Of a stretch of 64,000 nt of DNA, positions 1-64,000 are shown piece by piece. The stretch spans positions 62,001 through 126,000 of the forward strand of contig NZ_JARVZZ010000001.1 in the NCBI RefSeq assembly GCF_029846115.1, written 5' to 3'. Both the position numbers and the translations under genes were made by a program. A model generated the notes under the pieces. The model worked only from the letters and a program-made list of their open reading frames with translations. It did not search any database and had not been told where the DNA came from. The stretch is from Serratia marcescens (GTDB lineage Bacteria > Pseudomonadota > Gammaproteobacteria > Enterobacterales > Enterobacteriaceae). Position 1 is the stretch's first letter, and every line of letters begins with the position of its first letter.

Positions 1-248
1 AAGCGGAGGGCGGGATCTCGCTGCCGCTGACGCGGGTGCAGCTCACCCCAGAGACCGGGCGCACCCACCAGCTGCGTATTCACAGCCGGCAGTTGGGCCA
101 CCCTATTTTAGGCTGCGATCTGTATGGCGGGCGACTGCTGCCGGGTACCGAACAGACGCCACGGCTGATGTTGCATGCCAGCGAACTGGACTTTGTGCAC
201 CCCATCACTGGAGAGCGGATCGCCGCTCGTCACGCCGCGCCGTTCTGA
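1..248 (+). CDS. RluA-family pseudouridine synthase, C-terminal part (5' end outside window)
   Basis: Open from the window edge (frame starting at base 3) to TGA at 246-248. The visible 81 residues contain [20 protein letters not shown] and [11 protein letters not shown], the C-terminal RNA-binding and active-site-support motifs of the RluA/RluC/RluD family, which isomerise uridine to pseudouridine in rRNA or tRNA. The catalytic Asp motif (HRLDxxTSG) lies upstream of the window. The tail does not match E. coli RluA closely enough to name the exact member. The gene converges on the DUF2058 gene with only 7 bases between the stops. Confidence 0.85.
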
Positions 249-255
249 ACGCGGC

Positions 256-795
256 TTACCACATCAAATCGTCGGGCACTTTAAAGTCGGCGTACGGATC
301 GTCTTCATCCTGTTCTTCCTGACTCAGCGCGCTGTGCAACACAATGCTGGCCGCATCGCGCTGCGCGATTTTATCGGCGACGCTCGCGGGGATAATCGCG
401 TATTCACACTCTTCCCGGTTCTCGACCACCAAGCGGGCAATGGCGAGGCGGCCATTGATCAGTTGGGTCTGCGTCGCCTTATCCACCAGAATTTTTTTGA
501 TCAGGTTACCGTCGGTGAAGTTGAAACCGATATCGCCTTTCGCCAGGACGATACGGTTCATCTCGATCAGTTGCTTCACCTGCGCCTTGTATTCTTTGGA
601 CAGCGCGGCCTGCTTTTGCTGCTCGTTCAACTGCTTATCGCGCTCAAGCTGCGCCTTTTTATTCTCTTCCACCGCCTCTCTGGCCTCGCGGGCCTGAACG
701 CGTGATTTTTTAGCCGTTCTTTGGACTTTGGCCATTTTCTTGCTGGTTACCAAGCCCGCTTTGAGCATCTGCTCTTGTAAGGTGAGTTTTGTCAT
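256..795 (-). CDS. DUF2058 family protein (YaiL-like)
   Basis: 179 residues, ATG at 793-795. The N-terminal half (about residues 1-85) is highly charged, Lys/Arg/Glu/Gln-rich and probably a long helix or coiled coil. The C-terminal part holds the conserved GDIGFNFTDGNLIKKI segment. Length and layout match the DUF2058/YaiL family of gamma-proteobacteria, thought to be nucleoprotein- or polysome-associated, with no established function. No signal peptide or membrane segment is seen. The family call is from recognition of the protein. Confidence 0.8.
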   Translation of the reverse strand: MTKLTLQEQMLKAGLVTSKKMAKVQRTAKKSRVQAREAREAVEENKKAQLERDKQLNEQQKQAALSKEYKAQVKQLIEMNRIVLAKGDIGFNFTDGNLIKKILVDKATQTQLINGRLAIARLVVENREECEYAIIPASVADKIAQRDAASIVLHSALSQEEQDEDDPYADFKVPDDLMW

Positions 796-1110
796 GTTCG
801 TGTCTGAAGCCGTGGGTTATGGGGGGATTATACCCGTAATTTTTCAGGCTGCACCAGGTTGCCGGCCCAACCCACCGGCGGTTTGCGCTGCAGGGCAACG
901 GCGGTAAACCGAGCCGAACGTCAGATCATGAATACCGCTCATGTGGTAATGAAATTAAGTCTCTTTCACTCCCTGCGGGACTCTGGCAAAAATAGACCTC
1001 ATTAACGACAGACAATATGAAATCGGCTGAATGAAAAAAGAGAAAAACAAACCATTGAAATACATGGATAAATCCAGCCTTCATATCATATAACAGGATG
1101 CTATAAGACG
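796..1110. other. Intergenic region upstream of mesX
   Basis: 315 bases between the divergent DUF2058 gene and mesX. The mesX-proximal half is clearly AT-richer than its surroundings. It contains a MetR-like imperfect dyad (929-941) and a perfect inverted repeat TGGAT-AA-ATCCA (1065-1076) about 35 bases before the mesX ATG, which could be an operator. No credible small ORF or RNA gene was seen. Confidence 0.5.
929..941. promoter_or_regulatory. MetR-like dyad upstream of mesX-mesD
   Basis: TGAA-TACCG-CTCA matches the MetR binding consensus TGAA-N5-TTCA at all but one fixed position. It lies about 170 bases upstream of the mesX ATG. A methionine-biosynthesis regulator would fit the downstream genes, but one 13-mer with a mismatch can arise by chance. 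Confidence 0.3.
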
Positions 1111-2088
1111 ATGAATAGAGACTTTGCCTTTACGATTAAGAGCAGTTCTTTCGATGAAGATTATAACCCTTCTGAAAGTACGCGTATCACCACCAATTTC
1201 GCCAATTTGGCCAGAGGGGAAAACCGCCGGGAGAACCTGCGCAACACGCTGGTGATGATTAACAATCGCTTCAATTCGTTGGCGAATTGGGATAACCCCA
1301 AGGCCGACCGCTATTCGGTCGAACTTGACATCATTTCGGTTGAGATGCGCGTTGAAGATCAGGGTGCCAGCTTCCCGGTGATCGAAATCCTGAAAACCAA
1401 CATCATTGATAAAAAAACGCAAAAGCGTCTTGAGGGCATCGTCGGGAACAATTTCTCCTCTTACGTGCGCGATTACGACTTTAGCGTCTTGCTGCCTGCG
1501 CACAATAAAAACACGGCGGAGTTCAACATTCCGGATGATTTCGGCGATTTGCACGGCAATATCTTTAAGCATTTCGTCAATTCAAACGAATACCATGAGA
1601 ATTTCAGCAAACCGCCGGTGATCTGCCTCAGCGTGTCCAGCAAAGACACCTATCATCGGACGGGCAATCAACATCCGGTGTTGGGCGACGAGTATCGGCA
1701 AGATGGCGCTTCGCTGACCGACCGGTATTTTAAAAAAATGGGCCTGCAGGTGCGCTATTTCATGCCGAAAAATAGCGTCGCGCCCCTGGCGTTTTATTTC
1801 CCCGGGGATTTGCTGAGCGATTACACCGATCTGGAACTGATCGGCACCATCAGCACGATGGAGACCTTCCAGAAAATTTATCGGCCTGAAATTTACAATG
1901 CCAACTCGGCGGCGGGGCAATGCTATCAGCCCAGCCTGAATAACCAGGATCATTCATTAACCAAGATTGTTTACGATCGCGAAGAGCGTAGCCAGTTAGC
2001 GATTGAGCAGGGGAAATTTACGGAAGAGCAATTTATCAAGCCCTACAAGCCCATTCTTGAGCAATGGTCTGCTCACTACGCGCTTTGA
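1111..2088 (+). CDS. mesX: DUF1852 protein MesX, partner of folate-independent methionine synthase
   Basis: 325-residue soluble protein with no signal peptide or membrane segment. It matches the DUF1852 family, which is almost always encoded next to a short MetE-like protein. Published fitness work on folate-independent methionine synthases named the pair MesX and MesD and reported that MesD activity needs MesX and oxygen. The next gene, 25 bases downstream, is exactly that MetE-like protein, so the two probably form an operon. Codon use is somewhat AT-richer than in neighbouring genes. The biochemical role of MesX is not settled. Confidence 0.8.
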   Translation: MNRDFAFTIKSSSFDEDYNPSESTRITTNFANLARGENRRENLRNTLVMINNRFNSLANWDNPKADRYSVELDIISVEMRVEDQGASFPVIEILKTNIIDKKTQKRLEGIVGNNFSSYVRDYDFSVLLPAHNKNTAEFNIPDDFGDLHGNIFKHFVNSNEYHENFSKPPVICLSVSSKDTYHRTGNQHPVLGDEYRQDGASLTDRYFKKMGLQVRYFMPKNSVAPLAFYFPGDLLSDYTDLELIGTISTMETFQKIYRPEIYNANSAAGQCYQPSLNNQDHSLTKIVYDREERSQLAIEQGKFTEEQFIKPYKPILEQWSAHYAL

Positions 2089-2113
2089 TTCACTTAATTA
2101 CAGGTCATCTATC

Positions 2114-3145
2114 ATGAAAATATTGCTCCCTACCTCGACCGCCGGCAGCTTGCCCAAACCTTCCTGGCTGGCCCAACCGGAAACCCTGTGGTCGCCCTGG
2201 AAATTGCAGAATGAAGAATTAATCGAAGGGAAACAGGACGCTTTGCGTTTGTCGCTGGCAGAGCAACAACAGGCCGGCATCGATATCGTCAGCGATGGCG
2301 AGCAAACGCGCCAGCACTTCGTCACGACGTTTATCGAGCACCTCAGCGGCGTCGATTTCGAGAAACGCGAAGTGGTTAAAATCCGCAATCGCTATGAGGC
2401 GAGCGTGCCGACCGTTGTGGGTGCGGTGGCGCGTCAAAAGCCCGTTTTCGTTGAAGACGCCAAATTTTTACGCCAGCTGACCAAACAGCCGATTAAATGG
2501 GCCCTGCCGGGGCCGATGACCATGATCGACACGCTTTATGACAGCCACTATAAAAGCCGCGAAAAATTGGCCTGGGAATTCGCCAAGATCCTCAATCAGG
2601 AAGCCAAAGAGCTCGAGGCCGCCGGCGTCGACATTATTCAGTTTGATGAGCCCGCATTTAACGTGTTCTTTGACGAGGTGAATGACTGGGGCATCGCCGC
2701 CCTGGAAAGGGCCGTTGAGGGGCTTAAGTGTGAAACGGCGGTACATATCTGCTATGGATACGGCATTAAGGCCAATACCGACTGGAAAAAGACGCTGGGC
2801 TCGGAGTGGCGGCAATATGAAGAGGCGTTTCCTAAGCTGCAAACATCTACTATCGATATTATCTCGCTCGAGTGTCATAACTCGCACGTGCCGATGGATC
2901 TGCTTGAACTGATTCGCGGTAAGAAAGTGATGGTCGGCGCCATTGATGTAGCGAATCATACCGTTGAGACGCCGGAGGAAGTGGCCGCTACGCTGCGCAA
3001 AGCGCTGCAGTTTGTTGATGCCGACAAGCTCTATCCGTCGACCAACTGCGGCATGGCTCCCCTGCCTCGTCAGATCGCCAGCGGCAAGCTGAATGCCTTA
3101 AGTGCGGGCGCCGAGATCGTGCGCCGTGAACTGTTAGCCAAATAA
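2114..3145 (+). CDS. mesD: Folate-independent methionine synthase core, MetE C-terminal-like (MesD)
   Basis: 343 residues covering only the C-terminal catalytic barrel of cobalamin-independent methionine synthase. The N-terminal folate-side half of MetE (about 750 residues in full) is absent. The zinc ligands are visible: H211 and C213 in AVHICYGYG, E253 in SLECHN, C312 in STNCGMAP. The homocysteine-side IQFDEP motif is at 175-180. The start MKILLPTSTAGSLPKP is chosen because the frame upstream of 2114 overlaps mesX and shows no family residues. By homology with MesD it methylates homocysteine with an unknown non-folate methyl donor, helped by MesX. Confidence 0.83.
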   Translation: MKILLPTSTAGSLPKPSWLAQPETLWSPWKLQNEELIEGKQDALRLSLAEQQQAGIDIVSDGEQTRQHFVTTFIEHLSGVDFEKREVVKIRNRYEASVPTVVGAVARQKPVFVEDAKFLRQLTKQPIKWALPGPMTMIDTLYDSHYKSREKLAWEFAKILNQEAKELEAAGVDIIQFDEPAFNVFFDEVNDWGIAALERAVEGLKCETAVHICYGYGIKANTDWKKTLGSEWRQYEEAFPKLQTSTIDIISLECHNSHVPMDLLELIRGKKVMVGAIDVANHTVETPEEVAATLRKALQFVDADKLYPSTNCGMAPLPRQIASGKLNALSAGAEIVRRELLAK

Positions 3146-3155
3146 CCTTGCCAAG

Positions 3156-3186
3156 CGCCCGCCACAGGTACCTCCTGCGGCGGGCG
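3156..3186 (+). terminator. Hairpin after mesD
   Basis: Perfect 8-bp arms CGCCCGCC (3156-3163) and GGCGGGCG (3179-3186), 11 bases after the mesD stop, with a further CAGG/CCTG pairing inside the loop. There is no T tract, so intrinsic termination is only possible. Confidence 0.45.
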
Positions 3187-3317
3187 ATGATCATCGCCAC
3201 CCTCTCCCCGCAACGTTCCCCCTCTGGTGTATACTCGGGTTTCTACGCGATGCCAGCCACAGCGGCCTGAACGGCCCCTCAGCCAGCCCACAACAGCTTA
3301 ATAACAGTGGAACCCTC

Positions 3318-4667
3318 ATGAGCCCAGATACCGCTCGCATCAGCGAAATTATCGATCGCGCCAGGATCTCGCCCTATCAAATCCTCATCCTTACCCTGTG
3401 TTTCCTGATCGCCCTGCTGGACGGCTTCGATACCGCCATCATCGGCTATATCGCCCCGGCACTGCGCGAAGAGTGGGGCCTGCAGCCCTCGCAGCTCTCC
3501 CCCGCCTTCGGCGCAGGGTTGTTCGGCCTGCTGATCGGCAGCCTGCTGTTCGGGCCGATCGCCGACGCCATCGGCCGCAAACGCGTGCTGCTCGTCGCGG
3601 TGCTGGTGTTTGGCGGCTGTACCCTGGCTTCGGCCTATACGCATTCGATCGAATCCCTGACCCTGCTGCGCTTTATCACCGGCATTGGCCTCGGGGGCGC
3701 GATACCGACCTGCATCACCCTTAGCGCTGAGTACTCACCGGCACGCCGGCGCATGCTGATGGTCACCCTGAGCTGGAGCGGCTTTACCGCAGGGCTTGCC
3801 CTGGGTGGCCTGCTGGCCGGGCAGATCATTCCTGCATTCGGCTGGCGCGGCGTACTGCTGGTCGGCGGCATTGCGCCATTGGCGCTGCTGCCGCTGCTGG
3901 CCTGGCAGATGCCCGAGTCGGTACGCTTTATGGCCGCCAGCGCCAAACATGCCGATCGGCTACGCCGGGTGGTCGAGCGTATCACCGGCCAGCGTTGGAC
4001 GGGGGTCACCATCGTCGATGACGAACGCCCGGCGCAGGCCACGTCGCCGATCTCGCACCTGTTTATCGAAGGGCGCGCCGTGCGCACCCTGTTGCTGTGG
4101 GCGGCGTTCTTCTGCTCGCTGTTCGTGTTCTACCTGCTCACCAGTTGGCTGCCGACGATCCTCAAAGACGCCGGTTACGATATCGCCCACGCCTCGCGCA
4201 TCGGGGCGATGGTGCCGCTCGGCGGCACCCTGGGCGCCATCCTGATGGCGCTGCTGATGGACCGCGTCGGGCCCTACCGCGTGCTGGCCGTCTCCTACCT
4301 GGGCGCCGCGCTGGTGATTGGCGCAACCGGGTATCTGATGGGCGACGTCTATATGCTGGCCACCGTTGTGTTCCTGATAGGTTTCGGCGTAGCCGGCGCG
4401 CAAAACGGCCTGAACCTGGTCTCCGCCACCCTTTACCCGACCGCAGCCCGCGTCACCGGCGTCAGTTGGGCCATGGCCAATGGCCGCTTCGGATCGATCG
4501 TCGGCTCGATGCTCGGCGCCTGGATGATGACCGCCGCAGGCTCGGCGGAAGTGTTCTTCCTTTGGCTCGCGCTGCCGGCGCTGCTGGGCGCCGTCGCCAT
4601 CTTCCTGCTCTATCGCCTCAGCCTGCGCCGCCGCGCACCGCTCGCGGAAACGGCCGCCGGCGCCTGA
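3318..4667 (+). CDS. MFS transporter, aromatic acid:H+ symporter (AAHS) type
   Basis: 449 residues with about 12 hydrophobic segments and an N-terminal cytoplasmic stretch ending in RISPYQILILTLCFL. The first membrane helix carries LLDGFDTAIIGYIAPAL, typical of the PcaK/BenK-type AAHS carriers for 4-hydroxybenzoate, benzoate and similar acids. The MFS loop 2-3 motif GPIADAIGRKR is present. No aromatic catabolic enzyme is adjacent, so the substrate cannot be deduced from its immediate neighbours. It is followed by a hairpin and the convergent mscS gene. Confidence 0.8.
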   Translation: MSPDTARISEIIDRARISPYQILILTLCFLIALLDGFDTAIIGYIAPALREEWGLQPSQLSPAFGAGLFGLLIGSLLFGPIADAIGRKRVLLVAVLVFGGCTLASAYTHSIESLTLLRFITGIGLGGAIPTCITLSAEYSPARRRMLMVTLSWSGFTAGLALGGLLAGQIIPAFGWRGVLLVGGIAPLALLPLLAWQMPESVRFMAASAKHADRLRRVVERITGQRWTGVTIVDDERPAQATSPISHLFIEGRAVRTLLLWAAFFCSLFVFYLLTSWLPTILKDAGYDIAHASRIGAMVPLGGTLGAILMALLMDRVGPYRVLAVSYLGAALVIGATGYLMGDVYMLATVVFLIGFGVAGAQNGLNLVSATLYPTAARVTGVSWAMANGRFGSIVGSMLGAWMMTAAGSAEVFFLWLALPALLGAVAIFLLYRLSLRRRAPLAETAAGA

Positions 4668-4683
4668 ACTCGCGGAAAAGAAA

Positions 4684-4741
4684 AGGCCGAGACGCCATCG
4701 GTGACGTCTCGGCCTGTAATGAAAAAGGGGGCCAGGCCCCC
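4684..4741. terminator. Two back-to-back terminator hairpins between the MFS gene and mscS
   Basis: Arms AGGCCGAGACG (4684-4694) and CGTCTCGGCCT (4705-4715) make a perfect 11-bp hairpin just after the MFS stop. A second hairpin, GGGGGCC (4727-4733) with GGCCCCC (4735-4741), is preceded by AAAAA on the plus strand and so has a T run when read from mscS. The pair separates the converging genes. Confidence 0.75.
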
Positions 4742-4748
4742 TTCTCTG

Positions 4749-5615
4749 TTATTCCGCCTTGGCGGAAGCGTCTTCGGTACGATACAGGTGCACGTCCATC
4801 TGCGGGAACGGAATGCCGATGTTGTGGGCATCCAGCGCGCGCTTGAAGTTTTCCATCAGATCGAAGTACACATTCCAGTATTCCGCGTTGGTGGTCCAGG
4901 AACGGGTGACGAAGTTCAGGGAAGACGGCGCCATCTCATTCAGACGCACGGTCACGCCTTTGGCGTGCATAATGCGCTTGTCGGCGGCGATCACGTCGCC
5001 CAGCACCTTCTTCACCACGTCGATATCGGCGTTGTAGGCCACGCCTACCACGATATCCACGCGGCGGTTCGGCTCGCGAGAATAGTTGATGATGTTGCCG
5101 GCGATGATTTTACCGTTCGGTACCACGATGGTTTTGTTGTCTGCGGTGCGCAGGGTGGTGGAGAAAATCTGCACCTGATCGACGGTACCGGCCACGCCGC
5201 CCAGATCGACATATTCACCCACGCGCAGCGGACGGAAGATCACCAGCAGCACGCCGGCGGCGAAGTTGGACAGCGAGCCTTGCAGCGCCAGGCCGACGGC
5301 CAAACCGGCGGCACCCAGCACGGCGATCACCGAGGTGGTCTGCACGCCGACGCGCCCCAGCACGGCAATGAAGGTGAACGCCAGCACGCCGTAGCGCACG
5401 ATCGCCGACAGGAAGTCGGCCACCGTGGCGTCGATGCCGCGCAGTTTCATCACGCGGTTCAGCGCATTACCGACTACGCGGGCCACGATCGAACCGATGA
5501 TCAGGATAACGATGGCGGCGACGATGTTCACCGCGTACTGGATCAACAGATCCTGGTTCTTCACCAACCAGTTGCCGGCACCGTTGATGCCGTCTACTAC
5601 ATTCAAATCTTTCAT
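4749..5615 (-). CDS. mscS: Small-conductance mechanosensitive channel MscS
   Basis: 288 residues, close to the 286 of E. coli MscS and collinear with it. It is an inner-membrane channel that opens under membrane tension and releases solutes on osmotic downshift. It starts [18 protein letters not shown], and three N-terminal membrane helices are followed by the Gly/Ala-rich pore helix at about 100-125 ([20 protein letters not shown]). The beta domain contains [13 protein letters not shown] and [12 protein letters not shown]. As in E. coli it lies near fbaA, pgk and epd. Confidence 0.96.
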
Positions 5616-5820
5616 TCGTGTCGTCCTAACTCAGTCCCTAACGGGAGAAACTCGCAAAAATACACTGGCCTCGGCAGCCAGTAGGAAACCACCGCCTAAG
5701 GGTAACCAACATTAAAGGCTCATGCCAACCGTCAGCGTTAAAAATAGCCGAAACTGCCCGCCGCGTCTTCTATGCTGAGAACAGCGCGTTGGCCATTTCA
5801 CGACAAGGGATCCGTTAATC

Positions 5821-6489
5821 ATGCACGTTCGCTCTTCGCTCAAACATTATTGGCAAGTGCGGCCCAGGCTGCTGTTTTCCGTCGGCGCCGGGCTGTTGTG
5901 CTTTCTGCTGCTGCCCGCCCAGTTCTCGCTGCTACAGCGCCTGATGATTGGCTGGAATACGCTGGCCTGGCTCTATCTGCTGTTTCTCTGGCGGCTGATG
6001 TTGGTCAGTACGCCACAGCACATTCGCCAGATCGCTCGGCGGCAGGACGAAAGCGCCAGCACGGTGTTGGCGCTGGTTAGTTTCGGTTGTCTGGTGAGCA
6101 TTCTGGCGATCCTGTTCGAGTTGAGCAGCGCCAAACAGGCCAGCGACTCGCTGAAAACCCTGCATCTGGCGTTAACCGGCGGAACGCTGGGGGTCTCCTG
6201 GCTGCTGCTGCCGACCGCCTTCACCATGCACTATGCCCACCAGTTTTATCGCCAGGGCGCGCAGCAGGATCCTTTGCCGCTGCTGTTCCCCGGTAACCTC
6301 ACCGATCCGACCTATCTGGATTTCGCCTACTTCTCCTTCACCATCGCGGTCGCGTCGCAAACCGCCGACGTGGCGGTCGGCGCCGCGGAGGTGCGTAAAA
6401 TTGCGCTCGTGCAGTCGGTTATTTCGTTCGTGTTCAACATGCTGATCCTGGGCCTGTCTATCAACGTCGGTGCCGGCCTGCTGGGCTGA
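5821..6489 (+). CDS. DUF1345 integral membrane protein
   Basis: 222 residues with about five hydrophobic segments. The C-terminal section DPTYLDFAYFSFTIAVASQTADV matches the DUF1345 family of small predicted inner-membrane proteins of unknown function. An AAGGGA sequence about 9 bases upstream of the ATG can act as ribosome binding site. It is divergent from mscS and is followed by a strong hairpin. Confidence 0.75.
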   Translation: MHVRSSLKHYWQVRPRLLFSVGAGLLCFLLLPAQFSLLQRLMIGWNTLAWLYLLFLWRLMLVSTPQHIRQIARRQDESASTVLALVSFGCLVSILAILFELSSAKQASDSLKTLHLALTGGTLGVSWLLLPTAFTMHYAHQFYRQGAQQDPLPLLFPGNLTDPTYLDFAYFSFTIAVASQTADVAVGAAEVRKIALVQSVISFVFNMLILGLSINVGAGLLG

Positions 6490-6493
6490 AACG

Positions 6494-6682
6494 AAAAAGG
6501 CTCCCCGCAGGGAGCCTTTAAATCACAAACAAAGGAGGAAAAAACGTGGTTTTTCCTCCTTTGTGATCATCAGCCGAAAATCAATAAATTGATTTTCCTT
6601 ATTTTTTATATTTTGCCAATGGCAAGCCAGGCAACGCCATCAGGCTTGTCATAAACAAAAAGGCTCCCCGCAGGGAGCCTTT
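6494..6682. repeat. Cluster of palindromes and two identical terminators
   Basis: An identical 26-base terminator (GGCTCCC-CGCA-GGGAGCC with A and T flanks) occurs at 6494-6519, after the DUF1345 gene, and again at 6657-6682, after fbaA on the other strand. Between them lie a long hairpin at 6522-6567 (GGAGGAAAAA/TTTTTCCTCC arms extended by ATCACAAA/TTTGTGAT with a small bulge), a palindrome GAAAATCAA-TAAA-TTGATTTTC at 6576-6597, and TTGCCA-A-TGGCAA at 6613-6625. The outer two are terminators; the role of the inner three is unknown. Confidence 0.8.
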
Positions 6683-6707
6683 TGCATCGTGCAACAGGTG
6701 CCGAAGA

Positions 6708-7787
6708 TTACAGAACGTCTACCGCGTTCAGATCTTTGAAAGCCTGTTCCAGACGCGTCACCATGCTGGTCTGCGCTGCGCGCAGCCATACGCGTGGATC
6801 GTAGTATTTCTTGTTCGGCTGATCGGCACCTTTCGGGTTGCCCAGCTGGCCCTGCAGGTAAGCTTCGTTCGCTTTGTAGTACTGCAGGATGCCATCCCAG
6901 GTCGCCCATTGGGTGTCGGTGTCGATGTTCATCTTGATCACGCCGTAACCCACAGACTCTTTGATCTCTGCGTCGGTAGAACCGGAACCGCCGTGGAACA
7001 CGAAGTTCAGGCTGTTGTGCGGCAGGTTGAATTTCTTGGACACGTAGTCCTGAGAATCACGCAGGATGGTCGGGGTCAGCTTGACGTTGCCTGGCTTGTA
7101 CACGCCGTGCACGTTACCGAAGGAGGCAGCGATGGTGAAGCGCGGGCTGATGGCGTTCAGTTTTTCGTACGCGTAAGCCACGTCTTCCGGCTGGGTGTAC
7201 AGAGCGGATGCGTCCATATGGCTGTTGTCCACGCCATCTTCTTCACCGCCGGTGCAGCCCAGTTCGATTTCCAGCGTCATGCCGATTTTGGCCATGCGCT
7301 TCAGGTAGGCGCTGCAGATCTCGATGTTTTCTTCCAGAGACTCTTCAGACAGATCGATCATGTGAGAAGAGAACAGCGGTTTGCCGGTAGCGGCGAAGTG
7401 CTTCTCGCCGGCGTCCAGCAGGCCGTCCAGCCATGGCAGCAGTTTCTTCGCGCAGTGGTCGGTGTGCAGGATCACTGGCACGCCGTAGTGTTCAGCCATC
7501 TGGTGAACGTGGTGTGCGCCAGAGATGGCGCCCAGAATCGCTGCGCCCTGAGGCACATCGGTCTTCACGCCTTTGCCGGCGATAAACGCGGCGCCGCCGT
7601 TGGAGAACTGAACGATGACCGGCGCGCGCACTTTAGCCGCGGCTTCCAGCACTGCGTTAATGGAGTCGGTACCCACGCAGTTTACCGCTGGCAGCGCAAA
7701 GTTGTTCTCTTTAGCAACTGCGAAGACTTTCTGAACGTCATCACCCGTGATGACACCCGGTTTTACGAAATCAAAAATTTTAGACAT
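6708..7787 (-). CDS. fbaA: Class II fructose-bisphosphate aldolase
   Basis: 359 residues, the same length as E. coli FbaA. A zinc-dependent glycolytic enzyme that cleaves fructose 1,6-bisphosphate to dihydroxyacetone phosphate and glyceraldehyde 3-phosphate. The metal and substrate motifs PVILHTDHCAKKLLPW, ELGCTGGEEDGVD and NFVFHGGSGS are visible. It lies 116 bases downstream of pgk on the same strand, with a partial terminator between, so it is likely fed by both readthrough and its own promoter. A strong terminator follows. Confidence 0.97.
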   Translation of the reverse strand: MSKIFDFVKPGVITGDDVQKVFAVAKENNFALPAVNCVGTDSINAVLEAAAKVRAPVIVQFSNGGAAFIAGKGVKTDVPQGAAILGAISGAHHVHQMAEHYGVPVILHTDHCAKKLLPWLDGLLDAGEKHFAATGKPLFSSHMIDLSEESLEENIEICSAYLKRMAKIGMTLEIELGCTGGEEDGVDNSHMDASALYTQPEDVAYAYEKLNAISPRFTIAASFGNVHGVYKPGNVKLTPTILRDSQDYVSKKFNLPHNSLNFVFHGGSGSTDAEIKESVGYGVIKMNIDTDTQWATWDGILQYYKANEAYLQGQLGNPKGADQPNKKYYDPRVWLRAAQTSMVTRLEQAFKDLNAVDVL

Positions 7788-7872
7788 GTTACTTTGTCCT
7801 GTTTCGTCGGCCGTAGATGGATGTAAATCGATGTTTTCACGCCGCGCAGCGTGAGCCGCGCGGTATAAAACA

Positions 7873-7896
7873 AACGGGCGGCTTTCGCCTCCCGTT
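7873..7896 (-). terminator. Hairpin between pgk and fbaA
   Basis: Read from pgk, AACGGGaGGC-GAAA-GCCgCCCGTT is followed by TGTTTTAT. One internal mismatch and a short, imperfect T tract suggest a partial terminator allowing some readthrough into fbaA. Confidence 0.6.
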
Positions 7897-7903
7897 GTCT
7901 GAA

Positions 7904-9067
7904 TTACTGCTTAGCGCGCTCTTCCAGCATCACGACTGCAGGCAGCGGTTTCCCTTCAACGAATTCCAGGAATGCGCCACCGCCGGTGGAGATGTAGGAA
8001 ATTTTGTCAGCGATACCGAACAGATCGATGGCTGCCAGAGTGTCGCCGCCGCCAGCGATAGAGAAAGCGTCGCTATCGGCGATCGCGCGGGCGACAATTT
8101 CGGTGCCCTTACGGAAGTTAGGGAACTCGAATACGCCAACCGGGCCATTCCACAGAATGGTCTTGGCGTTCTTCAGGATAACGGCCAGACGCTCGGCAGA
8201 GACGTCGCCCATATCCAGAATTTGCTCGTTGTCCTGGATCTCGTTGGCCTGCTTCACGGTTGCGGTCGCGGTTTCGGAGAACTCGGTCGCGACGCGCACG
8301 TCGGTCGGAACCGGGATGTCGCAGGTTTCCAGCAGTTTCTGCGCGTTCGGGATCAGGTCAGGTTCGTACAGGGACTGGCCCACGTTGTTGCCCTGCGCCG
8401 CCACGAAGGTGTTGGCGATGCCGCCGCCGACGATCAGCTGATCGGCGATTTTGGACAGGGAATCCAGCACGGTCAGTTTGGTGGACACTTTAGAACCGCC
8501 CACGATGGCGACCATCGGACGGGCCGGGTTGCCCAGGGCCTTGCCCAGCGCTTCCAGCTCGGCGGACAGCAGCGGGCCGGCACAGGCGACAGGTGCGAAC
8601 TTGCCCACGCCGTGGGTGGAAGCCTGCGCGCGGTGCGCGGTGCCGAACGCGTCCATCACGTACACGTCGCACAGCGCCGCGTATTTCTTGGACAGGGTTT
8701 CGTCGTCTTTCTTCTCGCCCTTGTTGAAACGGACGTTTTCCAGCACCACCAGTTCGCCTTCGGCGACGTCGACGCCATCCAGATAATCCTTCGCCAGACG
8801 CACTGGGGATTTCAGGTGATCTTTCAGGTAGTTGACTACAGGCAGCAGGGAGAATTCTTCGTTGTACTCGCCTTCGGTAGGACGACCCAAGTGGGAGGTT
8901 ACCATCACGCGGGCGCCTTGCTTCAGCGCAGCTTCGATAGTCGGCAGGGAAGCGCGGATACGCGCGTCGGAAGTCACTTTACCGTCTTTTACCGGCACGT
9001 TCAGATCGGAGCGGATCAGTACGCGTTTACCCGCCAGATCCAGATCGGTCATCTTAATTACAGACAT
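7904..9067 (-). CDS. pgk: Phosphoglycerate kinase
   Basis: 387 residues, the standard bacterial length. It transfers phosphate from 1,3-bisphosphoglycerate to ADP in glycolysis. N-terminal [17 protein letters not shown], the [10 protein letters not shown] loop and the C-terminal nucleotide loop [10 protein letters not shown] are all present. It lies 70 bases downstream of epd on the same strand, the conserved epd-pgk arrangement. Confidence 0.97.
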
Positions 9068-9137
9068 GGTGAACCCTCTTTATTGAATCTCTATAAAATT
9101 GCCTGAGCAGCGCGCCAATCACGCCGGCGCCGCCGTA

Positions 9138-10154
9138 CTAGAAACCGCTGGCGGCCATTGCCCGTGTTGTATCCAACATCCGATTGGCAAAGCCCCATTC
9201 ATTGTCGCACCAGACCAAGGTCTTTATCAGGTGCTGCCCGCTGACCCGGGTCTGCGTACCGTCGACGATAGCGCTGTGCGGGTCATGGTTAAAATCGATC
9301 GAGACCAATGGTAATTCCGTGTAGTCAACTATACCACGAAATGATTCCCGTGCGGCCTTTTGCAACAGCTGGTTGACCTCCGCCACCTTCACCGCTGCGC
9401 TCACGCTGACGCTAAGATCGATAGCCGTCACGTTGATGGTCGGCACGCGCACCGAGATAGCCTCGAAGCGATCGCAAAACTGCGGGAAGATACGGGTAAT
9501 GCCCGCGGCCAGCTTGGTGTCGACCGGAATGATCGACTGGCTCGCCGCGCGGGTGCGCCGCAAATCCGCGTGATACGCGTCGATCACCGGCTGATCGTTC
9601 ATCGCCGAGTGAATGGTGGTCACGGTGCCGGATTCGATGCTGTAGGCGTCGTCCAGCAGCTTGATCACCGGAATAATGCAGTTGGTGGTGCACGAGGCGT
9701 TGGACACGATGCGATGTTCCGCCAACAGCGTCTGATGGTTGACGCCGAACACGATGGTAGCGTCCAGATCGTTGCCGCCCGGATGGGCGAACAGCACTTT
9801 CTTCGCCCCTGCCGCCAGATGGGCTTCGCCATCCGCCCGGCTGCCGTACACGCCGCTGCAGTCCAGCACCACGTCGACGCCCAGCTCGCCCCAGGGCAAC
9901 TGCTCCACCGCCGGCTGATGCAACAGGCGAATCGCGTCGTCTCCAACGCTCAGCGTGTCGCACTCTTGCCGCACATCCCAAGCGAAGCGACCGTGGCTGG
10001 AATCGTACTTCAGCAGATGGGCCATGCCCTCGGCATTCGCCAGCTCGTTGATCGCCACCACGGAGATTTCCGCCCGTCGTCCCGATTCGTACAGTGCGCG
10101 CAATACGCTGCGGCCGATGCGGCCAAAGCCGTTTATCGCTATGCGGATGGTCAT
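9138..10154 (-). CDS. epd: D-erythrose-4-phosphate dehydrogenase
   Basis: 338 residues (E. coli Epd 339). It oxidises erythrose 4-phosphate to 4-phosphoerythronate with NAD+, the first step toward pyridoxal 5'-phosphate, and is related to GapA. The nucleotide motif [15 protein letters not shown] is at the N-terminus and the catalytic Cys is in [15 protein letters not shown]. The start MTIRIAING (ATG 10152-10154) was chosen over the longer frame, whose extra 43 residues lack any family similarity. A Cra-like operator lies about 195 bases upstream. Confidence 0.94.
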
Positions 10155-10467
10155 GCTGCTCCTGAAAAAGGGCCGTCCCCGCCGGGCTGACTCACCGGCG
10201 CCGGACCGGCGCTGACTGGTTGTCTCACTAACCCGCATAGAGTAGTGGATCGCACCGCCCGCTGTGAATCGCCGCGTTTGCATTATTCCCGCGCTTCAGC
10301 GGCTTTTCGCCGCCGTCACATCGGCATTTCTGTCGAAGAGTGCTTCAACTGAAACGCTTCAGCTGAGCATAAACCAAAGTTTTGGCAAAAGGAACAGGTG
10401 CAACAGTTCCACAAGTAAGGGAGGGGAGTTTTACGAGCATAAGATGATCTGGCGCACATTTTTGACC
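10155..10467. other. epd promoter region
   Basis: 313 bases between the epd start and the stop of the upstream LysR gene, both on the minus strand. Contains the Cra-like operator at 10350-10361 and an AT-richer stretch toward 10440. I saw no small ORF with a good ribosome binding site and no RNA gene. Confidence 0.5.
10350..10361. promoter_or_regulatory. Cra (FruR)-like operator upstream of epd-pgk
   Basis: TGAAACGCTTCA differs by one base from the ideal Cra palindrome TGAAACGTTTCA and is extended by C and G on either side. Cra controls many glycolytic genes, and epd-pgk is a known Cra target in E. coli, so position and target agree. Confidence 0.65.
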
Positions 10468-11406
10468 TTAAGGCCGCGGCGGATTTTCGCTCGCCGGCCC
10501 CGTTTCGCCGTAGTGCTCGCGGAAATAGTCGCGCAAAAATTCGACCGTCACCCGCACTTTCGCCGACGTTGCCAACCGGGAAACGTACACCGCCCATATG
10601 TTGGCCGGCTGATAATACTCCGGCAGGATGTGCACCAACCTGCCGCTGTCGATGTTCTCTTTCACGTCCCAGGCGGAACGCAGCGCGACGCCCTGTCCGT
10701 CCAGGCACCACTGGTGCACGATTTCGCCGTGGTTCGACGCCAACGCCCCTGTCACCTTCACCGTCTCTTCGCCGCCCGGCCCCTGCAGCCGCCACAGCCC
10801 GAACGGATGATCGCGCTCCTTGATCACCAGGCAGGCGCGGCCCGCCAGCTCCGCCAGGCTTTTCGGCACGCCGTAGCGCTGCAGATATGCCGGCGAAGCG
10901 CACAGGATGCGCTGGTTGTCCGCCAACTTGCGCGCGATCAGATTGGGGGCGATATCGTCGCCGATGCGGATATCCAGATCGAAGCCTTCGCTGACCAGAT
11001 CCACCAACCTATCGGACACGTCGAGCCGCAGTTCCAGCTGCGGATACTCCCGCGCCAGCGCCGACAGCGCCGGCGCCACGAAGCGCCGGCCGAAGCCGAA
11101 GCTGCTGACCACGCGCAGCATGCCCTGCGGCGCCTGACGCACCTCGGACAGCTCGTCCATCATCTGATCGACGTCGTTGAGAATACGCTGCGCCCATTCG
11201 TAGATGCGCTCGCCGTCTTCGGTGATCGCCACCCGCCGCGTGGTGCGGTGCAGCAACGACACGTCCAGCGCCTTTTCCAGCAATGCAATGCGCTTGCTGA
11301 TAAAGGCCGGCGACACGCCCAGCTCTTCGGCGGCGGCGGCAAACCCGGCGCGGCGCGCCACCAGCACGAACACCCGCAGGTCACTCAGGATCGGCATATT
11401 ATTCAT
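10468..11406 (-). CDS. LysR-family regulator, DmlR-like
   Basis: 312 residues. The N-terminal winged helix (LSDLRVFVLVARRAGFAAAAEELGVSPAFISKRIALLEKAL) is followed by a LysR substrate-binding domain, with the family signature RTTRRVAITEDGERIYEWA. It is divergent from dmlA, the dmlR-dmlA arrangement of E. coli, so it probably activates the D-malate/carnitine genes. A GTG at 11427 is in frame, but the ATG at 11406 begins the family-like sequence; the exact start is uncertain. The identity as DmlR rests on position. Confidence 0.82.
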   Translation of the reverse strand: MNNMPILSDLRVFVLVARRAGFAAAAEELGVSPAFISKRIALLEKALDVSLLHRTTRRVAITEDGERIYEWAQRILNDVDQMMDELSEVRQAPQGMLRVVSSFGFGRRFVAPALSALAREYPQLELRLDVSDRLVDLVSEGFDLDIRIGDDIAPNLIARKLADNQRILCASPAYLQRYGVPKSLAELAGRACLVIKERDHPFGLWRLQGPGGEETVKVTGALASNHGEIVHQWCLDGQGVALRSAWDVKENIDSGRLVHILPEYYQPANIWAVYVSRLATSAKVRVTVEFLRDYFREHYGETGPASENPPRP

Positions 11407-11509
11407 GATTCGTGTTTTATGTTTCACCGTTTTCAGGATTGATTAACAGTTAGTCAATTATAGGATAAGGGTGTTGTCAAACTCCCCTACCTACAAATGA
11501 GACCTCTGT

Positions 11510-12595
11510 ATGAGCAAAACATATAAAATTGCCGCCATCCCCGGGGACGGTATCGGGCGGGAAGTGTTGCCGGAAGGCATACGAGTATTGCAGGCGGCGG
11601 CTGCGCGTTGGGATCTGTCGCTGGAATTCGACACCTTCGAGTGGGCCAGCTGCGACTACTACCAGCACCACAGCCAGATGATGCCCGACGATTGGTTTGA
11701 GCAGCTCAAGGGCTTCGACGCCATCTACTTCGGCGCCGTCGGCTGGCCGGATACGGTGCCCGATCACATTTCGCTGTGGGGTTCGCTGCTGAAATTCCGC
11801 CGCGACTTCGAGCAGTACGTCAACCTGCGCCCGGTGCGGCTGTTTCCCGGCGTGCCCTGCCCGCTGGCGAACAAGCAACCGGGCGACATCGATTTCTACG
11901 TGGTGCGCGAAAATACCGAAGGGGAGTACTCCTCACTCGGCGGGCGAATGTTCGAAGGCACCGAGCGCGAGATGGTGATCCAGGAATCGGTTTTCACCCG
12001 TCAGGGAGTGGATCGCATCCTGAAATACGCCTTTGAGCTGGCGCAACAGCGCCCGCGCAAGCGCCTGACCGCCGCCACCAAGTCCAACGGCATGGCCATC
12101 AGCATGCCGTACTGGGACGAGCGCGTGGCGGAGATGGCACGCCAGTACCCCGATATCGCCTGGGACAAACAGCACATCGATATTCTGTGCGCGCGCTTCG
12201 TGCTGAACCCCGAACGCTTCGACGTGGTGGTCGCCTCCAACCTGTTCGGCGATATTTTGTCAGATCTCGGCCCGGCCTGCACCGGCACCATCGGCATCGC
12301 GCCGTCGGCCAACCTGAACCCGGAGCGCAACTTCCCGTCGCTGTTCGAACCGGTGCACGGCTCGGCGCCGGACATTTTCGGCAAGAACATCGCCAACCCG
12401 ATCGCCATGATCTGGAGCGGCGCGATGATGCTGGACTTTCTCGGCAACGGCGATGCCCGCTACCGCCAGGCGCACGACGGCATCCTGCAGGCGATCGAGC
12501 GCATCATCGCCGACGGACCGCGCACACCGGATATGCGCGGCGGCGCCTCCACCCAGCAAGTCGGCCAGGCGATCGCCGCCCTGCTGCAACGCTAA
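11510..12595 (+). CDS. dmlA: D-malate dehydrogenase (decarboxylating) / tartrate dehydrogenase
   Basis: 361 residues, identical in length to E. coli DmlA (YeaU). An NAD+-dependent member of the isocitrate/isopropylmalate dehydrogenase family that turns D-malate into pyruvate and CO2. Visible motifs: IPGDGIGREVLPEG at the N-terminus, the metal and substrate segment NLFGDILSDLGPACTGTIGIAPSANL, and EPVHGSAPDIFGKNIANP. It is separated by 364 bases and a hairpin from the carnitine genes downstream, whose end product should be D-malate. Confidence 0.93.
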   Translation: MSKTYKIAAIPGDGIGREVLPEGIRVLQAAAARWDLSLEFDTFEWASCDYYQHHSQMMPDDWFEQLKGFDAIYFGAVGWPDTVPDHISLWGSLLKFRRDFEQYVNLRPVRLFPGVPCPLANKQPGDIDFYVVRENTEGEYSSLGGRMFEGTEREMVIQESVFTRQGVDRILKYAFELAQQRPRKRLTAATKSNGMAISMPYWDERVAEMARQYPDIAWDKQHIDILCARFVLNPERFDVVVASNLFGDILSDLGPACTGTIGIAPSANLNPERNFPSLFEPVHGSAPDIFGKNIANPIAMIWSGAMMLDFLGNGDARYRQAHDGILQAIERIIADGPRTPDMRGGASTQQVGQAIAALLQR

Positions 12596-12959
12596 ACGCC
12601 GCTGATTTTCCTGCGCAGGGTGCCTTTTCGCGCCCTGCTTTGCCACGTCCGTTTTTCCGCTTCGAGCGCCGCCGCAAATCCGCTGAAAATCACCGCAGAA
12701 AGCACGCCAATACCCCGGTCAAGATCACAACAAATTGTTTACATACTGTGTTTTATCCTTTTACAGATGCCCCAATTGTGGCTCTCCTGTAATTTGTGCA
12801 CACTCAAAAATGTTAATGAAGAGTAAACATTTCCGGCGGCATTCTGCCGGGGCGTTTGCTCCTCGCGGTGTAACAAAACAAAGGGTTCAAACCAATAAGG
12901 CCCGGGCGCGCCCTACGCTTCGCGCACCGGCCCACCACCGATAACAGGAGTTCACTCCC
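12596..12959. other. Intergenic region between dmlA and the BCCT carrier gene
   Basis: 364 bases. It begins with a terminator-like hairpin (12615-12638). Around 12720-12820 it is AT-rich and contains a TTTACA that could be a -35 element for the BCCT-cntA operon. An AGGAG motif precedes the BCCT start. No small gene could be supported. Confidence 0.5.
12615..12638 (+). terminator. Terminator-like hairpin after dmlA
   Basis: Arms GCAGGGTGC (12615-12623) and GCGCCCTGC (12630-12638) pair with one G-T wobble, followed by TTTGCC. It lies 20 bases after the dmlA stop. Confidence 0.55.
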
Positions 12960-14570
12960 ATGCAGAGCACCCCTAAAAAGGATGTCACGCTCATCGCCAT
13001 CAGCCTGTGCAGTATTGCGCTGATCGCCATTTGCCTGATGCTCTTTCCGGCTCAATCCGCGCTTATCGCCAACACCATTTTCAACGGCGTCACCCGGCTG
13101 TTCGGTTCAACCATTCAAATCCTGGTGCTGATCGCCCTGCTGGTGGTGCTGTATCTGGCGTTGAGCAAATACGGCAATATCCGCCTCGGCGAAGGCAAAC
13201 CGCAATACTCCACGCTGGCCTGGCTGTTCATGTTCATCTGCGCCGGCCTGGGCTCATCCACCCTGTACTGGGGAGTGATGGAATGGGCGTATTACTACCA
13301 GACGCCGGGGCTGAACATCGCGCCACGCACCCCAAAGGCGCTGGAATACAGCATCAGCTACTCCTTCTTCCACTGGGGCCTGAGCGCCTGGGCGACCTAC
13401 GCCCTCGCCTCGCTGATCATGGCCTACCACTTCCACGTGCGTAAGAACAAAGGGCTCAGCCTGTCGGGGATCATTTCCGCCATCACCGGCGTGCGCGCCA
13501 ACGGCCCGATCGGGCGGTTGGTGGATCTGATTTTCCTGGTCGCCACCGTCGGCGCCCTCACCATTTCGCTGGTGCTGACGGCCTCCACCTTTACTCGCGG
13601 GCTGACGGCGCTGACCGGCATCCCCGACAATTTCGTGGTGCAGGCGACGGTGATCCTGCTGGCGGCGGTGATTTTCTGCCTCAGCTCCTACATCGGCATC
13701 GACGGCGGCATGCAGCGCCTGAGCAAAATGGTCGGCTGGGGCGCTTTCGTCTTCGCCGGGCTGGTGCTGCTGGTCGGCCCCACCGAGTTCACCATCAACA
13801 ACACCATCAACGCCATCGGCCTGACGGCGCAAAATTTCCTGCAGATGAGTCTGTTTACCGATCCGATGGGCGACGGCAGCTTCAGCCGCAGTTGGACGGT
13901 GTTCTACTGGCTTTGGTGGATCTCTTACACCCCGGGCGTGGCGATGTTCGTCACCCGCGTCTCGCGCGGCCGCAAGATTAAAGAGGTGATCTGGGCGCTG
14001 CTGCTCGGCAGCACCCTCGGCTGCTGGTTCTTCTTCGGCTCGCTGGAAAGCTACGCCATGCATCAGTTCATCAGCGGGCAGCTCAACGTGCCGGAGATCC
14101 TCAACACCCAGGGCGGCGAAACCGCCGTGCAGATGCTGCTGACGGCGCTGCCGCTCGGCAAGCTGTTCCTGGCCGCCTATCTGTTCATCATGATTATTTT
14201 CCTGGCTTCGCACATGGACGCGGTGGCCTACACCATGGCCGCCACCAGCACCCGCAACCTGCAGGAGGGGCAAGATCCCAGCCCGATGCTGCGCCTGTTC
14301 TGGTGCGTGGTGATCACCCTGATCCCGCTGTCGATCCTTTTCACCGGCGCCTCGCTGGACACCATGAAAACCACGGTGATCCTGACCGCGCTGCCGTTCC
14401 TGCTGGTGCTGCTGGTGAAAACCTACGGCTTTGCCCGCTGGCTGAAGCAGGACTACGCGGCCATTCCGGCTCACCAGATCGAAAGCAGCGCGCCGGCTCT
14501 GCCCGAGGCGCCGCCGGCCGCCGAACTCTCCGCTCCATCGTCGTATCAACCGCGCCCTATGGCGAAATGA
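12960..14570 (+). CDS. BCCT-family betaine/carnitine transporter
   Basis: 536 residues with about 12 hydrophobic segments. The family signatures are present: [19 protein letters not shown] early, and the Trp-rich [15 protein letters not shown] followed by TRVSRGRK (around residues 318-345). Its place upstream of cntA and cntB makes carnitine or a related trimethylammonium compound the expected substrate, as for E. coli yeaV, which precedes yeaWX. The C-terminal 40 residues are Ala/Pro/Ser-rich and likely cytoplasmic. It lies 26 bases before cntA, probably in one operon. Confidence 0.87.
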
Positions 14571-14596
14571 CAATAAGAAAAGAGGAAGGTTAACTT

Positions 14597-15721
14597 ATGA
14601 GCACTCTGATCCCTGAATTTACCTTACCGAAAGATTTCTGCGCCGACGCCCGCGAGGCTTACACCATTCCGGCCCGGTTCTATACCCACCAGGCAGCGTT
14701 CGAGCACGAAAAAGAGCAGGTGTTCGCCACCAGCTGGATTTGCGTGGCGCACCGCAGCGAGCTCGCCGAACCGAACGACTACATCACCCGCGAGATCATC
14801 GGTGAAAACATTCTGGTGGTGCGTGGCCGCGACAAAGTGCTGCGCGCCTTTTACAACGTCTGCCCGCACCGCGGCCACCAGCTGCTGGCGGGCGACGGCC
14901 GGGCGAAAAACGTCATCACCTGCCCTTATCACGCCTGGGCGTTCAAGCTGGACGGCGAACTGGCGCACGCGCGCAACTGCGAAAACGTGCAGAACTTCGA
15001 TAAGGAAAACTCGCACCTGATGCCGGTGCGGGTCGAAGAGTACGCCGGGTTTATTTATGTCAATCTGGACTCGCAGGCCGGCACGGTGGAAGACCAGCTG
15101 CCGGGCCTCGGCGCCAAAGTGCGCGAAGCCTGCCCGCAGGTCGACGATCTCAAGCTGGCGGCGCGCTTCGTCACCCGTACCCCGGCCAACTGGAAGAACA
15201 TCGTCGACAACTACCTCGAGTGCTACCACTGCGGCCCGGCACACCCCGGCTTCGCCGACTCGGTGCAGGTCGACCGCTACTGGCACACCCTGCACGGCAA
15301 CTGGACGCTGCAGTTCGGCTACGCCCGCCCTTCCGAGCAGTCGTTCAAGTTTGAAGAGGGTAAAGAAGCCAGCTTCCACGGCATTTGGCTGTGGCCGTGC
15401 ACCATGTTCAACATGCCGCCGCTGGAAGGCATGATGACGGTGATCTATGAGTTCCCGGTCGATGCAGAAACCACCCTGCAGCACTACGACATCTACTTCA
15501 CCAACGCCGATTTGAGCGACGAGCAGCTCAAACTGATCGACTGGTACCGCGACGTGTTCCGCCCGGAAGATTTGCGGCTGGTGGAGAGCGTGCAAAAAGG
15601 CCTCAAATCGCGCGGCTATCGCGGCCAGGGGCGCATCATGGCCGACGGCGCCGGCAGCGGCGTCAGCGAACACGGCATCGCCCACTTCCACAACCTGCTG
15701 GCGCAGGTTTATCAACCCTGA
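14597..15721 (+). CDS. cntA: Carnitine monooxygenase, Rieske oxygenase subunit
   Basis: 374 residues, matching CntA/YeaW. With its reductase it cleaves carnitine to trimethylamine and malic semialdehyde. The Rieske cluster ligands are C89, H91, C109 and H112 (CPHRGH and CPYH). The mononuclear iron site shows H211 and H216 in ECYHCGPAH, and D325 is a plausible third ligand. E208 sits at the spacing of the bridging glutamate typical of CntA, where most Rieske oxygenases have Asp. Residue assignments come from spacing, not an alignment run. Confidence 0.92.
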   Translation: MSTLIPEFTLPKDFCADAREAYTIPARFYTHQAAFEHEKEQVFATSWICVAHRSELAEPNDYITREIIGENILVVRGRDKVLRAFYNVCPHRGHQLLAGDGRAKNVITCPYHAWAFKLDGELAHARNCENVQNFDKENSHLMPVRVEEYAGFIYVNLDSQAGTVEDQLPGLGAKVREACPQVDDLKLAARFVTRTPANWKNIVDNYLECYHCGPAHPGFADSVQVDRYWHTLHGNWTLQFGYARPSEQSFKFEEGKEASFHGIWLWPCTMFNMPPLEGMMTVIYEFPVDAETTLQHYDIYFTNADLSDEQLKLIDWYRDVFRPEDLRLVESVQKGLKSRGYRGQGRIMADGAGSGVSEHGIAHFHNLLAQVYQP

Positions 15722-15768
15722 TGCGACGGGGCCCACGGGCCCCCTCCCCCTGACTTGTGAGGTTCTTT

Positions 15769-17217
15769 GTGAATATTTCCGATCGGGCGCTATTCCGCCA
15801 ACAAGCCTACATCAACGGGCAATGGCGCGATGCCGACAACCAGGAAACCCTGCCGGTGAGCGATCCCGCCACCGGCCAACTCATCGGCAGCGTGCCCAAC
15901 ATGGCGACGGCCGAAACCCAACGGGCGATCGACGCCGCCCAGCAAGCGCTGGAAGGCTGGCGCGCGCTGCCGGCACAGCAACGCGCGCAGCTGCTGCGCC
16001 GCTGGTTCGAACTGATGCTGGAACACCAGCAGGATCTGGCCAGCCTGATGACGCTGGAGCAAGGCAAGCCGCTGGCGGAGTCGCTGGGCGAGATCCGCTA
16101 CGCCGCCTCCTTTATCGAATGGTTCGCCGAACAGGCCAAGCGCACCAATGGCGACATCATTCCCTCGCCGAGCGGCGATAAGCGCCTGATGGTGCTGAAG
16201 CAGGGCATCGGCGTGTGCGCGGCGATCACGCCCTGGAACTTCCCGGCGGCGATGATCACCCGCAAGGCCGCGCCGGCGCTGGCGGCCGGCTGCACGCTGG
16301 TGGTCAAACCCGCCAACGAAACCCCTTACTCGGCGCTGGCGATGGCCGAGCTGGCCGAGCGCGCCGGCATTCCCGCCGGGGTGCTCAACGTGGTGACCGG
16401 CAACTCGCAGGCGATCGGCGCCGAGCTGACCGGCCACCCGCAGGTGCGCAAGCTGAGCTTTACCGGCTCCACGCCGGTGGGCAGGCTGCTGATGCGCCAG
16501 AGCTCGGACACCATCAAGAAAGTGTCGCTGGAGCTGGGCGGCAACGCGCCGTTCATCGTGTTTGACGATGCGGACATCGATGCCGCGGTGGAAGGCGCGC
16601 TGATCGCCAAATACCGCAACGCCGGGCAGACCTGCGTTTGCGTCAATCGGTTCTACGTGCAGCGCGGCGTTTACCCACAGTTCGCCGAGAAGTTTGTCGC
16701 CCGCGTGGCGGCGCTGCAGGTCGGCAACGGCTTCGAACCCGGCGTACAGATCGGCCCGCTGATCAACCGCAAGGCGCGCGACAAGGTGCTGGAGCTGCTC
16801 GATGACGCGCTGAGCAAAGGCGCTCAGGTGCTGACCGGTGCCACGCCGCACGCGCTGGGCGGCAATTTCTTCACGCCGACGGTGCTGGGCGACGTGCAGC
16901 CTGGCTCGCTGCTGCTGGAAGAAGAGATTTTTGGCCCGGTCGCGCCGCTGGTGGTGTTCGATGACGAAGCCGAGGCGATCCGCCAGGCCAACGACACCAT
17001 CTACGGCTTGGCCGCCTACTTCTACACCCGCGATGCGGCGCGCATCTGGCGCGTTTCGGAGCGGCTGGAGTACGGCATGGTCGGCATCAATACCGGCCTT
17101 ATCTCCAACGAGGTAGCCCCGTTCGGCGGGGTGAAGCAGTCGGGTCTGGGGCGTGAAGGCTCAGAATACGGCATCGAAGACTATCTGGAGCTCAAATACC
17201 TGTGCCAGGCGGTATAA
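15769..17217 (+). CDS. NAD(P)+-dependent aldehyde dehydrogenase, probable malic semialdehyde dehydrogenase
   Basis: 482 residues, the length of succinate semialdehyde dehydrogenase GabD, which it resembles. Visible: ITPWNFPAAMITRKAAPAL, SFTGSTPVGRLLMRQ, the catalytic Glu in LELGGNAPFIVFDDAD, and the catalytic Cys in NAGQTCVCVNRFYV. The GTG at 15769 is preferred over the GTG at 15757 because GAGG lies about 6 bases ahead of it. Set between cntA and cntB, it likely oxidises malic semialdehyde to malate. Confidence 0.88.
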   Translation: MNISDRALFRQQAYINGQWRDADNQETLPVSDPATGQLIGSVPNMATAETQRAIDAAQQALEGWRALPAQQRAQLLRRWFELMLEHQQDLASLMTLEQGKPLAESLGEIRYAASFIEWFAEQAKRTNGDIIPSPSGDKRLMVLKQGIGVCAAITPWNFPAAMITRKAAPALAAGCTLVVKPANETPYSALAMAELAERAGIPAGVLNVVTGNSQAIGAELTGHPQVRKLSFTGSTPVGRLLMRQSSDTIKKVSLELGGNAPFIVFDDADIDAAVEGALIAKYRNAGQTCVCVNRFYVQRGVYPQFAEKFVARVAALQVGNGFEPGVQIGPLINRKARDKVLELLDDALSKGAQVLTGATPHALGGNFFTPTVLGDVQPGSLLLEEEIFGPVAPLVVFDDEAEAIRQANDTIYGLAAYFYTRDAARIWRVSERLEYGMVGINTGLISNEVAPFGGVKQSGLGREGSEYGIEDYLELKYLCQAV

Positions 17218-17258
17218 CTTTTTCATGCGCGGGGACGCCCGCGCTTTGGAGCCAATGA

Positions 17259-18224
17259 ATGACCAGCTATCAGATGCTTGATGTTCGCGTCGTCGACATC
17301 GAACCCGTCACCACACAGGTCAAGCGCTTTACCCTGGCGGATCCGCAAGGCCGGCCACTGCCCGCCTTCAGCGGCGGCAGCCACATCATCGTGCAAATGC
17401 AGGACGGCGATCAGCGTTACAGCAACGCCTATTCGCTGCTGAGCTCACCGTTCGAGCTCGACCGTTACCAGATCGCCGTGCGCCGTGAGTCCCCTTCCAA
17501 AGGCGGTTCCGACTTCATGCACGATCGGCTGGCGATCGGTGATACGTTGACAATCAGCACCCCCAATAACCTGTTCGCGCTGGCGCCGGAGGCGCAGCAT
17601 CACGTGCTGATCGCCGGCGGCATCGGCATCACGCCGTTTATGGCCCATCTGCACGAGCTGCAGCGCAGCGGGCAACGCTATCATCTGCACTACTGCTTCC
17701 ACAGCGAGGAACACAACGCCTTCCAGCAGCAGCTGACGCAAGCGCCGTTCACCGACAACGTCAGTTGCCATGTCTCCAGCCTTAACGGCCGGTTGGATCT
17801 GGCGCGCACGCTGGCCGACGTGGAGCCCGGTGCCCATATCTACGTCTGCGGCCCGGCGGCGCTGAACGAAGCGGTTTACCGGACCGCCGCCGAACTGGGC
17901 ATCTCCCCCGGTCGCTTGCACAGCGAAGCCTTCGCCGCCGAAGACACGGCGGGCGGTGCCTTTACGCTGGTGCTGGCCCGCTCAGGTATTGAGCTTGAAG
18001 TGGCGGAAGACATGACCATCCTGCAGGCGCTGGAAAACAGCAAGGCGGCTAAGGTCGAGTGCCTGTGCCGCGAAGGCATTTGCGGCACCTGCGAAACCCG
18101 CATCGTCGAAGGGGAAGCCGATCACCGCGATCAGTATCTCAGTGACGAAGAGCGCGCGGCGCAGCAAACCCTGTTGATCTGCTGCTCACGCGCCAAGGGC
18201 AACCGGCTGGTGCTGGATCTGTAA
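17259..18224 (+). CDS. cntB: Carnitine monooxygenase, reductase subunit
   Basis: 321 residues, the same length as E. coli YeaX. An FMN/NAD(P)H-binding ferredoxin reductase domain (about 1-230, with GGIGITPFMAHLHELQ) is followed by a plant-type [2Fe-2S] domain whose Cys ligands appear in CLCREGICGTCETR and LLICCSRAKG. It passes electrons from NAD(P)H to CntA. Last gene of the plus-strand block. Confidence 0.93.
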   Translation: MTSYQMLDVRVVDIEPVTTQVKRFTLADPQGRPLPAFSGGSHIIVQMQDGDQRYSNAYSLLSSPFELDRYQIAVRRESPSKGGSDFMHDRLAIGDTLTISTPNNLFALAPEAQHHVLIAGGIGITPFMAHLHELQRSGQRYHLHYCFHSEEHNAFQQQLTQAPFTDNVSCHVSSLNGRLDLARTLADVEPGAHIYVCGPAALNEAVYRTAAELGISPGRLHSEAFAAEDTAGGAFTLVLARSGIELEVAEDMTILQALENSKAAKVECLCREGICGTCETRIVEGEADHRDQYLSDEERAAQQTLLICCSRAKGNRLVLDL

Positions 18225-18230
18225 ACGGAG

Positions 18231-18248
18231 CGCCCGCGCCTGCGGGCG
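18231..18248. terminator. Hairpin between cntB and the ABC importer genes
   Basis: CGCCCGC (18231-18237) pairs with GCGGGCG (18242-18248) between two converging genes. There is no T tract, so strength is uncertain. Confidence 0.5.
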
Positions 18249-18254
18249 TCCTGA

Positions 18255-19325
18255 CTAGGCTTTCGGGAATATCCACAGATGCTCGGCCGGCAGGGAGAGC
18301 CGGCACAGCGTCCGATCGCGCGCTTCATGACCATAGGCGCGCACCACGAAATCCTCGGCCACGGTGCGGAACAGGTACTCCCAGCGATCGCCGAGATACA
18401 TGCTGGTCAACAGCGGCAGCTCAAGCTGGTTGCCCTGCGGATCTTCGCCCAACCGCACGCGCTCCACGCGGATCACCGCCGAGCCCTCTTGGCCAACCTG
18501 CACGCCGTCGCCCGCTTTGCCCCACAGCGCCCAATCCTTGCCTTCGATGCGCGCCCGGTCGCCTTCCAGCGCCACGATCTTGCCCGGCAAGCGGTTGTTG
18601 CTGCCCATGAACTCGGCGGTGAACAGCGTGGTGGGCGAACCGTACATCTCCTGCGGCGTGCCCTGCTGCTCGATTTTGCCGTTATTGAGCAGCAGGATGC
18701 GATCGGAGATGGCCATCGCCTCGTTCTGATCGTGGGTCACCATCAGCGCCGACAGGCCGAGCTTGATGATCAACTCGCGCAGGAATACCCGCGCCTCTTC
18801 GCGCAGCTTGGCGTCAAGGTTGGACAGCGGCTCGTCCAGCAGGATCACCGGCGGGTTGTAGACCAGCGCACGCCCGATCGCCACGCGCTGCTGCTGGCCG
18901 CCGGAAAGCTGGTGCGGATGGCGCTTGGCCAGATGCCCCAACCCGAGCTGATCCAGCACCGCCTGCACCCGCTGGGTGATTTCCGCCGAGGCGGTCTTAC
19001 GCAACTTCAGCGGGTAAGCGACGTTCTCAAACACCGTTTTATGCGGCCACAGCGCGTAGGACTGAAACACCAGCCCCAGGTTGCGCTCTTCGGCGGGAAT
19101 TTCGCTGCGTGCGCTGCCGTTGTACACCGCATTATTGCCGATGACGATCCGGCCCTGGCTCGGTTTCTCCAGCCCGGCCACCGCCCGCAGCAGCGTGGTT
19201 TTTCCGCTGCCCGACGGGCCCAGCAGCGAGACCACTTCGCCCCGTTTCAGATCCATCGACACCCCTTTCAGCACCGGATTGTCGCCATAGGTCAAATGCA
19301 GATTCTCTACCGAAAGTTCAATCAT
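18255..19325 (-). CDS. ABC transporter ATP-binding protein, iron/AfuC-like
   Basis: 356 residues. An N-terminal nucleotide-binding domain with Walker A GPSGSGKTT, signature LSGGQQQR, Walker B VILLDEPLSNLD and switch His in VTHDQNEAM is followed from about residue 240 by a TOBE-like regulatory domain. It belongs to the FbpC/PotA/CysA group. The start overlaps the permease stop by 8 bases, indicating translational coupling. Confidence 0.88.
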   Translation of the reverse strand: MIELSVENLHLTYGDNPVLKGVSMDLKRGEVVSLLGPSGSGKTTLLRAVAGLEKPSQGRIVIGNNAVYNGSARSEIPAEERNLGLVFQSYALWPHKTVFENVAYPLKLRKTASAEITQRVQAVLDQLGLGHLAKRHPHQLSGGQQQRVAIGRALVYNPPVILLDEPLSNLDAKLREEARVFLRELIIKLGLSALMVTHDQNEAMAISDRILLLNNGKIEQQGTPQEMYGSPTTLFTAEFMGSNNRLPGKIVALEGDRARIEGKDWALWGKAGDGVQVGQEGSAVIRVERVRLGEDPQGNQLELPLLTSMYLGDRWEYLFRTVAEDFVVRAYGHEARDRTLCRLSLPAEHLWIFPKA

Positions 19326-21087
19326 GTAATTTCACTCCAAAGCGCAAGGCAATCCCCAACCCCAGCACCACCAGCAGGATATTGATGAACGACAGCGCGG
19401 CGACGATATCGATAGCGCCCGCGGCCCACAGGGAAACCAGCATCGAGCCGATGGTTTCCGTGCCCGGAGACAGCAGATACACCCCGGTGGAATATTCGCG
19501 TTCGAAAATCAGGAACATCAGCAACCAAGAGCCGATCAGGCCGTAGCGCGACAGCGGAATGGTAACGTGGCGGGTGATCTGCCCACGGCTGGCGCCGGCG
19601 CTGCGCGCCGCCTCCTCCAGCTCCGGCCCCACCTGCAACAGCGTCGAGGAGATCAGCCGCAGGCCATAAGCCATCCACACCACGGTGTACGCCAGCCAGA
19701 CGCTGAAGATGGTGCTGCGCAGCGAACGCAACCAGACAATCCAGTTAGCACGCAGCCACTCGGCCATCGGCAGCGCCGACAGCCAACCCTCCTTGAGCGA
19801 TTTGTCCAGCCACATCGGCAGGAACAGAAACACCCACAGGAACGCCAGACCGGCCAGCAGCCCCGGCACCGCGCGCGGCACCAGCACGCTGTAGTCGAGG
19901 AAGCGCGTGGCGCCATCCGGCTTGCGGTGCATGGCGATGCCGATAAACAGGTAGCACGCCACCGCCAGCGCCCCGCCGATTACCCCAATCGCCATTGAGT
20001 TGACGATGGCGCGCAGCAGGTTGGGCTGCGCCCAGATGGTGCGGAAAGTGTTGATCGACAGTTCGTCCCAGACTGACACGCCCACGCCCCAGTTGGAGAT
20101 AAAGGCGCGCAGCACCACGCCGATCAGCGGCACGCCGATGGTCACGGTCAGCCAGAACACCACCACCGCGCCAGCCACCCAGCGCCATTTGCCCAGCGGC
20201 AGCGCGCGGGCCTGCGAGGCTTTGCCCTTGACGGTGACGAAACGGTTGGCGGTGCGCATCAGCCGGCGCTGCAGCATCACCAGCGGAATGGTGATGCAGA
20301 TCAGCACCACCGCCACCGCCGCCATCAGGTGGTAAGACGGCGTGCCCAGCTTGTTGGTCAACTGGTACAGGTAGGTCGCCAGCACCAGGTTGCCTTCCGG
20401 ATCCCCCAGCACCAACATCAGGCCGAACACTTCCAGCCCGAGAAAGAACAGCAGCACCCCGGCATACAGGATAGACGGCCGCACCATCGGCAGGCTGACG
20501 GCGGTCATGACCTGCAGCGGCGTGGCGCCGGCGGTGCGCGCCGCTTCTTCAACGTCCGAACCCACGCTGCGCAGCGCCGAGGAGATGTACAGATACGCGT
20601 GGGGCACGTGCGTCAATCCGGCTATCACCACGATGCTGGCCATCGAATAGATGTTCCACGGCACAAAGCCCACCAGCGCCTCCGCCCACAGCGAGAAGAA
20701 GCCGACCGGCCCCGCCGCCACCACGTAGCCGAAGCCCAGCACCATCGGCGACACGAAGATCGGCACCAGAATCAGCGGCTCGATGATCCGCCGCCCCGGC
20801 AGATCGGTACGCACCATCAAGAAGGCCAAAACGCCGCCGAGCGGGATGGCGATGATTACCAGGCCGAATGCCAGAATAAAGCCGCTTCTCAGCGCTTTGT
20901 AGAAATCCGGATCGGTAAAGATGAACTCGAAGGCCTCCAGGCTGAAGACCTTGGAGGGAGAGAAGAACGGTGCCGAGAGGAAGCTTTGAATGATGATAAA
21001 CGACAGGGGGACATAGATAACCAGCGCGGTTATCAACACCACCAGGCCACGCGGCAGGCTCTGCCACTTTCTGCGCCATGCTTGCAT
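19318..21087 (-). CDS. ABC transporter permease, fused two-domain iron/AfuB type
   Basis: 589 residues with about 12 hydrophobic helices in two halves. Each half carries an EAA loop: VEEAARTAGATPLQVMTAVSLP near residue 195 and LEEAARSAGASRGQITRHVTIP near residue 480. One chain thus provides both membrane domains, as in FbpB/SfuB ferric and some phosphonate importers. It lies between the ATPase and binding-protein genes. Confidence 0.87.
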   Translation of the reverse strand: MQAWRRKWQSLPRGLVVLITALVIYVPLSFIIIQSFLSAPFFSPSKVFSLEAFEFIFTDPDFYKALRSGFILAFGLVIIAIPLGGVLAFLMVRTDLPGRRIIEPLILVPIFVSPMVLGFGYVVAAGPVGFFSLWAEALVGFVPWNIYSMASIVVIAGLTHVPHAYLYISSALRSVGSDVEEAARTAGATPLQVMTAVSLPMVRPSILYAGVLLFFLGLEVFGLMLVLGDPEGNLVLATYLYQLTNKLGTPSYHLMAAVAVVLICITIPLVMLQRRLMRTANRFVTVKGKASQARALPLGKWRWVAGAVVVFWLTVTIGVPLIGVVLRAFISNWGVGVSVWDELSINTFRTIWAQPNLLRAIVNSMAIGVIGGALAVACYLFIGIAMHRKPDGATRFLDYSVLVPRAVPGLLAGLAFLWVFLFLPMWLDKSLKEGWLSALPMAEWLRANWIVWLRSLRSTIFSVWLAYTVVWMAYGLRLISSTLLQVGPELEEAARSAGASRGQITRHVTIPLSRYGLIGSWLLMFLIFEREYSTGVYLLSPGTETIGSMLVSLWAAGAIDIVAALSFINILLVVLGLGIALRFGVKLHD

Positions 21088-21165
21088 AAATGCTCCCTAT
21101 GGTTGTAAACGACGACCAAAGGGCGCGCGCCTCTGCGACAGGCGCGCGTCCGAATGCAGTCCCTG

Positions 21166-22260
21166 TTACTTCGCCGCGGCGGCGCGCCATTGTTTGATGT
21201 AATCGAGGCGTTTGGCCGGCTGCAGATATTCCAGCAGGCTGTCGTCGACCGGAATCGGCTTGAGCGCGTTGCCCAACAGCTTGGTCATGCCGTCGATGTC
21301 GTTCTTGCCTTCGATATCGTTGCGGATCGAGGGGATATCCGCCTGATTGGCGAGAATATTTTGCCCTTTCTCCGACAGCACATAGTCGAACCACAGCTTG
21401 GCGGCGTTAGGGTTGCCGGCCTCTTTGCTGATGAAGCTCACGCGCGACAGCACCAGGGTATAGTCTTTCGGATAGACGATGCCGAGCGACGGGTCGCTCT
21501 TGGCGCGGGCCTCGGCGTAAGAACCGAGGATATTGAAGCCGATCAGGTTTTCACCGGAAGAAACGCGCTCCATCATGGTGCCGGTGGAGGATTGCACCGC
21601 CAGCCCGCCCTTGGCCACGTCGGCCAGCGTTTTGAAGTAGTTAGGATCGGCCTTGAAGTCCTGCACCGACAGCATGAAGCCGACGCCGGATTTTTCGATA
21701 TCGTACGTGGTGACTTTCTTCTTGAATTTGTCCGTCTGGCCGGCGATCAGCTTGGCCAGCGCCGCATGCGAATCCGGCACATCGCCTTGCGGGATCAGGC
21801 GTTTGTTATAGATAAACACCACCGGCTCATAGGTAGTGCCATACACCTTATCTTGCCATACCGCCCATTTCGGCAACTGAGCCTGCTCGGGGGAGGCGTA
21901 TTCCTGCGCGTAATCGCCCGCCAGTTTCAAAATGGTGTCCATCGACGAACTCCACACCACGTCGCCGCTGGTGCCGCCGGCCGCCTGCTCGCTGATAAAG
22001 CGGTTATACAGTTCGGTGCTGTTCATGTCGTTGTATTCGACCTTGATGCCCGGATACAACGCCTCGAACCCCTGGATCAGCGGCGCCGCCGCCTTGGTGT
22101 CGGTGGTCGAGTAAATCACCACCTTGCCTTCTTTCTTCGCGCCGTCGACCCGTTTCTGATAGTCGGCGGGGTAGCCCGCCGGGAAGGCCGCATAGGCGGA
22201 AACGGAGCCCAGCAAGGTGATTGCCGCTACGGTCGCGCTGATTTTTTTCATCATCATCAT
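21166..22260 (-). CDS. Periplasmic substrate-binding protein, AfuA/Fbp-like family 1
   Basis: 364 residues. It begins with a signal peptide (MMMMKKISATVAAITLLGSVSAYA, likely cleavage after SAYA). The mature part, with KKEGKVVIYSTTDTKAAAPL and GDVVWSSSMDTILKLAGDY, resembles iron(III)- and phosphonate-type binding proteins. Four consecutive in-frame ATGs (22260 to 22251) follow an AGGGG motif, so the exact start is ambiguous. Substrate unknown; the iron family name is not proof. Confidence 0.83.
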   Translation of the reverse strand: MMMMKKISATVAAITLLGSVSAYAAFPAGYPADYQKRVDGAKKEGKVVIYSTTDTKAAAPLIQGFEALYPGIKVEYNDMNSTELYNRFISEQAAGGTSGDVVWSSSMDTILKLAGDYAQEYASPEQAQLPKWAVWQDKVYGTTYEPVVFIYNKRLIPQGDVPDSHAALAKLIAGQTDKFKKKVTTYDIEKSGVGFMLSVQDFKADPNYFKTLADVAKGGLAVQSSTGTMMERVSSGENLIGFNILGSYAEARAKSDPSLGIVYPKDYTLVLSRVSFISKEAGNPNAAKLWFDYVLSEKGQNILANQADIPSIRNDIEGKNDIDGMTKLLGNALKPIPVDDSLLEYLQPAKRLDYIKQWRAAAAK

Positions 22261-22291
22261 CCATCCCCTGATCACATTTAATAAACCAAAA

Positions 22292-22308
22292 ATTAACATA
22301 TAGTTAAT
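22292..22308. promoter_or_regulatory. Palindrome upstream of the ABC importer operon
   Basis: ATTAAC-ATATA-GTTAAT is a perfect 6-bp inverted repeat 31 bases upstream of the first binding-protein ATG, in the position of an operator. No dedicated regulator gene is adjacent. The dmlR-dmlA gap has a partly similar ATTAACAGTTAG sequence. Confidence 0.45.
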
Positions 22309-22381
22309 GAGTGTGACGAGGCAACGGCGTTGCTTTGTTATCTTTCGGTTTTGTGAGGTTGGACGTTTTTCAGCCAATAAA

Positions 22382-22403
22382 AAAGCCCGGCAGCGCGGGC
22401 TTT
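22382..22403 (-). terminator. Terminator of the EamA transporter gene
   Basis: AAAGCCCG (22382-22389) pairs with CGGGCTTT (22396-22403), and the minus-strand transcript continues into a T-rich run. It lies 21 bases after the gene's stop. Confidence 0.8.
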
Positions 22404-22423
22404 ACGGCACTTCCTGTTGCAGA

Positions 22424-23341
22424 CTATTCGGCCAGGCGAGAGCGCCGCAGCAGGCGAATTCGCTGTACGATGGCGACCCCCAGCAGCGTCAGCACAAACC
22501 CTGCCAGCTGCAGCAACGACAGCGCCTCGCCAAACAGCGCGTAAGCCTGCAGCGCCGCCGCCGGCGGCACCAGCAGCATCAGCGCGGTAATGCGAGTCAA
22601 GTCGCCGTGGCGCACCATCCAGATAAACAGCGCGGTGCCGCCCAGCGACAACACGCCGGCCGACCACAGCAGCGAGAACCACAGCGTCGGCGAATTATCC
22701 CAGGCACCGGAGCCCATCACGGCCGCCAGCACGCCGGTCACGATCGCGGCGCCGAGGTGCTGAATGGCACCTGCCGCCCGCAGATCGGCCGCCGCCAGCG
22801 AAGACTTCTGCACCATGATGCCGATCGTCAGCGCAACGATGCTGCCAAACCCCATCAGAATCGGCAACAGCGCCATATTGCCGACGTCGATACCTGTCAG
22901 CCGCGGGGAGAGCACCAGCGCAACGCCGATAAAACCGACCGCCAGCCCGGCCCATGAACGCAACCCTATAGGCTTACGCAGCACCAGCGCGAAAATCAGC
23001 GCGGTAAACAGCGGCTGCAATCCGCCAATGAGCGACATCACCCCGGCCGCCAGGCCGTTCGCCACCGCCCACCAGCTTGCGGCGAGGTAAACGCCGTTCA
23101 TCAGCATGCCGGTCAGCAGGTGCATCACGAACTGTCGCCCCTTGGGCCAGGCGCAATGCAGCGCCAGCAGAGCGAATACTGCCGCGGCGATCAAAAAGCG
23201 AAAGGTCAGGAAAAGGTTGGGATCGGCATGATCCGCCACCGCCCGCGCGGCAATAAAACCGGTCGACCAAATTAATATCAGGAAAAACGGCGCGATAAAT
23301 GCCTTTCGCCGATCGCGTTTTTCGCGCTGGGTTATTTCCAT
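22424..23341 (-). CDS. EamA/RhtA-family drug and metabolite exporter
   Basis: 305 residues, about 10 membrane helices in two EamA repeats (about 15-150 and 160-300), with LIWSTGFIAARAV near the N-terminus. The DMT superfamily includes exporters of threonine, homoserine and other metabolites. It is divergent from csaA and the amino-acid dioxygenase gene, so it might export a hydroxylated amino acid; that is only positional inference. Confidence 0.8.
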   Translation of the reverse strand: MEITQREKRDRRKAFIAPFFLILIWSTGFIAARAVADHADPNLFLTFRFLIAAAVFALLALHCAWPKGRQFVMHLLTGMLMNGVYLAASWWAVANGLAAGVMSLIGGLQPLFTALIFALVLRKPIGLRSWAGLAVGFIGVALVLSPRLTGIDVGNMALLPILMGFGSIVALTIGIMVQKSSLAAADLRAAGAIQHLGAAIVTGVLAAVMGSGAWDNSPTLWFSLLWSAGVLSLGGTALFIWMVRHGDLTRITALMLLVPPAAALQAYALFGEALSLLQLAGFVLTLLGVAIVQRIRLLRRSRLAE

Positions 23342-23634
23342 ATCACTACCTGAAAAAATGCGGCTGATGAATTAATGCGGAACATACTAACCAATTTAAC
23401 ACCGGCTTAACAGCATCGACATCGCCCCCTCAAGCCTGCGCAATGAACACTATTGCGGGAAATAATGACGTTTCAATCTTATATAATTCACCAAGCTTAT
23501 AATTAATCCCACCACGTTACGATAATGTAAATTAATTGCTACATCAGGTATAACTCCTCCCCTCTTGGCAACATTGTCGGAATAATTCCCCTTTGCTAGC
23601 CTTCCTGAAGCCACTTAATTAACTGGACTGACTT

Positions 23635-23967
23635 ATGGCCGAAATCACTGATTTTATGAAACTGGATATGCGTATTGGCGAAATTATTTCCGTGGAATAT
23701 AACGACAAGGCGTTAAAGCCCGCTTATAAACTGCGCATTGATTTCGGCGAAGAAATTGGCATTAAAAACAGCTCGGCGCAATTATGCGAAAACTATCAGG
23801 AAGATGATCTGCTCGGCAAAAAAGTCATCTCCGTCGTTAATTTCCCCGCCAGGCGGGTTGCTGGATTTAAATCCGAAGTGCTGGTACTTGCCGCGGTCAC
23901 CCGGGATCAAGGCACCGTCTTGCTGAAAACCGATTTCGACGTGGAGATCGGCAGCAAGATTTTATAA
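23635..23967 (+). CDS. csaA: CsaA-type tRNA-binding protein
   Basis: 110 residues, a single OB-fold EMAP/Tbp111-like tRNA-binding domain. DFMKLDMRIGEIISVE, IKNSSAQLCENY, VVNFPARRVAGFKSEVLVL and the C-terminal GSKIL track Bacillus CsaA closely, and better than E. coli YgjH. CsaA-type proteins bind the tRNA elbow and have been described as export-related chaperones in Bacillus. It lies 30 bases upstream of the dioxygenase gene, probably in one operon. Confidence 0.85.
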   Translation: MAEITDFMKLDMRIGEIISVEYNDKALKPAYKLRIDFGEEIGIKNSSAQLCENYQEDDLLGKKVISVVNFPARRVAGFKSEVLVLAAVTRDQGTVLLKTDFDVEIGSKIL

Positions 23968-23997
23968 TCGCCACATCATTCGTGAGGCCACCGAGAA

Positions 23998-24879
23998 ATG
24001 CGACAGTTATCCCTGCTTGATGAAGTTAAGAAGGCGTACCAGGAACACCGTTCAGCCTTTATCCCCGGCGCCACCATGCAAGCGATCTTGCTGGCGCTGG
24101 GCGCGCGGCCGGAAGATTTCGCCAAGCTGCAGCAGGTCAGCGGCAATCTGGCGGACGATCCCACTCTCCCCTTCCGCAAGTCCAGAAACGGCCGCTTCTG
24201 TTTCGACTTCGATCGCGCCCAGATTGAGCGGCTGGAGTTCCAGCCTTTTGTGCTCTCGGTCGAGGAAGACTTCATCCGCTACGATTCGGGAAAGGTGCGC
24301 CACTTCCGCGGCATCAACGACGATCTGCAGTTGAATACGGCATTCCAGGCGCTGATGAAATTCAAAGCCTACGTGATCGATGGCGTGAGCGTGACGCCGC
24401 GCGCCCGGCTTAATCAGGAGATCAACAAGTTCGTCTGCACGGTGTTCAACCTGCGCACCGTCACCACGCCGCAGATGCTGGGTGAACCGGCGCTGGAAGG
24501 CGTGCACAGCGACGGCGTCGACCACACCATGACGACCTTCCTCGGCTGCGACAACATGACCGACGACAGCGCCAAGACCTTTATTCACGATATGCGCGAA
24601 ACCAGCGGGATCAAATTCGATCGGGCCCGACCGGAATGGATTTTGGGCGAAATACAGCATCGGCATTTCCTCGATACCCTGCTGATTGTCGATCATGAAC
24701 GCAAACACAGCCTCTCACCGGTGGAAGCGCAGGACAAACGCCGGCATTCGACCCGCGATATGCTGATCTTTTTCACCCGTAAACCGGTCGAAGACGGCCA
24801 CGTCTCTTTCGCGTATGACTCTTTCAAACCGCATATCGAAATCCCGCTGTCGATAGACATGGTGGCACGCGCGAGCTAA
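23998..24879 (+). CDS. 2-oxoglutarate/Fe(II) dioxygenase, IDO-like amino-acid hydroxylase family
   Basis: 293 residues matching the 2OG-Fe_Oxy_2 family, whose best known member is Bacillus thuringiensis L-isoleucine 4-dioxygenase. Iron ligands H170 and D172 appear in [12 protein letters not shown]. The distal His is H237 (or H233) in [12 protein letters not shown], and R253 in [10 protein letters not shown] is a candidate 2-oxoglutarate anchor. No signal peptide. Neighbours are csaA upstream and the branched-chain amino-acid carrier brnQ downstream, which fits a free aliphatic amino-acid substrate, but the actual substrate is not shown. Confidence 0.82.
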
Positions 24880-25091
24880 CGCGCTACCGGGCCGGCCGCC
24901 AGGATTTATCTGTGCGGCCGGTTCACGCCAGGATAAACAGCGCTGTATTAATCAGGTTTTTGTCGCCGAATTATTATATCCTGCCGGACGAAAATTTTGC
25001 GGGCGCTCGCTGCCCCCTGAGCCTGCCCTCTGCAGTTATCCATTCCGCAGCAGGCCGTTTATTTCATGAATACAGGCAGTGCCATACCGTT

Positions 25092-26414
25092 ATGACCAAG
25101 AGTTTATCCCCGAAAGACATTATCGCCCTGGGCTTTATGACCTTCGCCCTGTTTGTCGGTGCCGGCAACATCATTTTCCCACCGCTGGTGGGGCTGCAGT
25201 CCGGCGAACATCTGTGGCCGGCCGCCCTCGGGTTTATGGTGACCGCCGTCGCCTTGCCAGTGATCGCCGTGATCGCGCTGGCGCGCGTCGGCGGCAGCAT
25301 CAGCCTGCTCACCGGCCCCATCGGCCGCACCGCCGGCCTGCTGTTGGCGACCGTCTGCTATCTGGCGCTCGGCCCGCTGTTCGCCACGCCGCGAACCGCC
25401 AATGTCTCTTTCGCCCTCGGCATCGCGCCCTTCACCGGCGACGGCGCCCTGCCGCAGTTCATCTACAGCCTGCTGTTCTTTACCCTGGCGATGATCGTCT
25501 CGCTGTATCCCGGCCGCTTGCTCGATAACGTCGGCCATATTCTGGCGCCGCTGAAAATTCTGGCGCTGGCCGCACTCGGCATCGCCGCCCTGGTTTGGCC
25601 CGCCGGTGAACCGGTCTCCGCCGTCGGCAGCTATCAGGCATCGGCATTTTCCACCGGCTTCGTGCAAGGTTATCAAACCATGGACACGCTGTCGGCGCTG
25701 ATGTTCGGCTCGATTATCGTCACCGCCGCCCGCTCGCGCGGCGTCAGCGACAGCGGCCTGCTGCTGCGCTACACCCTGTGGGCCAGCCTGATCGCCGGCA
25801 TCGGCCTGACGCTGGTCTATATCTGCATGTTCAAACTCGGCGCCGGCAGCGGCAGCCTGGTCGAGAGAGGCGCTCAGGATGGCGCGGCGATCCTGCACGC
25901 CTACGTACAACACACCTTCGGCGATCTGGGCAGCGTCTTTATGGCGGTGCTGATGTTCATCGCCTGCCTGGTGACGGCGGTCGGCATGACCTGCGCCTGC
26001 GCGGACTTCTTCTCCCGCTATCTGCCGCTCTCTTACCGCTCGCTGGTGGTTATCCTCGCCCTCTTCGCCATGCTGGTCTCCAACATGGGGCTGGCCAACC
26101 TGATCCGCGTCTCGCTGCCGGTGCTGACGGCGATCTATCCGCCTTGCATCGCGCTGGTGTTACTCAGCTTCAGCCAGAACCGCTGGCGCAGCGCCAAGCG
26201 CGTCTTCGCGCCGGTGATCGCCACCAGCCTGGTGTTTGGCCTCGCCGACGGCCTGAAGGCCTCCAGCTTCAGCGGCCTGCTGCCCGCCTGGTTCGATAAG
26301 CTGCCGCTGGCCGAACAGGGTCTGGTCTGGCTGCAGCCTACGTTGCTGGTGCTGTTGCTGGCGGCGGCTTACGACCGGTTGCGCAGCGTCGAAAGCGCCA
26401 ACGCCGCGTCGTAA
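25092..26414 (+). CDS. brnQ: Branched-chain amino acid carrier BrnQ (LivCS family)
   Basis: 440 residues (E. coli BrnQ 439) with about 12 membrane helices. It takes up leucine, valine and isoleucine with Na+ or H+. The start [20 protein letters not shown] lines up with E. coli; a longer frame back to 24912 adds 60 residues with no family similarity. [22 protein letters not shown] and [19 protein letters not shown] are family blocks. The 212-base gap from the dioxygenase gene has no obvious terminator. Confidence 0.93.
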
Positions 26415-26437
26415 GCGCGGGTTCCGCCCATAAAAAA

Positions 26438-26458
26438 AGCCGGTCACGATGACCGGCT
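26438..26458. terminator. Bidirectional terminator between brnQ and tktA
   Basis: AGCCGGTCA-CGA-TGACCGGCT (26438-26458) is a perfect 9-bp hairpin flanked by A7 on the left and T6 on the right, so it works for both converging genes. Confidence 0.9.
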
Positions 26459-26483
26459 TTTTTATCGGCTGGCGCCGGGTTGC

Positions 26484-28478
26484 TTACTTCAGCAGCGCCT
26501 GCGCCTTGGCCACCACGTTGTCCACGGTGAAGCCGAACTCGGCGAACAGCTGCTCCGCCGGCGCCGACTCACCGAAGGTGGTCATGCCCACGATGGCGCC
26601 GTTCAGGCCCACGTACTTGTACCAGTAGTCCGCGATACCCGCTTCCACCGCCACGCGCGCCGTCACCGCCGCCGGCAGCACCGACTCGCGGTATGCCGCA
26701 TCCTGCTTGTCGAATGCGTCGGTCGACGGCATCGACACCACGCGCACCTGGCGGCCCGCCGCGGTCAGCTTGTCCGCCGCTTCCACCGTGATGCCCACTT
26801 CGGAGCCGGTGGCAATCAGGATGACGTCCGGCGTGCCCGCGCAGTCTTTCAGCACGTAGCCGCCGCGGTATACGTTCGCCAGTTGCTCTGCGGTGCGCGG
26901 CTGCTGGGTCAGGTTCTGGCGCGAGAACACCAGCGTGGTCGGGCCGTCGTTGCGCTCGATGCCGTACTGCCACGCCACCGCCGATTCCACCTGGTCACAC
27001 GGGCGCCAGGTGCTCATGTTCGGGGTCACGCGCAGGCTTGCCAGCTGCTCCACCGGCTGGTGGGTCGGGCCGTCTTCGCCCAGACCGATGGAGTCGTGGG
27101 TGTAGACGAACACGTTGCGCAGCTTCATCAGCGCCGCCATGCGCACCGCGTTGCGGGCGTATTCCACGAACATCAGGAAGGTCGCCGAGTACGGCAGGAA
27201 GCCGCCGTGCAGCGCGATGCCGTTGGTGATGGCGGTCATGCCGAACTCGCGCACGCCGTAATGAATGTAGTTGCCCGCCGGGTCAACGTTCAGCGCTTTC
27301 GAGCCGGACCACATGGTCAGGTTGCTCGGCGCCAGGTCGGCGGAGCCGCCCAGGAACTCCGGCAGCACCTTGCCGAACGCTTCCAGCGCGTTCTGCGACG
27401 CCTTGCGGCTGGCGATGTTGGCCGGGTTGGCCTGCAGTTTTTCCACGAACGCCTTGGCGTCGGCTTTCCAGTCGGCCGGCAGCTCGCCGTTCATGCGGCG
27501 CTTGAACTCGGCAGCCTGCTCCGGGAAGGCCCTGGCGTAGGCGGCGAATTTGTCGTTCCAGGCCGCTTCTTTGGCCTGACCGGCTTCCTTGGCGTCCCAC
27601 TGGGCGTAGATGTCCTGCGGGATTTCAAAGGCGGCGTATTTCCAGCCCAGCGCTTCGCGGGTGGCGGCCACTTCGGCTGCGCCCAGCGCGGCGCCGTGCA
27701 CGTCATGGGTGCCGGCCTTGTTCGGCGAACCGAAGCCGATAACGGTCTTGCACATCAGCAGCGACGGCTTGTCGGTCACCTTGCGGGCTGCTTCAATCGC
27801 GGCCTTGATGGCGTCCGGATTGTGGCCGTCGACGTTGCGCACCACGTGCCAGCCGTAGGCTTCGAAGCGCAGGGCGGTGTCGTCGGTGAACCAGCCGTCG
27901 ACGTGGCCGTCGATGGAGATGCCGTTGTCATCGTAGAAAGCGGTCAGCTTGCCGAGCTTGAGGGTACCGGCCAGGGAGCAGACTTCGTGCGAGATGCCTT
28001 CCATCATGCAGCCGTCGCCCATGAAGGCGTAGGTGTGGTGGTCAACGATGTCGTGGCCAGGGCGGTTGAACTGCGCCGCCAGGGTGCGTTCGGCGATGGC
28101 GAAGCCGACGGCGTTGGCGATACCCTGGCCCAGCGGGCCGGTGGTGGTTTCAACGCCCGGGGTGTAGCCGTACTCCGGGTGCCCAGGGGTTTTGGAGTGC
28201 AGCTGACGGAAGTTTTCCAGCTCGCGCATCGGCAGGTCGTAGCCGGTGAGGTGCAGGAGGCTGTAAATCAACATGGAGCCGTGGCCGTTGGAGAGCACGA
28301 AACGGTCGCGGTCAGCCCAGTGCGGGTTAGTCGGGTTGTGGTTGAGGTAGTCACGCCACAGGACTTCGGCGATGTCCGCCATGCCCATAGGGGCCCCCGG
28401 GTGGCCGGAATTTGCTTTTTGTACGGCGTCCATGCTGAGTGCGCGGATGGCGTTGGCAAGCGCTTTACGAGAGGACAT
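26484..28478 (-). CDS. tktA: Transketolase
   Basis: 664 residues, the E. coli TktA length. A thiamine diphosphate enzyme of the non-oxidative pentose phosphate pathway that moves two-carbon ketol units. Visible: N-terminal [25 protein letters not shown], the ThDP/metal segment [18 protein letters not shown], and the pyrimidine-domain motif [19 protein letters not shown]. It is divergent from loiP as in E. coli. Confidence 0.97.
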
Positions 28479-28716
28479 GTTTTACTCCAGGTCGGATAAA
28501 AAAAGCAGTCAAGTTCCCTATTTTCTCAGACTCCACATCACAACGGCAATCCCTAATGCCAAATGAGAGCGAGTTCACCACTTATTAGCACGATTGGACG
28601 CTTTTTCGGAATAACACTATTCTCGCCTTGGCTGGCGTACACTAGGCTCTTGCGACAAGATTTCCTCAAAGCAAAATGACTCTTTTACCTTGTTACCTTC
28701 ACAGGAAGATGGCGTT

Positions 28717-29469
28717 ATGAAGATCCGTACCTCTTTGATTGCGTTGGGCATTGCCACCTTGGCAACCGGCTGTCAAAACCTGAATACCGAAACCTTGATG
28801 CAGTCCGGCGCGCAGGCGTTCCAGGCGGCGACCCTGAGCAACAACGACGTTAAGGCCCTGAGTGATAAATCCTGTGCCGAGATGGACAGCAAGGCACAAA
28901 TCGCGCCGGCCGACAGCACCTACGCCAAGCGTCTCAACAAAATCGCCGCGGCGCTGGGCGACAACATCAACGGCACCCCGGCCAACTACAAGGTCTACGT
29001 GACCAAAGACGTCAACGCCTGGGCGATGGCCAACGGCTGCATTCGCGTCTACAGCGGCCTGATGGACATCATGAACGACAACGAAGTGGAAGGCGTGCTG
29101 GGCCACGAAATGGGCCACGTGGCGCTGGGCCACACCCGCAAGGCGATGCAGGTGGCTTACGGCACCGTGGCGCTGCGCACCGCGGCGTCCTCCGCCGGCG
29201 GCGTCATTGGCTCGCTGTCGCAGTCGCAGCTGGCGGACATCGGCGAGAAGCTGGTCAGCGCCCAGTTCTCACAGAAGCAGGAAAGCGAAGCGGATGATTA
29301 CTCGTTCGATCTGCTGAAAAAGCGCGGCATCGATCCGAACGGCCTGGCCACCAGCTTCGAGAAGCTGGCCCAGATGGAAGCCGGCCGCCAGAGCAGCATG
29401 TTCGACGACCACCCTTCTTCCCAAGCGCGTGCGCAGCACATTCGCGATCGCATCGCGGCAGAGAAATAA
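28717..29469 (+). CDS. loiP: M48-family metalloprotease, lipoprotein LoiP (YggG)
   Basis: 250 residues (E. coli LoiP 252). A lipoprotein signal with cleavage before Cys in LATLATGC, then an M48 catalytic domain with the zinc motif HEMGHVALGH and third-ligand helix ESEADDYSFDLL. LoiP is an outer-membrane protease of E. coli. The start at 28717 has AGGAAG 8 bases upstream; a frame from 28690 would spoil the signal peptide. Confidence 0.94.
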   Translation: MKIRTSLIALGIATLATGCQNLNTETLMQSGAQAFQAATLSNNDVKALSDKSCAEMDSKAQIAPADSTYAKRLNKIAAALGDNINGTPANYKVYVTKDVNAWAMANGCIRVYSGLMDIMNDNEVEGVLGHEMGHVALGHTRKAMQVAYGTVALRTAASSAGGVIGSLSQSQLADIGEKLVSAQFSQKQESEADDYSFDLLKKRGIDPNGLATSFEKLAQMEAGRQSSMFDDHPSSQARAQHIRDRIAAEK

Positions 29470-29478
29470 CCACGAAAA

Positions 29479-29498
29479 CGCCCGGCAATCGCCGGGCG
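29479..29498. terminator. Bidirectional terminator between loiP and the ThDP-enzyme gene
   Basis: CGCCCGGC-AATC-GCCGGGCG, perfect 8-bp stem with T6 on the right and AAAA on the left, between converging genes. Confidence 0.9.
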
Positions 29499-29510
29499 TT
29501 TTTTATCGTA

Positions 29511-31154
29511 TTAATACAGCGTTTTCTGCGGCGGCCCGGCGAAAGTCAGCGGCCCGACCTGTTTCATGTCCACCTCGACCACCGACGGCCCCGGGTAGTT
29601 GATCGCCTCGGCCAGCACGCCGTTGAACTGCGACGCCGCGTCCACTTTCCAGGCTTTCAACCCCATCGCTTCGGCGACCTGGGTAAAGGCTGGCGTATGC
29701 AGCTCGTTGTAATACTGGCGCCCGGCGAAATACTTGTCCTGAATGCCGCGCATCACGCCATAACCGCCGTCGTTCATGATCAGCAGGGTGATATTCACCT
29801 GTTCCTGCGCCATGGTCGCCAACTCGCCCAGGCCCAGCGCCAGACCACCGTCGCCCACCAGCCCCACCACCTTGCGCTGCGGGTTGGCGATCGCGCTGCC
29901 GATGGCCATCGGCAGCCCCATACCGATGGCGCCCGCCAGCGAGTGAATGTTGCACAGCGGCGAGATCGCCCGGAACAGCCGGCTGCCCCAGACGCTGCCG
30001 GAAACGGTGATATCGCGTACCAACAGCCCGTCCTGCGGCAGCGCGGCGTCGATGGCGTCGTTGAGTTTGGCGTATTCGCCGGACTGCTGGCGCAGCACGC
30101 GCTCCGCCTGCTGCACCGCCCCCGCGATCTCGGCATCCCACTCGGCGTTGACCTTCTCGCCGGGGCTCAGCCGCGCCGCCAGCGCCGCGAGCAGCGCCGC
30201 ACAGTCGCCGTTGATCTGCTCATCGGCCAGATAGTTGCGGTTGGCCGCCGCCGGATCGATGTCAATCTGCACCAGCGGGCGCGGCAGCGGCAGCGTCCAG
30301 GTACGGGTTTCATTACTGCGCAGGCGCGAACCAGCCACCAGCGTCAGGTCGCACTGCGTCAGGATCGCTTCGATGCTCGGTGAATTATGGAACGCCCGCA
30401 GGCTGCGCGGATGGCTGTCCGGCAGAATGCCGCGCCCGTGGGTGCTGGAGATCACCGCCACGCCGGCGTCCGCCAGCTTGCGCACCGCGTCGCCGCAGGC
30501 CAAGGCGCCGCCGCCCAACCACAGCAGCGGACGCTTGGCCTGTTTCAGCCGCTGATGCAGCCGTTCCACCGCCGCATCGTCCGCCTTCGGCAACGGCGCC
30601 GGCGCCAACGGCTCGGTCAGCACCGAACGGGAAACCAGGCTGCTTTGAATATCGATCGGGATCTCGACCGCCACCGGGCCGCAGGGCACGGTTTGCGCAT
30701 CCAGGATCGCCCGCTGGATCACCGCCACCGCCTGCCCCGGCGAATTGACCCGGTAAGCGCGCTTGGAGCAGGCGCGCAGGAAGCCGAGCTGATCGCGGGT
30801 TTCATGAATAAAACCGGCGTCGGCGTCCAGATAGGCTTTTTCCACCTGGCCGGTGATATGCAGCAGCGGCGTGTTGGCGTTGAGCGCCTCAATCATCGCC
30901 CCCACCGCGTTGCCGGCGCCGGCGCCGGTGCTGGTCAAGGCTACGCCCAGGCCGGAGAAACGCCCGTGTGCGTCGGCCATGGTGACCGCCCCCGCTTCGC
31001 CGCGCGCCGGCACGAAGCGAATTTTATCGCGCTGCCCCACCGCATCGGCGATCGGCAGATTATGAATCGAAATGATGCCGTACATCGCCGACACCGCGTA
31101 CTGTTCCAGAGTCCGGGCTATCGCCTCGCCAACCGTGATTTTATCGCTCATCAT
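29511..31154 (-). CDS. Thiamine diphosphate-dependent enzyme, acetolactate synthase/decarboxylase-like
   Basis: 547 residues with the three-domain layout of the acetolactate synthase/benzoylformate decarboxylase superfamily. The conserved Glu that activates ThDP is E53 (ARGEAGAVTMADAHGR). The ThDP-Mg motif GDGGLALGLGELATMA ends in LLIMNDGGYG. The His common before that Glu in acetolactate synthases is Gly here, which argues against ordinary AHAS. It is last in the catabolic array, after an aldehyde dehydrogenase, so a 2-oxoacid decarboxylase is plausible. Two tandem ATGs (31154, 31151) are possible starts. Confidence 0.78.
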   Translation of the reverse strand: MMSDKITVGEAIARTLEQYAVSAMYGIISIHNLPIADAVGQRDKIRFVPARGEAGAVTMADAHGRFSGLGVALTSTGAGAGNAVGAMIEALNANTPLLHITGQVEKAYLDADAGFIHETRDQLGFLRACSKRAYRVNSPGQAVAVIQRAILDAQTVPCGPVAVEIPIDIQSSLVSRSVLTEPLAPAPLPKADDAAVERLHQRLKQAKRPLLWLGGGALACGDAVRKLADAGVAVISSTHGRGILPDSHPRSLRAFHNSPSIEAILTQCDLTLVAGSRLRSNETRTWTLPLPRPLVQIDIDPAAANRNYLADEQINGDCAALLAALAARLSPGEKVNAEWDAEIAGAVQQAERVLRQQSGEYAKLNDAIDAALPQDGLLVRDITVSGSVWGSRLFRAISPLCNIHSLAGAIGMGLPMAIGSAIANPQRKVVGLVGDGGLALGLGELATMAQEQVNITLLIMNDGGYGVMRGIQDKYFAGRQYYNELHTPAFTQVAEAMGLKAWKVDAASQFNGVLAEAINYPGPSVVEVDMKQVGPLTFAGPPQKTLY

Positions 31155-31203
31155 CTGCCTTCTTAAGGTATTCGTTATTAGGGTTATGCGTAGAGGTGTC
31201 GGC

Positions 31204-32673
31204 CTAGTCGCTCCAGCGGTTCACCTGATGGCTCAGCGCCAGATACACGCTTTTTTGCTGCATGTAGGCCTTGATGCCGTTCAGGCCCTTTTCGCGGCCC
31301 AGCCCGCTCTCCTTGAAACCGCCGAACGGCGTGGAAATCGAGAACGTTTTGTAGGTATTGACCCAGACGGTGCCGGTTTCCAGCCGCTCCGCCAGCGCCA
31401 TCGCGCGAGGGAAGTCGCGGCTCCAGATGCCGGCCGCCAGGCCGTACACCGAGTCATTGGCCTGTTCGATCAGCTGTTGCTCGTCGTCAAACGGCAACGC
31501 CACCAGCACCGGGCCGAAGATCTCTTCCTGGCAAACGCGGGCGTCGTTGTTCAAGCCTTCAATAATGGTCGGCAGGTAATAGCTACCGCTCGCCAGTTGC
31601 GGATCGGCCGGCGCTTCGCCGCCGATGATCACTCGGCCGCCCTCCTGCCGCGCCAGCGCCACGTAGTCCGCCACGCTTTGCCGATGTTTGGCGCTGATCA
31701 GCGGGCCGAGATGCACGCCCGGCACCAGCGGGTTGCCGATGCGCAACCCCGCCGTCAGTTCGGCCAAGCGCGCCAGCAGCGGCTGATACAGCGAACGATG
31801 CACGAACAGCCGCGAACCGGCGATGCACGCCTGGCCGGCGGAGCTGAAAATGCCGTAGCAGATGCCGCGCGCCGCCTGCTCCAGATCGGCGTCCTCCAGC
31901 ACGATGGTCGGCGACTTACCGCCCAATTCCAGCGAAGTGGGGATCAGCTTGTCGGCGGCGATGTGCGCCAAATGGCGCCCGGTACTGGTCCCGCCGGTAA
32001 AGGAGATCTTTTTCACCAGCGGATGGCGCGCCAACGCCTCGCCGATCACCGAACCTTTGCCCGGCAACACGCTGAGCAGCCCGGCCGGCAGACCCGCCTG
32101 TTCGAACAGCTCGGCCAGCTTCAGCGCCATCAGCGGCGTGGCTTCGGCCGGTTTGAGCACCACCGCGTTGCCCGCCGCCAACGCCGGCGCCACCTTCTGC
32201 ATTTCGCTGGCGATCGGCGAGTTCCACGGCGTAATGGCGGCGATCACACCCATCGGTTGATACTGGCTTAGCGTCATCACCTCGGCGCTGCGCGGGGTCG
32301 GCAGCTCGCCTTCCAACACCTCGCAGGCGGCCGCGAAGTAGCGCGCGGTCGCCGCCGCGCTGGCCACCAGCCCGCGGGTCTCCGCCAGCGGCTTGCCGTT
32401 GTCGCGGGTCTGCAGCTCGGCCAGCTGTTCCTGCTGCGCCAGAATCAGGTTGCTGACGCGGTAAAGGATCGAGGCGCGTTGATGCGGCACCAACCCACGC
32501 CATTCCGGCGCGCGCCAGGCGCGCTCCGCCGCTTCCACCGCCTCGTTCACGTCCTCGACGTTAGCGGCACGCAGCCGCGCGTTGACGCTGCCGTCGGCCG
32601 GGAATACCGACGCCATCTCTTCGCCACGCCCTTCACGCCAGCGCCCGGCGACAAAAATATTCAATCGTTCCAT
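31204..32673 (-). CDS. Aldehyde dehydrogenase of the catabolic array
   Basis: 489 residues of the ALDH superfamily. Visible: ITPWNSPIASEMQKVAPAL, SFTGGTSTGRHLAHI, catalytic Glu in SLELGGKSPTIVLEDADL, catalytic Cys in SSAGQACIAGSRLFV, and PFGGFKESGLGREKG. The start at 32673 follows AGGAGCGG; the alternative at 32697 would overlap the upstream gene. It probably oxidises an aldehyde made by the neighbouring ThDP enzyme or hydrolase; the substrate is unknown. Confidence 0.85.
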   Translation of the reverse strand: MERLNIFVAGRWREGRGEEMASVFPADGSVNARLRAANVEDVNEAVEAAERAWRAPEWRGLVPHQRASILYRVSNLILAQQEQLAELQTRDNGKPLAETRGLVASAAATARYFAAACEVLEGELPTPRSAEVMTLSQYQPMGVIAAITPWNSPIASEMQKVAPALAAGNAVVLKPAEATPLMALKLAELFEQAGLPAGLLSVLPGKGSVIGEALARHPLVKKISFTGGTSTGRHLAHIAADKLIPTSLELGGKSPTIVLEDADLEQAARGICYGIFSSAGQACIAGSRLFVHRSLYQPLLARLAELTAGLRIGNPLVPGVHLGPLISAKHRQSVADYVALARQEGGRVIIGGEAPADPQLASGSYYLPTIIEGLNNDARVCQEEIFGPVLVALPFDDEQQLIEQANDSVYGLAAGIWSRDFPRAMALAERLETGTVWVNTYKTFSISTPFGGFKESGLGREKGLNGIKAYMQQKSVYLALSHQVNRWSD

Positions 32674-32689
32674 GCTCCGCTCCTGCCGT

Positions 32690-33484
32690 TCAGGCAATAA
32701 AACCGCCGTCCACCAGACGGCGACAGGCTTGTACCGCGCTCAGCGCCGCCAGGGTTGATGTTTTGGGATTGCTCGCCAGCGGGGTGCCGCTCAGCTCGAT
32801 GTGAAATTCGCCAAAGTCGCCGCACACCTGCAGACGATGGGTATTGCGCCGGGTGGCGGGATCGACCTGCAGACGTACCCGGGTGGCGTCCATCCCCAGG
32901 CCGTTGAGCGCAATGGTGGCCGCCACGTTGGCATTGGCCGGGAACAAACGCGCCGCTTCGCGCGCCGACCCTTCGAAAAATACCTGCGCTTCGCTCACCG
33001 CATCGAGGTCGATCAACTGCTCCGCCGGGCTGCCGCGCCAGCTGGCCGGACTTTTGCTGGCCTGATAGGTCACGCTCTCCAGCCCGCCTTCGCGCGCCGA
33101 CGCCAGCCCATCCATCCCCGCCACCGCACCGGACAACACGATCAGCTGCCCGTGATGGCGGCGGCAAACCTGCTGCAGCCGCTGTTGCAATGCGGCGTCC
33201 GCCAGCGCGCCGGTCGAGATCAGCGCCAGCGGCCAACCGCGCTGCAGCACCGCTTCGCCGAACTCCGCCACCGCCTGTTGGCTGGCGCACTCCAGCACCA
33301 GATCCGGCCGCGGCAAACACTGCTCGGGATGGGTCAGCGCCTGCACCCGCCCGCCAAAGGCCTCGGCGATCGCCGCATGATGAGCCGCGCGCGCCAGGAT
33401 CCAACCGACCTCCACGCCTTCCGGCAAACGGGCGATCACTTCCTTCGCCATCGCGCCGTAGCCAATCATCATGATCTTCTTCAT
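32690..33484 (-). CDS. Aspartate dehydrogenase-like protein (NadX/DUF108 family)
   Basis: 264 residues. An N-terminal Rossmann fold (KKIMMIGYGAMAKEV) is followed by the DUF108 domain with NANVAATIALNGLGMDATRV and RRNTHRLQVCGDFGEFHIEL, typical of NadX-type L-aspartate dehydrogenases, which interconvert aspartate and oxaloacetate plus ammonia or feed iminoaspartate to NAD synthesis. There are no nadA or nadC genes here. Its place in a ring-oxidation array suggests a catabolic amine/2-oxoacid role instead. It lies 15 bases downstream of the SDR gene. Confidence 0.78.
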   Translation of the reverse strand: MKKIMMIGYGAMAKEVIARLPEGVEVGWILARAAHHAAIAEAFGGRVQALTHPEQCLPRPDLVLECASQQAVAEFGEAVLQRGWPLALISTGALADAALQQRLQQVCRRHHGQLIVLSGAVAGMDGLASAREGGLESVTYQASKSPASWRGSPAEQLIDLDAVSEAQVFFEGSAREAARLFPANANVAATIALNGLGMDATRVRLQVDPATRRNTHRLQVCGDFGEFHIELSGTPLASNPKTSTLAALSAVQACRRLVDGGFIA

Positions 33485-33499
33485 CTTTATCGGCCCCTG

Positions 33500-34294
33500 C
33501 TACACATGGCGGTTAAAACCGCCGGATACGTCCAGCGCCGCGCCGGTGGTAAAGGAAGCCAGCGGCGAAGCGAGGAACAGCAGCGCCTGCGCCGGCTCCT
33601 GCGGCTTGCCGAGGCGCTTCATTGGGATGCCGCGCCGTTCGGCGATCGCCGCCGTCCACTGCTCCCAGCTTTGATCTTTATCGCTGCGCTCGTCGAAACG
33701 GCGGCGCCACTGGCCCGACTCCACCATCCCCAGCAAGATCGAGTTAACGCGAATGCCTTTGCCCACCAGCTCTTTCGACAGCGTCAGCGTCATGTTGAGC
33801 AGCGCGGCGCGCGCCGCCGAGGTGGCGATCATGTGTTCTTCCGGCTGCAGCGCCAGCAGCGAGTTCACGCAAGTGATCGACGCGATCGTCGACCGTTCCA
33901 GCGCCGGTAAAAACGCCTGCACCGGGTTGATCACGCCGAACAGCTTCAGCTCGGCCTCATGCAGCCAGGCTTCGCGCGGCGTTTGGTCAAAATGGGCGAC
34001 GAAGCCCTGACCGGCGTTGTTAATCAGCAGATCCACGCCGCCGAAATGCGCCGTCACCTGGTCAGCGAACTGCGCCACCTGCTGCGCGTCCAGTACGTCG
34101 CAGCGCAGCGCCAGGATCTCCGCCTGCGGAAACTCTGCGCGCAGGCTGGCTGCTGCGCCGGCCAGTTTGTCCGGATCGCGGCCACAGAACGCCACCTTCG
34201 CCCCTTCGGCCAGCAGCAGCTTCAGGGTTTCGAAACCGATGCCCGACGAGCCGCCGGTCACCACCGCCACCCGATTTTCAAGCTGAAAATTCAT
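33500..34294 (-). CDS. SDR-family protein with altered catalytic motif
   Basis: 264 residues. The cofactor motif VVTGGSSGIGFE and NNAG are intact. In the catalytic region the usual YxxxK is replaced: the segment reads TSAARAALLNMTLTLSKEL where YSASKAAL is normally expected, giving T for Tyr and R for Lys. The following IRVNSILLGMVESGQW is otherwise typical. It either works by a different acid/base or is a non-oxidoreductase SDR. Start MNFQLENRVAVVTGG at 34294. It overlaps the upstream hydrolase gene by 4 bases (ATGA). Confidence 0.82.
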   Translation of the reverse strand: MNFQLENRVAVVTGGSSGIGFETLKLLLAEGAKVAFCGRDPDKLAGAAASLRAEFPQAEILALRCDVLDAQQVAQFADQVTAHFGGVDLLINNAGQGFVAHFDQTPREAWLHEAELKLFGVINPVQAFLPALERSTIASITCVNSLLALQPEEHMIATSAARAALLNMTLTLSKELVGKGIRVNSILLGMVESGQWRRRFDERSDKDQSWEQWTAAIAERRGIPMKRLGKPQEPAQALLFLASPLASFTTGAALDVSGGFNRHV

Positions 34295-35109
34295 CGTTGG
34301 ATTGCTCCCGTAAAGTCCCGCAGATAGCGGTTGAAACACCCCGGCGCGTCGAGGTAGCTGGCATGGCCGGCGGCGGCGATCAAACGCAGCGTCGCGTCCT
34401 GCTCACGCGCCAGCTCGGCCGCCTTCTCCGGCGGCGTAATGCGATCCTGTTCACCGCACCACACTTCCAGCGGGCCGCGATAGCGCGCCAGATAGCGGCC
34501 GATATCGTCGTTGGCCAGCATCCAGGCGGCACTCAGAAAACCGTCGGGATCGAGCTGCTGCATGCCGTTGCGCACCCAGGCGATATCCTGCGGATCCGCC
34601 CCTTCACGCAGCAAGGCCGCCGCCCGCTGCTCGCCGTAGCCCACCGGCCCCAGCGTCTCTATCATCTGTTGGCGCTGGCCATAGACCTGCCGACGTTTTT
34701 CCTCCGGCGCCGTGGCATAGCCCTGCGCCGGATCCGCCAACACCAATCCACATAACCCGTCCGGATAGCCGGCGGCATAGGCGCTGCCGATCAGCGCCCC
34801 CAGCGAATGGCCGACGATCAGCGGCTGCGCCAGCTGCAGCTCATCAATCAGCGCCGCCAACGCCGCCGCATAACCGGTGGCATCGGCCTGCGGATCCGCC
34901 AACGGCAGGCTGCCGCCGTAGCCCGGCGCGTCCCACGCCAGCAGACGGTGGCCGTCCGTCAGGCCGCTATCGTTGAGCTGCTTGATCCACGAGGCCGATC
35001 CGGAGCTGATGCCGTGCAGCAACACCACCGGCCGCCCCTGCCCGGCCTCGCGCCAGCTCAGGGTGTACGCCCCGCAGCGCGCGCGCTGGCGTTGCGCCAG
35101 GCCGTTCAT
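34291..35109 (-). CDS. Alpha/beta-fold hydrolase
   Basis: 272 residues. The oxyanion motif LLHGISSGSASW, nucleophile Ser in VGHSLGALIGSA, acid Asp in VWCGEQDRITPPE and His in AAGHASYLDAPG form a complete triad. The fold and order match carbon-carbon or ester hydrolases such as meta-cleavage product hydrolases. The start codon shares bases with the cupin stop (TGATG) and its stop overlaps the SDR start, so translation is coupled on both sides. Confidence 0.85.
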   Translation of the reverse strand: MNGLAQRQRARCGAYTLSWREAGQGRPVVLLHGISSGSASWIKQLNDSGLTDGHRLLAWDAPGYGGSLPLADPQADATGYAAALAALIDELQLAQPLIVGHSLGALIGSAYAAGYPDGLCGLVLADPAQGYATAPEEKRRQVYGQRQQMIETLGPVGYGEQRAAALLREGADPQDIAWVRNGMQQLDPDGFLSAAWMLANDDIGRYLARYRGPLEVWCGEQDRITPPEKAAELAREQDATLRLIAAAGHASYLDAPGCFNRYLRDFTGAIQR

Positions 35110-35633
35110 CAGTTGCGCTTCACTTTGGACAGCGGGTGATCCGCCGGGTAAGTCGGGATCTCCGGCTTGGCGGTGCCGAGCATCACGCACATCAGCGCCT
35201 CTTCCTCGCCGTGGTTGAACAGGCCGCGATACACCCCCGCCGGCACCGAGATCAGATCGCGCTCTTTCAGCCTGGTTTCGTAATACTCTTCGCCATCCTG
35301 GATCATCAGCGTGATGCTGCCTTTCAGCATGAAGAACACTTCTTCCACGTCGTCGTGCAGGTGCAACGGGCCCTCGCACTTCGACGGCAGCACCATGGTG
35401 GAGAAGGTGAAGTTGCCCGCCGGAATGGTGTTGGCGTCGCTGGCCACGCCGGTGGCGCCGGTACCGATGTAGCGCATCTGCGCGCGGCGGTATTTCGGGT
35501 CGAAATCGGCCTGAAATTTCAGCGCGTTCCAGTCGTATTTACGGCCTTCGAAACGCGCGATGCGCGACTCTACCCAATTTTCCATCGACAGATCCTGCGG
35601 CTTGACGCCGGCTTTGTTCTCAACCTGAGACAT
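35109..35633 (-). CDS. Cupin-domain protein
   Basis: 174 residues. One double-stranded beta-helix domain at about 75-165, with the metal-binding first motif GPLHLHDDVEEVFFMLKG (two His and a Glu) and a second-motif region ISVPAGVYRGLFNHGEE. Such cupins may be dioxygenases, isomerases or sensors; nothing in the sequence decides. The ATG at 35633 is preceded by AGAGGAGTG, a strong ribosome binding site, so it is likely the first gene of the second half of the array. Confidence 0.8.
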   Translation of the reverse strand: MSQVENKAGVKPQDLSMENWVESRIARFEGRKYDWNALKFQADFDPKYRRAQMRYIGTGATGVASDANTIPAGNFTFSTMVLPSKCEGPLHLHDDVEEVFFMLKGSITLMIQDGEEYYETRLKERDLISVPAGVYRGLFNHGEEEALMCVMLGTAKPEIPTYPADHPLSKVKRN

Positions 35634-35661
35634 GTTGTCACTCCTCTGTTGAATCAAATGG

Positions 35662-35782
35662 TTATCCCCTTCGTCTTTCACGCTGTGGCGTTGTTGGCTG
35701 CATTCGTTCGCACCAGTCACTTACCGCAGTAAGCTCCTGGAGACTCCCGAACTTGCCGCCTAGCCACAGCATGAAATCCATT
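35662..35782. repeat. Dispersed intergenic repeat, copy A
   Basis: This stretch between the cupin and MFS genes matches the reverse complement of 45902-46011 over most of about 110 bases. The shared core is GTTGGCTGC, CGTTC, CCAGT, ACTTAC and AGTAAGCTCCTGG. The core is an imperfect palindrome around CTTAC/GTAAG, so it can fold. Two copies in one window indicate an interspersed repeat family. No ORF was seen. Confidence 0.75.
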
Positions 35783-35801
35783 GGGCTTAGCAATTGTTAA
35801 T

Positions 35802-37058
35802 TCAGTACTTTCTTAGTAACGGCAGCAGAATGAGGCAGCCGACGAAAGCCATCACCACCAGGAACAGCAGGCCGTTATCCATATTGCCGGTGGCGGCGAT
35901 CAACGCCCCCATCAGCACCGGCGCCAGCGCGCCGGCAAAATTGCCCAACCCGTTGAAGATACCGCCGGCGGTAGCGCTGACCTTGCTGCTGGTCGCCTTC
36001 GCCAACAGCGCGAAAATATTCGGCGCACCGGCGCCCCACATAAAGGTGCTGAAGGCCATGGCAGCGATCACGCTGTAGGTGCCCTGCAGGTGCAGCACCA
36101 CCGCCAGACCGAGGCCGGCACCGCATAGCGACAGGAAGCAGGCCAGCGCGCGCCGATCCAGCTTGTCCGACAGCCAGGCGCCCAGCACTTCGCCGAGCAG
36201 CATAGCGATGAACGGCAGCGAAGAGAGGTAACCGGCATGCTCCAGATGAATGCCTTTCCCCTTGATCAGGTAGCTCGGCAACCAGCCGTTCATGCCCCAC
36301 AGGTAGGTCAGGAAGGCGATGTTGAACAGGCAGATCATCCAAAAGTGCGGGCTGCGCAATAGCTCTCGGCGATGCTGTTTGCGTTCGGACACCGCCGGCT
36401 TGGTCGCCGCCGCCGGACGCGCGACGTTCAGGTGGCGCATGCCGAACAGCACCAGCAACATCACCGGCAACGTCAGAAACGCCATAAAGAAGAAGGTGGC
36501 CTGCCAGTCGAAGGTATTGAGAATGTACAGGGTGACCGGGAAGCCAAGCGCGGCGCCCAGCGGCGTGCCGAGCAGCCACAGCATGGTGGCGCGCGCCTGC
36601 AGCTGCGGCGGGAAGGCCTGACGAATAATGGCGTAGGCCATCGGTAGCAGCGGCCCTTCGGCGATGCCGAGCAGAATGCGCAGCGTCATCATGGCGTGAT
36701 AGGAACGCACCATCCCCATCAACACCATCAGCACGCCCCACACCACCATCATGCCAATCAGTACCTTGACCGGATTAAGCCGATCGCCGATGCCGCTGAG
36801 CAGCATCGAGGAAATGCCGTAGGAGAACAGAAACGCGCTCATCAGCAAGCCCAGCCGCGCCGGGTCAAAACCGATCCCTAACGCCTGCTGAAACTCACTA
36901 TCGGAAAACAGCGCCGCGATGCTGATCTTGTCGAAAAACGCCAGCAACACGCAGGCAAACAGCGCGATCGGCACCGACCAGCGCACCCGCTGCTGCGGAT
37001 TTTCGGCAACGGCTTCCCCCGCCCGTCCAGCGCGGGCGTCAATGTCTTGCGTAGTCAT
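35802..37058 (-). CDS. MFS transporter, anion:cation symporter type
   Basis: 418 residues with 12 predicted helices. VPIALFACVLLAFFDKISIAALFSD and LRILLGIAEGPLLPMAYAIIRQ are typical of the ACS family that imports organic acids such as phthalates, glucarate and 4-hydroxyphenylacetate. The start at 37058 follows GGGAGCG. It lies within the catabolic array 23 bases after the ferredoxin reductase gene, so it probably imports the pathway substrate. Confidence 0.86.
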   Translation of the reverse strand: MTTQDIDARAGRAGEAVAENPQQRVRWSVPIALFACVLLAFFDKISIAALFSDSEFQQALGIGFDPARLGLLMSAFLFSYGISSMLLSGIGDRLNPVKVLIGMMVVWGVLMVLMGMVRSYHAMMTLRILLGIAEGPLLPMAYAIIRQAFPPQLQARATMLWLLGTPLGAALGFPVTLYILNTFDWQATFFFMAFLTLPVMLLVLFGMRHLNVARPAAATKPAVSERKQHRRELLRSPHFWMICLFNIAFLTYLWGMNGWLPSYLIKGKGIHLEHAGYLSSLPFIAMLLGEVLGAWLSDKLDRRALACFLSLCGAGLGLAVVLHLQGTYSVIAAMAFSTFMWGAGAPNIFALLAKATSSKVSATAGGIFNGLGNFAGALAPVLMGALIAATGNMDNGLLFLVVMAFVGCLILLPLLRKY

Positions 37059-37081
37059 AAAACGCTCCCGAGGTTCGGGCG

Positions 37082-38293
37082 TTATTTCAACGCCATCAAA
37101 GAAAACTCCGCATCCGCCAGCTGCTGCGGATCCAACACCCGGCCGCTCGCCAGCCAACGCTTGCCGAGCTTAATGGTGCGCGCGTCGTTGAACGCCACCA
37201 TCTGCACCAGCTGCCGGTCGGCGTTCAGCGTGAAGAACACCTGCGACTGCGGCGTGCGGCGCACCACATGGTGCACGCCGCCGCTCGGCACACCGAGGAT
37301 CTGGATATTGGCGTCGTATTGATCCGACCAAAGCCAGGCCACGTCGTCATACGGGGCGGCGAAGGCGTCGAGCATCGCGCAGGCGGTGCTAATGGCCTGA
37401 TTTTGCGCGTAGGCCCAAGACTGCAGGCACAGGCCAAGCGTCGGGTGGCGCGCCACGTCGCCGGCGGCGAAGATCGCCGGATGGCTGGTGCGCCCCTGGC
37501 CGTCGACCACGATGCCGGACTCGATCGCCAGCCCGGCGCTGCGCGCCAGTTCGAGATTCAGCTCGACGCCGATCCCCACCACCACCAGATCGAAGGCCTG
37601 CGGATCGCTGACTTCGCTGCCGATCCAGGCGGCGCCGTCGCGATCTTCCAGCGAGATCTCGCCGCAGCCGCACAGCACCGTGACGCCCTGCCGGCGATGC
37701 AGTTCGAGCAACGCTTGTGAGACGTCGGCGCCGACGCTGCGCATGCACAGCGCAGGCTGGCGTTCAAACACCGTCACCTCGGCGCCGAGACGGCGCGCGG
37801 AAGCGGCGATCTCCAGCCCGATCCAACCGCCGCCGACGATCGCCAGGCGACGGCAGCCCTGCAGGCCCTGCCGCAACCGGGCCGCATCGTCCCAGGAACG
37901 CAGCGTCATCACGCGCGGGTGCTGCGCCCAGGCGGCGCTCGGCACACGCGGCCGCCCGCCGGTGGCGATCAGCAACTGCTCGAACTGCAGCCGTTGCCCG
38001 TCGCTGAGCGTGACGATTTGCTGTTCTGCATCGATGGACTCGGCGCGCAGCGGGCGACGCCAGTCGATATTCAGCTCCGCCACCGCCTGTTCGCTGAACA
38101 GCCGGCTGAGGGGAGCCGCGGCATCCAGCAGCGCCGCTTTCGACAGCGGCGGCCGCTCGTAAAAATCGTAAGGTTCGTCGCTGACAACCGTCAGCCGGCC
38201 GCTGTAACCGCGGTCGCGCAGCGTCTTGGCCGCCCAGCCGCCGGCCTGACCGCCGCCGACGATGACGATGCCCGCGTGTTCCGGCCGGTTCAT
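37082..38293 (-). CDS. FAD-dependent ferredoxin reductase of a Rieske oxygenase system
   Basis: 403 residues, like BphA4/HcaD. FAD-binding IVIVGGGQAGGWAAKTLRDRG is at the N-terminus, the NAD(H)-binding second Rossmann IVGGGWIGLEIAAS at about 150, and ATHP-like IFAAGDVARHP near 270. It should transfer electrons from NADH to the Rieske ferredoxin at 42303-42620. Its start overlaps the VOC gene stop by 4 bases. Confidence 0.9.
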   Translation of the reverse strand: MNRPEHAGIVIVGGGQAGGWAAKTLRDRGYSGRLTVVSDEPYDFYERPPLSKAALLDAAAPLSRLFSEQAVAELNIDWRRPLRAESIDAEQQIVTLSDGQRLQFEQLLIATGGRPRVPSAAWAQHPRVMTLRSWDDAARLRQGLQGCRRLAIVGGGWIGLEIAASARRLGAEVTVFERQPALCMRSVGADVSQALLELHRRQGVTVLCGCGEISLEDRDGAAWIGSEVSDPQAFDLVVVGIGVELNLELARSAGLAIESGIVVDGQGRTSHPAIFAAGDVARHPTLGLCLQSWAYAQNQAISTACAMLDAFAAPYDDVAWLWSDQYDANIQILGVPSGGVHHVVRRTPQSQVFFTLNADRQLVQMVAFNDARTIKLGKRWLASGRVLDPQQLADAEFSLMALK

Positions 38294-39231
38294 AACGCCG
38301 CCGCCTTTTTATGCTGGCGGCGCGTGTCGTGATCGATGCCGCCCTCTACTGCCCATTCGGTGAAGGACACCAGCGAATGCTCCAGCTCGCGCGGCTGCCA
38401 GTTTTCCGTCAGATAATCGTCGTTGGTGTAGTACTCGAACGCACCGCCGGTCGGGCTGTTGACGTACCAGAAATAGGCCGAAGAGATCGGGTGGCGGCCG
38501 GGGCCGATAAAGGTGCTCCACTTCTCCTTGTTCATGGCGATGCCGCCGCCGATCACTTCGTGGATATCGCGCACGGTGAACGCCACGTGGTTCAGGCCCC
38601 GTGGGCGGTTCGGCAGCTTCAGCAGGAACAGGTTATGGTGGCCACCGCGCGCCTGGGTACGCAGGAAGACGGCGCGATCGATATAGCGATCGGAAACCTG
38701 GAAATCCAACAGCTCGCGATAGAAACGCTCGGTCGCCGCCAGATCCTCAACGAAGAACACCACGTGGCCGATGTTGATCGGCTGCGCCTGCGAATAGACC
38801 GGGCTGGGTTGATCGATGCGGCGCACGTCGCCCCATTGGTTGATCGGCGTGACCGGCACCTCGACCGCCTGCTGGCGGCTGACGACGAAGCGCAGCGTCA
38901 TGCCGTTGGGATCGAGGCATTCCAGCTCTTCCCCCACCTGACGGAAGCCGGGCATCAACGCCAAACGCGGCTGCAGGCGTGCCAGATCGGCGGGCGAGGC
39001 CACACCCCAGGTCATGCGGCGCAGGGTAGAACCGCCCTCAAACGCCGCAGGCAGCGCCGCGCTTTGCAACGGATGCAGGACGATCCGCGCCCCGCTCAGG
39101 GTAGTGAATTCGCGCTGCGGTTCGCCCCAATGTTGCGTGGCGGGTTGCAGGCCGAAGTCTTGCATGAATTTTTCACAGGTTGGCAGATCTTCGACGCCAA
39201 ATTCCAGTTTTTCGATTCCGATTACGCTCAT
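38290..39231 (-). CDS. Type I extradiol ring-cleavage dioxygenase-like (VOC) protein
   Basis: 313 residues in two VOC domains (about 1-120 and 150-275), the layout of BphC-like dioxygenases. The second domain holds the iron triad H156 (INIGHVVFFVEDL), H215 (LNHVAFTVRDI) and E266 (GGAFEYYTN). H199, H247 and Y256 sit at nearly the spacing of the catalytic second-sphere residues of BphC. It is therefore likely an active enzyme opening a catechol next to its hydroxyls. The substrate is unknown. Confidence 0.85.
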   Translation of the reverse strand: MSVIGIEKLEFGVEDLPTCEKFMQDFGLQPATQHWGEPQREFTTLSGARIVLHPLQSAALPAAFEGGSTLRRMTWGVASPADLARLQPRLALMPGFRQVGEELECLDPNGMTLRFVVSRQQAVEVPVTPINQWGDVRRIDQPSPVYSQAQPINIGHVVFFVEDLAATERFYRELLDFQVSDRYIDRAVFLRTQARGGHHNLFLLKLPNRPRGLNHVAFTVRDIHEVIGGGIAMNKEKWSTFIGPGRHPISSAYFWYVNSPTGGAFEYYTNDDYLTENWQPRELEHSLVSFTEWAVEGGIDHDTRRQHKKAAAL

Positions 39232-39340
39232 TGTTCAGCCTCACGTTCTCGCTGCATACGGTTTTCAGGCATGAGTGAACCCCGGCCCCTGTTTGCTACG
39301 GGCCTTATCCCTGCCTGAGTAAAAGAGTCGGTCCTGTCGG

Positions 39341-40135
39341 TTAGCCGACGTTGGCCTGCGGCGGCGCGCCGAGGAAGCCGGAAATTTTCTCCGCCGCGTC
39401 GCGCACTTCCATGCGCAGCCGCTCGCGATCCGCTTTCGGGATCTCATCGGACGGCACCATGATGCTGACGACCGCCTCGACCCGCTGCTCGCGGTTGAAG
39501 ATCGGGTAGACGATCGAGGAGATGCCGTGGCGGAAGAACGATTCGCCGATCACATAGCCGCGCGCTTTGTCTTGCTGCACCATCTGCCACAGCGTTTCGC
39601 GATCCGCCGGGGTGCCCGGCGCATTGCCCGGCAGCTGCGCGTCCGGATAAAGTTGTTCGAACTCGCTGCGGGTGGCGCTGGTCAACAGCATGCGCCCAAG
39701 CGAGGTTTGGTGTACCGGCAAGCGGGTGCCGACGCTGACCTGATTGATCTGCGAACCGGCGGCGCTGACGCGGGCAATGTAGATCACGTCGCGCCCGTCG
39801 CGGATCGCCAGATGGCTGCTGCACTGGCTGCGATCGCGCAGCTGCTCGATCACCGGCTGACCGGCCTGCGCCACGTCCAGCGACGCGATGTATTCGAAGC
39901 CAAGGCGCAGCACCTTGATGCCGAGCGCAAAGGTGTTGGTGCGCGGATTGCGCTCCAGGAAGCCCAGGTGCTCGAGCGTCTGCACCACGCGGTAAGCAGT
40001 GGCCTTCGGCATGTTGACCAGACGATGCAACTCGGCGAAGGTCATTTCCTTATGCTGCTCGCCAAACGCCAGCAGCAACTGCAACCCGCGATCCAGTCCC
40101 GGGATCAGATATTTACATGCTTGCTCGTCCGCCAT
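39341..40135 (-). CDS. IclR-family transcriptional regulator
   Basis: 264 residues. An N-terminal winged helix (MTFAELHRLVNMPKATAYRVVQTLEHLGFLERN) and a C-terminal IclR effector domain with GRMLLTSATRSEFEQLYP and GISSIVYPIFNREQRVEAVVSIM. It is encoded inside the array between the SDR and extradiol dioxygenase genes, and probably senses a pathway compound and controls the array through the GTTTC/GAAAC sites at 42643-42666. Start preceded by AGGAGCG. Confidence 0.9.
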   Translation of the reverse strand: MADEQACKYLIPGLDRGLQLLLAFGEQHKEMTFAELHRLVNMPKATAYRVVQTLEHLGFLERNPRTNTFALGIKVLRLGFEYIASLDVAQAGQPVIEQLRDRSQCSSHLAIRDGRDVIYIARVSAAGSQINQVSVGTRLPVHQTSLGRMLLTSATRSEFEQLYPDAQLPGNAPGTPADRETLWQMVQQDKARGYVIGESFFRHGISSIVYPIFNREQRVEAVVSIMVPSDEIPKADRERLRMEVRDAAEKISGFLGAPPQANVG

Positions 40136-40172
40136 GTTTCGCTCCTGCGCTGTGCGCCTGCCCTACGGGCCG

Positions 40173-40928
40173 TCAATTGAATACGAAGCCGCCGTTGACC
40201 GGCAGCAGTTGGCCGGTGACGAAATCCGCCAGCGGCGACAGCAGATAAAGCACCGTACCGTTCACATCGTCCGGGTGCTGCGCCCCGGCCAGCGCGCGCC
40301 CCTGCTCGTACAGCTGATGACGCTCGGCGGGGACATACTCGGTAGCCTCCACCCGCGTCAGGCCCGGCGCAATGGCGTTGACGCAGATGCCCTGCGGGCC
40401 CAGCTCGCGCGCCATCGATCTCGTCATCGCGATCAGCGCGCCTTTGCTGGCGACATAGGCCATCAGGCGCGGCGCCCCCCACAGCGCGGTGTCCGACGCC
40501 ACATTGACGATCTTGGCGTGCGGGTTGCGCGCCAGCAGCGGCACCGCCGCCTGGCTCACCAGCCAGGTGCCGCGCACGTTGACCTGCATCACCCGATCCC
40601 ACAGATCGATATCGTATTCCATCATGGTTTTGCCGCCGACGCCGGTCGCCAGCGCCGCGTTGTTCACCAGGCCGTCGATCCCGCCGCCTGCGGCGATCTT
40701 CTCGAACGCCGAACGGATCGAATCCGGTGACGCCAGATCGATCGTCTGCGTTTCCACCTGAGCGCCCTGCTCACGCAGCGCGGCGCCGCCCGCCATCAGC
40801 TCATCCGCCAAAATGTCGCACATCACCACCTGCGCGCCGGCCGCGGCGATGGCGGCGGCGAAGCTGTAGCCCAGGCCGCGCGCCGCGCCGGTGACAACAA
40901 TGCGTTTACCGTTCAGCAGGCCGTTCAC
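40173..40928 (-). CDS. SDR-family dehydrogenase, probable diol dehydrogenase
   Basis: 251 residues of classical SDR type. TGAARGLGYSFA binds NAD(P), NNAALATGVGG follows, and the catalytic Ser and YVASK motif are intact (SDTALWGAPRLMAYVASKGAL). It overlaps the Rieske oxygenase gene by 4 bases, the place expected for a cis-dihydrodiol or alcohol dehydrogenase acting on the oxygenase product. Confidence 0.87.
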   Translation of the reverse strand: MNGLLNGKRIVVTGAARGLGYSFAAAIAAAGAQVVMCDILADELMAGGAALREQGAQVETQTIDLASPDSIRSAFEKIAAGGGIDGLVNNAALATGVGGKTMMEYDIDLWDRVMQVNVRGTWLVSQAAVPLLARNPHAKIVNVASDTALWGAPRLMAYVASKGALIAMTRSMARELGPQGICVNAIAPGLTRVEATEYVPAERHQLYEQGRALAGAQHPDDVNGTVLYLLSPLADFVTGQLLPVNGGFVFN

Positions 40929-41971
40929 TGCGCCGCCTCGCGCTCGCGCAACGTCGCCAGCTGTTTCTGCGCTTCTTTCTGCATCATGCGGCGCAGGCGA
41001 GAAAGACCGACGTCGTGCTGATACAGATATTCGTGGCCGCGGGCATTAGGCGCCATGTTCTCAAGCACGATGCGATCCTGCTCAAGCACGTCCCAATGCA
41101 GCGACTCCAGGCGGTTGCGGTACATGAAGCGCCACATGTCGCGCTGCCAGTCTTTGACCTTACGGATGCGCCAGAAGAATACCCGGCAGTGATCCTTGTC
41201 TTCCGGCACCACCATGCCGATGATCCAGAAGTGACCACCCGGCCCGAAGCGCTTCTTGTACGGGATCGACAGGCGCATCCAATAGGCGCCGCTGCTGCCG
41301 AACTCCACCCAGTCGAAGTTGACGCCGATCTGGCCGTTTTTCTTGAAGATAAACCCGCTGTCGGTCGGCTCCAGCCCCATATCCGCCTTGCGATCCCCTT
41401 CCGCCATCGAGTGCGAGGAAGAGTGCAGGTAGGTGCCGTGCATCGGATCCATCACGTTTTCCAACGCGTACTGGTAGTTGCAGTCCCAGCTGGCGGTACA
41501 CAGGAAGTTGCTGTAAGCGGCTTCGTCCGCCAGCTCTTGCGGGAAAGTCAGCTCCGCCGGCGCTTCATCCGCCGTCACGCCGAAATAGAGGAACACCGCG
41601 CCATAGGCTTCTTTGGCCGGGTAAGAACGCAGGCATTTTTGGCCCACCAGCGGGCAGCGATCCACCGCCGGCACGTCTTTCACCGTCCCGTCGCCGCCAA
41701 CCTCCACCCCGTGGTACCAGCAGGCGATGCGATCGCCGAGATTCCACCCCATGGAAAGCCGCGCGCCGCGGTGCGGGCAGCGGTCTTCCAGCGCGTGGAT
41801 CTGGCCTTCACCGTCACGCCACACCACGATTTGCTGTTCCAGACGGGTGATACCGACCGGGTTGTTGCCTACTTCCCAGCTGGCCAGCACCGGATACCAC
41901 ATGCCGCGCAACCCCTGGTCAAGATAGTCCTGCAAGCTGTGTGCGGAGGATGATGTTGTGTTTACTGTCAT
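40925..41971 (-). CDS. Rieske non-heme iron oxygenase, catalytic subunit
   Basis: 348 residues. Rieske ligands C65, H67, C84 and H87 (CPHRGA and CWYHG). The mononuclear iron region reads ENVMDPMHGTYLH, giving bridging D175 and iron ligands H178 and H183. The DPxH pattern resembles carbazole- and chlorophyllide-type oxygenases rather than the naphthalene type, and no beta subunit is encoded, so an alpha-only trimer is likely. The start at 41971 follows GGGAGAAG; a longer frame from 41995 is less supported. The aromatic or heterocyclic substrate is unknown. Confidence 0.9.
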   Translation of the reverse strand: MTVNTTSSSAHSLQDYLDQGLRGMWYPVLASWEVGNNPVGITRLEQQIVVWRDGEGQIHALEDRCPHRGARLSMGWNLGDRIACWYHGVEVGGDGTVKDVPAVDRCPLVGQKCLRSYPAKEAYGAVFLYFGVTADEAPAELTFPQELADEAAYSNFLCTASWDCNYQYALENVMDPMHGTYLHSSSHSMAEGDRKADMGLEPTDSGFIFKKNGQIGVNFDWVEFGSSGAYWMRLSIPYKKRFGPGGHFWIIGMVVPEDKDHCRVFFWRIRKVKDWQRDMWRFMYRNRLESLHWDVLEQDRIVLENMAPNARGHEYLYQHDVGLSRLRRMMQKEAQKQLATLREREAAQ

Positions 41972-41991
41972 TGTCTTCTCCCGGATGCGGC

Positions 41992-42300
41992 TCAAAAACC
42001 GTTAACGTGAAGGAACTCGCGGAACGTCGTCTCATTCCACGGCTGGCCGCTGCGATCGAGCAGACGGCGCTCGTTCAACGCGCTGACGATCTGATCCAGC
42101 TCTTCCGCCCCCTGCTCGAAGATGGCTTCCAGCGCCGCCACCAGGGCGGTTTCGAAACCGTCCGGCACCCGAGCGCGGGTTTGCCAGATCACGTTGCGAA
42201 ATTGGCCCGGCTGGTGGATTTGGCCGTTGCCGCCTTCACGGGCCGGCGTCACCTGTTGGGTGTCCGGCAGCCAGGGATTGAAATCGGTGATGTGCTGCAT
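41992..42300 (-). CDS. Small protein with recombinase-like helix-turn-helix region
   Basis: 102 residues. The C-terminal half (ALEAIFEQGAEELDQIVSALNERRLLDRSGQPWNETTFREFLH) resembles the helix-turn-helix part of serine-recombinase C-terminal domains; the N-terminus (MQHITDFNPWLPDTQQV) is unlike known DNA-binding proteins. It has no catalytic domain. It lies between the ferredoxin and oxygenase genes, and its ribosome binding site GGAGGAG is embedded in the end of the ferredoxin gene, so it is translated with the enzyme components. Function unknown: it could be a regulator or an oxygenase accessory subunit. Confidence 0.75.
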   Translation of the reverse strand: MQHITDFNPWLPDTQQVTPAREGGNGQIHQPGQFRNVIWQTRARVPDGFETALVAALEAIFEQGAEELDQIVSALNERRLLDRSGQPWNETTFREFLHVNGF

Positions 42301-42302
42301 GA

Positions 42303-42620
42303 TTACTCCTCCGGGATAAAGGTGATCTGGATTTGGTTGTCGACCACCCGGGTGGGATAGGTTTGCAGATCGCGGCCGCCCGGCTCGCGCAGGCACTGGC
42401 CGGTGCGCACGTCAAACAACGCTTCATGCAACGGGCACTCAACCTTGCCGTCGTCTACAAACCCCTGGCTGAGCAAGGCATAAGCATGCGGGCAAACGTC
42501 TTCCAACGCGTAGTAGTTACCGTCGAGCAGGTACACCCCGATCTCTTTGCCTTCCACTTTGCCGGAAAAAGGAAAATCTTCTTTCACCTGAGACACTTCG
42601 CACACATTCTTCCAGCTCAT
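42303..42620 (-). CDS. Rieske [2Fe-2S] ferredoxin component
   Basis: 105 residues, a single Rieske domain with cluster ligands in CPHAYALLSQGF and CPLHEALFDVRTG. Length and sequence match BphA3/HcaC-type ferredoxins that carry electrons from the reductase (37082-38293) to the oxygenase (40925-41971). First gene of the array, with AGAGGAC ahead of the ATG and a palindromic operator just upstream. Confidence 0.92.
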   Translation of the reverse strand: MSWKNVCEVSQVKEDFPFSGKVEGKEIGVYLLDGNYYALEDVCPHAYALLSQGFVDDGKVECPLHEALFDVRTGQCLREPGGRDLQTYPTRVVDNQIQITFIPEE

Positions 42621-43018
42621 TGCTTTTGTCCTCTATCTGATTGTTTCATATATGAAACTCAGTTTCTTATTTAATACAGTCACTATAAGTCTGGCGAAAC
42701 TTTCGTCAAGCGAGCGGAACGGCAAATGTTAATGAAAAGTTGTTTAAAAATGACAAATGCGGGAAGGATCACGAAATCATGCACCGATATGAAAAACCTA
42801 TGTCAGTTGTGCGCTCTATCACTAATTTATGGCAAAAAATGCGTTGATTCCGACGATGCATTGCGCGTAAAAGTGTTTTCTCACTGTCTTTCACACCCTA
42901 TTTGATAACAATAAATTTACATCAATCGACCTTATCCCCCGCGTTTGTGCTAAATGGCATCCTCGGGTGAGTTTACTGCTGCCTGAATTCGTCAACCGCT
43001 CGCACTGAGGAATGCACC
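42621..43018. other. Divergent promoter region of the catabolic array and second MFS gene
   Basis: 398 AT-rich bases. Toward the array a possible promoter, TTCGCC (complement of 42693-42698) with 16-base spacing to TATTAA (complement of 42671-42676), would start transcription in the GTTTC/GAAAC repeat (42643-42666). Toward the MFS gene the last 150 bases are AT-rich and a GAGGA precedes its GTG start. No small gene supported. Confidence 0.55.
42643..42666. promoter_or_regulatory. Triple half-site palindrome, candidate IclR operator
   Basis: GTTTC-ATATAT-GAAAC (42643-42658) is a perfect inverted repeat, and GAAAC-TCA-GTTTC (42654-42666) adds a third, inverted half-site. IclR-family regulators bind GTTTCA/TGAAAC-like dyads. 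It sits 23 bases before the first gene of the array and over the predicted transcription start, a repressor position. Confidence 0.6.
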
Positions 43019-44260
43019 GTGCAACAACGTCAACGCTGGTTTGGGGTGATCGCCCTGCTGTTTCTGATCGTTATCGCCTATGCGGATCGGGTCAATATCG
43101 CCGTGATGTTGGTCAATCCCGACTTCCTGCAACACTTCCAACTCGGCGGCGACCGCGCTCACCAGGGCACGCTGATGACGGTGTTTTTGCTCGGCTACGG
43201 CCTGTCCGCCATGTTGCTGACGCCGTTTCTGGAAACGCTGATGGGTTACCGCCGCGCGCTGACGCTGAGCGTGGTGCTGTGGGCGCTGCTCACCGCCGCC
43301 TCGCCGCTGGCGGGATCGCTGATGCTACTGTGCGTGGTGCGCGCGCTGCTTGGCGTCAGCGAAGGGCCGCTGTTCTCGCTGAAGACCATGTACATCGGCG
43401 ATCATTTCTCCGCCGACGAGCGCGGCAAGCCCAACGCGGTCAGCACGCTGGGCGTTTCGTTGGGGCTGGTGCTCGGCTTTCCGCTGGTGAGTTTTCTGAT
43501 GGCGCACTTCGGCTGGGCGATGTCGTTTCACCTGCTGGCGCTGCTCAACCTGCTGCTGGGGTTGGCGCTGGTGCGGCTGTTCGTTCATCCCCTTGCTCTG
43601 TCTTCATCCTCGCGCCCAGCCGATCCGCAACCGGTGCTGAGCCGCGTTTGGCACACCTTTGCGCTGGCCTGGCGCACGCCGATGCTCGGCTGGATCCTGC
43701 TGATCGAGATCGCCACGCTCAGCTATCTGTGGGGCTCCAGCGCCTGGCTGCCGGCGTATCTGACCGATGAAAAGGGATTCTCCATCAAGCAGATGGGCTG
43801 GATGGCCGCGCTGCCTTTCATCGTCAGCATCGCCTCCAAATACCTCGGCGGCGTGTTGCTCGATCGTATCCGCCCTTATCAGGCGCCGCTCATCTTCGTC
43901 TGCGGCGGTTCAGCGACCGCGCTGTGCATCTATGGCGTGATGAACAGCCATCAGCTTGGCTGGATCGCCTTCTTCCTGCTGGCGGCCAATGCCTGTTGGG
44001 GCGCGCAGGGCGCAGCGATACCCACTCTACTGCAACATTATGCGCGGTCGGAGGCGGTCGGCAGCGCCTATGGGCTGATCAACGGCATCGGCAATCTATT
44101 CTCGGCGTTTGTGCCAATGGCGATGGGCATGGTGATGGCCAGCCAAGGCAAGGTGTCTTCAGGCTTTGCGGTGCTGATCGCCTCGCAGTTGCTGACGCTG
44201 CTGGCGGGCGGCGCACTGTTTGGCCGCATGTTGCTGGCGCGGCAGGTGAAGCGGGCATAA
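43019..44260 (+). CDS. MFS transporter, ACS type, divergent from the catabolic array
   Basis: 413 residues with 12 predicted helices. VIALLFLIVIAYADRVNIAVMLVNPDF and CVVRALLGVSEGPLFSLKTMYIG are ACS-family motifs. The GTG start has GAGGA 7 bases upstream. It is distinct in sequence from the array's own MFS gene, so the locus seems to have two uptake or uptake/export carriers sharing one control region. Confidence 0.86.
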   Translation: MQQRQRWFGVIALLFLIVIAYADRVNIAVMLVNPDFLQHFQLGGDRAHQGTLMTVFLLGYGLSAMLLTPFLETLMGYRRALTLSVVLWALLTAASPLAGSLMLLCVVRALLGVSEGPLFSLKTMYIGDHFSADERGKPNAVSTLGVSLGLVLGFPLVSFLMAHFGWAMSFHLLALLNLLLGLALVRLFVHPLALSSSSRPADPQPVLSRVWHTFALAWRTPMLGWILLIEIATLSYLWGSSAWLPAYLTDEKGFSIKQMGWMAALPFIVSIASKYLGGVLLDRIRPYQAPLIFVCGGSATALCIYGVMNSHQLGWIAFFLLAANACWGAQGAAIPTLLQHYARSEAVGSAYGLINGIGNLFSAFVPMAMGMVMASQGKVSSGFAVLIASQLLTLLAGGALFGRMLLARQVKRA

Positions 44261-44370
44261 ACCCGTTTTCCTGTCCTGTTCGGCGGAAAACCGACAGCGT
44301 TGAGAGGGTGCTCATGGATCTGGACGCCAACAATCAGCAGACGGGGAACATCCCCCGTCGCCGGGTTGCC

Positions 44371-44526
44371 TTACCGTTCGGATTCGTAAGCCAAAATGGC
44401 CGCAACCTCCGTGTTGCCCGATCGGATCCGCAGCTCACACAGCGTGCTGCGGGTTATCCATGCCAGTGATATTACCGTGGCACAAATAACCACCAATTTT
44501 AACAGGCTCCGTTTGTTCGGCATCAT
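44371..44526 (-). CDS. Hok/Gef-type membrane toxin, copy 1
   Basis: 51 residues. One hydrophobic membrane segment (LLKLVVICATVISLAWI), then TRSTLCELRIRSG and the C-terminal EVAAILAYES, the hallmark of the Hok/Gef family (LTRxSLCExRxRxGxxEVAAxxAYES). Hok toxins depolarise the inner membrane. The start lies in the last codons of the leader ORF (ATGATG overlap), the mok/hok coupling of type I systems. The gene is complete, with no disruption seen. Confidence 0.88.
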   Translation of the reverse strand: MMPNKRSLLKLVVICATVISLAWITRSTLCELRIRSGNTEVAAILAYESER

Positions 44527-44690
44527 GCCTTCTTCTCCTTGCCTCGCGGCGGGTAAGAGGCTAACTTAACGTTGTCTGGCGTTAGAGTTGGCCTCGGGTT
44601 GATGGATATCGACTCGGGGCTTTTCTCTTTGTACCTTTCACGCAGGCTCCAGATACAAAGATCCAGAGCACCCGCGCGCAGTATATTCAT
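44523..44690 (-). CDS. Mok-like leader ORF overlapping hok, copy 1
   Basis: 55 residues starting MNILRAGALDLCIWSLRERY and ending PPRGKEKKA, with its stop overlapping the hok start. In hok/sok loci such an overlapping ORF (mok) must be translated for hok to be translated, and the antisense RNA blocks it. The open frame extends upstream to 44828, but the ATG at 44690 starts the part shared with copy 2. Confidence 0.75.
   Translation of the reverse strand: MNILRAGALDLCIWSLRERYKEKSPESISINPRPTLTPDNVKLASYPPRGKEKKA
44574..44630 (+). ncRNA. Sok-like antisense RNA, copy 1
   Basis: On the strand opposite the leader ORF, TTGCCT (44539-44544) with 17-base spacing to TAACTT (44562-44567) can form a promoter. 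A 13-bp stem with a GGAT loop (44591-44620) followed by TTTTCTCTTT makes a terminator, giving a transcript of about 55 bases, the Sok size. Its ends are predicted, not measured. Confidence 0.7.
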
Positions 44691-44811
44691 CCTCCCCGCA
44701 CTCCCGGTTCCTTTTCTCTGACTCAGTTTCATTTCTGCGCGGGGTTGCGCAAAGGCGTTGCAACGGAATGAAAGGGACGACGAGAGGCGCCAAATGAGCG
44801 GTTCGGGGCAA

Positions 44812-44840
44812 AAAAAAACGACCCCCATACGATGGGAGCC
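44812..44840 (-). terminator. Terminator of speB
   Basis: Read from speB, CTCCCAT-CGT-ATGGGGG is followed by TCG and then a run of eight or more T. It lies about 30 bases after the speB stop and separates speB from the hok locus on the same strand. Confidence 0.8.
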
Positions 44841-44867
44841 GCTTTTTCAGCGAGGAGTGGCCTGGTG

Positions 44868-45788
44868 TCAGGCGTGTTTCTTCGCCGCCTGCAGGTACAG
44901 CATCTCCAGGCCCAGGGTCGCCGCGGCCAGCGCGGTGATCTCGGACTGGTCATAGGCCGGCGCCACTTCCACCACGTCCATGCCGACGATGTTCAGCGAC
45001 TGCATGCCGCGCACCAGTTTCAGCGCGCGATCGGAGGTCAGGCCGCCGATCACCGGCGTGCCGGTGCCCGGTGCGAACGCCGGATCCAGGCAGTCGATGT
45101 CGAAGGTCAGATACACCGGCATATCGCCGACGATGCCTTTGATCTGGGTCAGCAGGTCATCCACGCTGCGATCGTTCACCTGCGCGGCGTCCAGCACGGT
45201 AAAGCCGTTGTCATGATCGAACTCGGTGCGAATACCGATCTGCACCGAGTGGTGCGGATCGATCAGGCCTTCGTTCGGGGCATGATAGAACATGGTGCCA
45301 TGGTCGAACTTGCTGCCGTTGGCGTAGGTATCGGTATGGGCGTCGAAGTGCACCAGCGCCAGCTTGCCGAAATGCTTGGCGTGCGCGCGCAGCAGCGGCA
45401 GAGTCACGAAGTGGTCGCCGCCGAACGAGAGCATGCGCTTACCGGCCTTCAGCAGTTTCTCCGCGTGCGCCTGCAGCTTGTCGCTCATGTCCTGCGCATC
45501 GCCGAAATTGAACACGATGTCGCCGCAGTCAACCACGTTCAGGCGATCGCGCAGATCGAAGCTCCACGGCCAACGGTTGCCTTCCCAGGCCAGGTTGGTG
45601 GACACCTGACGGATGGCCGCCGGGCCATGACGGCCGCCGGCGCGACCGGAGGTCGCCATGTCAAACGGAATGCCGGTGATGACCCACTCTGCATCGCTGT
45701 CGTAAGGCATGAAGTTCAGCGGAAAGCGCAGGAAACCAAAGGCGTTGGACACTAATGAATTATCGGACTGATGGCCTAAGGTGCTCAT
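44868..45788 (-). CDS. speB: Agmatinase
   Basis: 306 residues (E. coli SpeB 306). A manganese enzyme that hydrolyses agmatine to putrescine and urea. Metal-ligand motifs: [18 protein letters not shown] and [18 protein letters not shown]. It lies downstream of speA on the same strand, the two steps of the arginine-agmatine-putrescine route, but separated from it by a strong terminator. Confidence 0.96.
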
Positions 45789-45840
45789 AGTAAACCCTCG
45801 TAGTTCAACAAGTTGCCGGGCGCAGACGCCGGGCCGTTAC

Positions 45841-45886
45841 AAAAAAAAATCCCTCCCGCGTCGTTAGCCCGACGAGAAAGGGATTG
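45841..45886 (-). terminator. Strong intrinsic terminator upstream of speB
   Basis: On the minus strand two 16-base arms (45871-45886 and 45849-45864) pair at 15 of 16 positions around a GGCTAA loop, followed by at least eight T (45841-45848). It should stop transcription coming from speA before speB, unless relieved. Confidence 0.85.
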
Positions 45887-45901
45887 ATACCCTGGATAAT
45901 T

Positions 45902-46011
45902 GGAGTTGCATCAAGACGGCCAGGGCGGGAATCCCCAGGAGCTTACTCAAGTAAGTAACTGGGGTGAACGCACGCAGCCAACACAGAGGCTACTTCAAGT
46001 ATGACGGGTAA
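45902..46011. repeat. Dispersed intergenic repeat, copy B
   Basis: Inverted relative to copy A at 35662-35782. The core CCAGGAGCTTAC-TCAA-GTAAGTAACTGG is an imperfect palindrome. It lies between speA and speB and carries no ORF. Confidence 0.75.
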
Positions 46012-46070
46012 TTCGATGTTTGTTTCGGTGCTACCGATACGGCAGATTATGGCCGCATTTTGTTCATGCT

Positions 46071-46096
46071 TCAAGGGGGCCGACATTGCCCCCTGA
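46071..46096 (-). terminator. Hairpin just after speA
   Basis: TCAAGGGGGC (46071-46080) can pair with GCCCCCTGA (46088-46096). It is 10 bases after the speA stop and has no T tract, so it may protect the 3' end more than terminate. Confidence 0.5.
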
Positions 46097-46105
46097 AGAG
46101 GGCGG

Positions 46106-48082
46106 TTACTCGTCTTCCAGATACGTATAACCGTACAGGCCGGCCTCAAACTCTTCCAGGAACTGCGCCTGCAGCTCGCTGTCCAGATCGGTTTCTTTGA
46201 CCTGATCGCGGAACTTGGCCAGCAGCGCGCTCGGATCGAGCTGCACGTACTCCAGCATATCCGCCACGGTGTCGCCCTCGTCGGACAGCTCGGTCTCGAC
46301 GCTGCCGTCCGGGAACACGTACACGTCAACCGAGGCGGTGTCGCCGAACAGGTTGTGCATGTTGCCGAGGATCTCTTGGTACGCACCGACCATGAAGAAG
46401 CCCAGCGCCGGCGGGTTCTCCGGATCGTACGGCGGCATCGGCATAGTGGTCGCCACGCCGTCGCCGTCGACATAGTGGTCAATAGTGCCATCGGAGTCAC
46501 AGGTAATGTCCAGCAACACAGCACGGCCTTCCGGCGGTTTATCCAGCCCTTCCAGCGGCAGCACCGGGAACAGCTGATCGATACCCCAGGCATCCGGCAT
46601 CGACTGGAACAGCGAGAAGTTGACGTAGAACTTGTCCGCCATGCGTTCTTGCAGTTCGTCGATGATTGGACGGTGCGCACGGTTGCTCGGATCGAGCTGC
46701 TGCTGGATCTTGTTGCAGATGTTCAGATACAGCTGCTCGGCCCAGGCGCGCTTGGTCAGATCCAGCATGCCGTGCGCGTATTGGGTATGCACGTCGTGCA
46801 AATCCATCTGGCTGTCGTGCAGCCATTCGCGCAGCGAGCGGCGGTTTTCCGGCTCGTTCATTTCCAGCCAGGTTTCCCACATGCTTTCCAGCGCGCGCGG
46901 CGCGTCGGCTTCCGGCGGCAGCGGTTCGCTGAACTCGTTGCGCTCGACGCCGATCACGTTGGAGACCAGCACCGTGTGGTGCGCGGTCACGGCACGGCCG
47001 GACTCGGTGATCACCGTCGGGTGCGGCAGGCCGTGTTCGTTACAGGCGTCGCCGATGCCCCAAATCACGTTGTTGGCATATTCGTTCAGGCCATAGTTCA
47101 CCGAGCAGTCGGACTGCGAGCGGGTGCCTTCGTAGTCGACGCCCAATCCGCCGCCCACGTCGAAGCACTGAATGTTGACGCCCAGCTTGTGCAGTTCAAC
47201 GTAGAAGCGCGCCGATTCGCGCACGCCGGTGGCGATATCGCGAATGTTGGCCAACTGCGAGCCCAGGTGGAAGTGCAGCAGCTGCAGGCTGTCGAGGCGG
47301 CCCGCTTCGCGCAGGGTTTCCACCAGCTTCAGCACCTGCACCGCCGCCAGGCCGAACTTGGATTTTTCGCCGCCGCTCGACTGCCATTTGCCGGAGCCTT
47401 GCGACGCCAGACGCGCACGCACGCCCAGACGCGGTATGACGTTCAGCCGTTCGGCTTCTTCCAGCACCAGGTTGATCTCGGACATCTTCTCGATCACCAG
47501 GTACACCTTGTGCCCCAGTTTTTCCCCGATCAGCGCCAGGCGAATGTATTCACGATCTTTATAACCATTACAGACGATCACCGAGCGGGTCATGCCGGCA
47601 TGCGCCAGCACCGCCATCAGCTCGGCCTTGGAGCCGGCTTCCAGCCCCAGCGGTTCGCCGGAGTTCACCAGCGACTCAATCACGCGGCGATGTTGGTTCA
47701 CCTTGATCGGATACACCAGGAAATAGCCGCCCTGGTAGCCGAAGGACTCACGCGCGCGTTTGAACGCGGCGTTGATCGAGCGCAGGCGATGCTGAAGGAT
47801 CTGCGGGAAGCAGAACAGCGCCGGCAGACGTTGGCCGTCTTTCTGGCGCGTTTTCACCAGTTCTGCCAGATCGACGCGCGCCTGCGGGACATCCGGGTCC
47901 GGGCACACGCTGATATGGCCCAGCTCGTTGACGTCATAGTAATTGTTGCCCCAGTAGGCGACGTTATAAGTACGCAGCATCTTGCTGGCATTACGATCAT
48001 TCATGGCAACCTCCTGCATGGAGCGCAAAGATAAAGACTCGCCCGCAACCGGCGGACGGTGAATCAACAGATCATCAGACAT
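46106..48082 (-). CDS. speA: Biosynthetic arginine decarboxylase
   Basis: 658 residues, the E. coli SpeA length. A pyridoxal phosphate enzyme that makes agmatine from arginine. The PLP lysine is in [14 protein letters not shown] near residue 127, and [26 protein letters not shown] and the C-terminal domain are collinear with E. coli. The start [11 protein letters not shown] aligns with the E. coli start and follows GAGGCGAA; 7 further upstream codons in frame are not family-like. Confidence 0.96.
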
Positions 48083-48990
48083 GGTTCGCCTCACATTCCG
48101 CACTGACGAAACCGTCAGCCACTATCGCAGCTACAACCCGCGAGAACAACCCAACAAGCCGCGCCGGCGGCAGCGAAGAGAACTGCCGTTCGCGGTCAGC
48201 GATCGGTTTATCACTCATATAATTGTAAGACACCCTGTTCAAACCTCGTGAATCGGGCCAAGAAACATCCCACAGGAAGGCTGCAGGCTACCCTTGTTCA
48301 GTTCTTCAGACGACCGTTAGCCGGCCCGAGAATCCTGAGTAGCGGCCAAGTGTTTATCGCACCTGGTAAGTGACAGAGAGACAAGACGGGAAATAGCAGA
48401 AGAATGTGCGCCAGAACGGCACTGCTGTTGGGAACCCACAACCGGTAGACAACGGATCATTAATCCAACCACCTCCACGCACGCCGTTCGGAGTGAACGA
48501 CCCAGCCTCTAAAATAGTGTAAGAACGTGACCGTTCGATGAAGCGGCGGCGCCACGGCGAACGCCCGCGACGGATAATAGCGCAACGCCGGCGAATGCAA
48601 AGCGGAAGTTTATCGCACCTTCCCCCACGCCAGACCGCCGTACTGTGCAGCAAATGAACCGCGCGCGCAGTTTATACCGGTAAGCAGGTGAAAAAGCAAA
48701 ATGAAAATTCGCCGAAAACTGTTTCAAGCGATGAAAATGGCGCCAACCCGTTTGCGCAAAAGAGCGAAAGCGCAAAAAATTACTGGCAATCTGGCTAAAC
48801 CCTGACCTAAAATAGACGTCCAGATGTTAATCCATCTATACTGGTTAACTGATAAACTGCTTAACGGCTTTGCCTGAGGGGCGTTGCAGGATGCATCTCG
48901 CGCCATCAGCGGAAGACCCTTCGCTTCGATGCCGGATCTCCAGCGCTGTGCAGTAATTTCTAACCCGTCTTATGCAAGGTACAGAACACA
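48083..48990. other. Long divergent region between speA and metK
   Basis: 908 bases. The metK side has MetJ-like boxes (48814-48837). The speA side, about 700 bases, has no gene I can support: open frames on the minus strand (48354-48653 and 48509-48775) lack recognised similarity or a good start site. E. coli has small genes such as yqgB here; I could not find a clear match. A long structured leader for speA is possible. Confidence 0.5.
48814..48837. promoter_or_regulatory. MetJ operator (met boxes) upstream of metK
   Basis: Three tandem 8-mers, AGACGTCC, AGATGTTA and ATCCATCT, match the met box AGACGTCT at 7, 5 and 5 of 8 positions. MetJ with S-adenosylmethionine represses metK in E. coli, so a site here is expected. 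It lies about 155 bases upstream of the metK ATG. Confidence 0.7.
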
Positions 48991-50145
48991 ATGGCTAAAC
49001 ACCTCTTCACGTCCGAATCCGTCTCCGAAGGACATCCCGATAAAATCGCCGATCAGATCTCCGATGCCGTCCTCGACGCCATCCTGGAACAAGATCCGAA
49101 AGCGCGCGTCGCCTGCGAAACCTACGTGAAAACCGGCATGGTGCTGGTCGGCGGTGAAATCACCACCAGCGCCTGGGTCGATATCGAAGAGATCACCCGC
49201 AAGACCGTGCGCGAGATCGGCTACGTTCATTCGGACATGGGCTTTGACGCCAACTCCTGCGCAGTATTGAGCGCCATCGGCAAACAATCCCCGGACATCA
49301 ATCAGGGCGTTGACCGTACCGATCCTCTCGAGCAGGGCGCCGGCGATCAGGGCTTGATGTTTGGCTACGCCACCAACGAAACCGACGTGCTGATGCCGGC
49401 CCCGGTGACCTACGCGCACCGTCTGGTGCAGCGCCAGTCCGAAGTGCGTAAAAACGGCACCCTGCCGTGGCTGCGTCCGGACGCGAAGAGCCAGGTGACC
49501 TTCCAGTACGACGACGGCAAAATCGTCGGCATCGACGCCGTGGTGCTGTCCACCCAGCATTCCGAAGATATCTCGCTGAAAGATCTGCAAGAAGCGGTGA
49601 TGGAAGAGATCATCAAACCGGTCCTGCCGGCGGAATGGCTGACGGCAGGCACCAAATACCACATCAACCCGACCGGCCGTTTCGTCATCGGCGGCCCGAT
49701 GGGCGACTGCGGCCTGACCGGCCGTAAGATCATCGTCGACACCTACGGCGGCATGGCGCGCCACGGCGGCGGCGCCTTCTCCGGTAAGGATCCGTCCAAG
49801 GTTGACCGTTCCGCGGCTTACGCGGCGCGCTACGTGGCGAAAAACATCGTCGCCGCCGGCCTGGCCGATCGCTGCGAGATCCAGGTGTCTTACGCTATCG
49901 GCGTAGCGGAACCGACTTCCATCATGGTGGAAACCTTCGGTACCGAGAAAGTGCCAACCGAACAGCTGACGCTGCTGGTGCGCGAATTCTTCGATCTGCG
50001 CCCATACGGCCTGATCCAGATGATGGATCTGCTGCAGCCGATCTACCGCGAAACCGCTGCCTACGGCCACTTCGGCCGCGAGCACTTCCCGTGGGAAGCG
50101 ACCGACAAAGCCGCGCTGCTGCGCGATGCCGCCGGCCTGAAATAA
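48991..50145 (+). CDS. metK: S-adenosylmethionine synthetase
   Basis: 384 residues (E. coli MetK 384). It makes S-adenosylmethionine from methionine and ATP. N-terminal [20 protein letters not shown], the [12 protein letters not shown] hexapeptide region, and [23 protein letters not shown] are all intact. It is essential in most bacteria. Repressed by MetJ if the upstream boxes are functional. A strong terminator follows. Confidence 0.98.
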
Positions 50146-50162
50146 GCCCCGACATCAACATG

Positions 50163-50195
50163 AAAACGGCGAGCCTGGGCTCGCCGTTTTTTTTT
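50163..50195 (+). terminator. Terminator of metK
   Basis: AAAACGGCGAGCC-TG-GGCTCGCCGTTTT followed by five more T, 18 bases after the stop. Confidence 0.92.
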
Positions 50196-50269
50196 GAGCG
50201 GATGGGTGCTCCTGGATCAACGCATCGACTGCCGGCAAGCGGAGGCAAAGTCCCCGCCGCCGGGTTGCC

Positions 50270-50425
50270 TTACCGTTCGGATTCGTAAGCCAAAATGGCC
50301 GCAACCTCCGTAGTGCCCGCTCGGATCCGCAGCTCACACAGCGTGCTGCGGGTTATCCATGCCAGTGATATTACAGTGACACAAATAATCACCAGTTTTA
50401 ACGGGCTGCGTTTGTTCGGCATCAT
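50270..50425 (-). CDS. Hok/Gef-type membrane toxin, copy 2
   Basis: 51 residues: PLKLVIICVTVISLAWI membrane segment, TRSTLCELRIRAG, and the C-terminal EVAAILAYES family motif. It differs from copy 1 at a handful of positions (S/P LLK to PLK, VVICA to IICV, SGN to AGT). Intact frame and overlapping leader ORF suggest both copies could be expressed. Confidence 0.88.
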   Translation of the reverse strand: MMPNKRSPLKLVIICVTVISLAWITRSTLCELRIRAGTTEVAAILAYESER

Positions 50426-50589
50426 GCCTTCTTCTCCTTGCCTCGCGGCGGGTAAGAGGCTAACTTAACGTTGTCGTGCGTTAGAGTAGGCCTCGGGTTA
50501 ATGAATATCGACTCGGGGCTTTTCTCTTTGTATCTTTCGCAGAAGCTCCAGAGACAAAGATCCAGAGCACCCGCCCGCAGTATATTCAT
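50422..50589 (-). CDS. Mok-like leader ORF overlapping hok, copy 2
   Basis: 55 residues starting MNILRAGALDLCLWSFCERY, with the stop overlapping the hok start as in copy 1. The two leader peptides are about as similar to each other as the toxins are. Confidence 0.75.
   Translation of the reverse strand: MNILRAGALDLCLWSFCERYKEKSPESIFINPRPTLTHDNVKLASYPPRGKEKKA
50473..50530 (+). ncRNA. Sok-like antisense RNA, copy 2
   Basis: TTGCCT (50438-50443), 17-base spacer, TAACTT (50461-50466), then a GC-rich stem-loop at 50490-50519 (loop changed relative to copy 1, stem kept) and TTTTCTCTTT. Keeping the promoter and stem in both copies argues that the RNA matters. Confidence 0.7.
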
Positions 50590-50680
50590 CTCACCGCCAC
50601 GCCTCGTGTTCCTTTTCGCACGCAATATCGTTTTTGCTCACCCGTTCGCAGCCCCTTGCAACACCCTGAAAAATAAAAAA

Positions 50681-50703
50681 AGGCCCAGCGACGCTGAGCC
50701 TTT
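50681..50703 (-). terminator. Terminator of the fhu operon
   Basis: On the minus strand AAAGGCTCAGCG-T-CGCTGGGCCT is followed by TTTTTTTATTTTT, about 30 bases after the fhuB stop. Confidence 0.88.
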
Positions 50704-50734
50704 GATGACAGAAAAAGCACGGCCGAGACGCCGC

Positions 50735-52723
50735 TTACGACGTCTGCTTACGCAACAGATAAACGAAGTACGGCGCACCGATAAAGGTCGCCAATAACCC
50801 GGCGGGGATCTGATACGGGAACAGCAGCATCCGCCCGCACCAGTCGGCAAACACCATCAGCAAGCCGCCCAGCAGCGCGGCGATCACCATCTGCGGCAGC
50901 GCACGGCGGAAGCCCAACATGCGCGCCATGTGCGGCGCCATCAGCCCGACAAAGCTCAGCGGCCCTACGGTCAGGGTCGCCATCGCGGTCAGGGTGGCAG
51001 CCAGCAACAGAATGGCCAACCGCGCCGGCGTCAGCGCAATGCCCACCGAGCGGGCGGTGGCGCCGCCGAGCGGCAGGATGGTCAACCAACGGCGGCACAG
51101 CGGCGCCAATACCATCAATCCGGCGGCCACCAGCGCAGTGCGCAGCGCCTGCGCCGGCTCCACCGAATAGGTCGAACCGGAGAGCCAGGTCAGCAAGCCC
51201 CCCATACGCGGATCGCCGCTGGCCAACAGCAGGAAGATGACGGTGGTAAAGGCGGTACTGAGCGCGATACCGGCCAGCAGCATACGTTCGGTCGAGAAAC
51301 CGCCGCGGCCTGCGGCGATCATGATGATCAGCAACGTCGCGGCCGCCCCCAGGCTGCCGGCGGGCAGCAACCATACGAAGGCGTCGCCCGGCACCATAAA
51401 CAGCATCATCACGACGCCAAAAGCGGCACCGGAACTGATGCCCAACACTTCCGGGCTGGCCATTGGGTTGCCGGTCAATTTCTGGATCAGCGTGCCGGCG
51501 ACCGCCAGCATCATGCCCGCCGCCAGCGCCGACAGCACGCGCGGCCAACGCCACGGCAGCAGAGCGTCCAGTTCTGTGCCCAGGCTCCAGTGCCAGCCGC
51601 CGGCATTTTTGCCCAGCATCAGCGCCAGCGTCAGGCCGATCAGCAGTACGAGGCCGCCCACCAGGATCCAGGTAGGCAGATTCCCACGTTCGGCAGGCAC
51701 CTTGTCGCCGAGGTTCATCGGCGGCGGCGTAGCGGCGCTGCGCAGGCGCGGCAGTAGCCACAGCAGCAACGGCGCGCCGAACAGTGCGGTGGCCGCACCG
51801 GTCGGGATCTCGCGCCACACCTGCGTTACCCCGAGCATCACCTGATCGGTCAACCATAGCAACAGCGCCCCCAGCAACGGCGCCAGCATCATTCGGTGCG
51901 CCAGGCGGCGCGCGCCCAGCATCTTCGCCATCAGCGGCGCAAACAGGCCGATAAAGCCGATAACGCCCACCGCGCTCACCAGCATGGCGCTGAAGATAAT
52001 GGCCACCCCCAAGGCGCAGAAGCGTGCCATCGACAGCCCCAGCCCCAGGTTGCGCGCTACGCCGTCGTCCAGCCCCAGCAGCGTCAGCGGGCGCAGCAAC
52101 AGCGCCGCCAGCGCACCGGCCACCAGCAAGCGCGGCAGAATGAACTGCGCGGCGCTCCAGTCCTGTTGGTTCAACGCACCTGTGCCCCACAGGAACATGC
52201 CCTGCAGCTGATCGTAATGAAACAGCGCCAACAGGCTGTTGACCGCGCCGCAGTACAACCCCAGCACCAGCCCGGCCAGAATCAGCGTGACCGGCGACAT
52301 CCGCTTGCCCCAGGCGACGCCGAACACCAGCCCGCCCACCACAATCGCACCCACCATAGCGGCCAGCTGGCGGGTGAATTCGCCCCCCGGCAGCACCCAC
52401 AGCGTGGCGATGGTCAGGCCGAGCTGCGCGCCGGCGGCAACGCCGAGCGTCGACGGCTCCGCCAACGGATTGCGCAACACCTGCTGGAACAGGACGCCGA
52501 CCAGCCCCAGACCGGCGCCGGCCAACAGCGACACCGTCAACCGCGGCAGCAGGCTGTAATGGAACAGCATTTGCCGCACGTCGTCGATGTCCGGCGCGCT
52601 GAGCGCCCGCGCCCAGTGCGCCGGCGGCAGCTGCTGCGCCAGGTTGTATATCGTCAGGCCACCTGCCGCCGCCAGCAACAGCAGGATCAGCGTCAGCGGT
52701 AATCTCCGGATGCCCGAATTCAT
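50735..52723 (-). CDS. fhuB: Ferric hydroxamate ABC permease FhuB
   Basis: 662 residues (E. coli FhuB 660), two fused FecCD-type halves with about 20 membrane helices. It transports ferric hydroxamate siderophores across the inner membrane with FhuC and FhuD. Paired motifs LSGGxxQ-contacting [13 protein letters not shown] loops are replaced here by the FecCD signatures GFIGLFAPLMAKMLGARR and SFVGLMAPHMARMLGFRR, one in each half. The start MNSGIRRLPLT overlaps the fhuD stop by 4 bases; a longer open frame runs inside fhuD. Confidence 0.94.
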   Translation of the reverse strand: MNSGIRRLPLTLILLLLAAAGGLTIYNLAQQLPPAHWARALSAPDIDDVRQMLFHYSLLPRLTVSLLAGAGLGLVGVLFQQVLRNPLAEPSTLGVAAGAQLGLTIATLWVLPGGEFTRQLAAMVGAIVVGGLVFGVAWGKRMSPVTLILAGLVLGLYCGAVNSLLALFHYDQLQGMFLWGTGALNQQDWSAAQFILPRLLVAGALAALLLRPLTLLGLDDGVARNLGLGLSMARFCALGVAIIFSAMLVSAVGVIGFIGLFAPLMAKMLGARRLAHRMMLAPLLGALLLWLTDQVMLGVTQVWREIPTGAATALFGAPLLLWLLPRLRSAATPPPMNLGDKVPAERGNLPTWILVGGLVLLIGLTLALMLGKNAGGWHWSLGTELDALLPWRWPRVLSALAAGMMLAVAGTLIQKLTGNPMASPEVLGISSGAAFGVVMMLFMVPGDAFVWLLPAGSLGAAATLLIIMIAAGRGGFSTERMLLAGIALSTAFTTVIFLLLASGDPRMGGLLTWLSGSTYSVEPAQALRTALVAAGLMVLAPLCRRWLTILPLGGATARSVGIALTPARLAILLLAATLTAMATLTVGPLSFVGLMAPHMARMLGFRRALPQMVIAALLGGLLMVFADWCGRMLLFPYQIPAGLLATFIGAPYFVYLLRKQTS

Positions 52724-53628
52724 GCCCCACTCTCCTGGGCCTGCGCCAACAGGCGGCAAAACCGCATCGTCGACAGCGTGGCGCCGTAGAACCACACCGC
52801 CGGCACCTGCCGCAGCTGGTTTTGCCGCACGAAGGGCAACGACTGCCATAACGGCGTCGCACTGACCTTATCCATCATCGCCTGATTGCCGTGATCGAGG
52901 TAGATGACCCGGGCGTTACGCACCGTGGCCAACCGTTCAATACCCACCACCGCCGTGCCCCAAAAGTCGGTTTGCTCCTGCCAGGCATTGCGAATGCCCA
53001 GTTGGTCCATCGCTTCCTGGAACAGGCTTTTCTGGCCGATGATCAACGCATGGCGCGTGTCGATCAGTGAAAACAACAGCAGCGGTTGCCGGGTGTAGCT
53101 TTGCAGGCGCTGACGCGCATCCTGCATAAAGCGGTCAAACTGCGCCAGGTGGTTTACCGCCCGGCTTTCGATGCCCAACCGCTGGCCCAGCGCCATCAGC
53201 GACTGGCGTGCGACGGTTAGCGGTTTGCCGCTGCCGTCGTTGAAGCCAAAGCTCATGGTTGGCGCGATGGGTTGGATTTTTCGCGGCGTCGGGCCATAGC
53301 CTTGCGACAGCAACACCAGCGAAGGCTGGAGCTGCTGCAGCAGTTCGAGGTTAGGTTCGGTGCGCTGACCAACGTCGACCACCGTCGCCGGCAGCTTCGG
53401 CTCCGCCACCCACAAGTTGTAGTTATGCACATCGGCCACCGCCAGCGGCGTCACGCCCAATGCCAACAGCAGCTCGATCGGCAGCCATTCCAGCGCCGCA
53501 ACGCGCGCGATATCCGGCGGCGCATCCGCCGCTCGGCCGGGCAACGAGCCCAACAGCGGCGACAGCGCCAGCGCCATCAACAAACGGCGGCGCAGCGGAT
53601 CGTGAGAAGAAGTGAATGCAGAAGACAT
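52720..53628 (-). CDS. fhuD: Ferric hydroxamate-binding periplasmic protein FhuD
   Basis: 302 residues. Signal peptide with a twin-arginine-like DPLRRRLLMALALSPLLG, as in E. coli FhuD, then a class III binding protein with ALEWLPIELLLALGVTPLAVAD and VDVGQRTEPNLELL. It delivers ferrichrome-type siderophores to FhuB. Start adjoins the end of fhuC (shared base at 53628). Confidence 0.94.
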   Translation of the reverse strand: MSSAFTSSHDPLRRRLLMALALSPLLGSLPGRAADAPPDIARVAALEWLPIELLLALGVTPLAVADVHNYNLWVAEPKLPATVVDVGQRTEPNLELLQQLQPSLVLLSQGYGPTPRKIQPIAPTMSFGFNDGSGKPLTVARQSLMALGQRLGIESRAVNHLAQFDRFMQDARQRLQSYTRQPLLLFSLIDTRHALIIGQKSLFQEAMDQLGIRNAWQEQTDFWGTAVVGIERLATVRNARVIYLDHGNQAMMDKVSATPLWQSLPFVRQNQLRQVPAVWFYGATLSTMRFCRLLAQAQESGA

Positions 53629-54425
53629 CAGTAGACAAAACTCACCGGCGCGCCACCGCTCGGGTGTGGCAACGTGCCCATAGGAATACCGTAAATTTGC
53701 TCCAGCACCGGCCCCTGCATCAGTTCCAGCGGGCCGCCCTGGGCGATCATTTCCCCGCCGCGCAGCGCCACCAGATGGTCGCAGTAGCGTGCCGCCATGT
53801 TGATGTCGTGCAGCACGGCGATCACCGTGAGATCGCGTTCGCGGCTCAAACGCTGGATGAGCGCCAGCACCTCGACCTGGTGCGCGATGTCCAGCGCCGA
53901 CGTCGGTTCGTCAAGCAGCAGGCAGCGGCTGTCCTGCGCCACCATCATCGCCAGCCAGGCGCGTTGGCGCTCGCCGCCGGACAGGCTGTCCACCAGGCGG
54001 TTGGCGAACGGCTTCAGCCCCACCAGTGAAATGGCCTCTTCGACCAATTGGCGATCGTTGGCACCAAAACGCCCCAGCGCGCCGTGCCACGGATAGCGGC
54101 CGACGGCCACCAGCTCGCGCACCGTCATGCCTTCCGCCGCCGGCAACTGCTGCGGCAGGTAAGCCACCTGGCGGGCGAAGGATTTGCTGTCCCACTGCGC
54201 CAACGGCTGCTGATTGAGCAAGACCTGACCGCTGCTGGGGGCATGGTGCCGCCCGAGCAGTTTCAACAGGGTGGATTTACCTGAACCGTTATGGCCGATC
54301 AGGCCGCAGACGTTGCCCTGGGGAAAACTGAGCGACAGCGGTTGCAACAGCACCCGGCCGGGGACGGCGAAGCTGGCGTTATCCAGCGCGAAGGTCGCGC
54401 CGGGATTAAGAAGTTTGTCCTGCAT
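53628..54425 (-). CDS. fhuC: Ferric hydroxamate ABC ATPase FhuC
   Basis: 265 residues. Walker A GHNGSGKSTLLK, signature LSGGERQRAW, Walker B CLLLDEPTSALD, and switch His in VLHDINMAARY. It energises FhuB. Lies 47 bases downstream of fhuA in the usual fhuACDB order. Confidence 0.96.
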   Translation of the reverse strand: MQDKLLNPGATFALDNASFAVPGRVLLQPLSLSFPQGNVCGLIGHNGSGKSTLLKLLGRHHAPSSGQVLLNQQPLAQWDSKSFARQVAYLPQQLPAAEGMTVRELVAVGRYPWHGALGRFGANDRQLVEEAISLVGLKPFANRLVDSLSGGERQRAWLAMMVAQDSRCLLLDEPTSALDIAHQVEVLALIQRLSRERDLTVIAVLHDINMAARYCDHLVALRGGEMIAQGGPLELMQGPVLEQIYGIPMGTLPHPSGGAPVSFVY

Positions 54426-54472
54426 AGATCCTGCTTTGTCCGGGACGACGCAGCGCCGCCCCGGCTATCCGG

Positions 54473-56659
54473 TTAGAAACGGAAGGTTGCGGTGGCGACC
54501 ACCTGGCGTTCTGCGCCCCAGTAGCAGCCATAGGTAGCAAAGCAGCTGGAGACATATTCTTTGTCAAACAGGTTGTTCACATTGATGCCAATAGAAGAGC
54601 CCGGCAAATTGAAACGCGCCAGATCATATTTTATCGCGGCATCAAACACCGTGTAATCCTTCACTTTAAACGTATTGGCCTCGTCACCATAGCTGGAGCC
54701 GACATAACGAACGCCGGAGCCCAAGGTCAAGCCGCTGATCGCGGTTTCATGGAAGGTGTAATCCGCCCACAAAGAAGCCATGTGTTTAGGGATAGCGGAA
54801 GGTGTATTTCCCTGTAGCGAAGTATCTTTAGTATATTCAGCATCCGTGTAGGTGTAAGAGCCCAACAGATTGAGGTTAGCCGACAAGGCCGCCTTCGCCT
54901 CCAACTCAATCCCACGAGAACGGACCTCCCCACCCTGGACGCTAAAGAACGGGTGTTCTAAGTCGGCCACTTTATTGTTGGTTTTAGTCAACTGGTAAAG
55001 CGCCAAACTGGCGGTGATCGGACGATCCTTAGGTGCGTATTTAACCCCAGCCTCATACTGTTTGCCTTTAGAGGCAGCAAACGTATTACCTGAAAAATCA
55101 GTGCCCGAGGTTGGCTCAAACGATTCGCTGTAGCTGACATAAGGCGCGATGCCGTTTTCGAAAACATAGTTCAAGCCAGCACGGCCGGTAAACTGGTTAT
55201 CCTGCTGCTTAGAGACGGAATTCTGGTTCAGGCGATTGGTGCTGTTGGTATCGCTCCAATCATAGCGCCCCCCCATCGTCAGAACCCAGTTGTTCCATTC
55301 AGCCTGATCTTGCACATACAGGCCGGTCTGCTCCTGACGGTTAACCTGACTGGCACCACCGGTAATGGTATAGCTTCGATTGCCATATTGTGGAGCAATG
55401 ACATTCAGATTGGATGCACTGCCATATTGATAAACGACATCATTGCGCATACGCATATAATCAACGCCCATCAACACGATATGGTCAACTTGCCCGGTAG
55501 CAAATTTAGCCTGCGCCTGTGTGTCTACTGCAAAGCTGGACATATGCTCTTTGGAGTTCATCACGCCACGCTTCAGCTCAGCGGAATTATCTGGATCAAT
55601 GCCTAAACCATAAATAGAACGGTAGTCCACATCCATTTTCGAATAGCGCAGGTTTTGGCGCACGGTCCAAACATCATCGAAAGCATGTTCAAAGGCATAC
55701 CCCACCATTTGCTGCTTGCGAGAAATGTTGTTATAGCCCGGCTCACCATCGTTGAAGCTGGTTGGTAGCTTACCATTGACGCCATTTTGCACCGTACCTT
55801 CTTTCGGCAACCAGCCATAGAAGCCAACGCTAGGGTCATCCTGGAAACTGCTGAGGAAAGTCAAAGAAGTGCGATCATCAGGTCGCCAGCTGAAGGAAGG
55901 AGCAATAGCATAACGTTTGCTTTTCTCGCCAACCTGCTGCTGATCTTCATCGCGCGCCACACCAGTCAGACGATATGAATAAACACCCGCATCATCCAAG
56001 GCATCACTGAAATCAAAACCGGTCTGGAACAGATTATCTGTCCCCATTTTAAATTGAACTTCGCGAAGCGTCTCTGTTGTCGGCCGTTTACTGACCAGCG
56101 CGACCACCCCACCTGGATTGCTTTTGCCATACAATACCGAAGACGGCCCGCGCAGAACTTCCGCTCGCTCCAAGAAGTATGGGTCGATCTGATAAATCGA
56201 ATAGTTATCGTCCTGCAGCTTCAGACCATCCAGGTACATATTGGTACCTACAGAGCTGAATCCACGAATGTTCACAGCATCATAAGCGGTGGAGGCTCCG
56301 CGATTCCCAATCATCACACCTGGGGTATAAGCCAGCGCGCCTTTCACCGTATCCGGCTGGCGCATGTCCATCTCTTCACGCGTTACCACGGAAACGGACT
56401 GCGGGTTCTTTTCGATTGGCGTATCGGTCTTGGTACCGGTGGCGCTGCGCTTGGCGACATAGGTGCCGACCGGCCCCCAGGCGCTTTCCTGCTGGGCGGT
56501 ATTGCTGCCGCCCACAACGGTAATCGTGTCTTCCTTGGCGTCGGCGGAGAAAGCCGGCATCGCCAACGTGCCCAGCGCCGCAGCGACGGTGAGCGCTAAC
56601 GCGCTGGCAGGGGTACGGCTCAGCTTGGCCGCGGATGATGAAAGACGCTTGGTCGGCAT
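54473..56659 (-). CDS. fhuA: TonB-dependent ferrichrome receptor FhuA
   Basis: 728 residues (E. coli FhuA 747). Signal peptide to about residue 40, TonB box DTITVVGG, plug domain with NPQSVSVVTREEMDMRQPDTV and RGPSSVLYGKSNPGG, then a 22-strand beta-barrel ending in Phe (VVATATFRF). It takes up ferrichrome-type siderophores. The barrel part is much AT-richer than the neighbouring fhu genes, consistent with diversifying surface loops or replacement by recombination. A Fur box precedes it. Confidence 0.93.
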   Translation of the reverse strand: MPTKRLSSSAAKLSRTPASALALTVAAALGTLAMPAFSADAKEDTITVVGGSNTAQQESAWGPVGTYVAKRSATGTKTDTPIEKNPQSVSVVTREEMDMRQPDTVKGALAYTPGVMIGNRGASTAYDAVNIRGFSSVGTNMYLDGLKLQDDNYSIYQIDPYFLERAEVLRGPSSVLYGKSNPGGVVALVSKRPTTETLREVQFKMGTDNLFQTGFDFSDALDDAGVYSYRLTGVARDEDQQQVGEKSKRYAIAPSFSWRPDDRTSLTFLSSFQDDPSVGFYGWLPKEGTVQNGVNGKLPTSFNDGEPGYNNISRKQQMVGYAFEHAFDDVWTVRQNLRYSKMDVDYRSIYGLGIDPDNSAELKRGVMNSKEHMSSFAVDTQAQAKFATGQVDHIVLMGVDYMRMRNDVVYQYGSASNLNVIAPQYGNRSYTITGGASQVNRQEQTGLYVQDQAEWNNWVLTMGGRYDWSDTNSTNRLNQNSVSKQQDNQFTGRAGLNYVFENGIAPYVSYSESFEPTSGTDFSGNTFAASKGKQYEAGVKYAPKDRPITASLALYQLTKTNNKVADLEHPFFSVQGGEVRSRGIELEAKAALSANLNLLGSYTYTDAEYTKDTSLQGNTPSAIPKHMASLWADYTFHETAISGLTLGSGVRYVGSSYGDEANTFKVKDYTVFDAAIKYDLARFNLPGSSIGINVNNLFDKEYVSSCFATYGCYWGAERQVVATATFRF

Positions 56660-56700
56660 AGTTGATTTCTCTGATGAATTATTAAATGACGAATGTAAAC

Positions 56701-56719
56701 GATAATAATTATTATAAGC
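56701..56719. promoter_or_regulatory. Fur box upstream of fhuA
   Basis: GATAATAATTATTATAAGC contains the perfect palindrome ATAATAATTATTAT and fits the GATAAT-type repeats of Fur operators. It lies 42 bases before the fhuA ATG. The operon is probably repressed by Fur with iron. Confidence 0.8.
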
Positions 56720-56840
56720 GTCGCATTTTATGCAGAAGCCAAATTAAACTGCAAGCCGAATTCATAGGGCAAATAGGTTAAGGATTAGGCGCTTAGCCTT
56801 GCACTTAGCAGGGAAATAAAACGAGCAGAAAAATAAAAAA

Positions 56841-56863
56841 GCCCGCAACCAAGGTTACGGGCT
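56841..56863 (-). terminator. Terminator of mrcB
   Basis: GCCCGtAACC-TTG-GTTgCGGGC on the minus strand, then TTTTTTATTTTT. About 50 bases after the mrcB stop. Confidence 0.85.
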
Positions 56864-56910
56864 TAATAACAAAGAAAAAATTTTCACCGGGGCCGACGCC
56901 CCGGTAGCGA

Positions 56911-59403
56911 TTACTGGCCGAACATATCCTTGATCCAGCCGGCGACGCCATCGCCATCTTTTTGCTCACCCGCCGCCGGTTGCTGCTGTTGCTGCACCGC
57001 CGCCTGGCTGGCCTGACACAATCCCTGCGGATTGTCGGTCCAGACCGGGATGGTGCGCCAGCTGCTGCCGCCGCAGATAAAGTTGCCGGCAGAGTCGATG
57101 CTCATCTGGTTAATGCCTTCCGGCGGCTGCAGCATCAGCGGCAGCGGCGTCTGGTTTTCCAGATAACGGCGATACAGGGTCAAGGCTCCGTTGGCGCCGG
57201 TCAGCTTGGCCGGGCCGTTGTTGTCGCGCCCTACCCAGGCGATCGCCACTTCCTTGCCGTCGATGCCGGCGAACCAGCTGTCGCGCAGATCGTTGGTGGT
57301 ACCAGTTTTCGCCGCCAGGTTGTAGTTCGGGAACTTCACCGACAGCGAACGGGAAGTCCCGCGCGCCACGCCCTGTTGCATCGCGTACAGCGTCAGGTAA
57401 GCGGCCTGCGCCGGCACCATGCGTTCCGCCTGCGGGAAGCTCTGGTACAGCACCGTGCCGTCTTCGGCGATCACCGAACGTACCGCCGACAGCGGCGCGC
57501 GGTTGCCGCCGCTGGCGATGGTCTGGTACTCCTGCGCGACTTCCATCGGCGTCAGGCCGATCGCCCCCAGCAGCATCGACGGCACCGGGTTGATCTCCGC
57601 TTTCGGGATGCCCAGGCGTTGCAGCGTGGCGCTGATCTGATCCAGCCCGACCGACAGGCCGAGGTTCACCGTCGGCACGTTCAGCGAGTTGGCCAACGCA
57701 TCCACCAGCATCACCTGACCGCGGAATTTGCGATCATAGTTGTTCGGCTGCCAGACGGCGCCGTTCGGCTGTTTCAGCGACAGCGGCGCATCCGCCAGCC
57801 AGGTGTTGAGGCGGTATTTATCCGGTTCGGACAGCGCGGTCAGGTACGTCGGCGGTTTGGCCAGCGAGCCGACCAGGCGGCGCGCCTGCATCGCGCGGTT
57901 GAAGCCGGCGAACTGCGGGTTGGCGCCGCCGACCATGGCGCGCACTTCACCGCTGAAGCGATCGACGATCACCATCGCCGCCTCCAGATCCTGCAGGTGA
58001 CGCGCAGCGCGCAGCGCCGGAATGCCGTCTTCGACCGCTTTTTCCGCCGCGTCTTGCGACACCGGATCCAGCGTGGTGAAGATCTTCACGCCGGACAGAT
58101 CATTCACCTTATCGCCGAGCTTGCTCTGCAGTTCCTGACGCACCATCTGCATAAACGCCGGCTGTGGCGTAATGACGCCGCCTTTCGGCTGCACGCCCAG
58201 CGGGCGTGCGCTCAGCATGTCATACAGCTCGCCGTCGATCACGCCCTGGTTCTGCAGCAGTTTGAGCACCAGGTTGCGGCGTTCCAGTGCCAGCTTCGGG
58301 TTACGCCACGGGTTGTACAGCGACGCGCCCTTGACCATGCCGACCAGCAGCGCCTGCTGATCGAGGCTCAGCTCGTCCACCGGACGGCCGAAGTAATACA
58401 GGCTGGCCAATGGGAAACCGCGGATCTGGTCGCTGCCGCTCTGACCGAGGTACACCTCGTTCAGATACAGCTCCAGAATGCGGTCCTTGCTGTAACGGTA
58501 ATCCACCAGCAGCGCCATATAGGCTTCGTTGGCCTTACGCCACAGCGAACGCTCGTTGGTCAGGAACAGGTTCTTCACCAGCTGCTGCGTCAGGGTACTG
58601 CCGCCTTGCACCGCACGACCGGCGGTCAGGTTGGCCAGCACCGCACGGCCGATGGAGTACGGGCTGATGCCGTCATGCTCATAGAAATGGCGGTCTTCCG
58701 TGGCGATCAACGTATCCACCAACAGATCCGGGAAACCGGAGCGCGGCACGAACAGGCGCTGTTCACCGTTCGGCGACTGCAGCATGGTGATAAGACGCGG
58801 ATCGAGGCGGAAGAAGCCGAAGCTGCGGCCACTGTCCAGGTTTTCGATCTTCGCCAGACGGTTGTTCTGGAAATCGAGACGGGCGCGGATCTGCCCTTCT
58901 TTACCATCCGGGAAGTCGAACGGGCGGCGCAGCATCTCGATGCTGTTGGCCTGCACGGTGAATTCGCCCGGTCGCGTCATGCGGCTGACCTGGCGATACT
59001 GCATGCCTTCCAGCAGGTTGACCATCTCCTTCTTGCTGTACGGCATGCCCGGTTCCAGGTTGACCATGCGACCGTACACCGCCGCCGGCAACTGCCAGAC
59101 TTTGCCGTCGATGCGGCTGCGGATCTGCGAATCCAGATAGACGCCATAGATCGCCAACAGCACGGCGAGCACCAGGATCAGTTTGATTATCAGGCCAAGC
59201 CAGCGGCGTTTTTTACGCGGCGGAGTCGCTTTTACCTTACGCGGCATGCGTTCCTCCTCCTCTTCATACTCATCATCGTCATACTCGTCTTCTTCGTAAT
59301 CGTCATAATCGTCGTCTCGGCGACGGCGCGGCGGCTTGCGCGACGCGGTGTTTTTTGGTTGTTTTCCTTTGCGCCCGATGGGCTCGCGGTCATCCCCAGC
59401 CAT
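56911..59403 (-). CDS. mrcB: Penicillin-binding protein 1B
   Basis: 830 residues (E. coli 844). A cytoplasmic tail rich in Asp, Glu and Tyr (about 29-52) leads to a Lys/Arg stretch and one membrane anchor ([21 protein letters not shown]), then the UB2H domain, the transglycosylase domain ([25 protein letters not shown]) and the transpeptidase with active Ser in [10 protein letters not shown] and KTGTTND. It polymerises and cross-links peptidoglycan. The Gln-rich C-terminus is Serratia-like in length. Confidence 0.96.
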
Positions 59404-59521
59404 GGCTGTTGTTCTCCGAGCTTGCCGACACTGCCGGCCATGATTAGTCGCTTAATCTGTGCCTACGCCGCAGCGCTGACCAGAAGAAACATCTGAATTC
59501 CAAACCTTGAATGATCGCGAC

Positions 59522-61960
59522 CTACTGATATTTCTTCGTTCGGCGCGTCGGTACCGCCGTGGCCGGATCGTCCGGCCAAACGTGTTTCGGATAGCGGCCC
59601 TTCATCTCTTTTTGCACCTCGCGGTAGGCGCCTTGCCAGAAGGCCGCCAGATCGCCGGTGATTTGCAACGGCCGGTGCGCCGGTGAGAGTAACTCAAGCA
59701 CCACCGGGATGCGACCCTCCGCCAACATCGGGCTGCGCTGCTCGCCGAACACCTCCTGCAAACGCACCGCCAGCGCCGGCGGTTTGCCGGCCTCATAACG
59801 GATCGGCAGGCGGCTACCGGTCGGCACAGTGTAATGAGTGGGTAGCGCATTATCCAGCCGCTGCTTTTGCTGCCAGTCCAGCAGGCGGGACAGCGCCTCG
59901 GCGATGTTGACCTGCTTCAAGCCGCGCAGATCGCGAACGCCGTTCAGCGACGGCAACAGCCACTGCTCCAGCGCCGCCAGCAGCGGCTCTTCATCCATTG
60001 CCGGCCATTCCGCCTCCGGCAACCAGGCTTGCGCGCACTGCAGGCGCACCCGCAATTGTTCGGCGGCCCCCTCCCAGTTGAGCACCGCCAGCCCCTGCGC
60101 GCGCACCCAGTCGAGCAGCGCCTGCTGCAGCTCTTCGTCCGCCGGCTTGGCCAGCGGTTGGGCGCGCAGCGTCAGACGGCCGATCTGCTGGCGCTTCCAG
60201 GCGCGCAACGTGCCCTTCTCTTCATCCCACTCCACCGCAGTGCGCTGCGTGACGATCGCCGGCAGCTGCGCCGCCAGCGCTTCGATGTCCACCGGCAGCG
60301 CCAGCAGGATACGCGCATCGGGGCTGTTGTGGCCCTGCAACAGGCTGGGGACGATAAGCCAGGGTGCGCGCGACAGCGCCTCGTCCTGGTTCATCGCCGC
60401 CCCCATGCCGTTAGCCAGCAGGTAGCGGCCATCCTGCCCACGCCGCTGGGCGATACGATCGGTAAATGCCTGCGCCAACAGGCGCGGCGCCAGATCGACG
60501 TCGACTTGCCCCGCTCGTTGCGGCAGGCGTTTGGCCAACTGCACGGCGCGCTGCCGCCAGTTTGGTTGCGGGCGGCTCAGCCAGTAGCCGATATCCATCT
60601 GCCCACCGCGCGGCGGTTCTTCCAGCAATGCCGCCAGCAACGCCGCCGTCGCCAGGCCGTCGGCACTCAGCGCCGCGCCGGTGACCAGCATCGCCGCCAA
60701 CCGCGGCTCGCATCCCAGCGCGGCCATCTGGCGCCCCGGTGCGGTGAGTTTGTCACCGTCATCCGTAGCCCCCAACCGGTGCAGCAACGCCCTGGCCGCC
60801 GCCAATGCGGCGGCAGGAGGCGCATCCAGCCAGGTCAGCTGCGCCGGATCGTGGCATCCCCACTGCAGCAACTCGAGCCAGAAGCCGGTGAGATCGCTCT
60901 GTAAAATGTCCGGTTCGGCGTGTTCCGCCGCGCGCTCTGCCTGTTCTTTGGCGAACAGATGCCAGCAAATGCCCGGCTCCAGGCGCCCGGCGCGCCCGGC
61001 ACGCTGCACCATCGAGGCCTGACTGATGCGCTGCGTCACCAGCCGCGTCAAACCGTTGCGCACGTCGTAGCGCGCCACGCGCTCCAGACCGCTGTCCACC
61101 ACCAGCCGAATGCCCTCGATCGTCAGGCTGGTTTCGGCGATGTTGGTCGCCAGCACCACCTTGCGGCGGCCAGGTGCCGCCGGCTGAATCGCTTTTTGCT
61201 GCTGCGCCAAAGGCAAAGCGCCATACAGCGGGCAAAGATCGGTATCGCTCGCCACCTCGCCGGTCAATCGCTCCAGCACCCGATGGATCTCCGCCACGCC
61301 CGGCAGGAACAGCAGCAAAGATCCCGGCTGTTCGGCCAACAGGCGCTTCACCGCCGCCGCTACGCCATCCTCCAGCCGCTGATGGCTGGCCAACGACTGA
61401 TACAGACGCTCAACCGGGAAGCTGCGCCCCTCGGACACCACCACCGGCGCTTCCGGCAGCAGCTGCGACAGGCGAGCGTTGTCCAGGGTGGCCGACATGA
61501 TCAGCAGTTTCAGATCGTCGCGCAGCCCTTGCTGCACGTCGAGCAGCAGCGCCAGCGCCAGATCGGCCTGCAGGCTGCGTTCGTGGAACTCATCGAGGAT
61601 CACCAACGACACGCCCTGCAGCTCGGCGTCCTGCTGCAGCATGCGGGTGAGAATGCCTTCCGTCACCACTTCCAGCCGGGTTTGCGGCCCGCTTTTACTT
61701 TCGGCGCGCATGCGGTAGCCCACGGTCTGGCCGGGCTCCTCCCCCAGTTGCTGCGCCAGGCGATAGGCGACGTTTTTCGCCGCCAGCCGCCGCGGCTCCA
61801 GCATGATAATACGCCCCGGCAACCCGGCCTTAGCCAGGATCTGCAGCGGCAGCCAGGTGGATTTACCGGCGCCGGTCGGGGCGTGCAACAGCACCTGAGG
61901 AGCGGACTGCAATGCAGCCAGCAACTCATCAAGCACCGCGCTGACGGGCAATGAAGACAC
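59522..61960 (-). CDS. hrpB: ATP-dependent RNA helicase-like protein HrpB
   Basis: 812 residues (E. coli HrpB about 809). DEAH-family helicase with Walker A in HAPTGAGKSTWLP, box II LDEFHER (DEFH variant typical of HrpB), SAT motif IMSATLD, and C-terminal HA2/HrpB domains. The cellular role is not well defined. It is upstream of mrcB on the same strand and divergent from thpR, as in E. coli. Confidence 0.95.
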   Translation of the reverse strand: MSSLPVSAVLDELLAALQSAPQVLLHAPTGAGKSTWLPLQILAKAGLPGRIIMLEPRRLAAKNVAYRLAQQLGEEPGQTVGYRMRAESKSGPQTRLEVVTEGILTRMLQQDAELQGVSLVILDEFHERSLQADLALALLLDVQQGLRDDLKLLIMSATLDNARLSQLLPEAPVVVSEGRSFPVERLYQSLASHQRLEDGVAAAVKRLLAEQPGSLLLFLPGVAEIHRVLERLTGEVASDTDLCPLYGALPLAQQQKAIQPAAPGRRKVVLATNIAETSLTIEGIRLVVDSGLERVARYDVRNGLTRLVTQRISQASMVQRAGRAGRLEPGICWHLFAKEQAERAAEHAEPDILQSDLTGFWLELLQWGCHDPAQLTWLDAPPAAALAAARALLHRLGATDDGDKLTAPGRQMAALGCEPRLAAMLVTGAALSADGLATAALLAALLEEPPRGGQMDIGYWLSRPQPNWRQRAVQLAKRLPQRAGQVDVDLAPRLLAQAFTDRIAQRRGQDGRYLLANGMGAAMNQDEALSRAPWLIVPSLLQGHNSPDARILLALPVDIEALAAQLPAIVTQRTAVEWDEEKGTLRAWKRQQIGRLTLRAQPLAKPADEELQQALLDWVRAQGLAVLNWEGAAEQLRVRLQCAQAWLPEAEWPAMDEEPLLAALEQWLLPSLNGVRDLRGLKQVNIAEALSRLLDWQQKQRLDNALPTHYTVPTGSRLPIRYEAGKPPALAVRLQEVFGEQRSPMLAEGRIPVVLELLSPAHRPLQITGDLAAFWQGAYREVQKEMKGRYPKHVWPDDPATAVPTRRTKKYQ

Positions 61961-62163
61961 TGAGCTCTCCGTGGTGGTTAACGTTAAACGGCGTACAGTG
62001 TAGCATTAGCTTTGTCCCCGTAGCCTTTCAAACTGCGGCGGCGTTAGCTATAGTACGGAGCTCGTCCATGCGTCCCGCTTCGCGCGAGACCGCTGCAAGT
62101 CGCATTCAAATCTGTTCCTGACGAATTTGTCCCGACGGATTTGTCATTATTTACCGAGCCCCC

Positions 62164-62706
62164 ATGTCCAATTCGCGCCGCCTGTTTTTCGCCCTGTCCT
62201 TGCCTGATGCCCTGCAACAGCAGGTGATCCGCTGGCGCGCCGAGGCGTTTGCGCCAGAGGCCGGTCGACCGGTGGCGGCGGCTAATTTGCACCTGACGCT
62301 GGCGTTTCTCGGCGAGGTCACCGCGCAGAAAGAACTGGCGCTACGCAAACTGGCTGGCCGCATCGTTCAACCCGGCTTCAGCATGCGGCTCGACGATCTC
62401 GGCCATTGGCCGCGCCCCGGCGTGGTCTGGCTTGGCACCCGCCGCGCGCCGCGCGGGCTGCTGCAGCTGGCCGAGCTGCTGCGTTCGCAGGCCGCCCGCA
62501 ACGGCTGCCATCAAAGCGCGCTGCCGTTCCATCCGCACATCACGCTGCTGCGCGCCGCCACCCAGCCGGTGGCGATCCCGCCGGCGACGCCGGGCTGGGC
62601 ATTCAGCGCCGATGCCTTTTCCTTATATGAGTCGGTGTTCGAAAACGGCCGCACCCGCTATCAACACCTCGAACAGTGGCCGCTGGCCAAGCAGGCATCC
62701 GCATGA
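62164..62706 (+). CDS. thpR: RNA 2',3'-cyclic phosphodiesterase (LigT family)
   Basis: 180 residues. Both catalytic HxTx motifs of the 2H phosphoesterase family are visible: [10 protein letters not shown] and [24 protein letters not shown] is family-typical. It opens 2',3'-cyclic phosphate ends of RNA. It overlaps sfsA by 4 bases, so the two are translationally coupled. Confidence 0.95.
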
Positions 62707-63410
62707 TTTTCTCTCCACCGCTGCGTTCCGCCACGCTGATCAAACGTTACAAACGCTTTCTGGCGGACGTGATCACCCCGGAAGGGGAAACCTTTACGCT
62801 GCACTGCGCCAATACCGGCGCCATGACCGGCTGCGCCACGCCCGGCGACACCGTTTGGTACTCCACCTCGGACAATCCCAAGCGCAAATACGCCCACAGC
62901 TGGGAGTTGACCCATACCCAACAGGGGCACTGGATCTGCGTCAATACCCTGCGCGCCAACGCGCTGGTGCGTGAGGCCATTGAACACAATTTAATCAATG
63001 AATTATCCGGTTACAGTAAAATCAGCGGCGAAGTGAAATACGGCGGTGAAAACAGCCGTATCGATTTGTTATTACAGGCAGAAAATCGGGTTAACTGCTA
63101 TATTGAAGTTAAGTCAGTCACATTACTGCAACAACAACGTGGTTACTTTCCTGATGCGGTAACGCTCAGAGGGCAAAAGCACCTGCGTGAGTTGCTCAGC
63201 GTGGTTGAAAGCGGGCAACGGGCGGTGTTGTTCTTTGCCGTGTTACACAGCGGTATTGAGCAGGTCGCACCGGCACATCATATAGATGAGCGCTATGCGG
63301 CGCTGTTGGCACAGGTCCGGCAGTTGGGAGTGGAAGTGGTTTGCTACGGGGCAAAATTATCACCTGACGGTATTTATCTCTGCGATAAGCTGCCGTTTTT
63401 TATCGATTAG
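62703..63410 (+). CDS. sfsA: Sugar fermentation stimulation protein SfsA
   Basis: 235 residues (E. coli 234). [21 protein letters not shown] at the N-terminus, [20 protein letters not shown], and the nuclease-like RIDLLLQ...[10 protein letters not shown] region are conserved. DNA binding and a role in maltose metabolism have been proposed. Start MIFSPPL at 62703, overlapping thpR (ATGA). Confidence 0.94.
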
Positions 63411-63593
63411 CGCAGTCGGGTCCCTATAAATAGACAACCGGCCAGCACGATCGCCAAATACGCCCTCCTTCACACGATTGTCAAGCGGGCGACAGGAATA
63501 ATTGCCAACCTACCTTCCTTCTGTTATTTATAGCGGCCTGTTTTTCCCCCGCATTGGGGATTCGATAGTGCGTGTGTATGTAGGAGAAGCAAC

Positions 63594-64000
63594 ATGCAAG
63601 AAGGGCAAAACCGTAAAACCTCGTCCTTGAGCATTCTCGCCATCGCTGGGGTGGAGCCGTACCAAGAGAAGCCGGGCGAAGAGTACATGAACGACGCCCA
63701 GTTGTCGCATTTCAAGCGCATTCTTGAAGCGTGGCGCAACCAGCTCAGGGACGAAGTGGACCGTACTGTATCGCATATGCAAGAAGAGGCAGCCAACTTC
63801 CCTGATCCGGCCGACCGTGCTACCCAGGAAGAAGAGTTCAGCCTTGAACTGCGTAACCGTGACCGTGAACGCAAACTGATCAAAAAGATCGAGAAAACGC
63901 TGAAGAAAGTGGAAGACGATGATTTCGGCTACTGCGAATCTTGTGGCGTGGAGATCGGCATTCGTCGCCTCGAAGCGCGTCCGACCGCCGATCTGTGCAT
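63594..64000 (+). CDS. dksA: RNA polymerase-binding transcription factor DksA (3' end outside window)
   Basis: The first 135 residues of about 151 are present. Coiled coil with the catalytic-tip Asp residues and [45 protein letters not shown], and the first two zinc ligands in [10 protein letters not shown]. The other two Cys lie beyond the window. DksA works with ppGpp at RNA polymerase. GGAGAAG precedes the ATG. Downstream of sfsA as in E. coli. Confidence 0.97.

Follow-up and report, generated by a model that had tools for sequence, protein, structure and literature searches.

A conserved 14-gene Rieske oxygenase operon in Serratia marcescens, a candidate for kynurenate breakdown

Genes at the locus

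The window, a stretch of 64,000 nucleotides of Serratia marcescens DNA, contains an array of 14 genes on the minus strand (29511-42620), located on the chromosome with speB and loiP as its neighbours. ORF and Pfam/NCBIfam analysis, in which several genes, including those for the hydrolase, the cupin and MFS carrier 1, were given start codons internal to their longest ORFs, gave spacings of -4 to +168 bases, with overlaps at four junctions. This bears out the preliminary description of the locus as fourteen same-strand genes with short gaps and several overlaps, and every enzyme family named there is present. However, its gene list left out a 102-residue PF20552 protein and gave one SDR where there are two. 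Of the two MFS carriers it reported, both exist, but MFS carrier 2 (43019..44260, plus strand; PF07690) is divergent and lies beyond a 398-base intergenic interval (42621..43018), taken from the intergenic coordinates as the divergent promoter region. It is probably a second uptake carrier and is not universal, a divergent homolog being found in 45 of the 77 named loci with enough reach.

The array opens with a Rieske ferredoxin of the AndAb/HcaC type (42303..42620, minus strand, as are all genes that follow; PF00355, E 3e-21), the proposed electron carrier of the oxygenase, which scores 101 bits against the AndAb model NF041683, below its cut-off of 150. Next is the 102-aa "recombinase-like HTH" protein (41992..42300; PF20552, E 3.5e-21), whose gene is next to that of the oxygenase in most gamma- and many betaproteobacterial loci; a weak model (mean pLDDT 66) predicts a three-helix structure, and a PDB search at E 0.1 returned no relatives. 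The Rieske oxygenase alpha subunit (40925..41971; PF00355 and PF19112), the proposed kynurenate 7,8-dioxygenase, joins a Rieske domain to VanA_C and is alpha-only, with no beta subunit among the 14 array genes. Its closest solved relatives are a putative phthalate 4,5-dioxygenase and carbazole oxygenase, and C65, H67, C84 and H87 as well as D175, H178, H183 and D299 are invariant in 31 aligned sequences. The gene for SDR1, the proposed cis-dihydrodiol dehydrogenase (40173..40928; PF13561, E 4.5e-54), follows directly with a 4-base overlap.

An IclR-family regulator resembling PcaR/PcaU/PobR (39341..40135; PF01614, PF09339; TIGR02431 165 bits, below cut-off) precedes a type I extradiol dioxygenase of the glyoxalase fold (38290..39231; PF00903), the proposed 7,8-dihydroxykynurenate 8,8a-dioxygenase. 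The latter is a relative of homoprotocatechuate 2,3-dioxygenase, and its H156, H215, E266, H199, H247 and Y256 are invariant in 30 aligned sequences. A ferredoxin-NAD reductase of the HcaD/AndAa type (37082..38293; PF07992, PF14759; NF042949 320 bits, below the cut-off of 450) and MFS carrier 1, of the organic anion type (35802..37058; PF07690; TIGR00893 173 bits, below cut-off), come next.

The cupin (35109..35633; PF07883), the proposed C4-C5-cleaving dioxygenase of a dihydroxypicolinate ring, matches quercetinase and acireductone dioxygenase weakly (E about 1e-3). Its HxH..E motif (H91, H93, E97) is invariant in 28 aligned sequences; in the single-domain form Arg136 takes the place of the canonical second-motif His, leaving the 3-His-1-Glu site incomplete, which counts against the kynurenate reading; the two-domain form of alphaproteobacteria keeps that His in the same alignment. 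Fold comparison with a weak model (mean pLDDT 64) left seed globulins, oxalate decarboxylases, isomerases and others tied. The alpha/beta hydrolase (34291..35109; PF00561), a proposed N-acyl enamine amidohydrolase, has S102, D222 and H249 invariant in 27 aligned sequences; it is related to BphD and, at a lower level of similarity (E 2e-9), to 3kxp, an alpha-(N-acetylaminomethylene)succinate hydrolase.

SDR2, the proposed reductase of an oxopropenyl side chain (33500..34294; PRK07062), scores 437 bits against NF005468 (cut-off 266). It is followed by an aspartate dehydrogenase of the PRK13303 group (32690..33484; NF009828 402 bits, cut-off 177), the proposed reductase of iminosuccinate to L-aspartate. 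This protein aligns to the solved L-aspartate dehydrogenase 2dc1 (E 2e-34), and in 30 aligned sequences H216 and N186 are invariant while K241 hardly varies; the conserved His is the catalytic His of L-aspartate dehydrogenase, so that both sequence family and catalytic residue agree with a NadX-like enzyme. The last two genes, neighbours in the window, encode an aldehyde dehydrogenase (31204..32673; PF00171, E 5.5e-169), proposed to oxidise a 5-(2-formylethyl) intermediate, for which none of the best 25 of 44 NCBIfam matches reached its cut-off, and a ThDP-dependent enzyme (29511..31154; PRK07064; NF005470 821 bits, cut-off 495), a proposed 2-oxo acid decarboxylase. In the latter, E53, GDG434-436 and N461 are invariant in 17 aligned sequences.

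Distribution of the gene set

Relatives of the operon were found in Klebsiella, Enterobacter, Serratia, Acinetobacter, Caballeronia and others. Checking for the same families in the same order in related genomes, as the preliminary description had proposed, we scored 13 genes (ferredoxin to aldehyde dehydrogenase), leaving out the ThDP gene, which lies beyond the ends of most named loci. Among the 76 named loci with enough reach (80 in total, four dropped as too short), many of them close relatives, 69 carried all 13 genes at separate places and 68 had the gene order of the window. In beta- and alphaproteobacteria and on a Streptomyces plasmid, the enzyme set occurs in rearranged order. All ten core functions were present at 25 of 49 distant loci, which are at most 48 independent ones since one stretch of DNA appears twice, as L121 and L186; the oxygenase is accompanied by the aspartate dehydrogenase in 37 of these 49 and by the ThDP enzyme in 41, some of the others being cut off. 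The members of the array are kept together more than chance would give. The earlier claim that these genes form a single pathway for an aromatic or N-heterocyclic compound is well supported, the set staying together across gamma-, beta- and alphaproteobacteria and the Streptomyces plasmid despite changes in order.

Besides the window's own genome, 25 of 29 genomes of the same genus have the oxygenase, and the four without it are of 1.5-3.6 Mb. A class-wide sample, which seems spread over rare families, gave a single positive among 369, the window's own genome, and a DNA similarity search for the operon in E. coli returned zero matches. In a plain listing, many of the named carriers belong to animal- or plant-associated genera.

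A proposed route for kynurenate

Judging from sequence, we think with slightly better than even confidence that the operon most likely imports and degrades kynurenate (4-hydroxyquinoline-2-carboxylate), in the "quinoline pathway" of tryptophan breakdown. This pathway was reportedly elucidated by Hayaishi, Kuno and Stanier with extracts, around 1960 and in the 1960s. It has the EC numbers 1.14.99.2, 1.3.1.18 and 1.13.11.10, and to our knowledge no genes have ever been assigned to it, these three numbers included. Its six classical enzyme types (dioxygenase, diol dehydrogenase, extradiol dioxygenase, reductase, 2-oxo acid decarboxylase and aldehyde dehydrogenase), are all in the operon, together with little else. 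The ring-hydroxylating dioxygenase with its electron chain is recognisable by enzyme type and ligands, the dihydrodiol dehydrogenase and iron-type extradiol dioxygenase by type and active-site residues, and the decarboxylase and the aldehyde dehydrogenase acting after it by type.

In the first six reactions, whose order and type we take from the classical route and whose genes we infer, the ferredoxin, reductase and oxygenase would dihydroxylate the benzene ring of kynurenate at C7-C8, SDR1 would re-aromatise the product to 7,8-dihydroxykynurenate, and the extradiol enzyme would cleave C8-C8a, so that a pyridine bearing a CH=CH-CO-COOH side chain remains. SDR2 would then reduce the side-chain double bond, the ThDP enzyme would decarboxylate the 2-oxo acid to an aldehyde, and the aldehyde dehydrogenase would yield 5-(2-carboxyethyl)-4,6-dihydroxypicolinate. 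Two of the classical intermediates appear, as names only, in the available text of PMC11364965.

The steps past this picolinate lie outside the classical route, and we infer them here. The cupin may add O2 across C4-C5 of the dihydroxypicolinate ring, the alpha/beta hydrolase may cut the resulting amide to 2-oxoglutarate and iminosuccinate, and the aspartate dehydrogenase may convert iminosuccinate to L-aspartate, recovering the ring nitrogen. The computed balance for the ring opening, C9H9NO6 + O2 + H2O = 2-oxoglutarate + iminosuccinate, closes, and the conserved active sites of cupin, hydrolase and aspartate dehydrogenase argue for such an end. Vitamin B6 (pyridoxine) breakdown likewise involves oxidative cleavage of a pyridine followed by an alpha/beta hydrolase acting on an N-acyl enamine; that hydrolase, 3kxp, is a relative of the one in the array, which favours the kynurenate reading. 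In the vitamin B6 route a flavoprotein opens the ring, whereas we propose a cupin. Glutamate and alanine could arise from the products 2-oxoglutarate and aspartate, and this would fit the conversion of kynurenic acid by pseudomonads to glutamate, alanine and organic acids given in the available part of a review (PMC11354673).

A pathway of similar build is the lum-encoded catabolism of riboflavin/lumichrome, which, in the excerpts of PMC12746152, also unites a Rieske system, an extradiol dioxygenase, a ThDP decarboxylase and a cupin in one N-heterocycle pathway. It differs in its alpha-beta oxygenase, its xanthine-oxidase and P450 steps and its products, and those excerpts do not mention an aspartate dehydrogenase, unlike the Serratia array. 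The preliminary description recognised no described pathway here. For the genes this holds within the literature we searched, in which no paper among the titles listed assigned them, but the chemistry is probably a described one. Against the kynurenate reading counts that no characterised enzyme, or close relative with known substrate, was found for the set.

Kynurenic acid is a tryptophan-derived, neuroactive and immune-active metabolite, and the operon, which stays together across many bacteria of guts, plants and soil, has the kinds of enzyme that full degradation of the compound should require. If the proposal is true, the kynurenate pathway becomes testable at once through these genes, genomes would reveal which gut, insect and soil bacteria could remove kynurenate, and the annotations "aspartate dehydrogenase", "thiamine pyrophosphate-binding protein" and "recombinase-like helix-turn-helix" would gain a defined function. 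Only tentatively, and well short of even confidence, do we suggest that these genes are the first known to cover kynurenate mineralisation in full, with a previously undescribed cupin/hydrolase/aspartate dehydrogenase end, and that other lineages have widened the set to xanthurenate and its sulfate and glucoside by means of a flavin monooxygenase, a sulfatase and GH3.

Kynurenine supply and other substrates

The genomic supply of kynurenine gives a mixed picture. A tryptophan 2,3-dioxygenase is encoded in the window's genome (equivalog-level match). Among Serratia genomes, a single clade, kynureninase exceeded its cut-off in none of seven tested, which fits the kynurenate reading, and formamidase TIGR03035 in none of eight, which counts against it. 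In the 139-genome sample of the window's family, tryptophan 2,3-dioxygenase was found in four of 15 carriers vs two of 124 non-carriers; the substrate would therefore have to be imported in the 11 carriers that lack it, a point against the reading. Across three other families (f39, f27 and f71), whose carrier and non-carrier sets were hand-picked among the matches listed and whose raw counts ignore kinship, the figures were 30 of 32 and 22 of 31. As kynureninase was over cut-off in 25 of these 32 carriers, the ordinary route is present there too, which counts against the kynurenate reading. Among dioxygenase-positive f27 genomes, kynureninase was missing in four of 12 carriers and the three-gene operon was kept in nine of ten non-carriers, a contrast in kynureninase between the two groups that is not significant (p 0.32). 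No kynurenine aminotransferase is encoded in the operon, and the cluster was linked to kynurenine genes in one of 36 carriers, about 9 kb apart with unrelated-looking genes between; both observations weigh against kynurenate.

The same enzymatic logic could serve another fused N-heteroaromatic acid, such as xanthurenate entering by a FAD monooxygenase, quinaldate, or an unlisted quinoline or isoquinoline acid, with kynurenate at most an intermediate; we regard this as unlikely, yet as the strongest of the alternatives. Loose clusters of FAD monooxygenases recur at 15 of 56 loci (one locus counted twice), and the three members profiled are aromatic hydroxylase-like, one resembling 6-hydroxynicotinate and tropone monooxygenases. 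Another cluster, whose one profiled member is arylsulfatase-like with scores below the cut-offs, occurs at ten of 56 loci, and in Novosphingobium a GH3 gene adjoins the ThDP gene. Xanthurenate occurs as an 8-O-sulfate and an 8-O-glucoside, breakdown of which would need sulfatase and GH3-type enzymes, and Serratia marcescens 2CC-1 is said to grow on quinaldate via kynurenate; both favour this alternative. However, FAD monooxygenase and sulfatase are absent from the 14 Serratia genes, and no molybdenum hydroxylase, as quinaldate would call for, was recognised in the clusters recurring beside the operon, most of which have no profile identification. The recurrent monooxygenase and sulfatase-like genes of other carriers are not explained by kynurenate alone.

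Less probable still is the meta-cleavage of a carbocyclic or simple N-containing aromatic acid, in which the hydrolase would be a BphD-like C-C hydrolase and the aspartate dehydrogenase and cupin would have side roles (ammonia recovery, isomerisation). BphD is among the solved relatives of the hydrolase, the extradiol dioxygenase is homoprotocatechuate-dioxygenase-like, and the cupin fold search returns oxidases, decarboxylases and isomerases alike. The types of the meta-cleavage sequence to which the preliminary description had appealed (Rieske system, diol dehydrogenase, extradiol dioxygenase, alpha/beta hydrolase) are present and are shared with bph/hca-type pathways, but the lower branch is not: hydratase, aldolase and acylating (acetaldehyde) dehydrogenase are missing among the 14 genes, as is the beta subunit, and a plain bph-type pathway was rejected because it would need that branch. 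That ThDP decarboxylase, aldehyde dehydrogenase, cupin and aspartate dehydrogenase stand in place of the lower branch points to the kynurenate route instead, and side roles would not demand the regular company that the aspartate dehydrogenase and ThDP enzyme keep with the oxygenase at distant loci.

Very improbable is the conversion or detoxification of a host- or plant-derived aromatic signal short of full mineralisation, or a contribution to a secondary metabolite. It would suit the animal- and plant-associated carriers, as well as Acinetobacter baumannii genes whose homology to the operon is judged from names and order only: A1S_0954 and A1S_0956-0958 are up with mucin in the available text of PMC5757984, and A1S_0945, 0946 and 0956 are listed as biofilm-only expressed in that of PMC3758355. 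Against it, the decarboxylase, aldehyde dehydrogenase and aspartate dehydrogenase imply recovery of carbon and nitrogen, and the two carriers are of organic-anion type. Homarine catabolism, an initial lead, was dropped, as no matching operon was found in the literature among the matches listed and the gene set favours a fused ring.

P. aeruginosa PA3504-3511 may be a relative of the array; these locus tags were not found in the published literature searched. A gene for RidA, an imine/enamine deaminase, recurs at five of 56 loci and is also annotated in L121, in favour of the kynurenate reading. Against it, at L181 and L188 a homolog of the oxygenase occurs without the rest of the set, at L188 together with RidA.

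Conservation of the gene set

The 14-gene array runs on the minus strand from a Rieske ferredoxin gene (42620) to a ThDP enzyme gene (29511), and the gene for the second MFS carrier (43019-44260, +) diverges from it. Agmatinase and arginine decarboxylase genes flank it on one side and loiP on the other; ORF 26484-28478, on the loiP side, is presumably tktA, judging by the usual gene order. The source chromosome is that of Serratia: the Rieske oxygenase shares 95% identity with a protein of Serratia plymuthica, and the identity in most Serratia loci is 92-98%.

The array was compared with loci surrounding oxygenase homologs in other genomes. All 13 genes from the ferredoxin to the ALDH were present at separate places in 69 of the 76 named loci with enough reach (80 minus four too short to count; many are close relatives), in the same order in 68 of the 76. 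A divergent homolog of the second MFS carrier was found in 45 of 77. The set was incomplete in seven named loci. For example, a 21-kb Symbiopectobacterium locus (L093) had only the ferredoxin, helix-turn-helix protein and oxygenase genes, possibly reflecting operon decay in a symbiont, and one Halomonas locus lacked only the IclR gene. In the other five (Billgrantia, three Halomonas, Natronospirillum), other genes lie between or after those of the set, part of which is missing or out of reach. Extra ORFs separate the reductase and IclR genes within the cluster in three Billgrantia and Halomonas loci (L095, L096, L099); they appear to include TRAP carrier parts, and those of L095 encode a FAD monooxygenase (Pfam) and an arylsulfatase-like protein.

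Farther relatives retain the gene set in rearranged order, with named examples in Caballeronia, Novosphingobium, Pseudosulfitobacter, Paracoccus, Nitratireductor and Acinetobacter. Ten functions (oxygenase, SDR1, extradiol enzyme, cupin, hydrolase, SDR2, aspartate dehydrogenase, ALDH, ThDP enzyme and IclR) were scored in 49 distant loci, two of which are the same DNA; plasmid records supplied nine of the 49 and genomes the other 40. All ten were found at separate places (E 1e-4) in 25 loci, and eight or nine in 11 more. Several of the remainder run off the ends of 20-kb stretches; in one (L212), the missing genes lay just outside. Two loci (L181, L188) had an oxygenase homolog without the rest of the set. 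Nine of the ten functions were found by tblastn on a Streptomyces plasmid, a record without annotation. In the three named Rhodobacterales/Hyphomicrobiales records (Pseudosulfitobacter, Paracoccus, Nitratireductor), the cupin has two domains and ABC carrier genes are present.

The oxygenase is present in 25 of 29 same-genus genomes, not counting the window's own; the other four are reduced (1.5-3.6 Mb). It was found in 15 of 139 genomes sampled from the window's family and, at E 1e-80, in 69/150, 14/150 and 7/149 from three other families. The phylum sample gave 15/398 (E 1e-40), and the class sample 1/369 (E 1e-60), the sole match being the window's own genome.

A candidate route for kynurenate

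We somewhat favor kynurenate as the substrate of this operon. In the classical pathway, 7,8-dioxygenation is followed by diol dehydrogenation and 8,8a extradiol cleavage; the oxopropenyl side chain is then reduced with NADH, decarboxylated to the aldehyde and oxidized to 5-(2-carboxyethyl)-4,6-dihydroxypicolinate. Each of these six steps is matched by one candidate gene. Though unusual for a meta-cleavage operon, a ThDP enzyme and an ALDH are exactly what the kynurenate route requires. A table of PMC11364965 names two compounds of the classical pathway.

The leftover cupin, hydrolase and aspartate dehydrogenase could open the pyridine ring. Addition of O2 across C4-C5 would give N-(2-oxoglutaryl)-dehydroaspartate, whose hydrolysis would yield 2-oxoglutarate and iminosuccinate, the latter then being reduced to aspartate; the computed sum balances. 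In vitamin B6 breakdown, an alpha/beta hydrolase carries out a comparable hydrolysis of an N-acyl enamine, and that enzyme (3kxp) is a distant relative of the operon's hydrolase. PMC11354673 reports glutamate and alanine as pseudomonad products of kynurenate, which would fit if 2-oxoglutarate were transaminated and aspartate decarboxylated. Near the Nitratireductor cluster is an aspartoacylase-family gene (PF24827; L122:23663-24670), a single occurrence; an enzyme hydrolyzing N-acyl-aspartates would fit the intermediate proposed here.

Sequences were aligned in sets of 17 to 31, the window's own among them; invariant residues were C65, H67, C84 and H87 (Rieske) and D175, H178, H183 and D299 (iron site) in the oxygenase; H156, H215 and E266, with H199, H247 and Y256, in the extradiol enzyme; S102, D222 and H249 in the hydrolase; E53, GDG434-436 and N461 in the ThDP enzyme; H91, H93 and E97 in the cupin; and H216 and N186 in the aspartate dehydrogenase, where K241 is nearly so. 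Arg136 replaces the second-motif His in the single-domain cupins aligned. We take the roles of these residues to be those of the known families.

Kynurenine genes in carrier genomes

The window's genome encodes a tryptophan 2,3-dioxygenase (TIGR03036, 405 bits against a cut-off of 391). Kynureninase exceeded its cut-off in none of seven Serratia genomes and formamidase (TIGR03035) in none of eight, so that on present models the kynurenine supply in Serratia is incomplete. Across the genomes sampled from the window's family, a gene of the tryptophan dioxygenase family occurred in 4/15 genomes carrying the oxygenase homolog versus 2/124 non-carriers (Fisher 0.0012), the four positive carriers looking like near kin; a separate check of nine window-family non-carriers found no dioxygenase. 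If the kynurenate reading holds, the 11 of 15 family carriers without it must import the substrate. Among genomes of three other families (f39, f27, f71), hand-picked from among the matches listed, the dioxygenase was present in 30/32 carriers versus 22/31 non-carriers (Fisher 0.022, uncorrected for kinship). Against the kynurenate reading, 25 of these 32 carriers also have kynureninase. Among dioxygenase-positive f27 genomes, 4/12 carriers lack kynureninase, and 9/10 non-carriers have it adjoining the dioxygenase (p 0.32). Two carriers without kynureninase (L215, L216) have adjacent dioxygenase and formamidase genes, and in one alphaproteobacterium 9 kb of DNA with seemingly unrelated genes separates the cluster from dioxygenase and kynureninase genes. 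This genomic context supports the kynurenate reading, short of proof.

Accessory genes and other loci in the window

Accessory ORFs were clustered loosely over 56 loci; some are probably wrong frames, and a few members were profiled. A flavin monooxygenase cluster occurred in 15/56 loci, RidA in 5/56, and a further cluster, which includes an arylsulfatase-like protein, in 10/56; a GH3 gene adjoins the Novosphingobium cluster. Our best guess is that these genes would admit xanthurenate and its known 8-O-sulfate and 8-O-glucoside. Reductase-like ORFs, one annotated PDR/VanB, formed a cluster in 15/56 loci, mostly where the window-type ferredoxin-reductase gene was not seen.

No pathway assignment for the operon genes was found among the mostly open-access titles and abstract openings listed. 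Acinetobacter cluster genes, judged homologous to the operon, appear with no pathway given in expression tables of PMC5757984, PMC3758355 and PMC12892962. The nearest analogue is the riboflavin pathway (PMC12746152).

The PF20552 protein (41992-42300) has a "recombinase-like" helix-turn-helix domain, yet lies inside a catabolic operon; it may be a regulator or an oxygenase partner. Long ORFs at 44832-45755 (+) and 46355-48034 (+), antisense to agmatinase and arginine decarboxylase, had no NCBIfam match, nor the former a Pfam match, and are interpreted as fortuitous reading frames of GC-rich DNA. ARAGORN found no tRNA in the whole window. Consecutive genes at 12960-18224 (+) encode a BCCT carrier, a Rieske/Ring_hydroxyl_A oxygenase, an ALDH and a 2Fe-2S-domain protein, an arrangement resembling cntAB-like operons for demethylation of carnitine or betaine. 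An ABC ATPase gene adjoining that of a TonB-dependent receptor (53628-56659, -) is probably an iron-chelate uptake locus.
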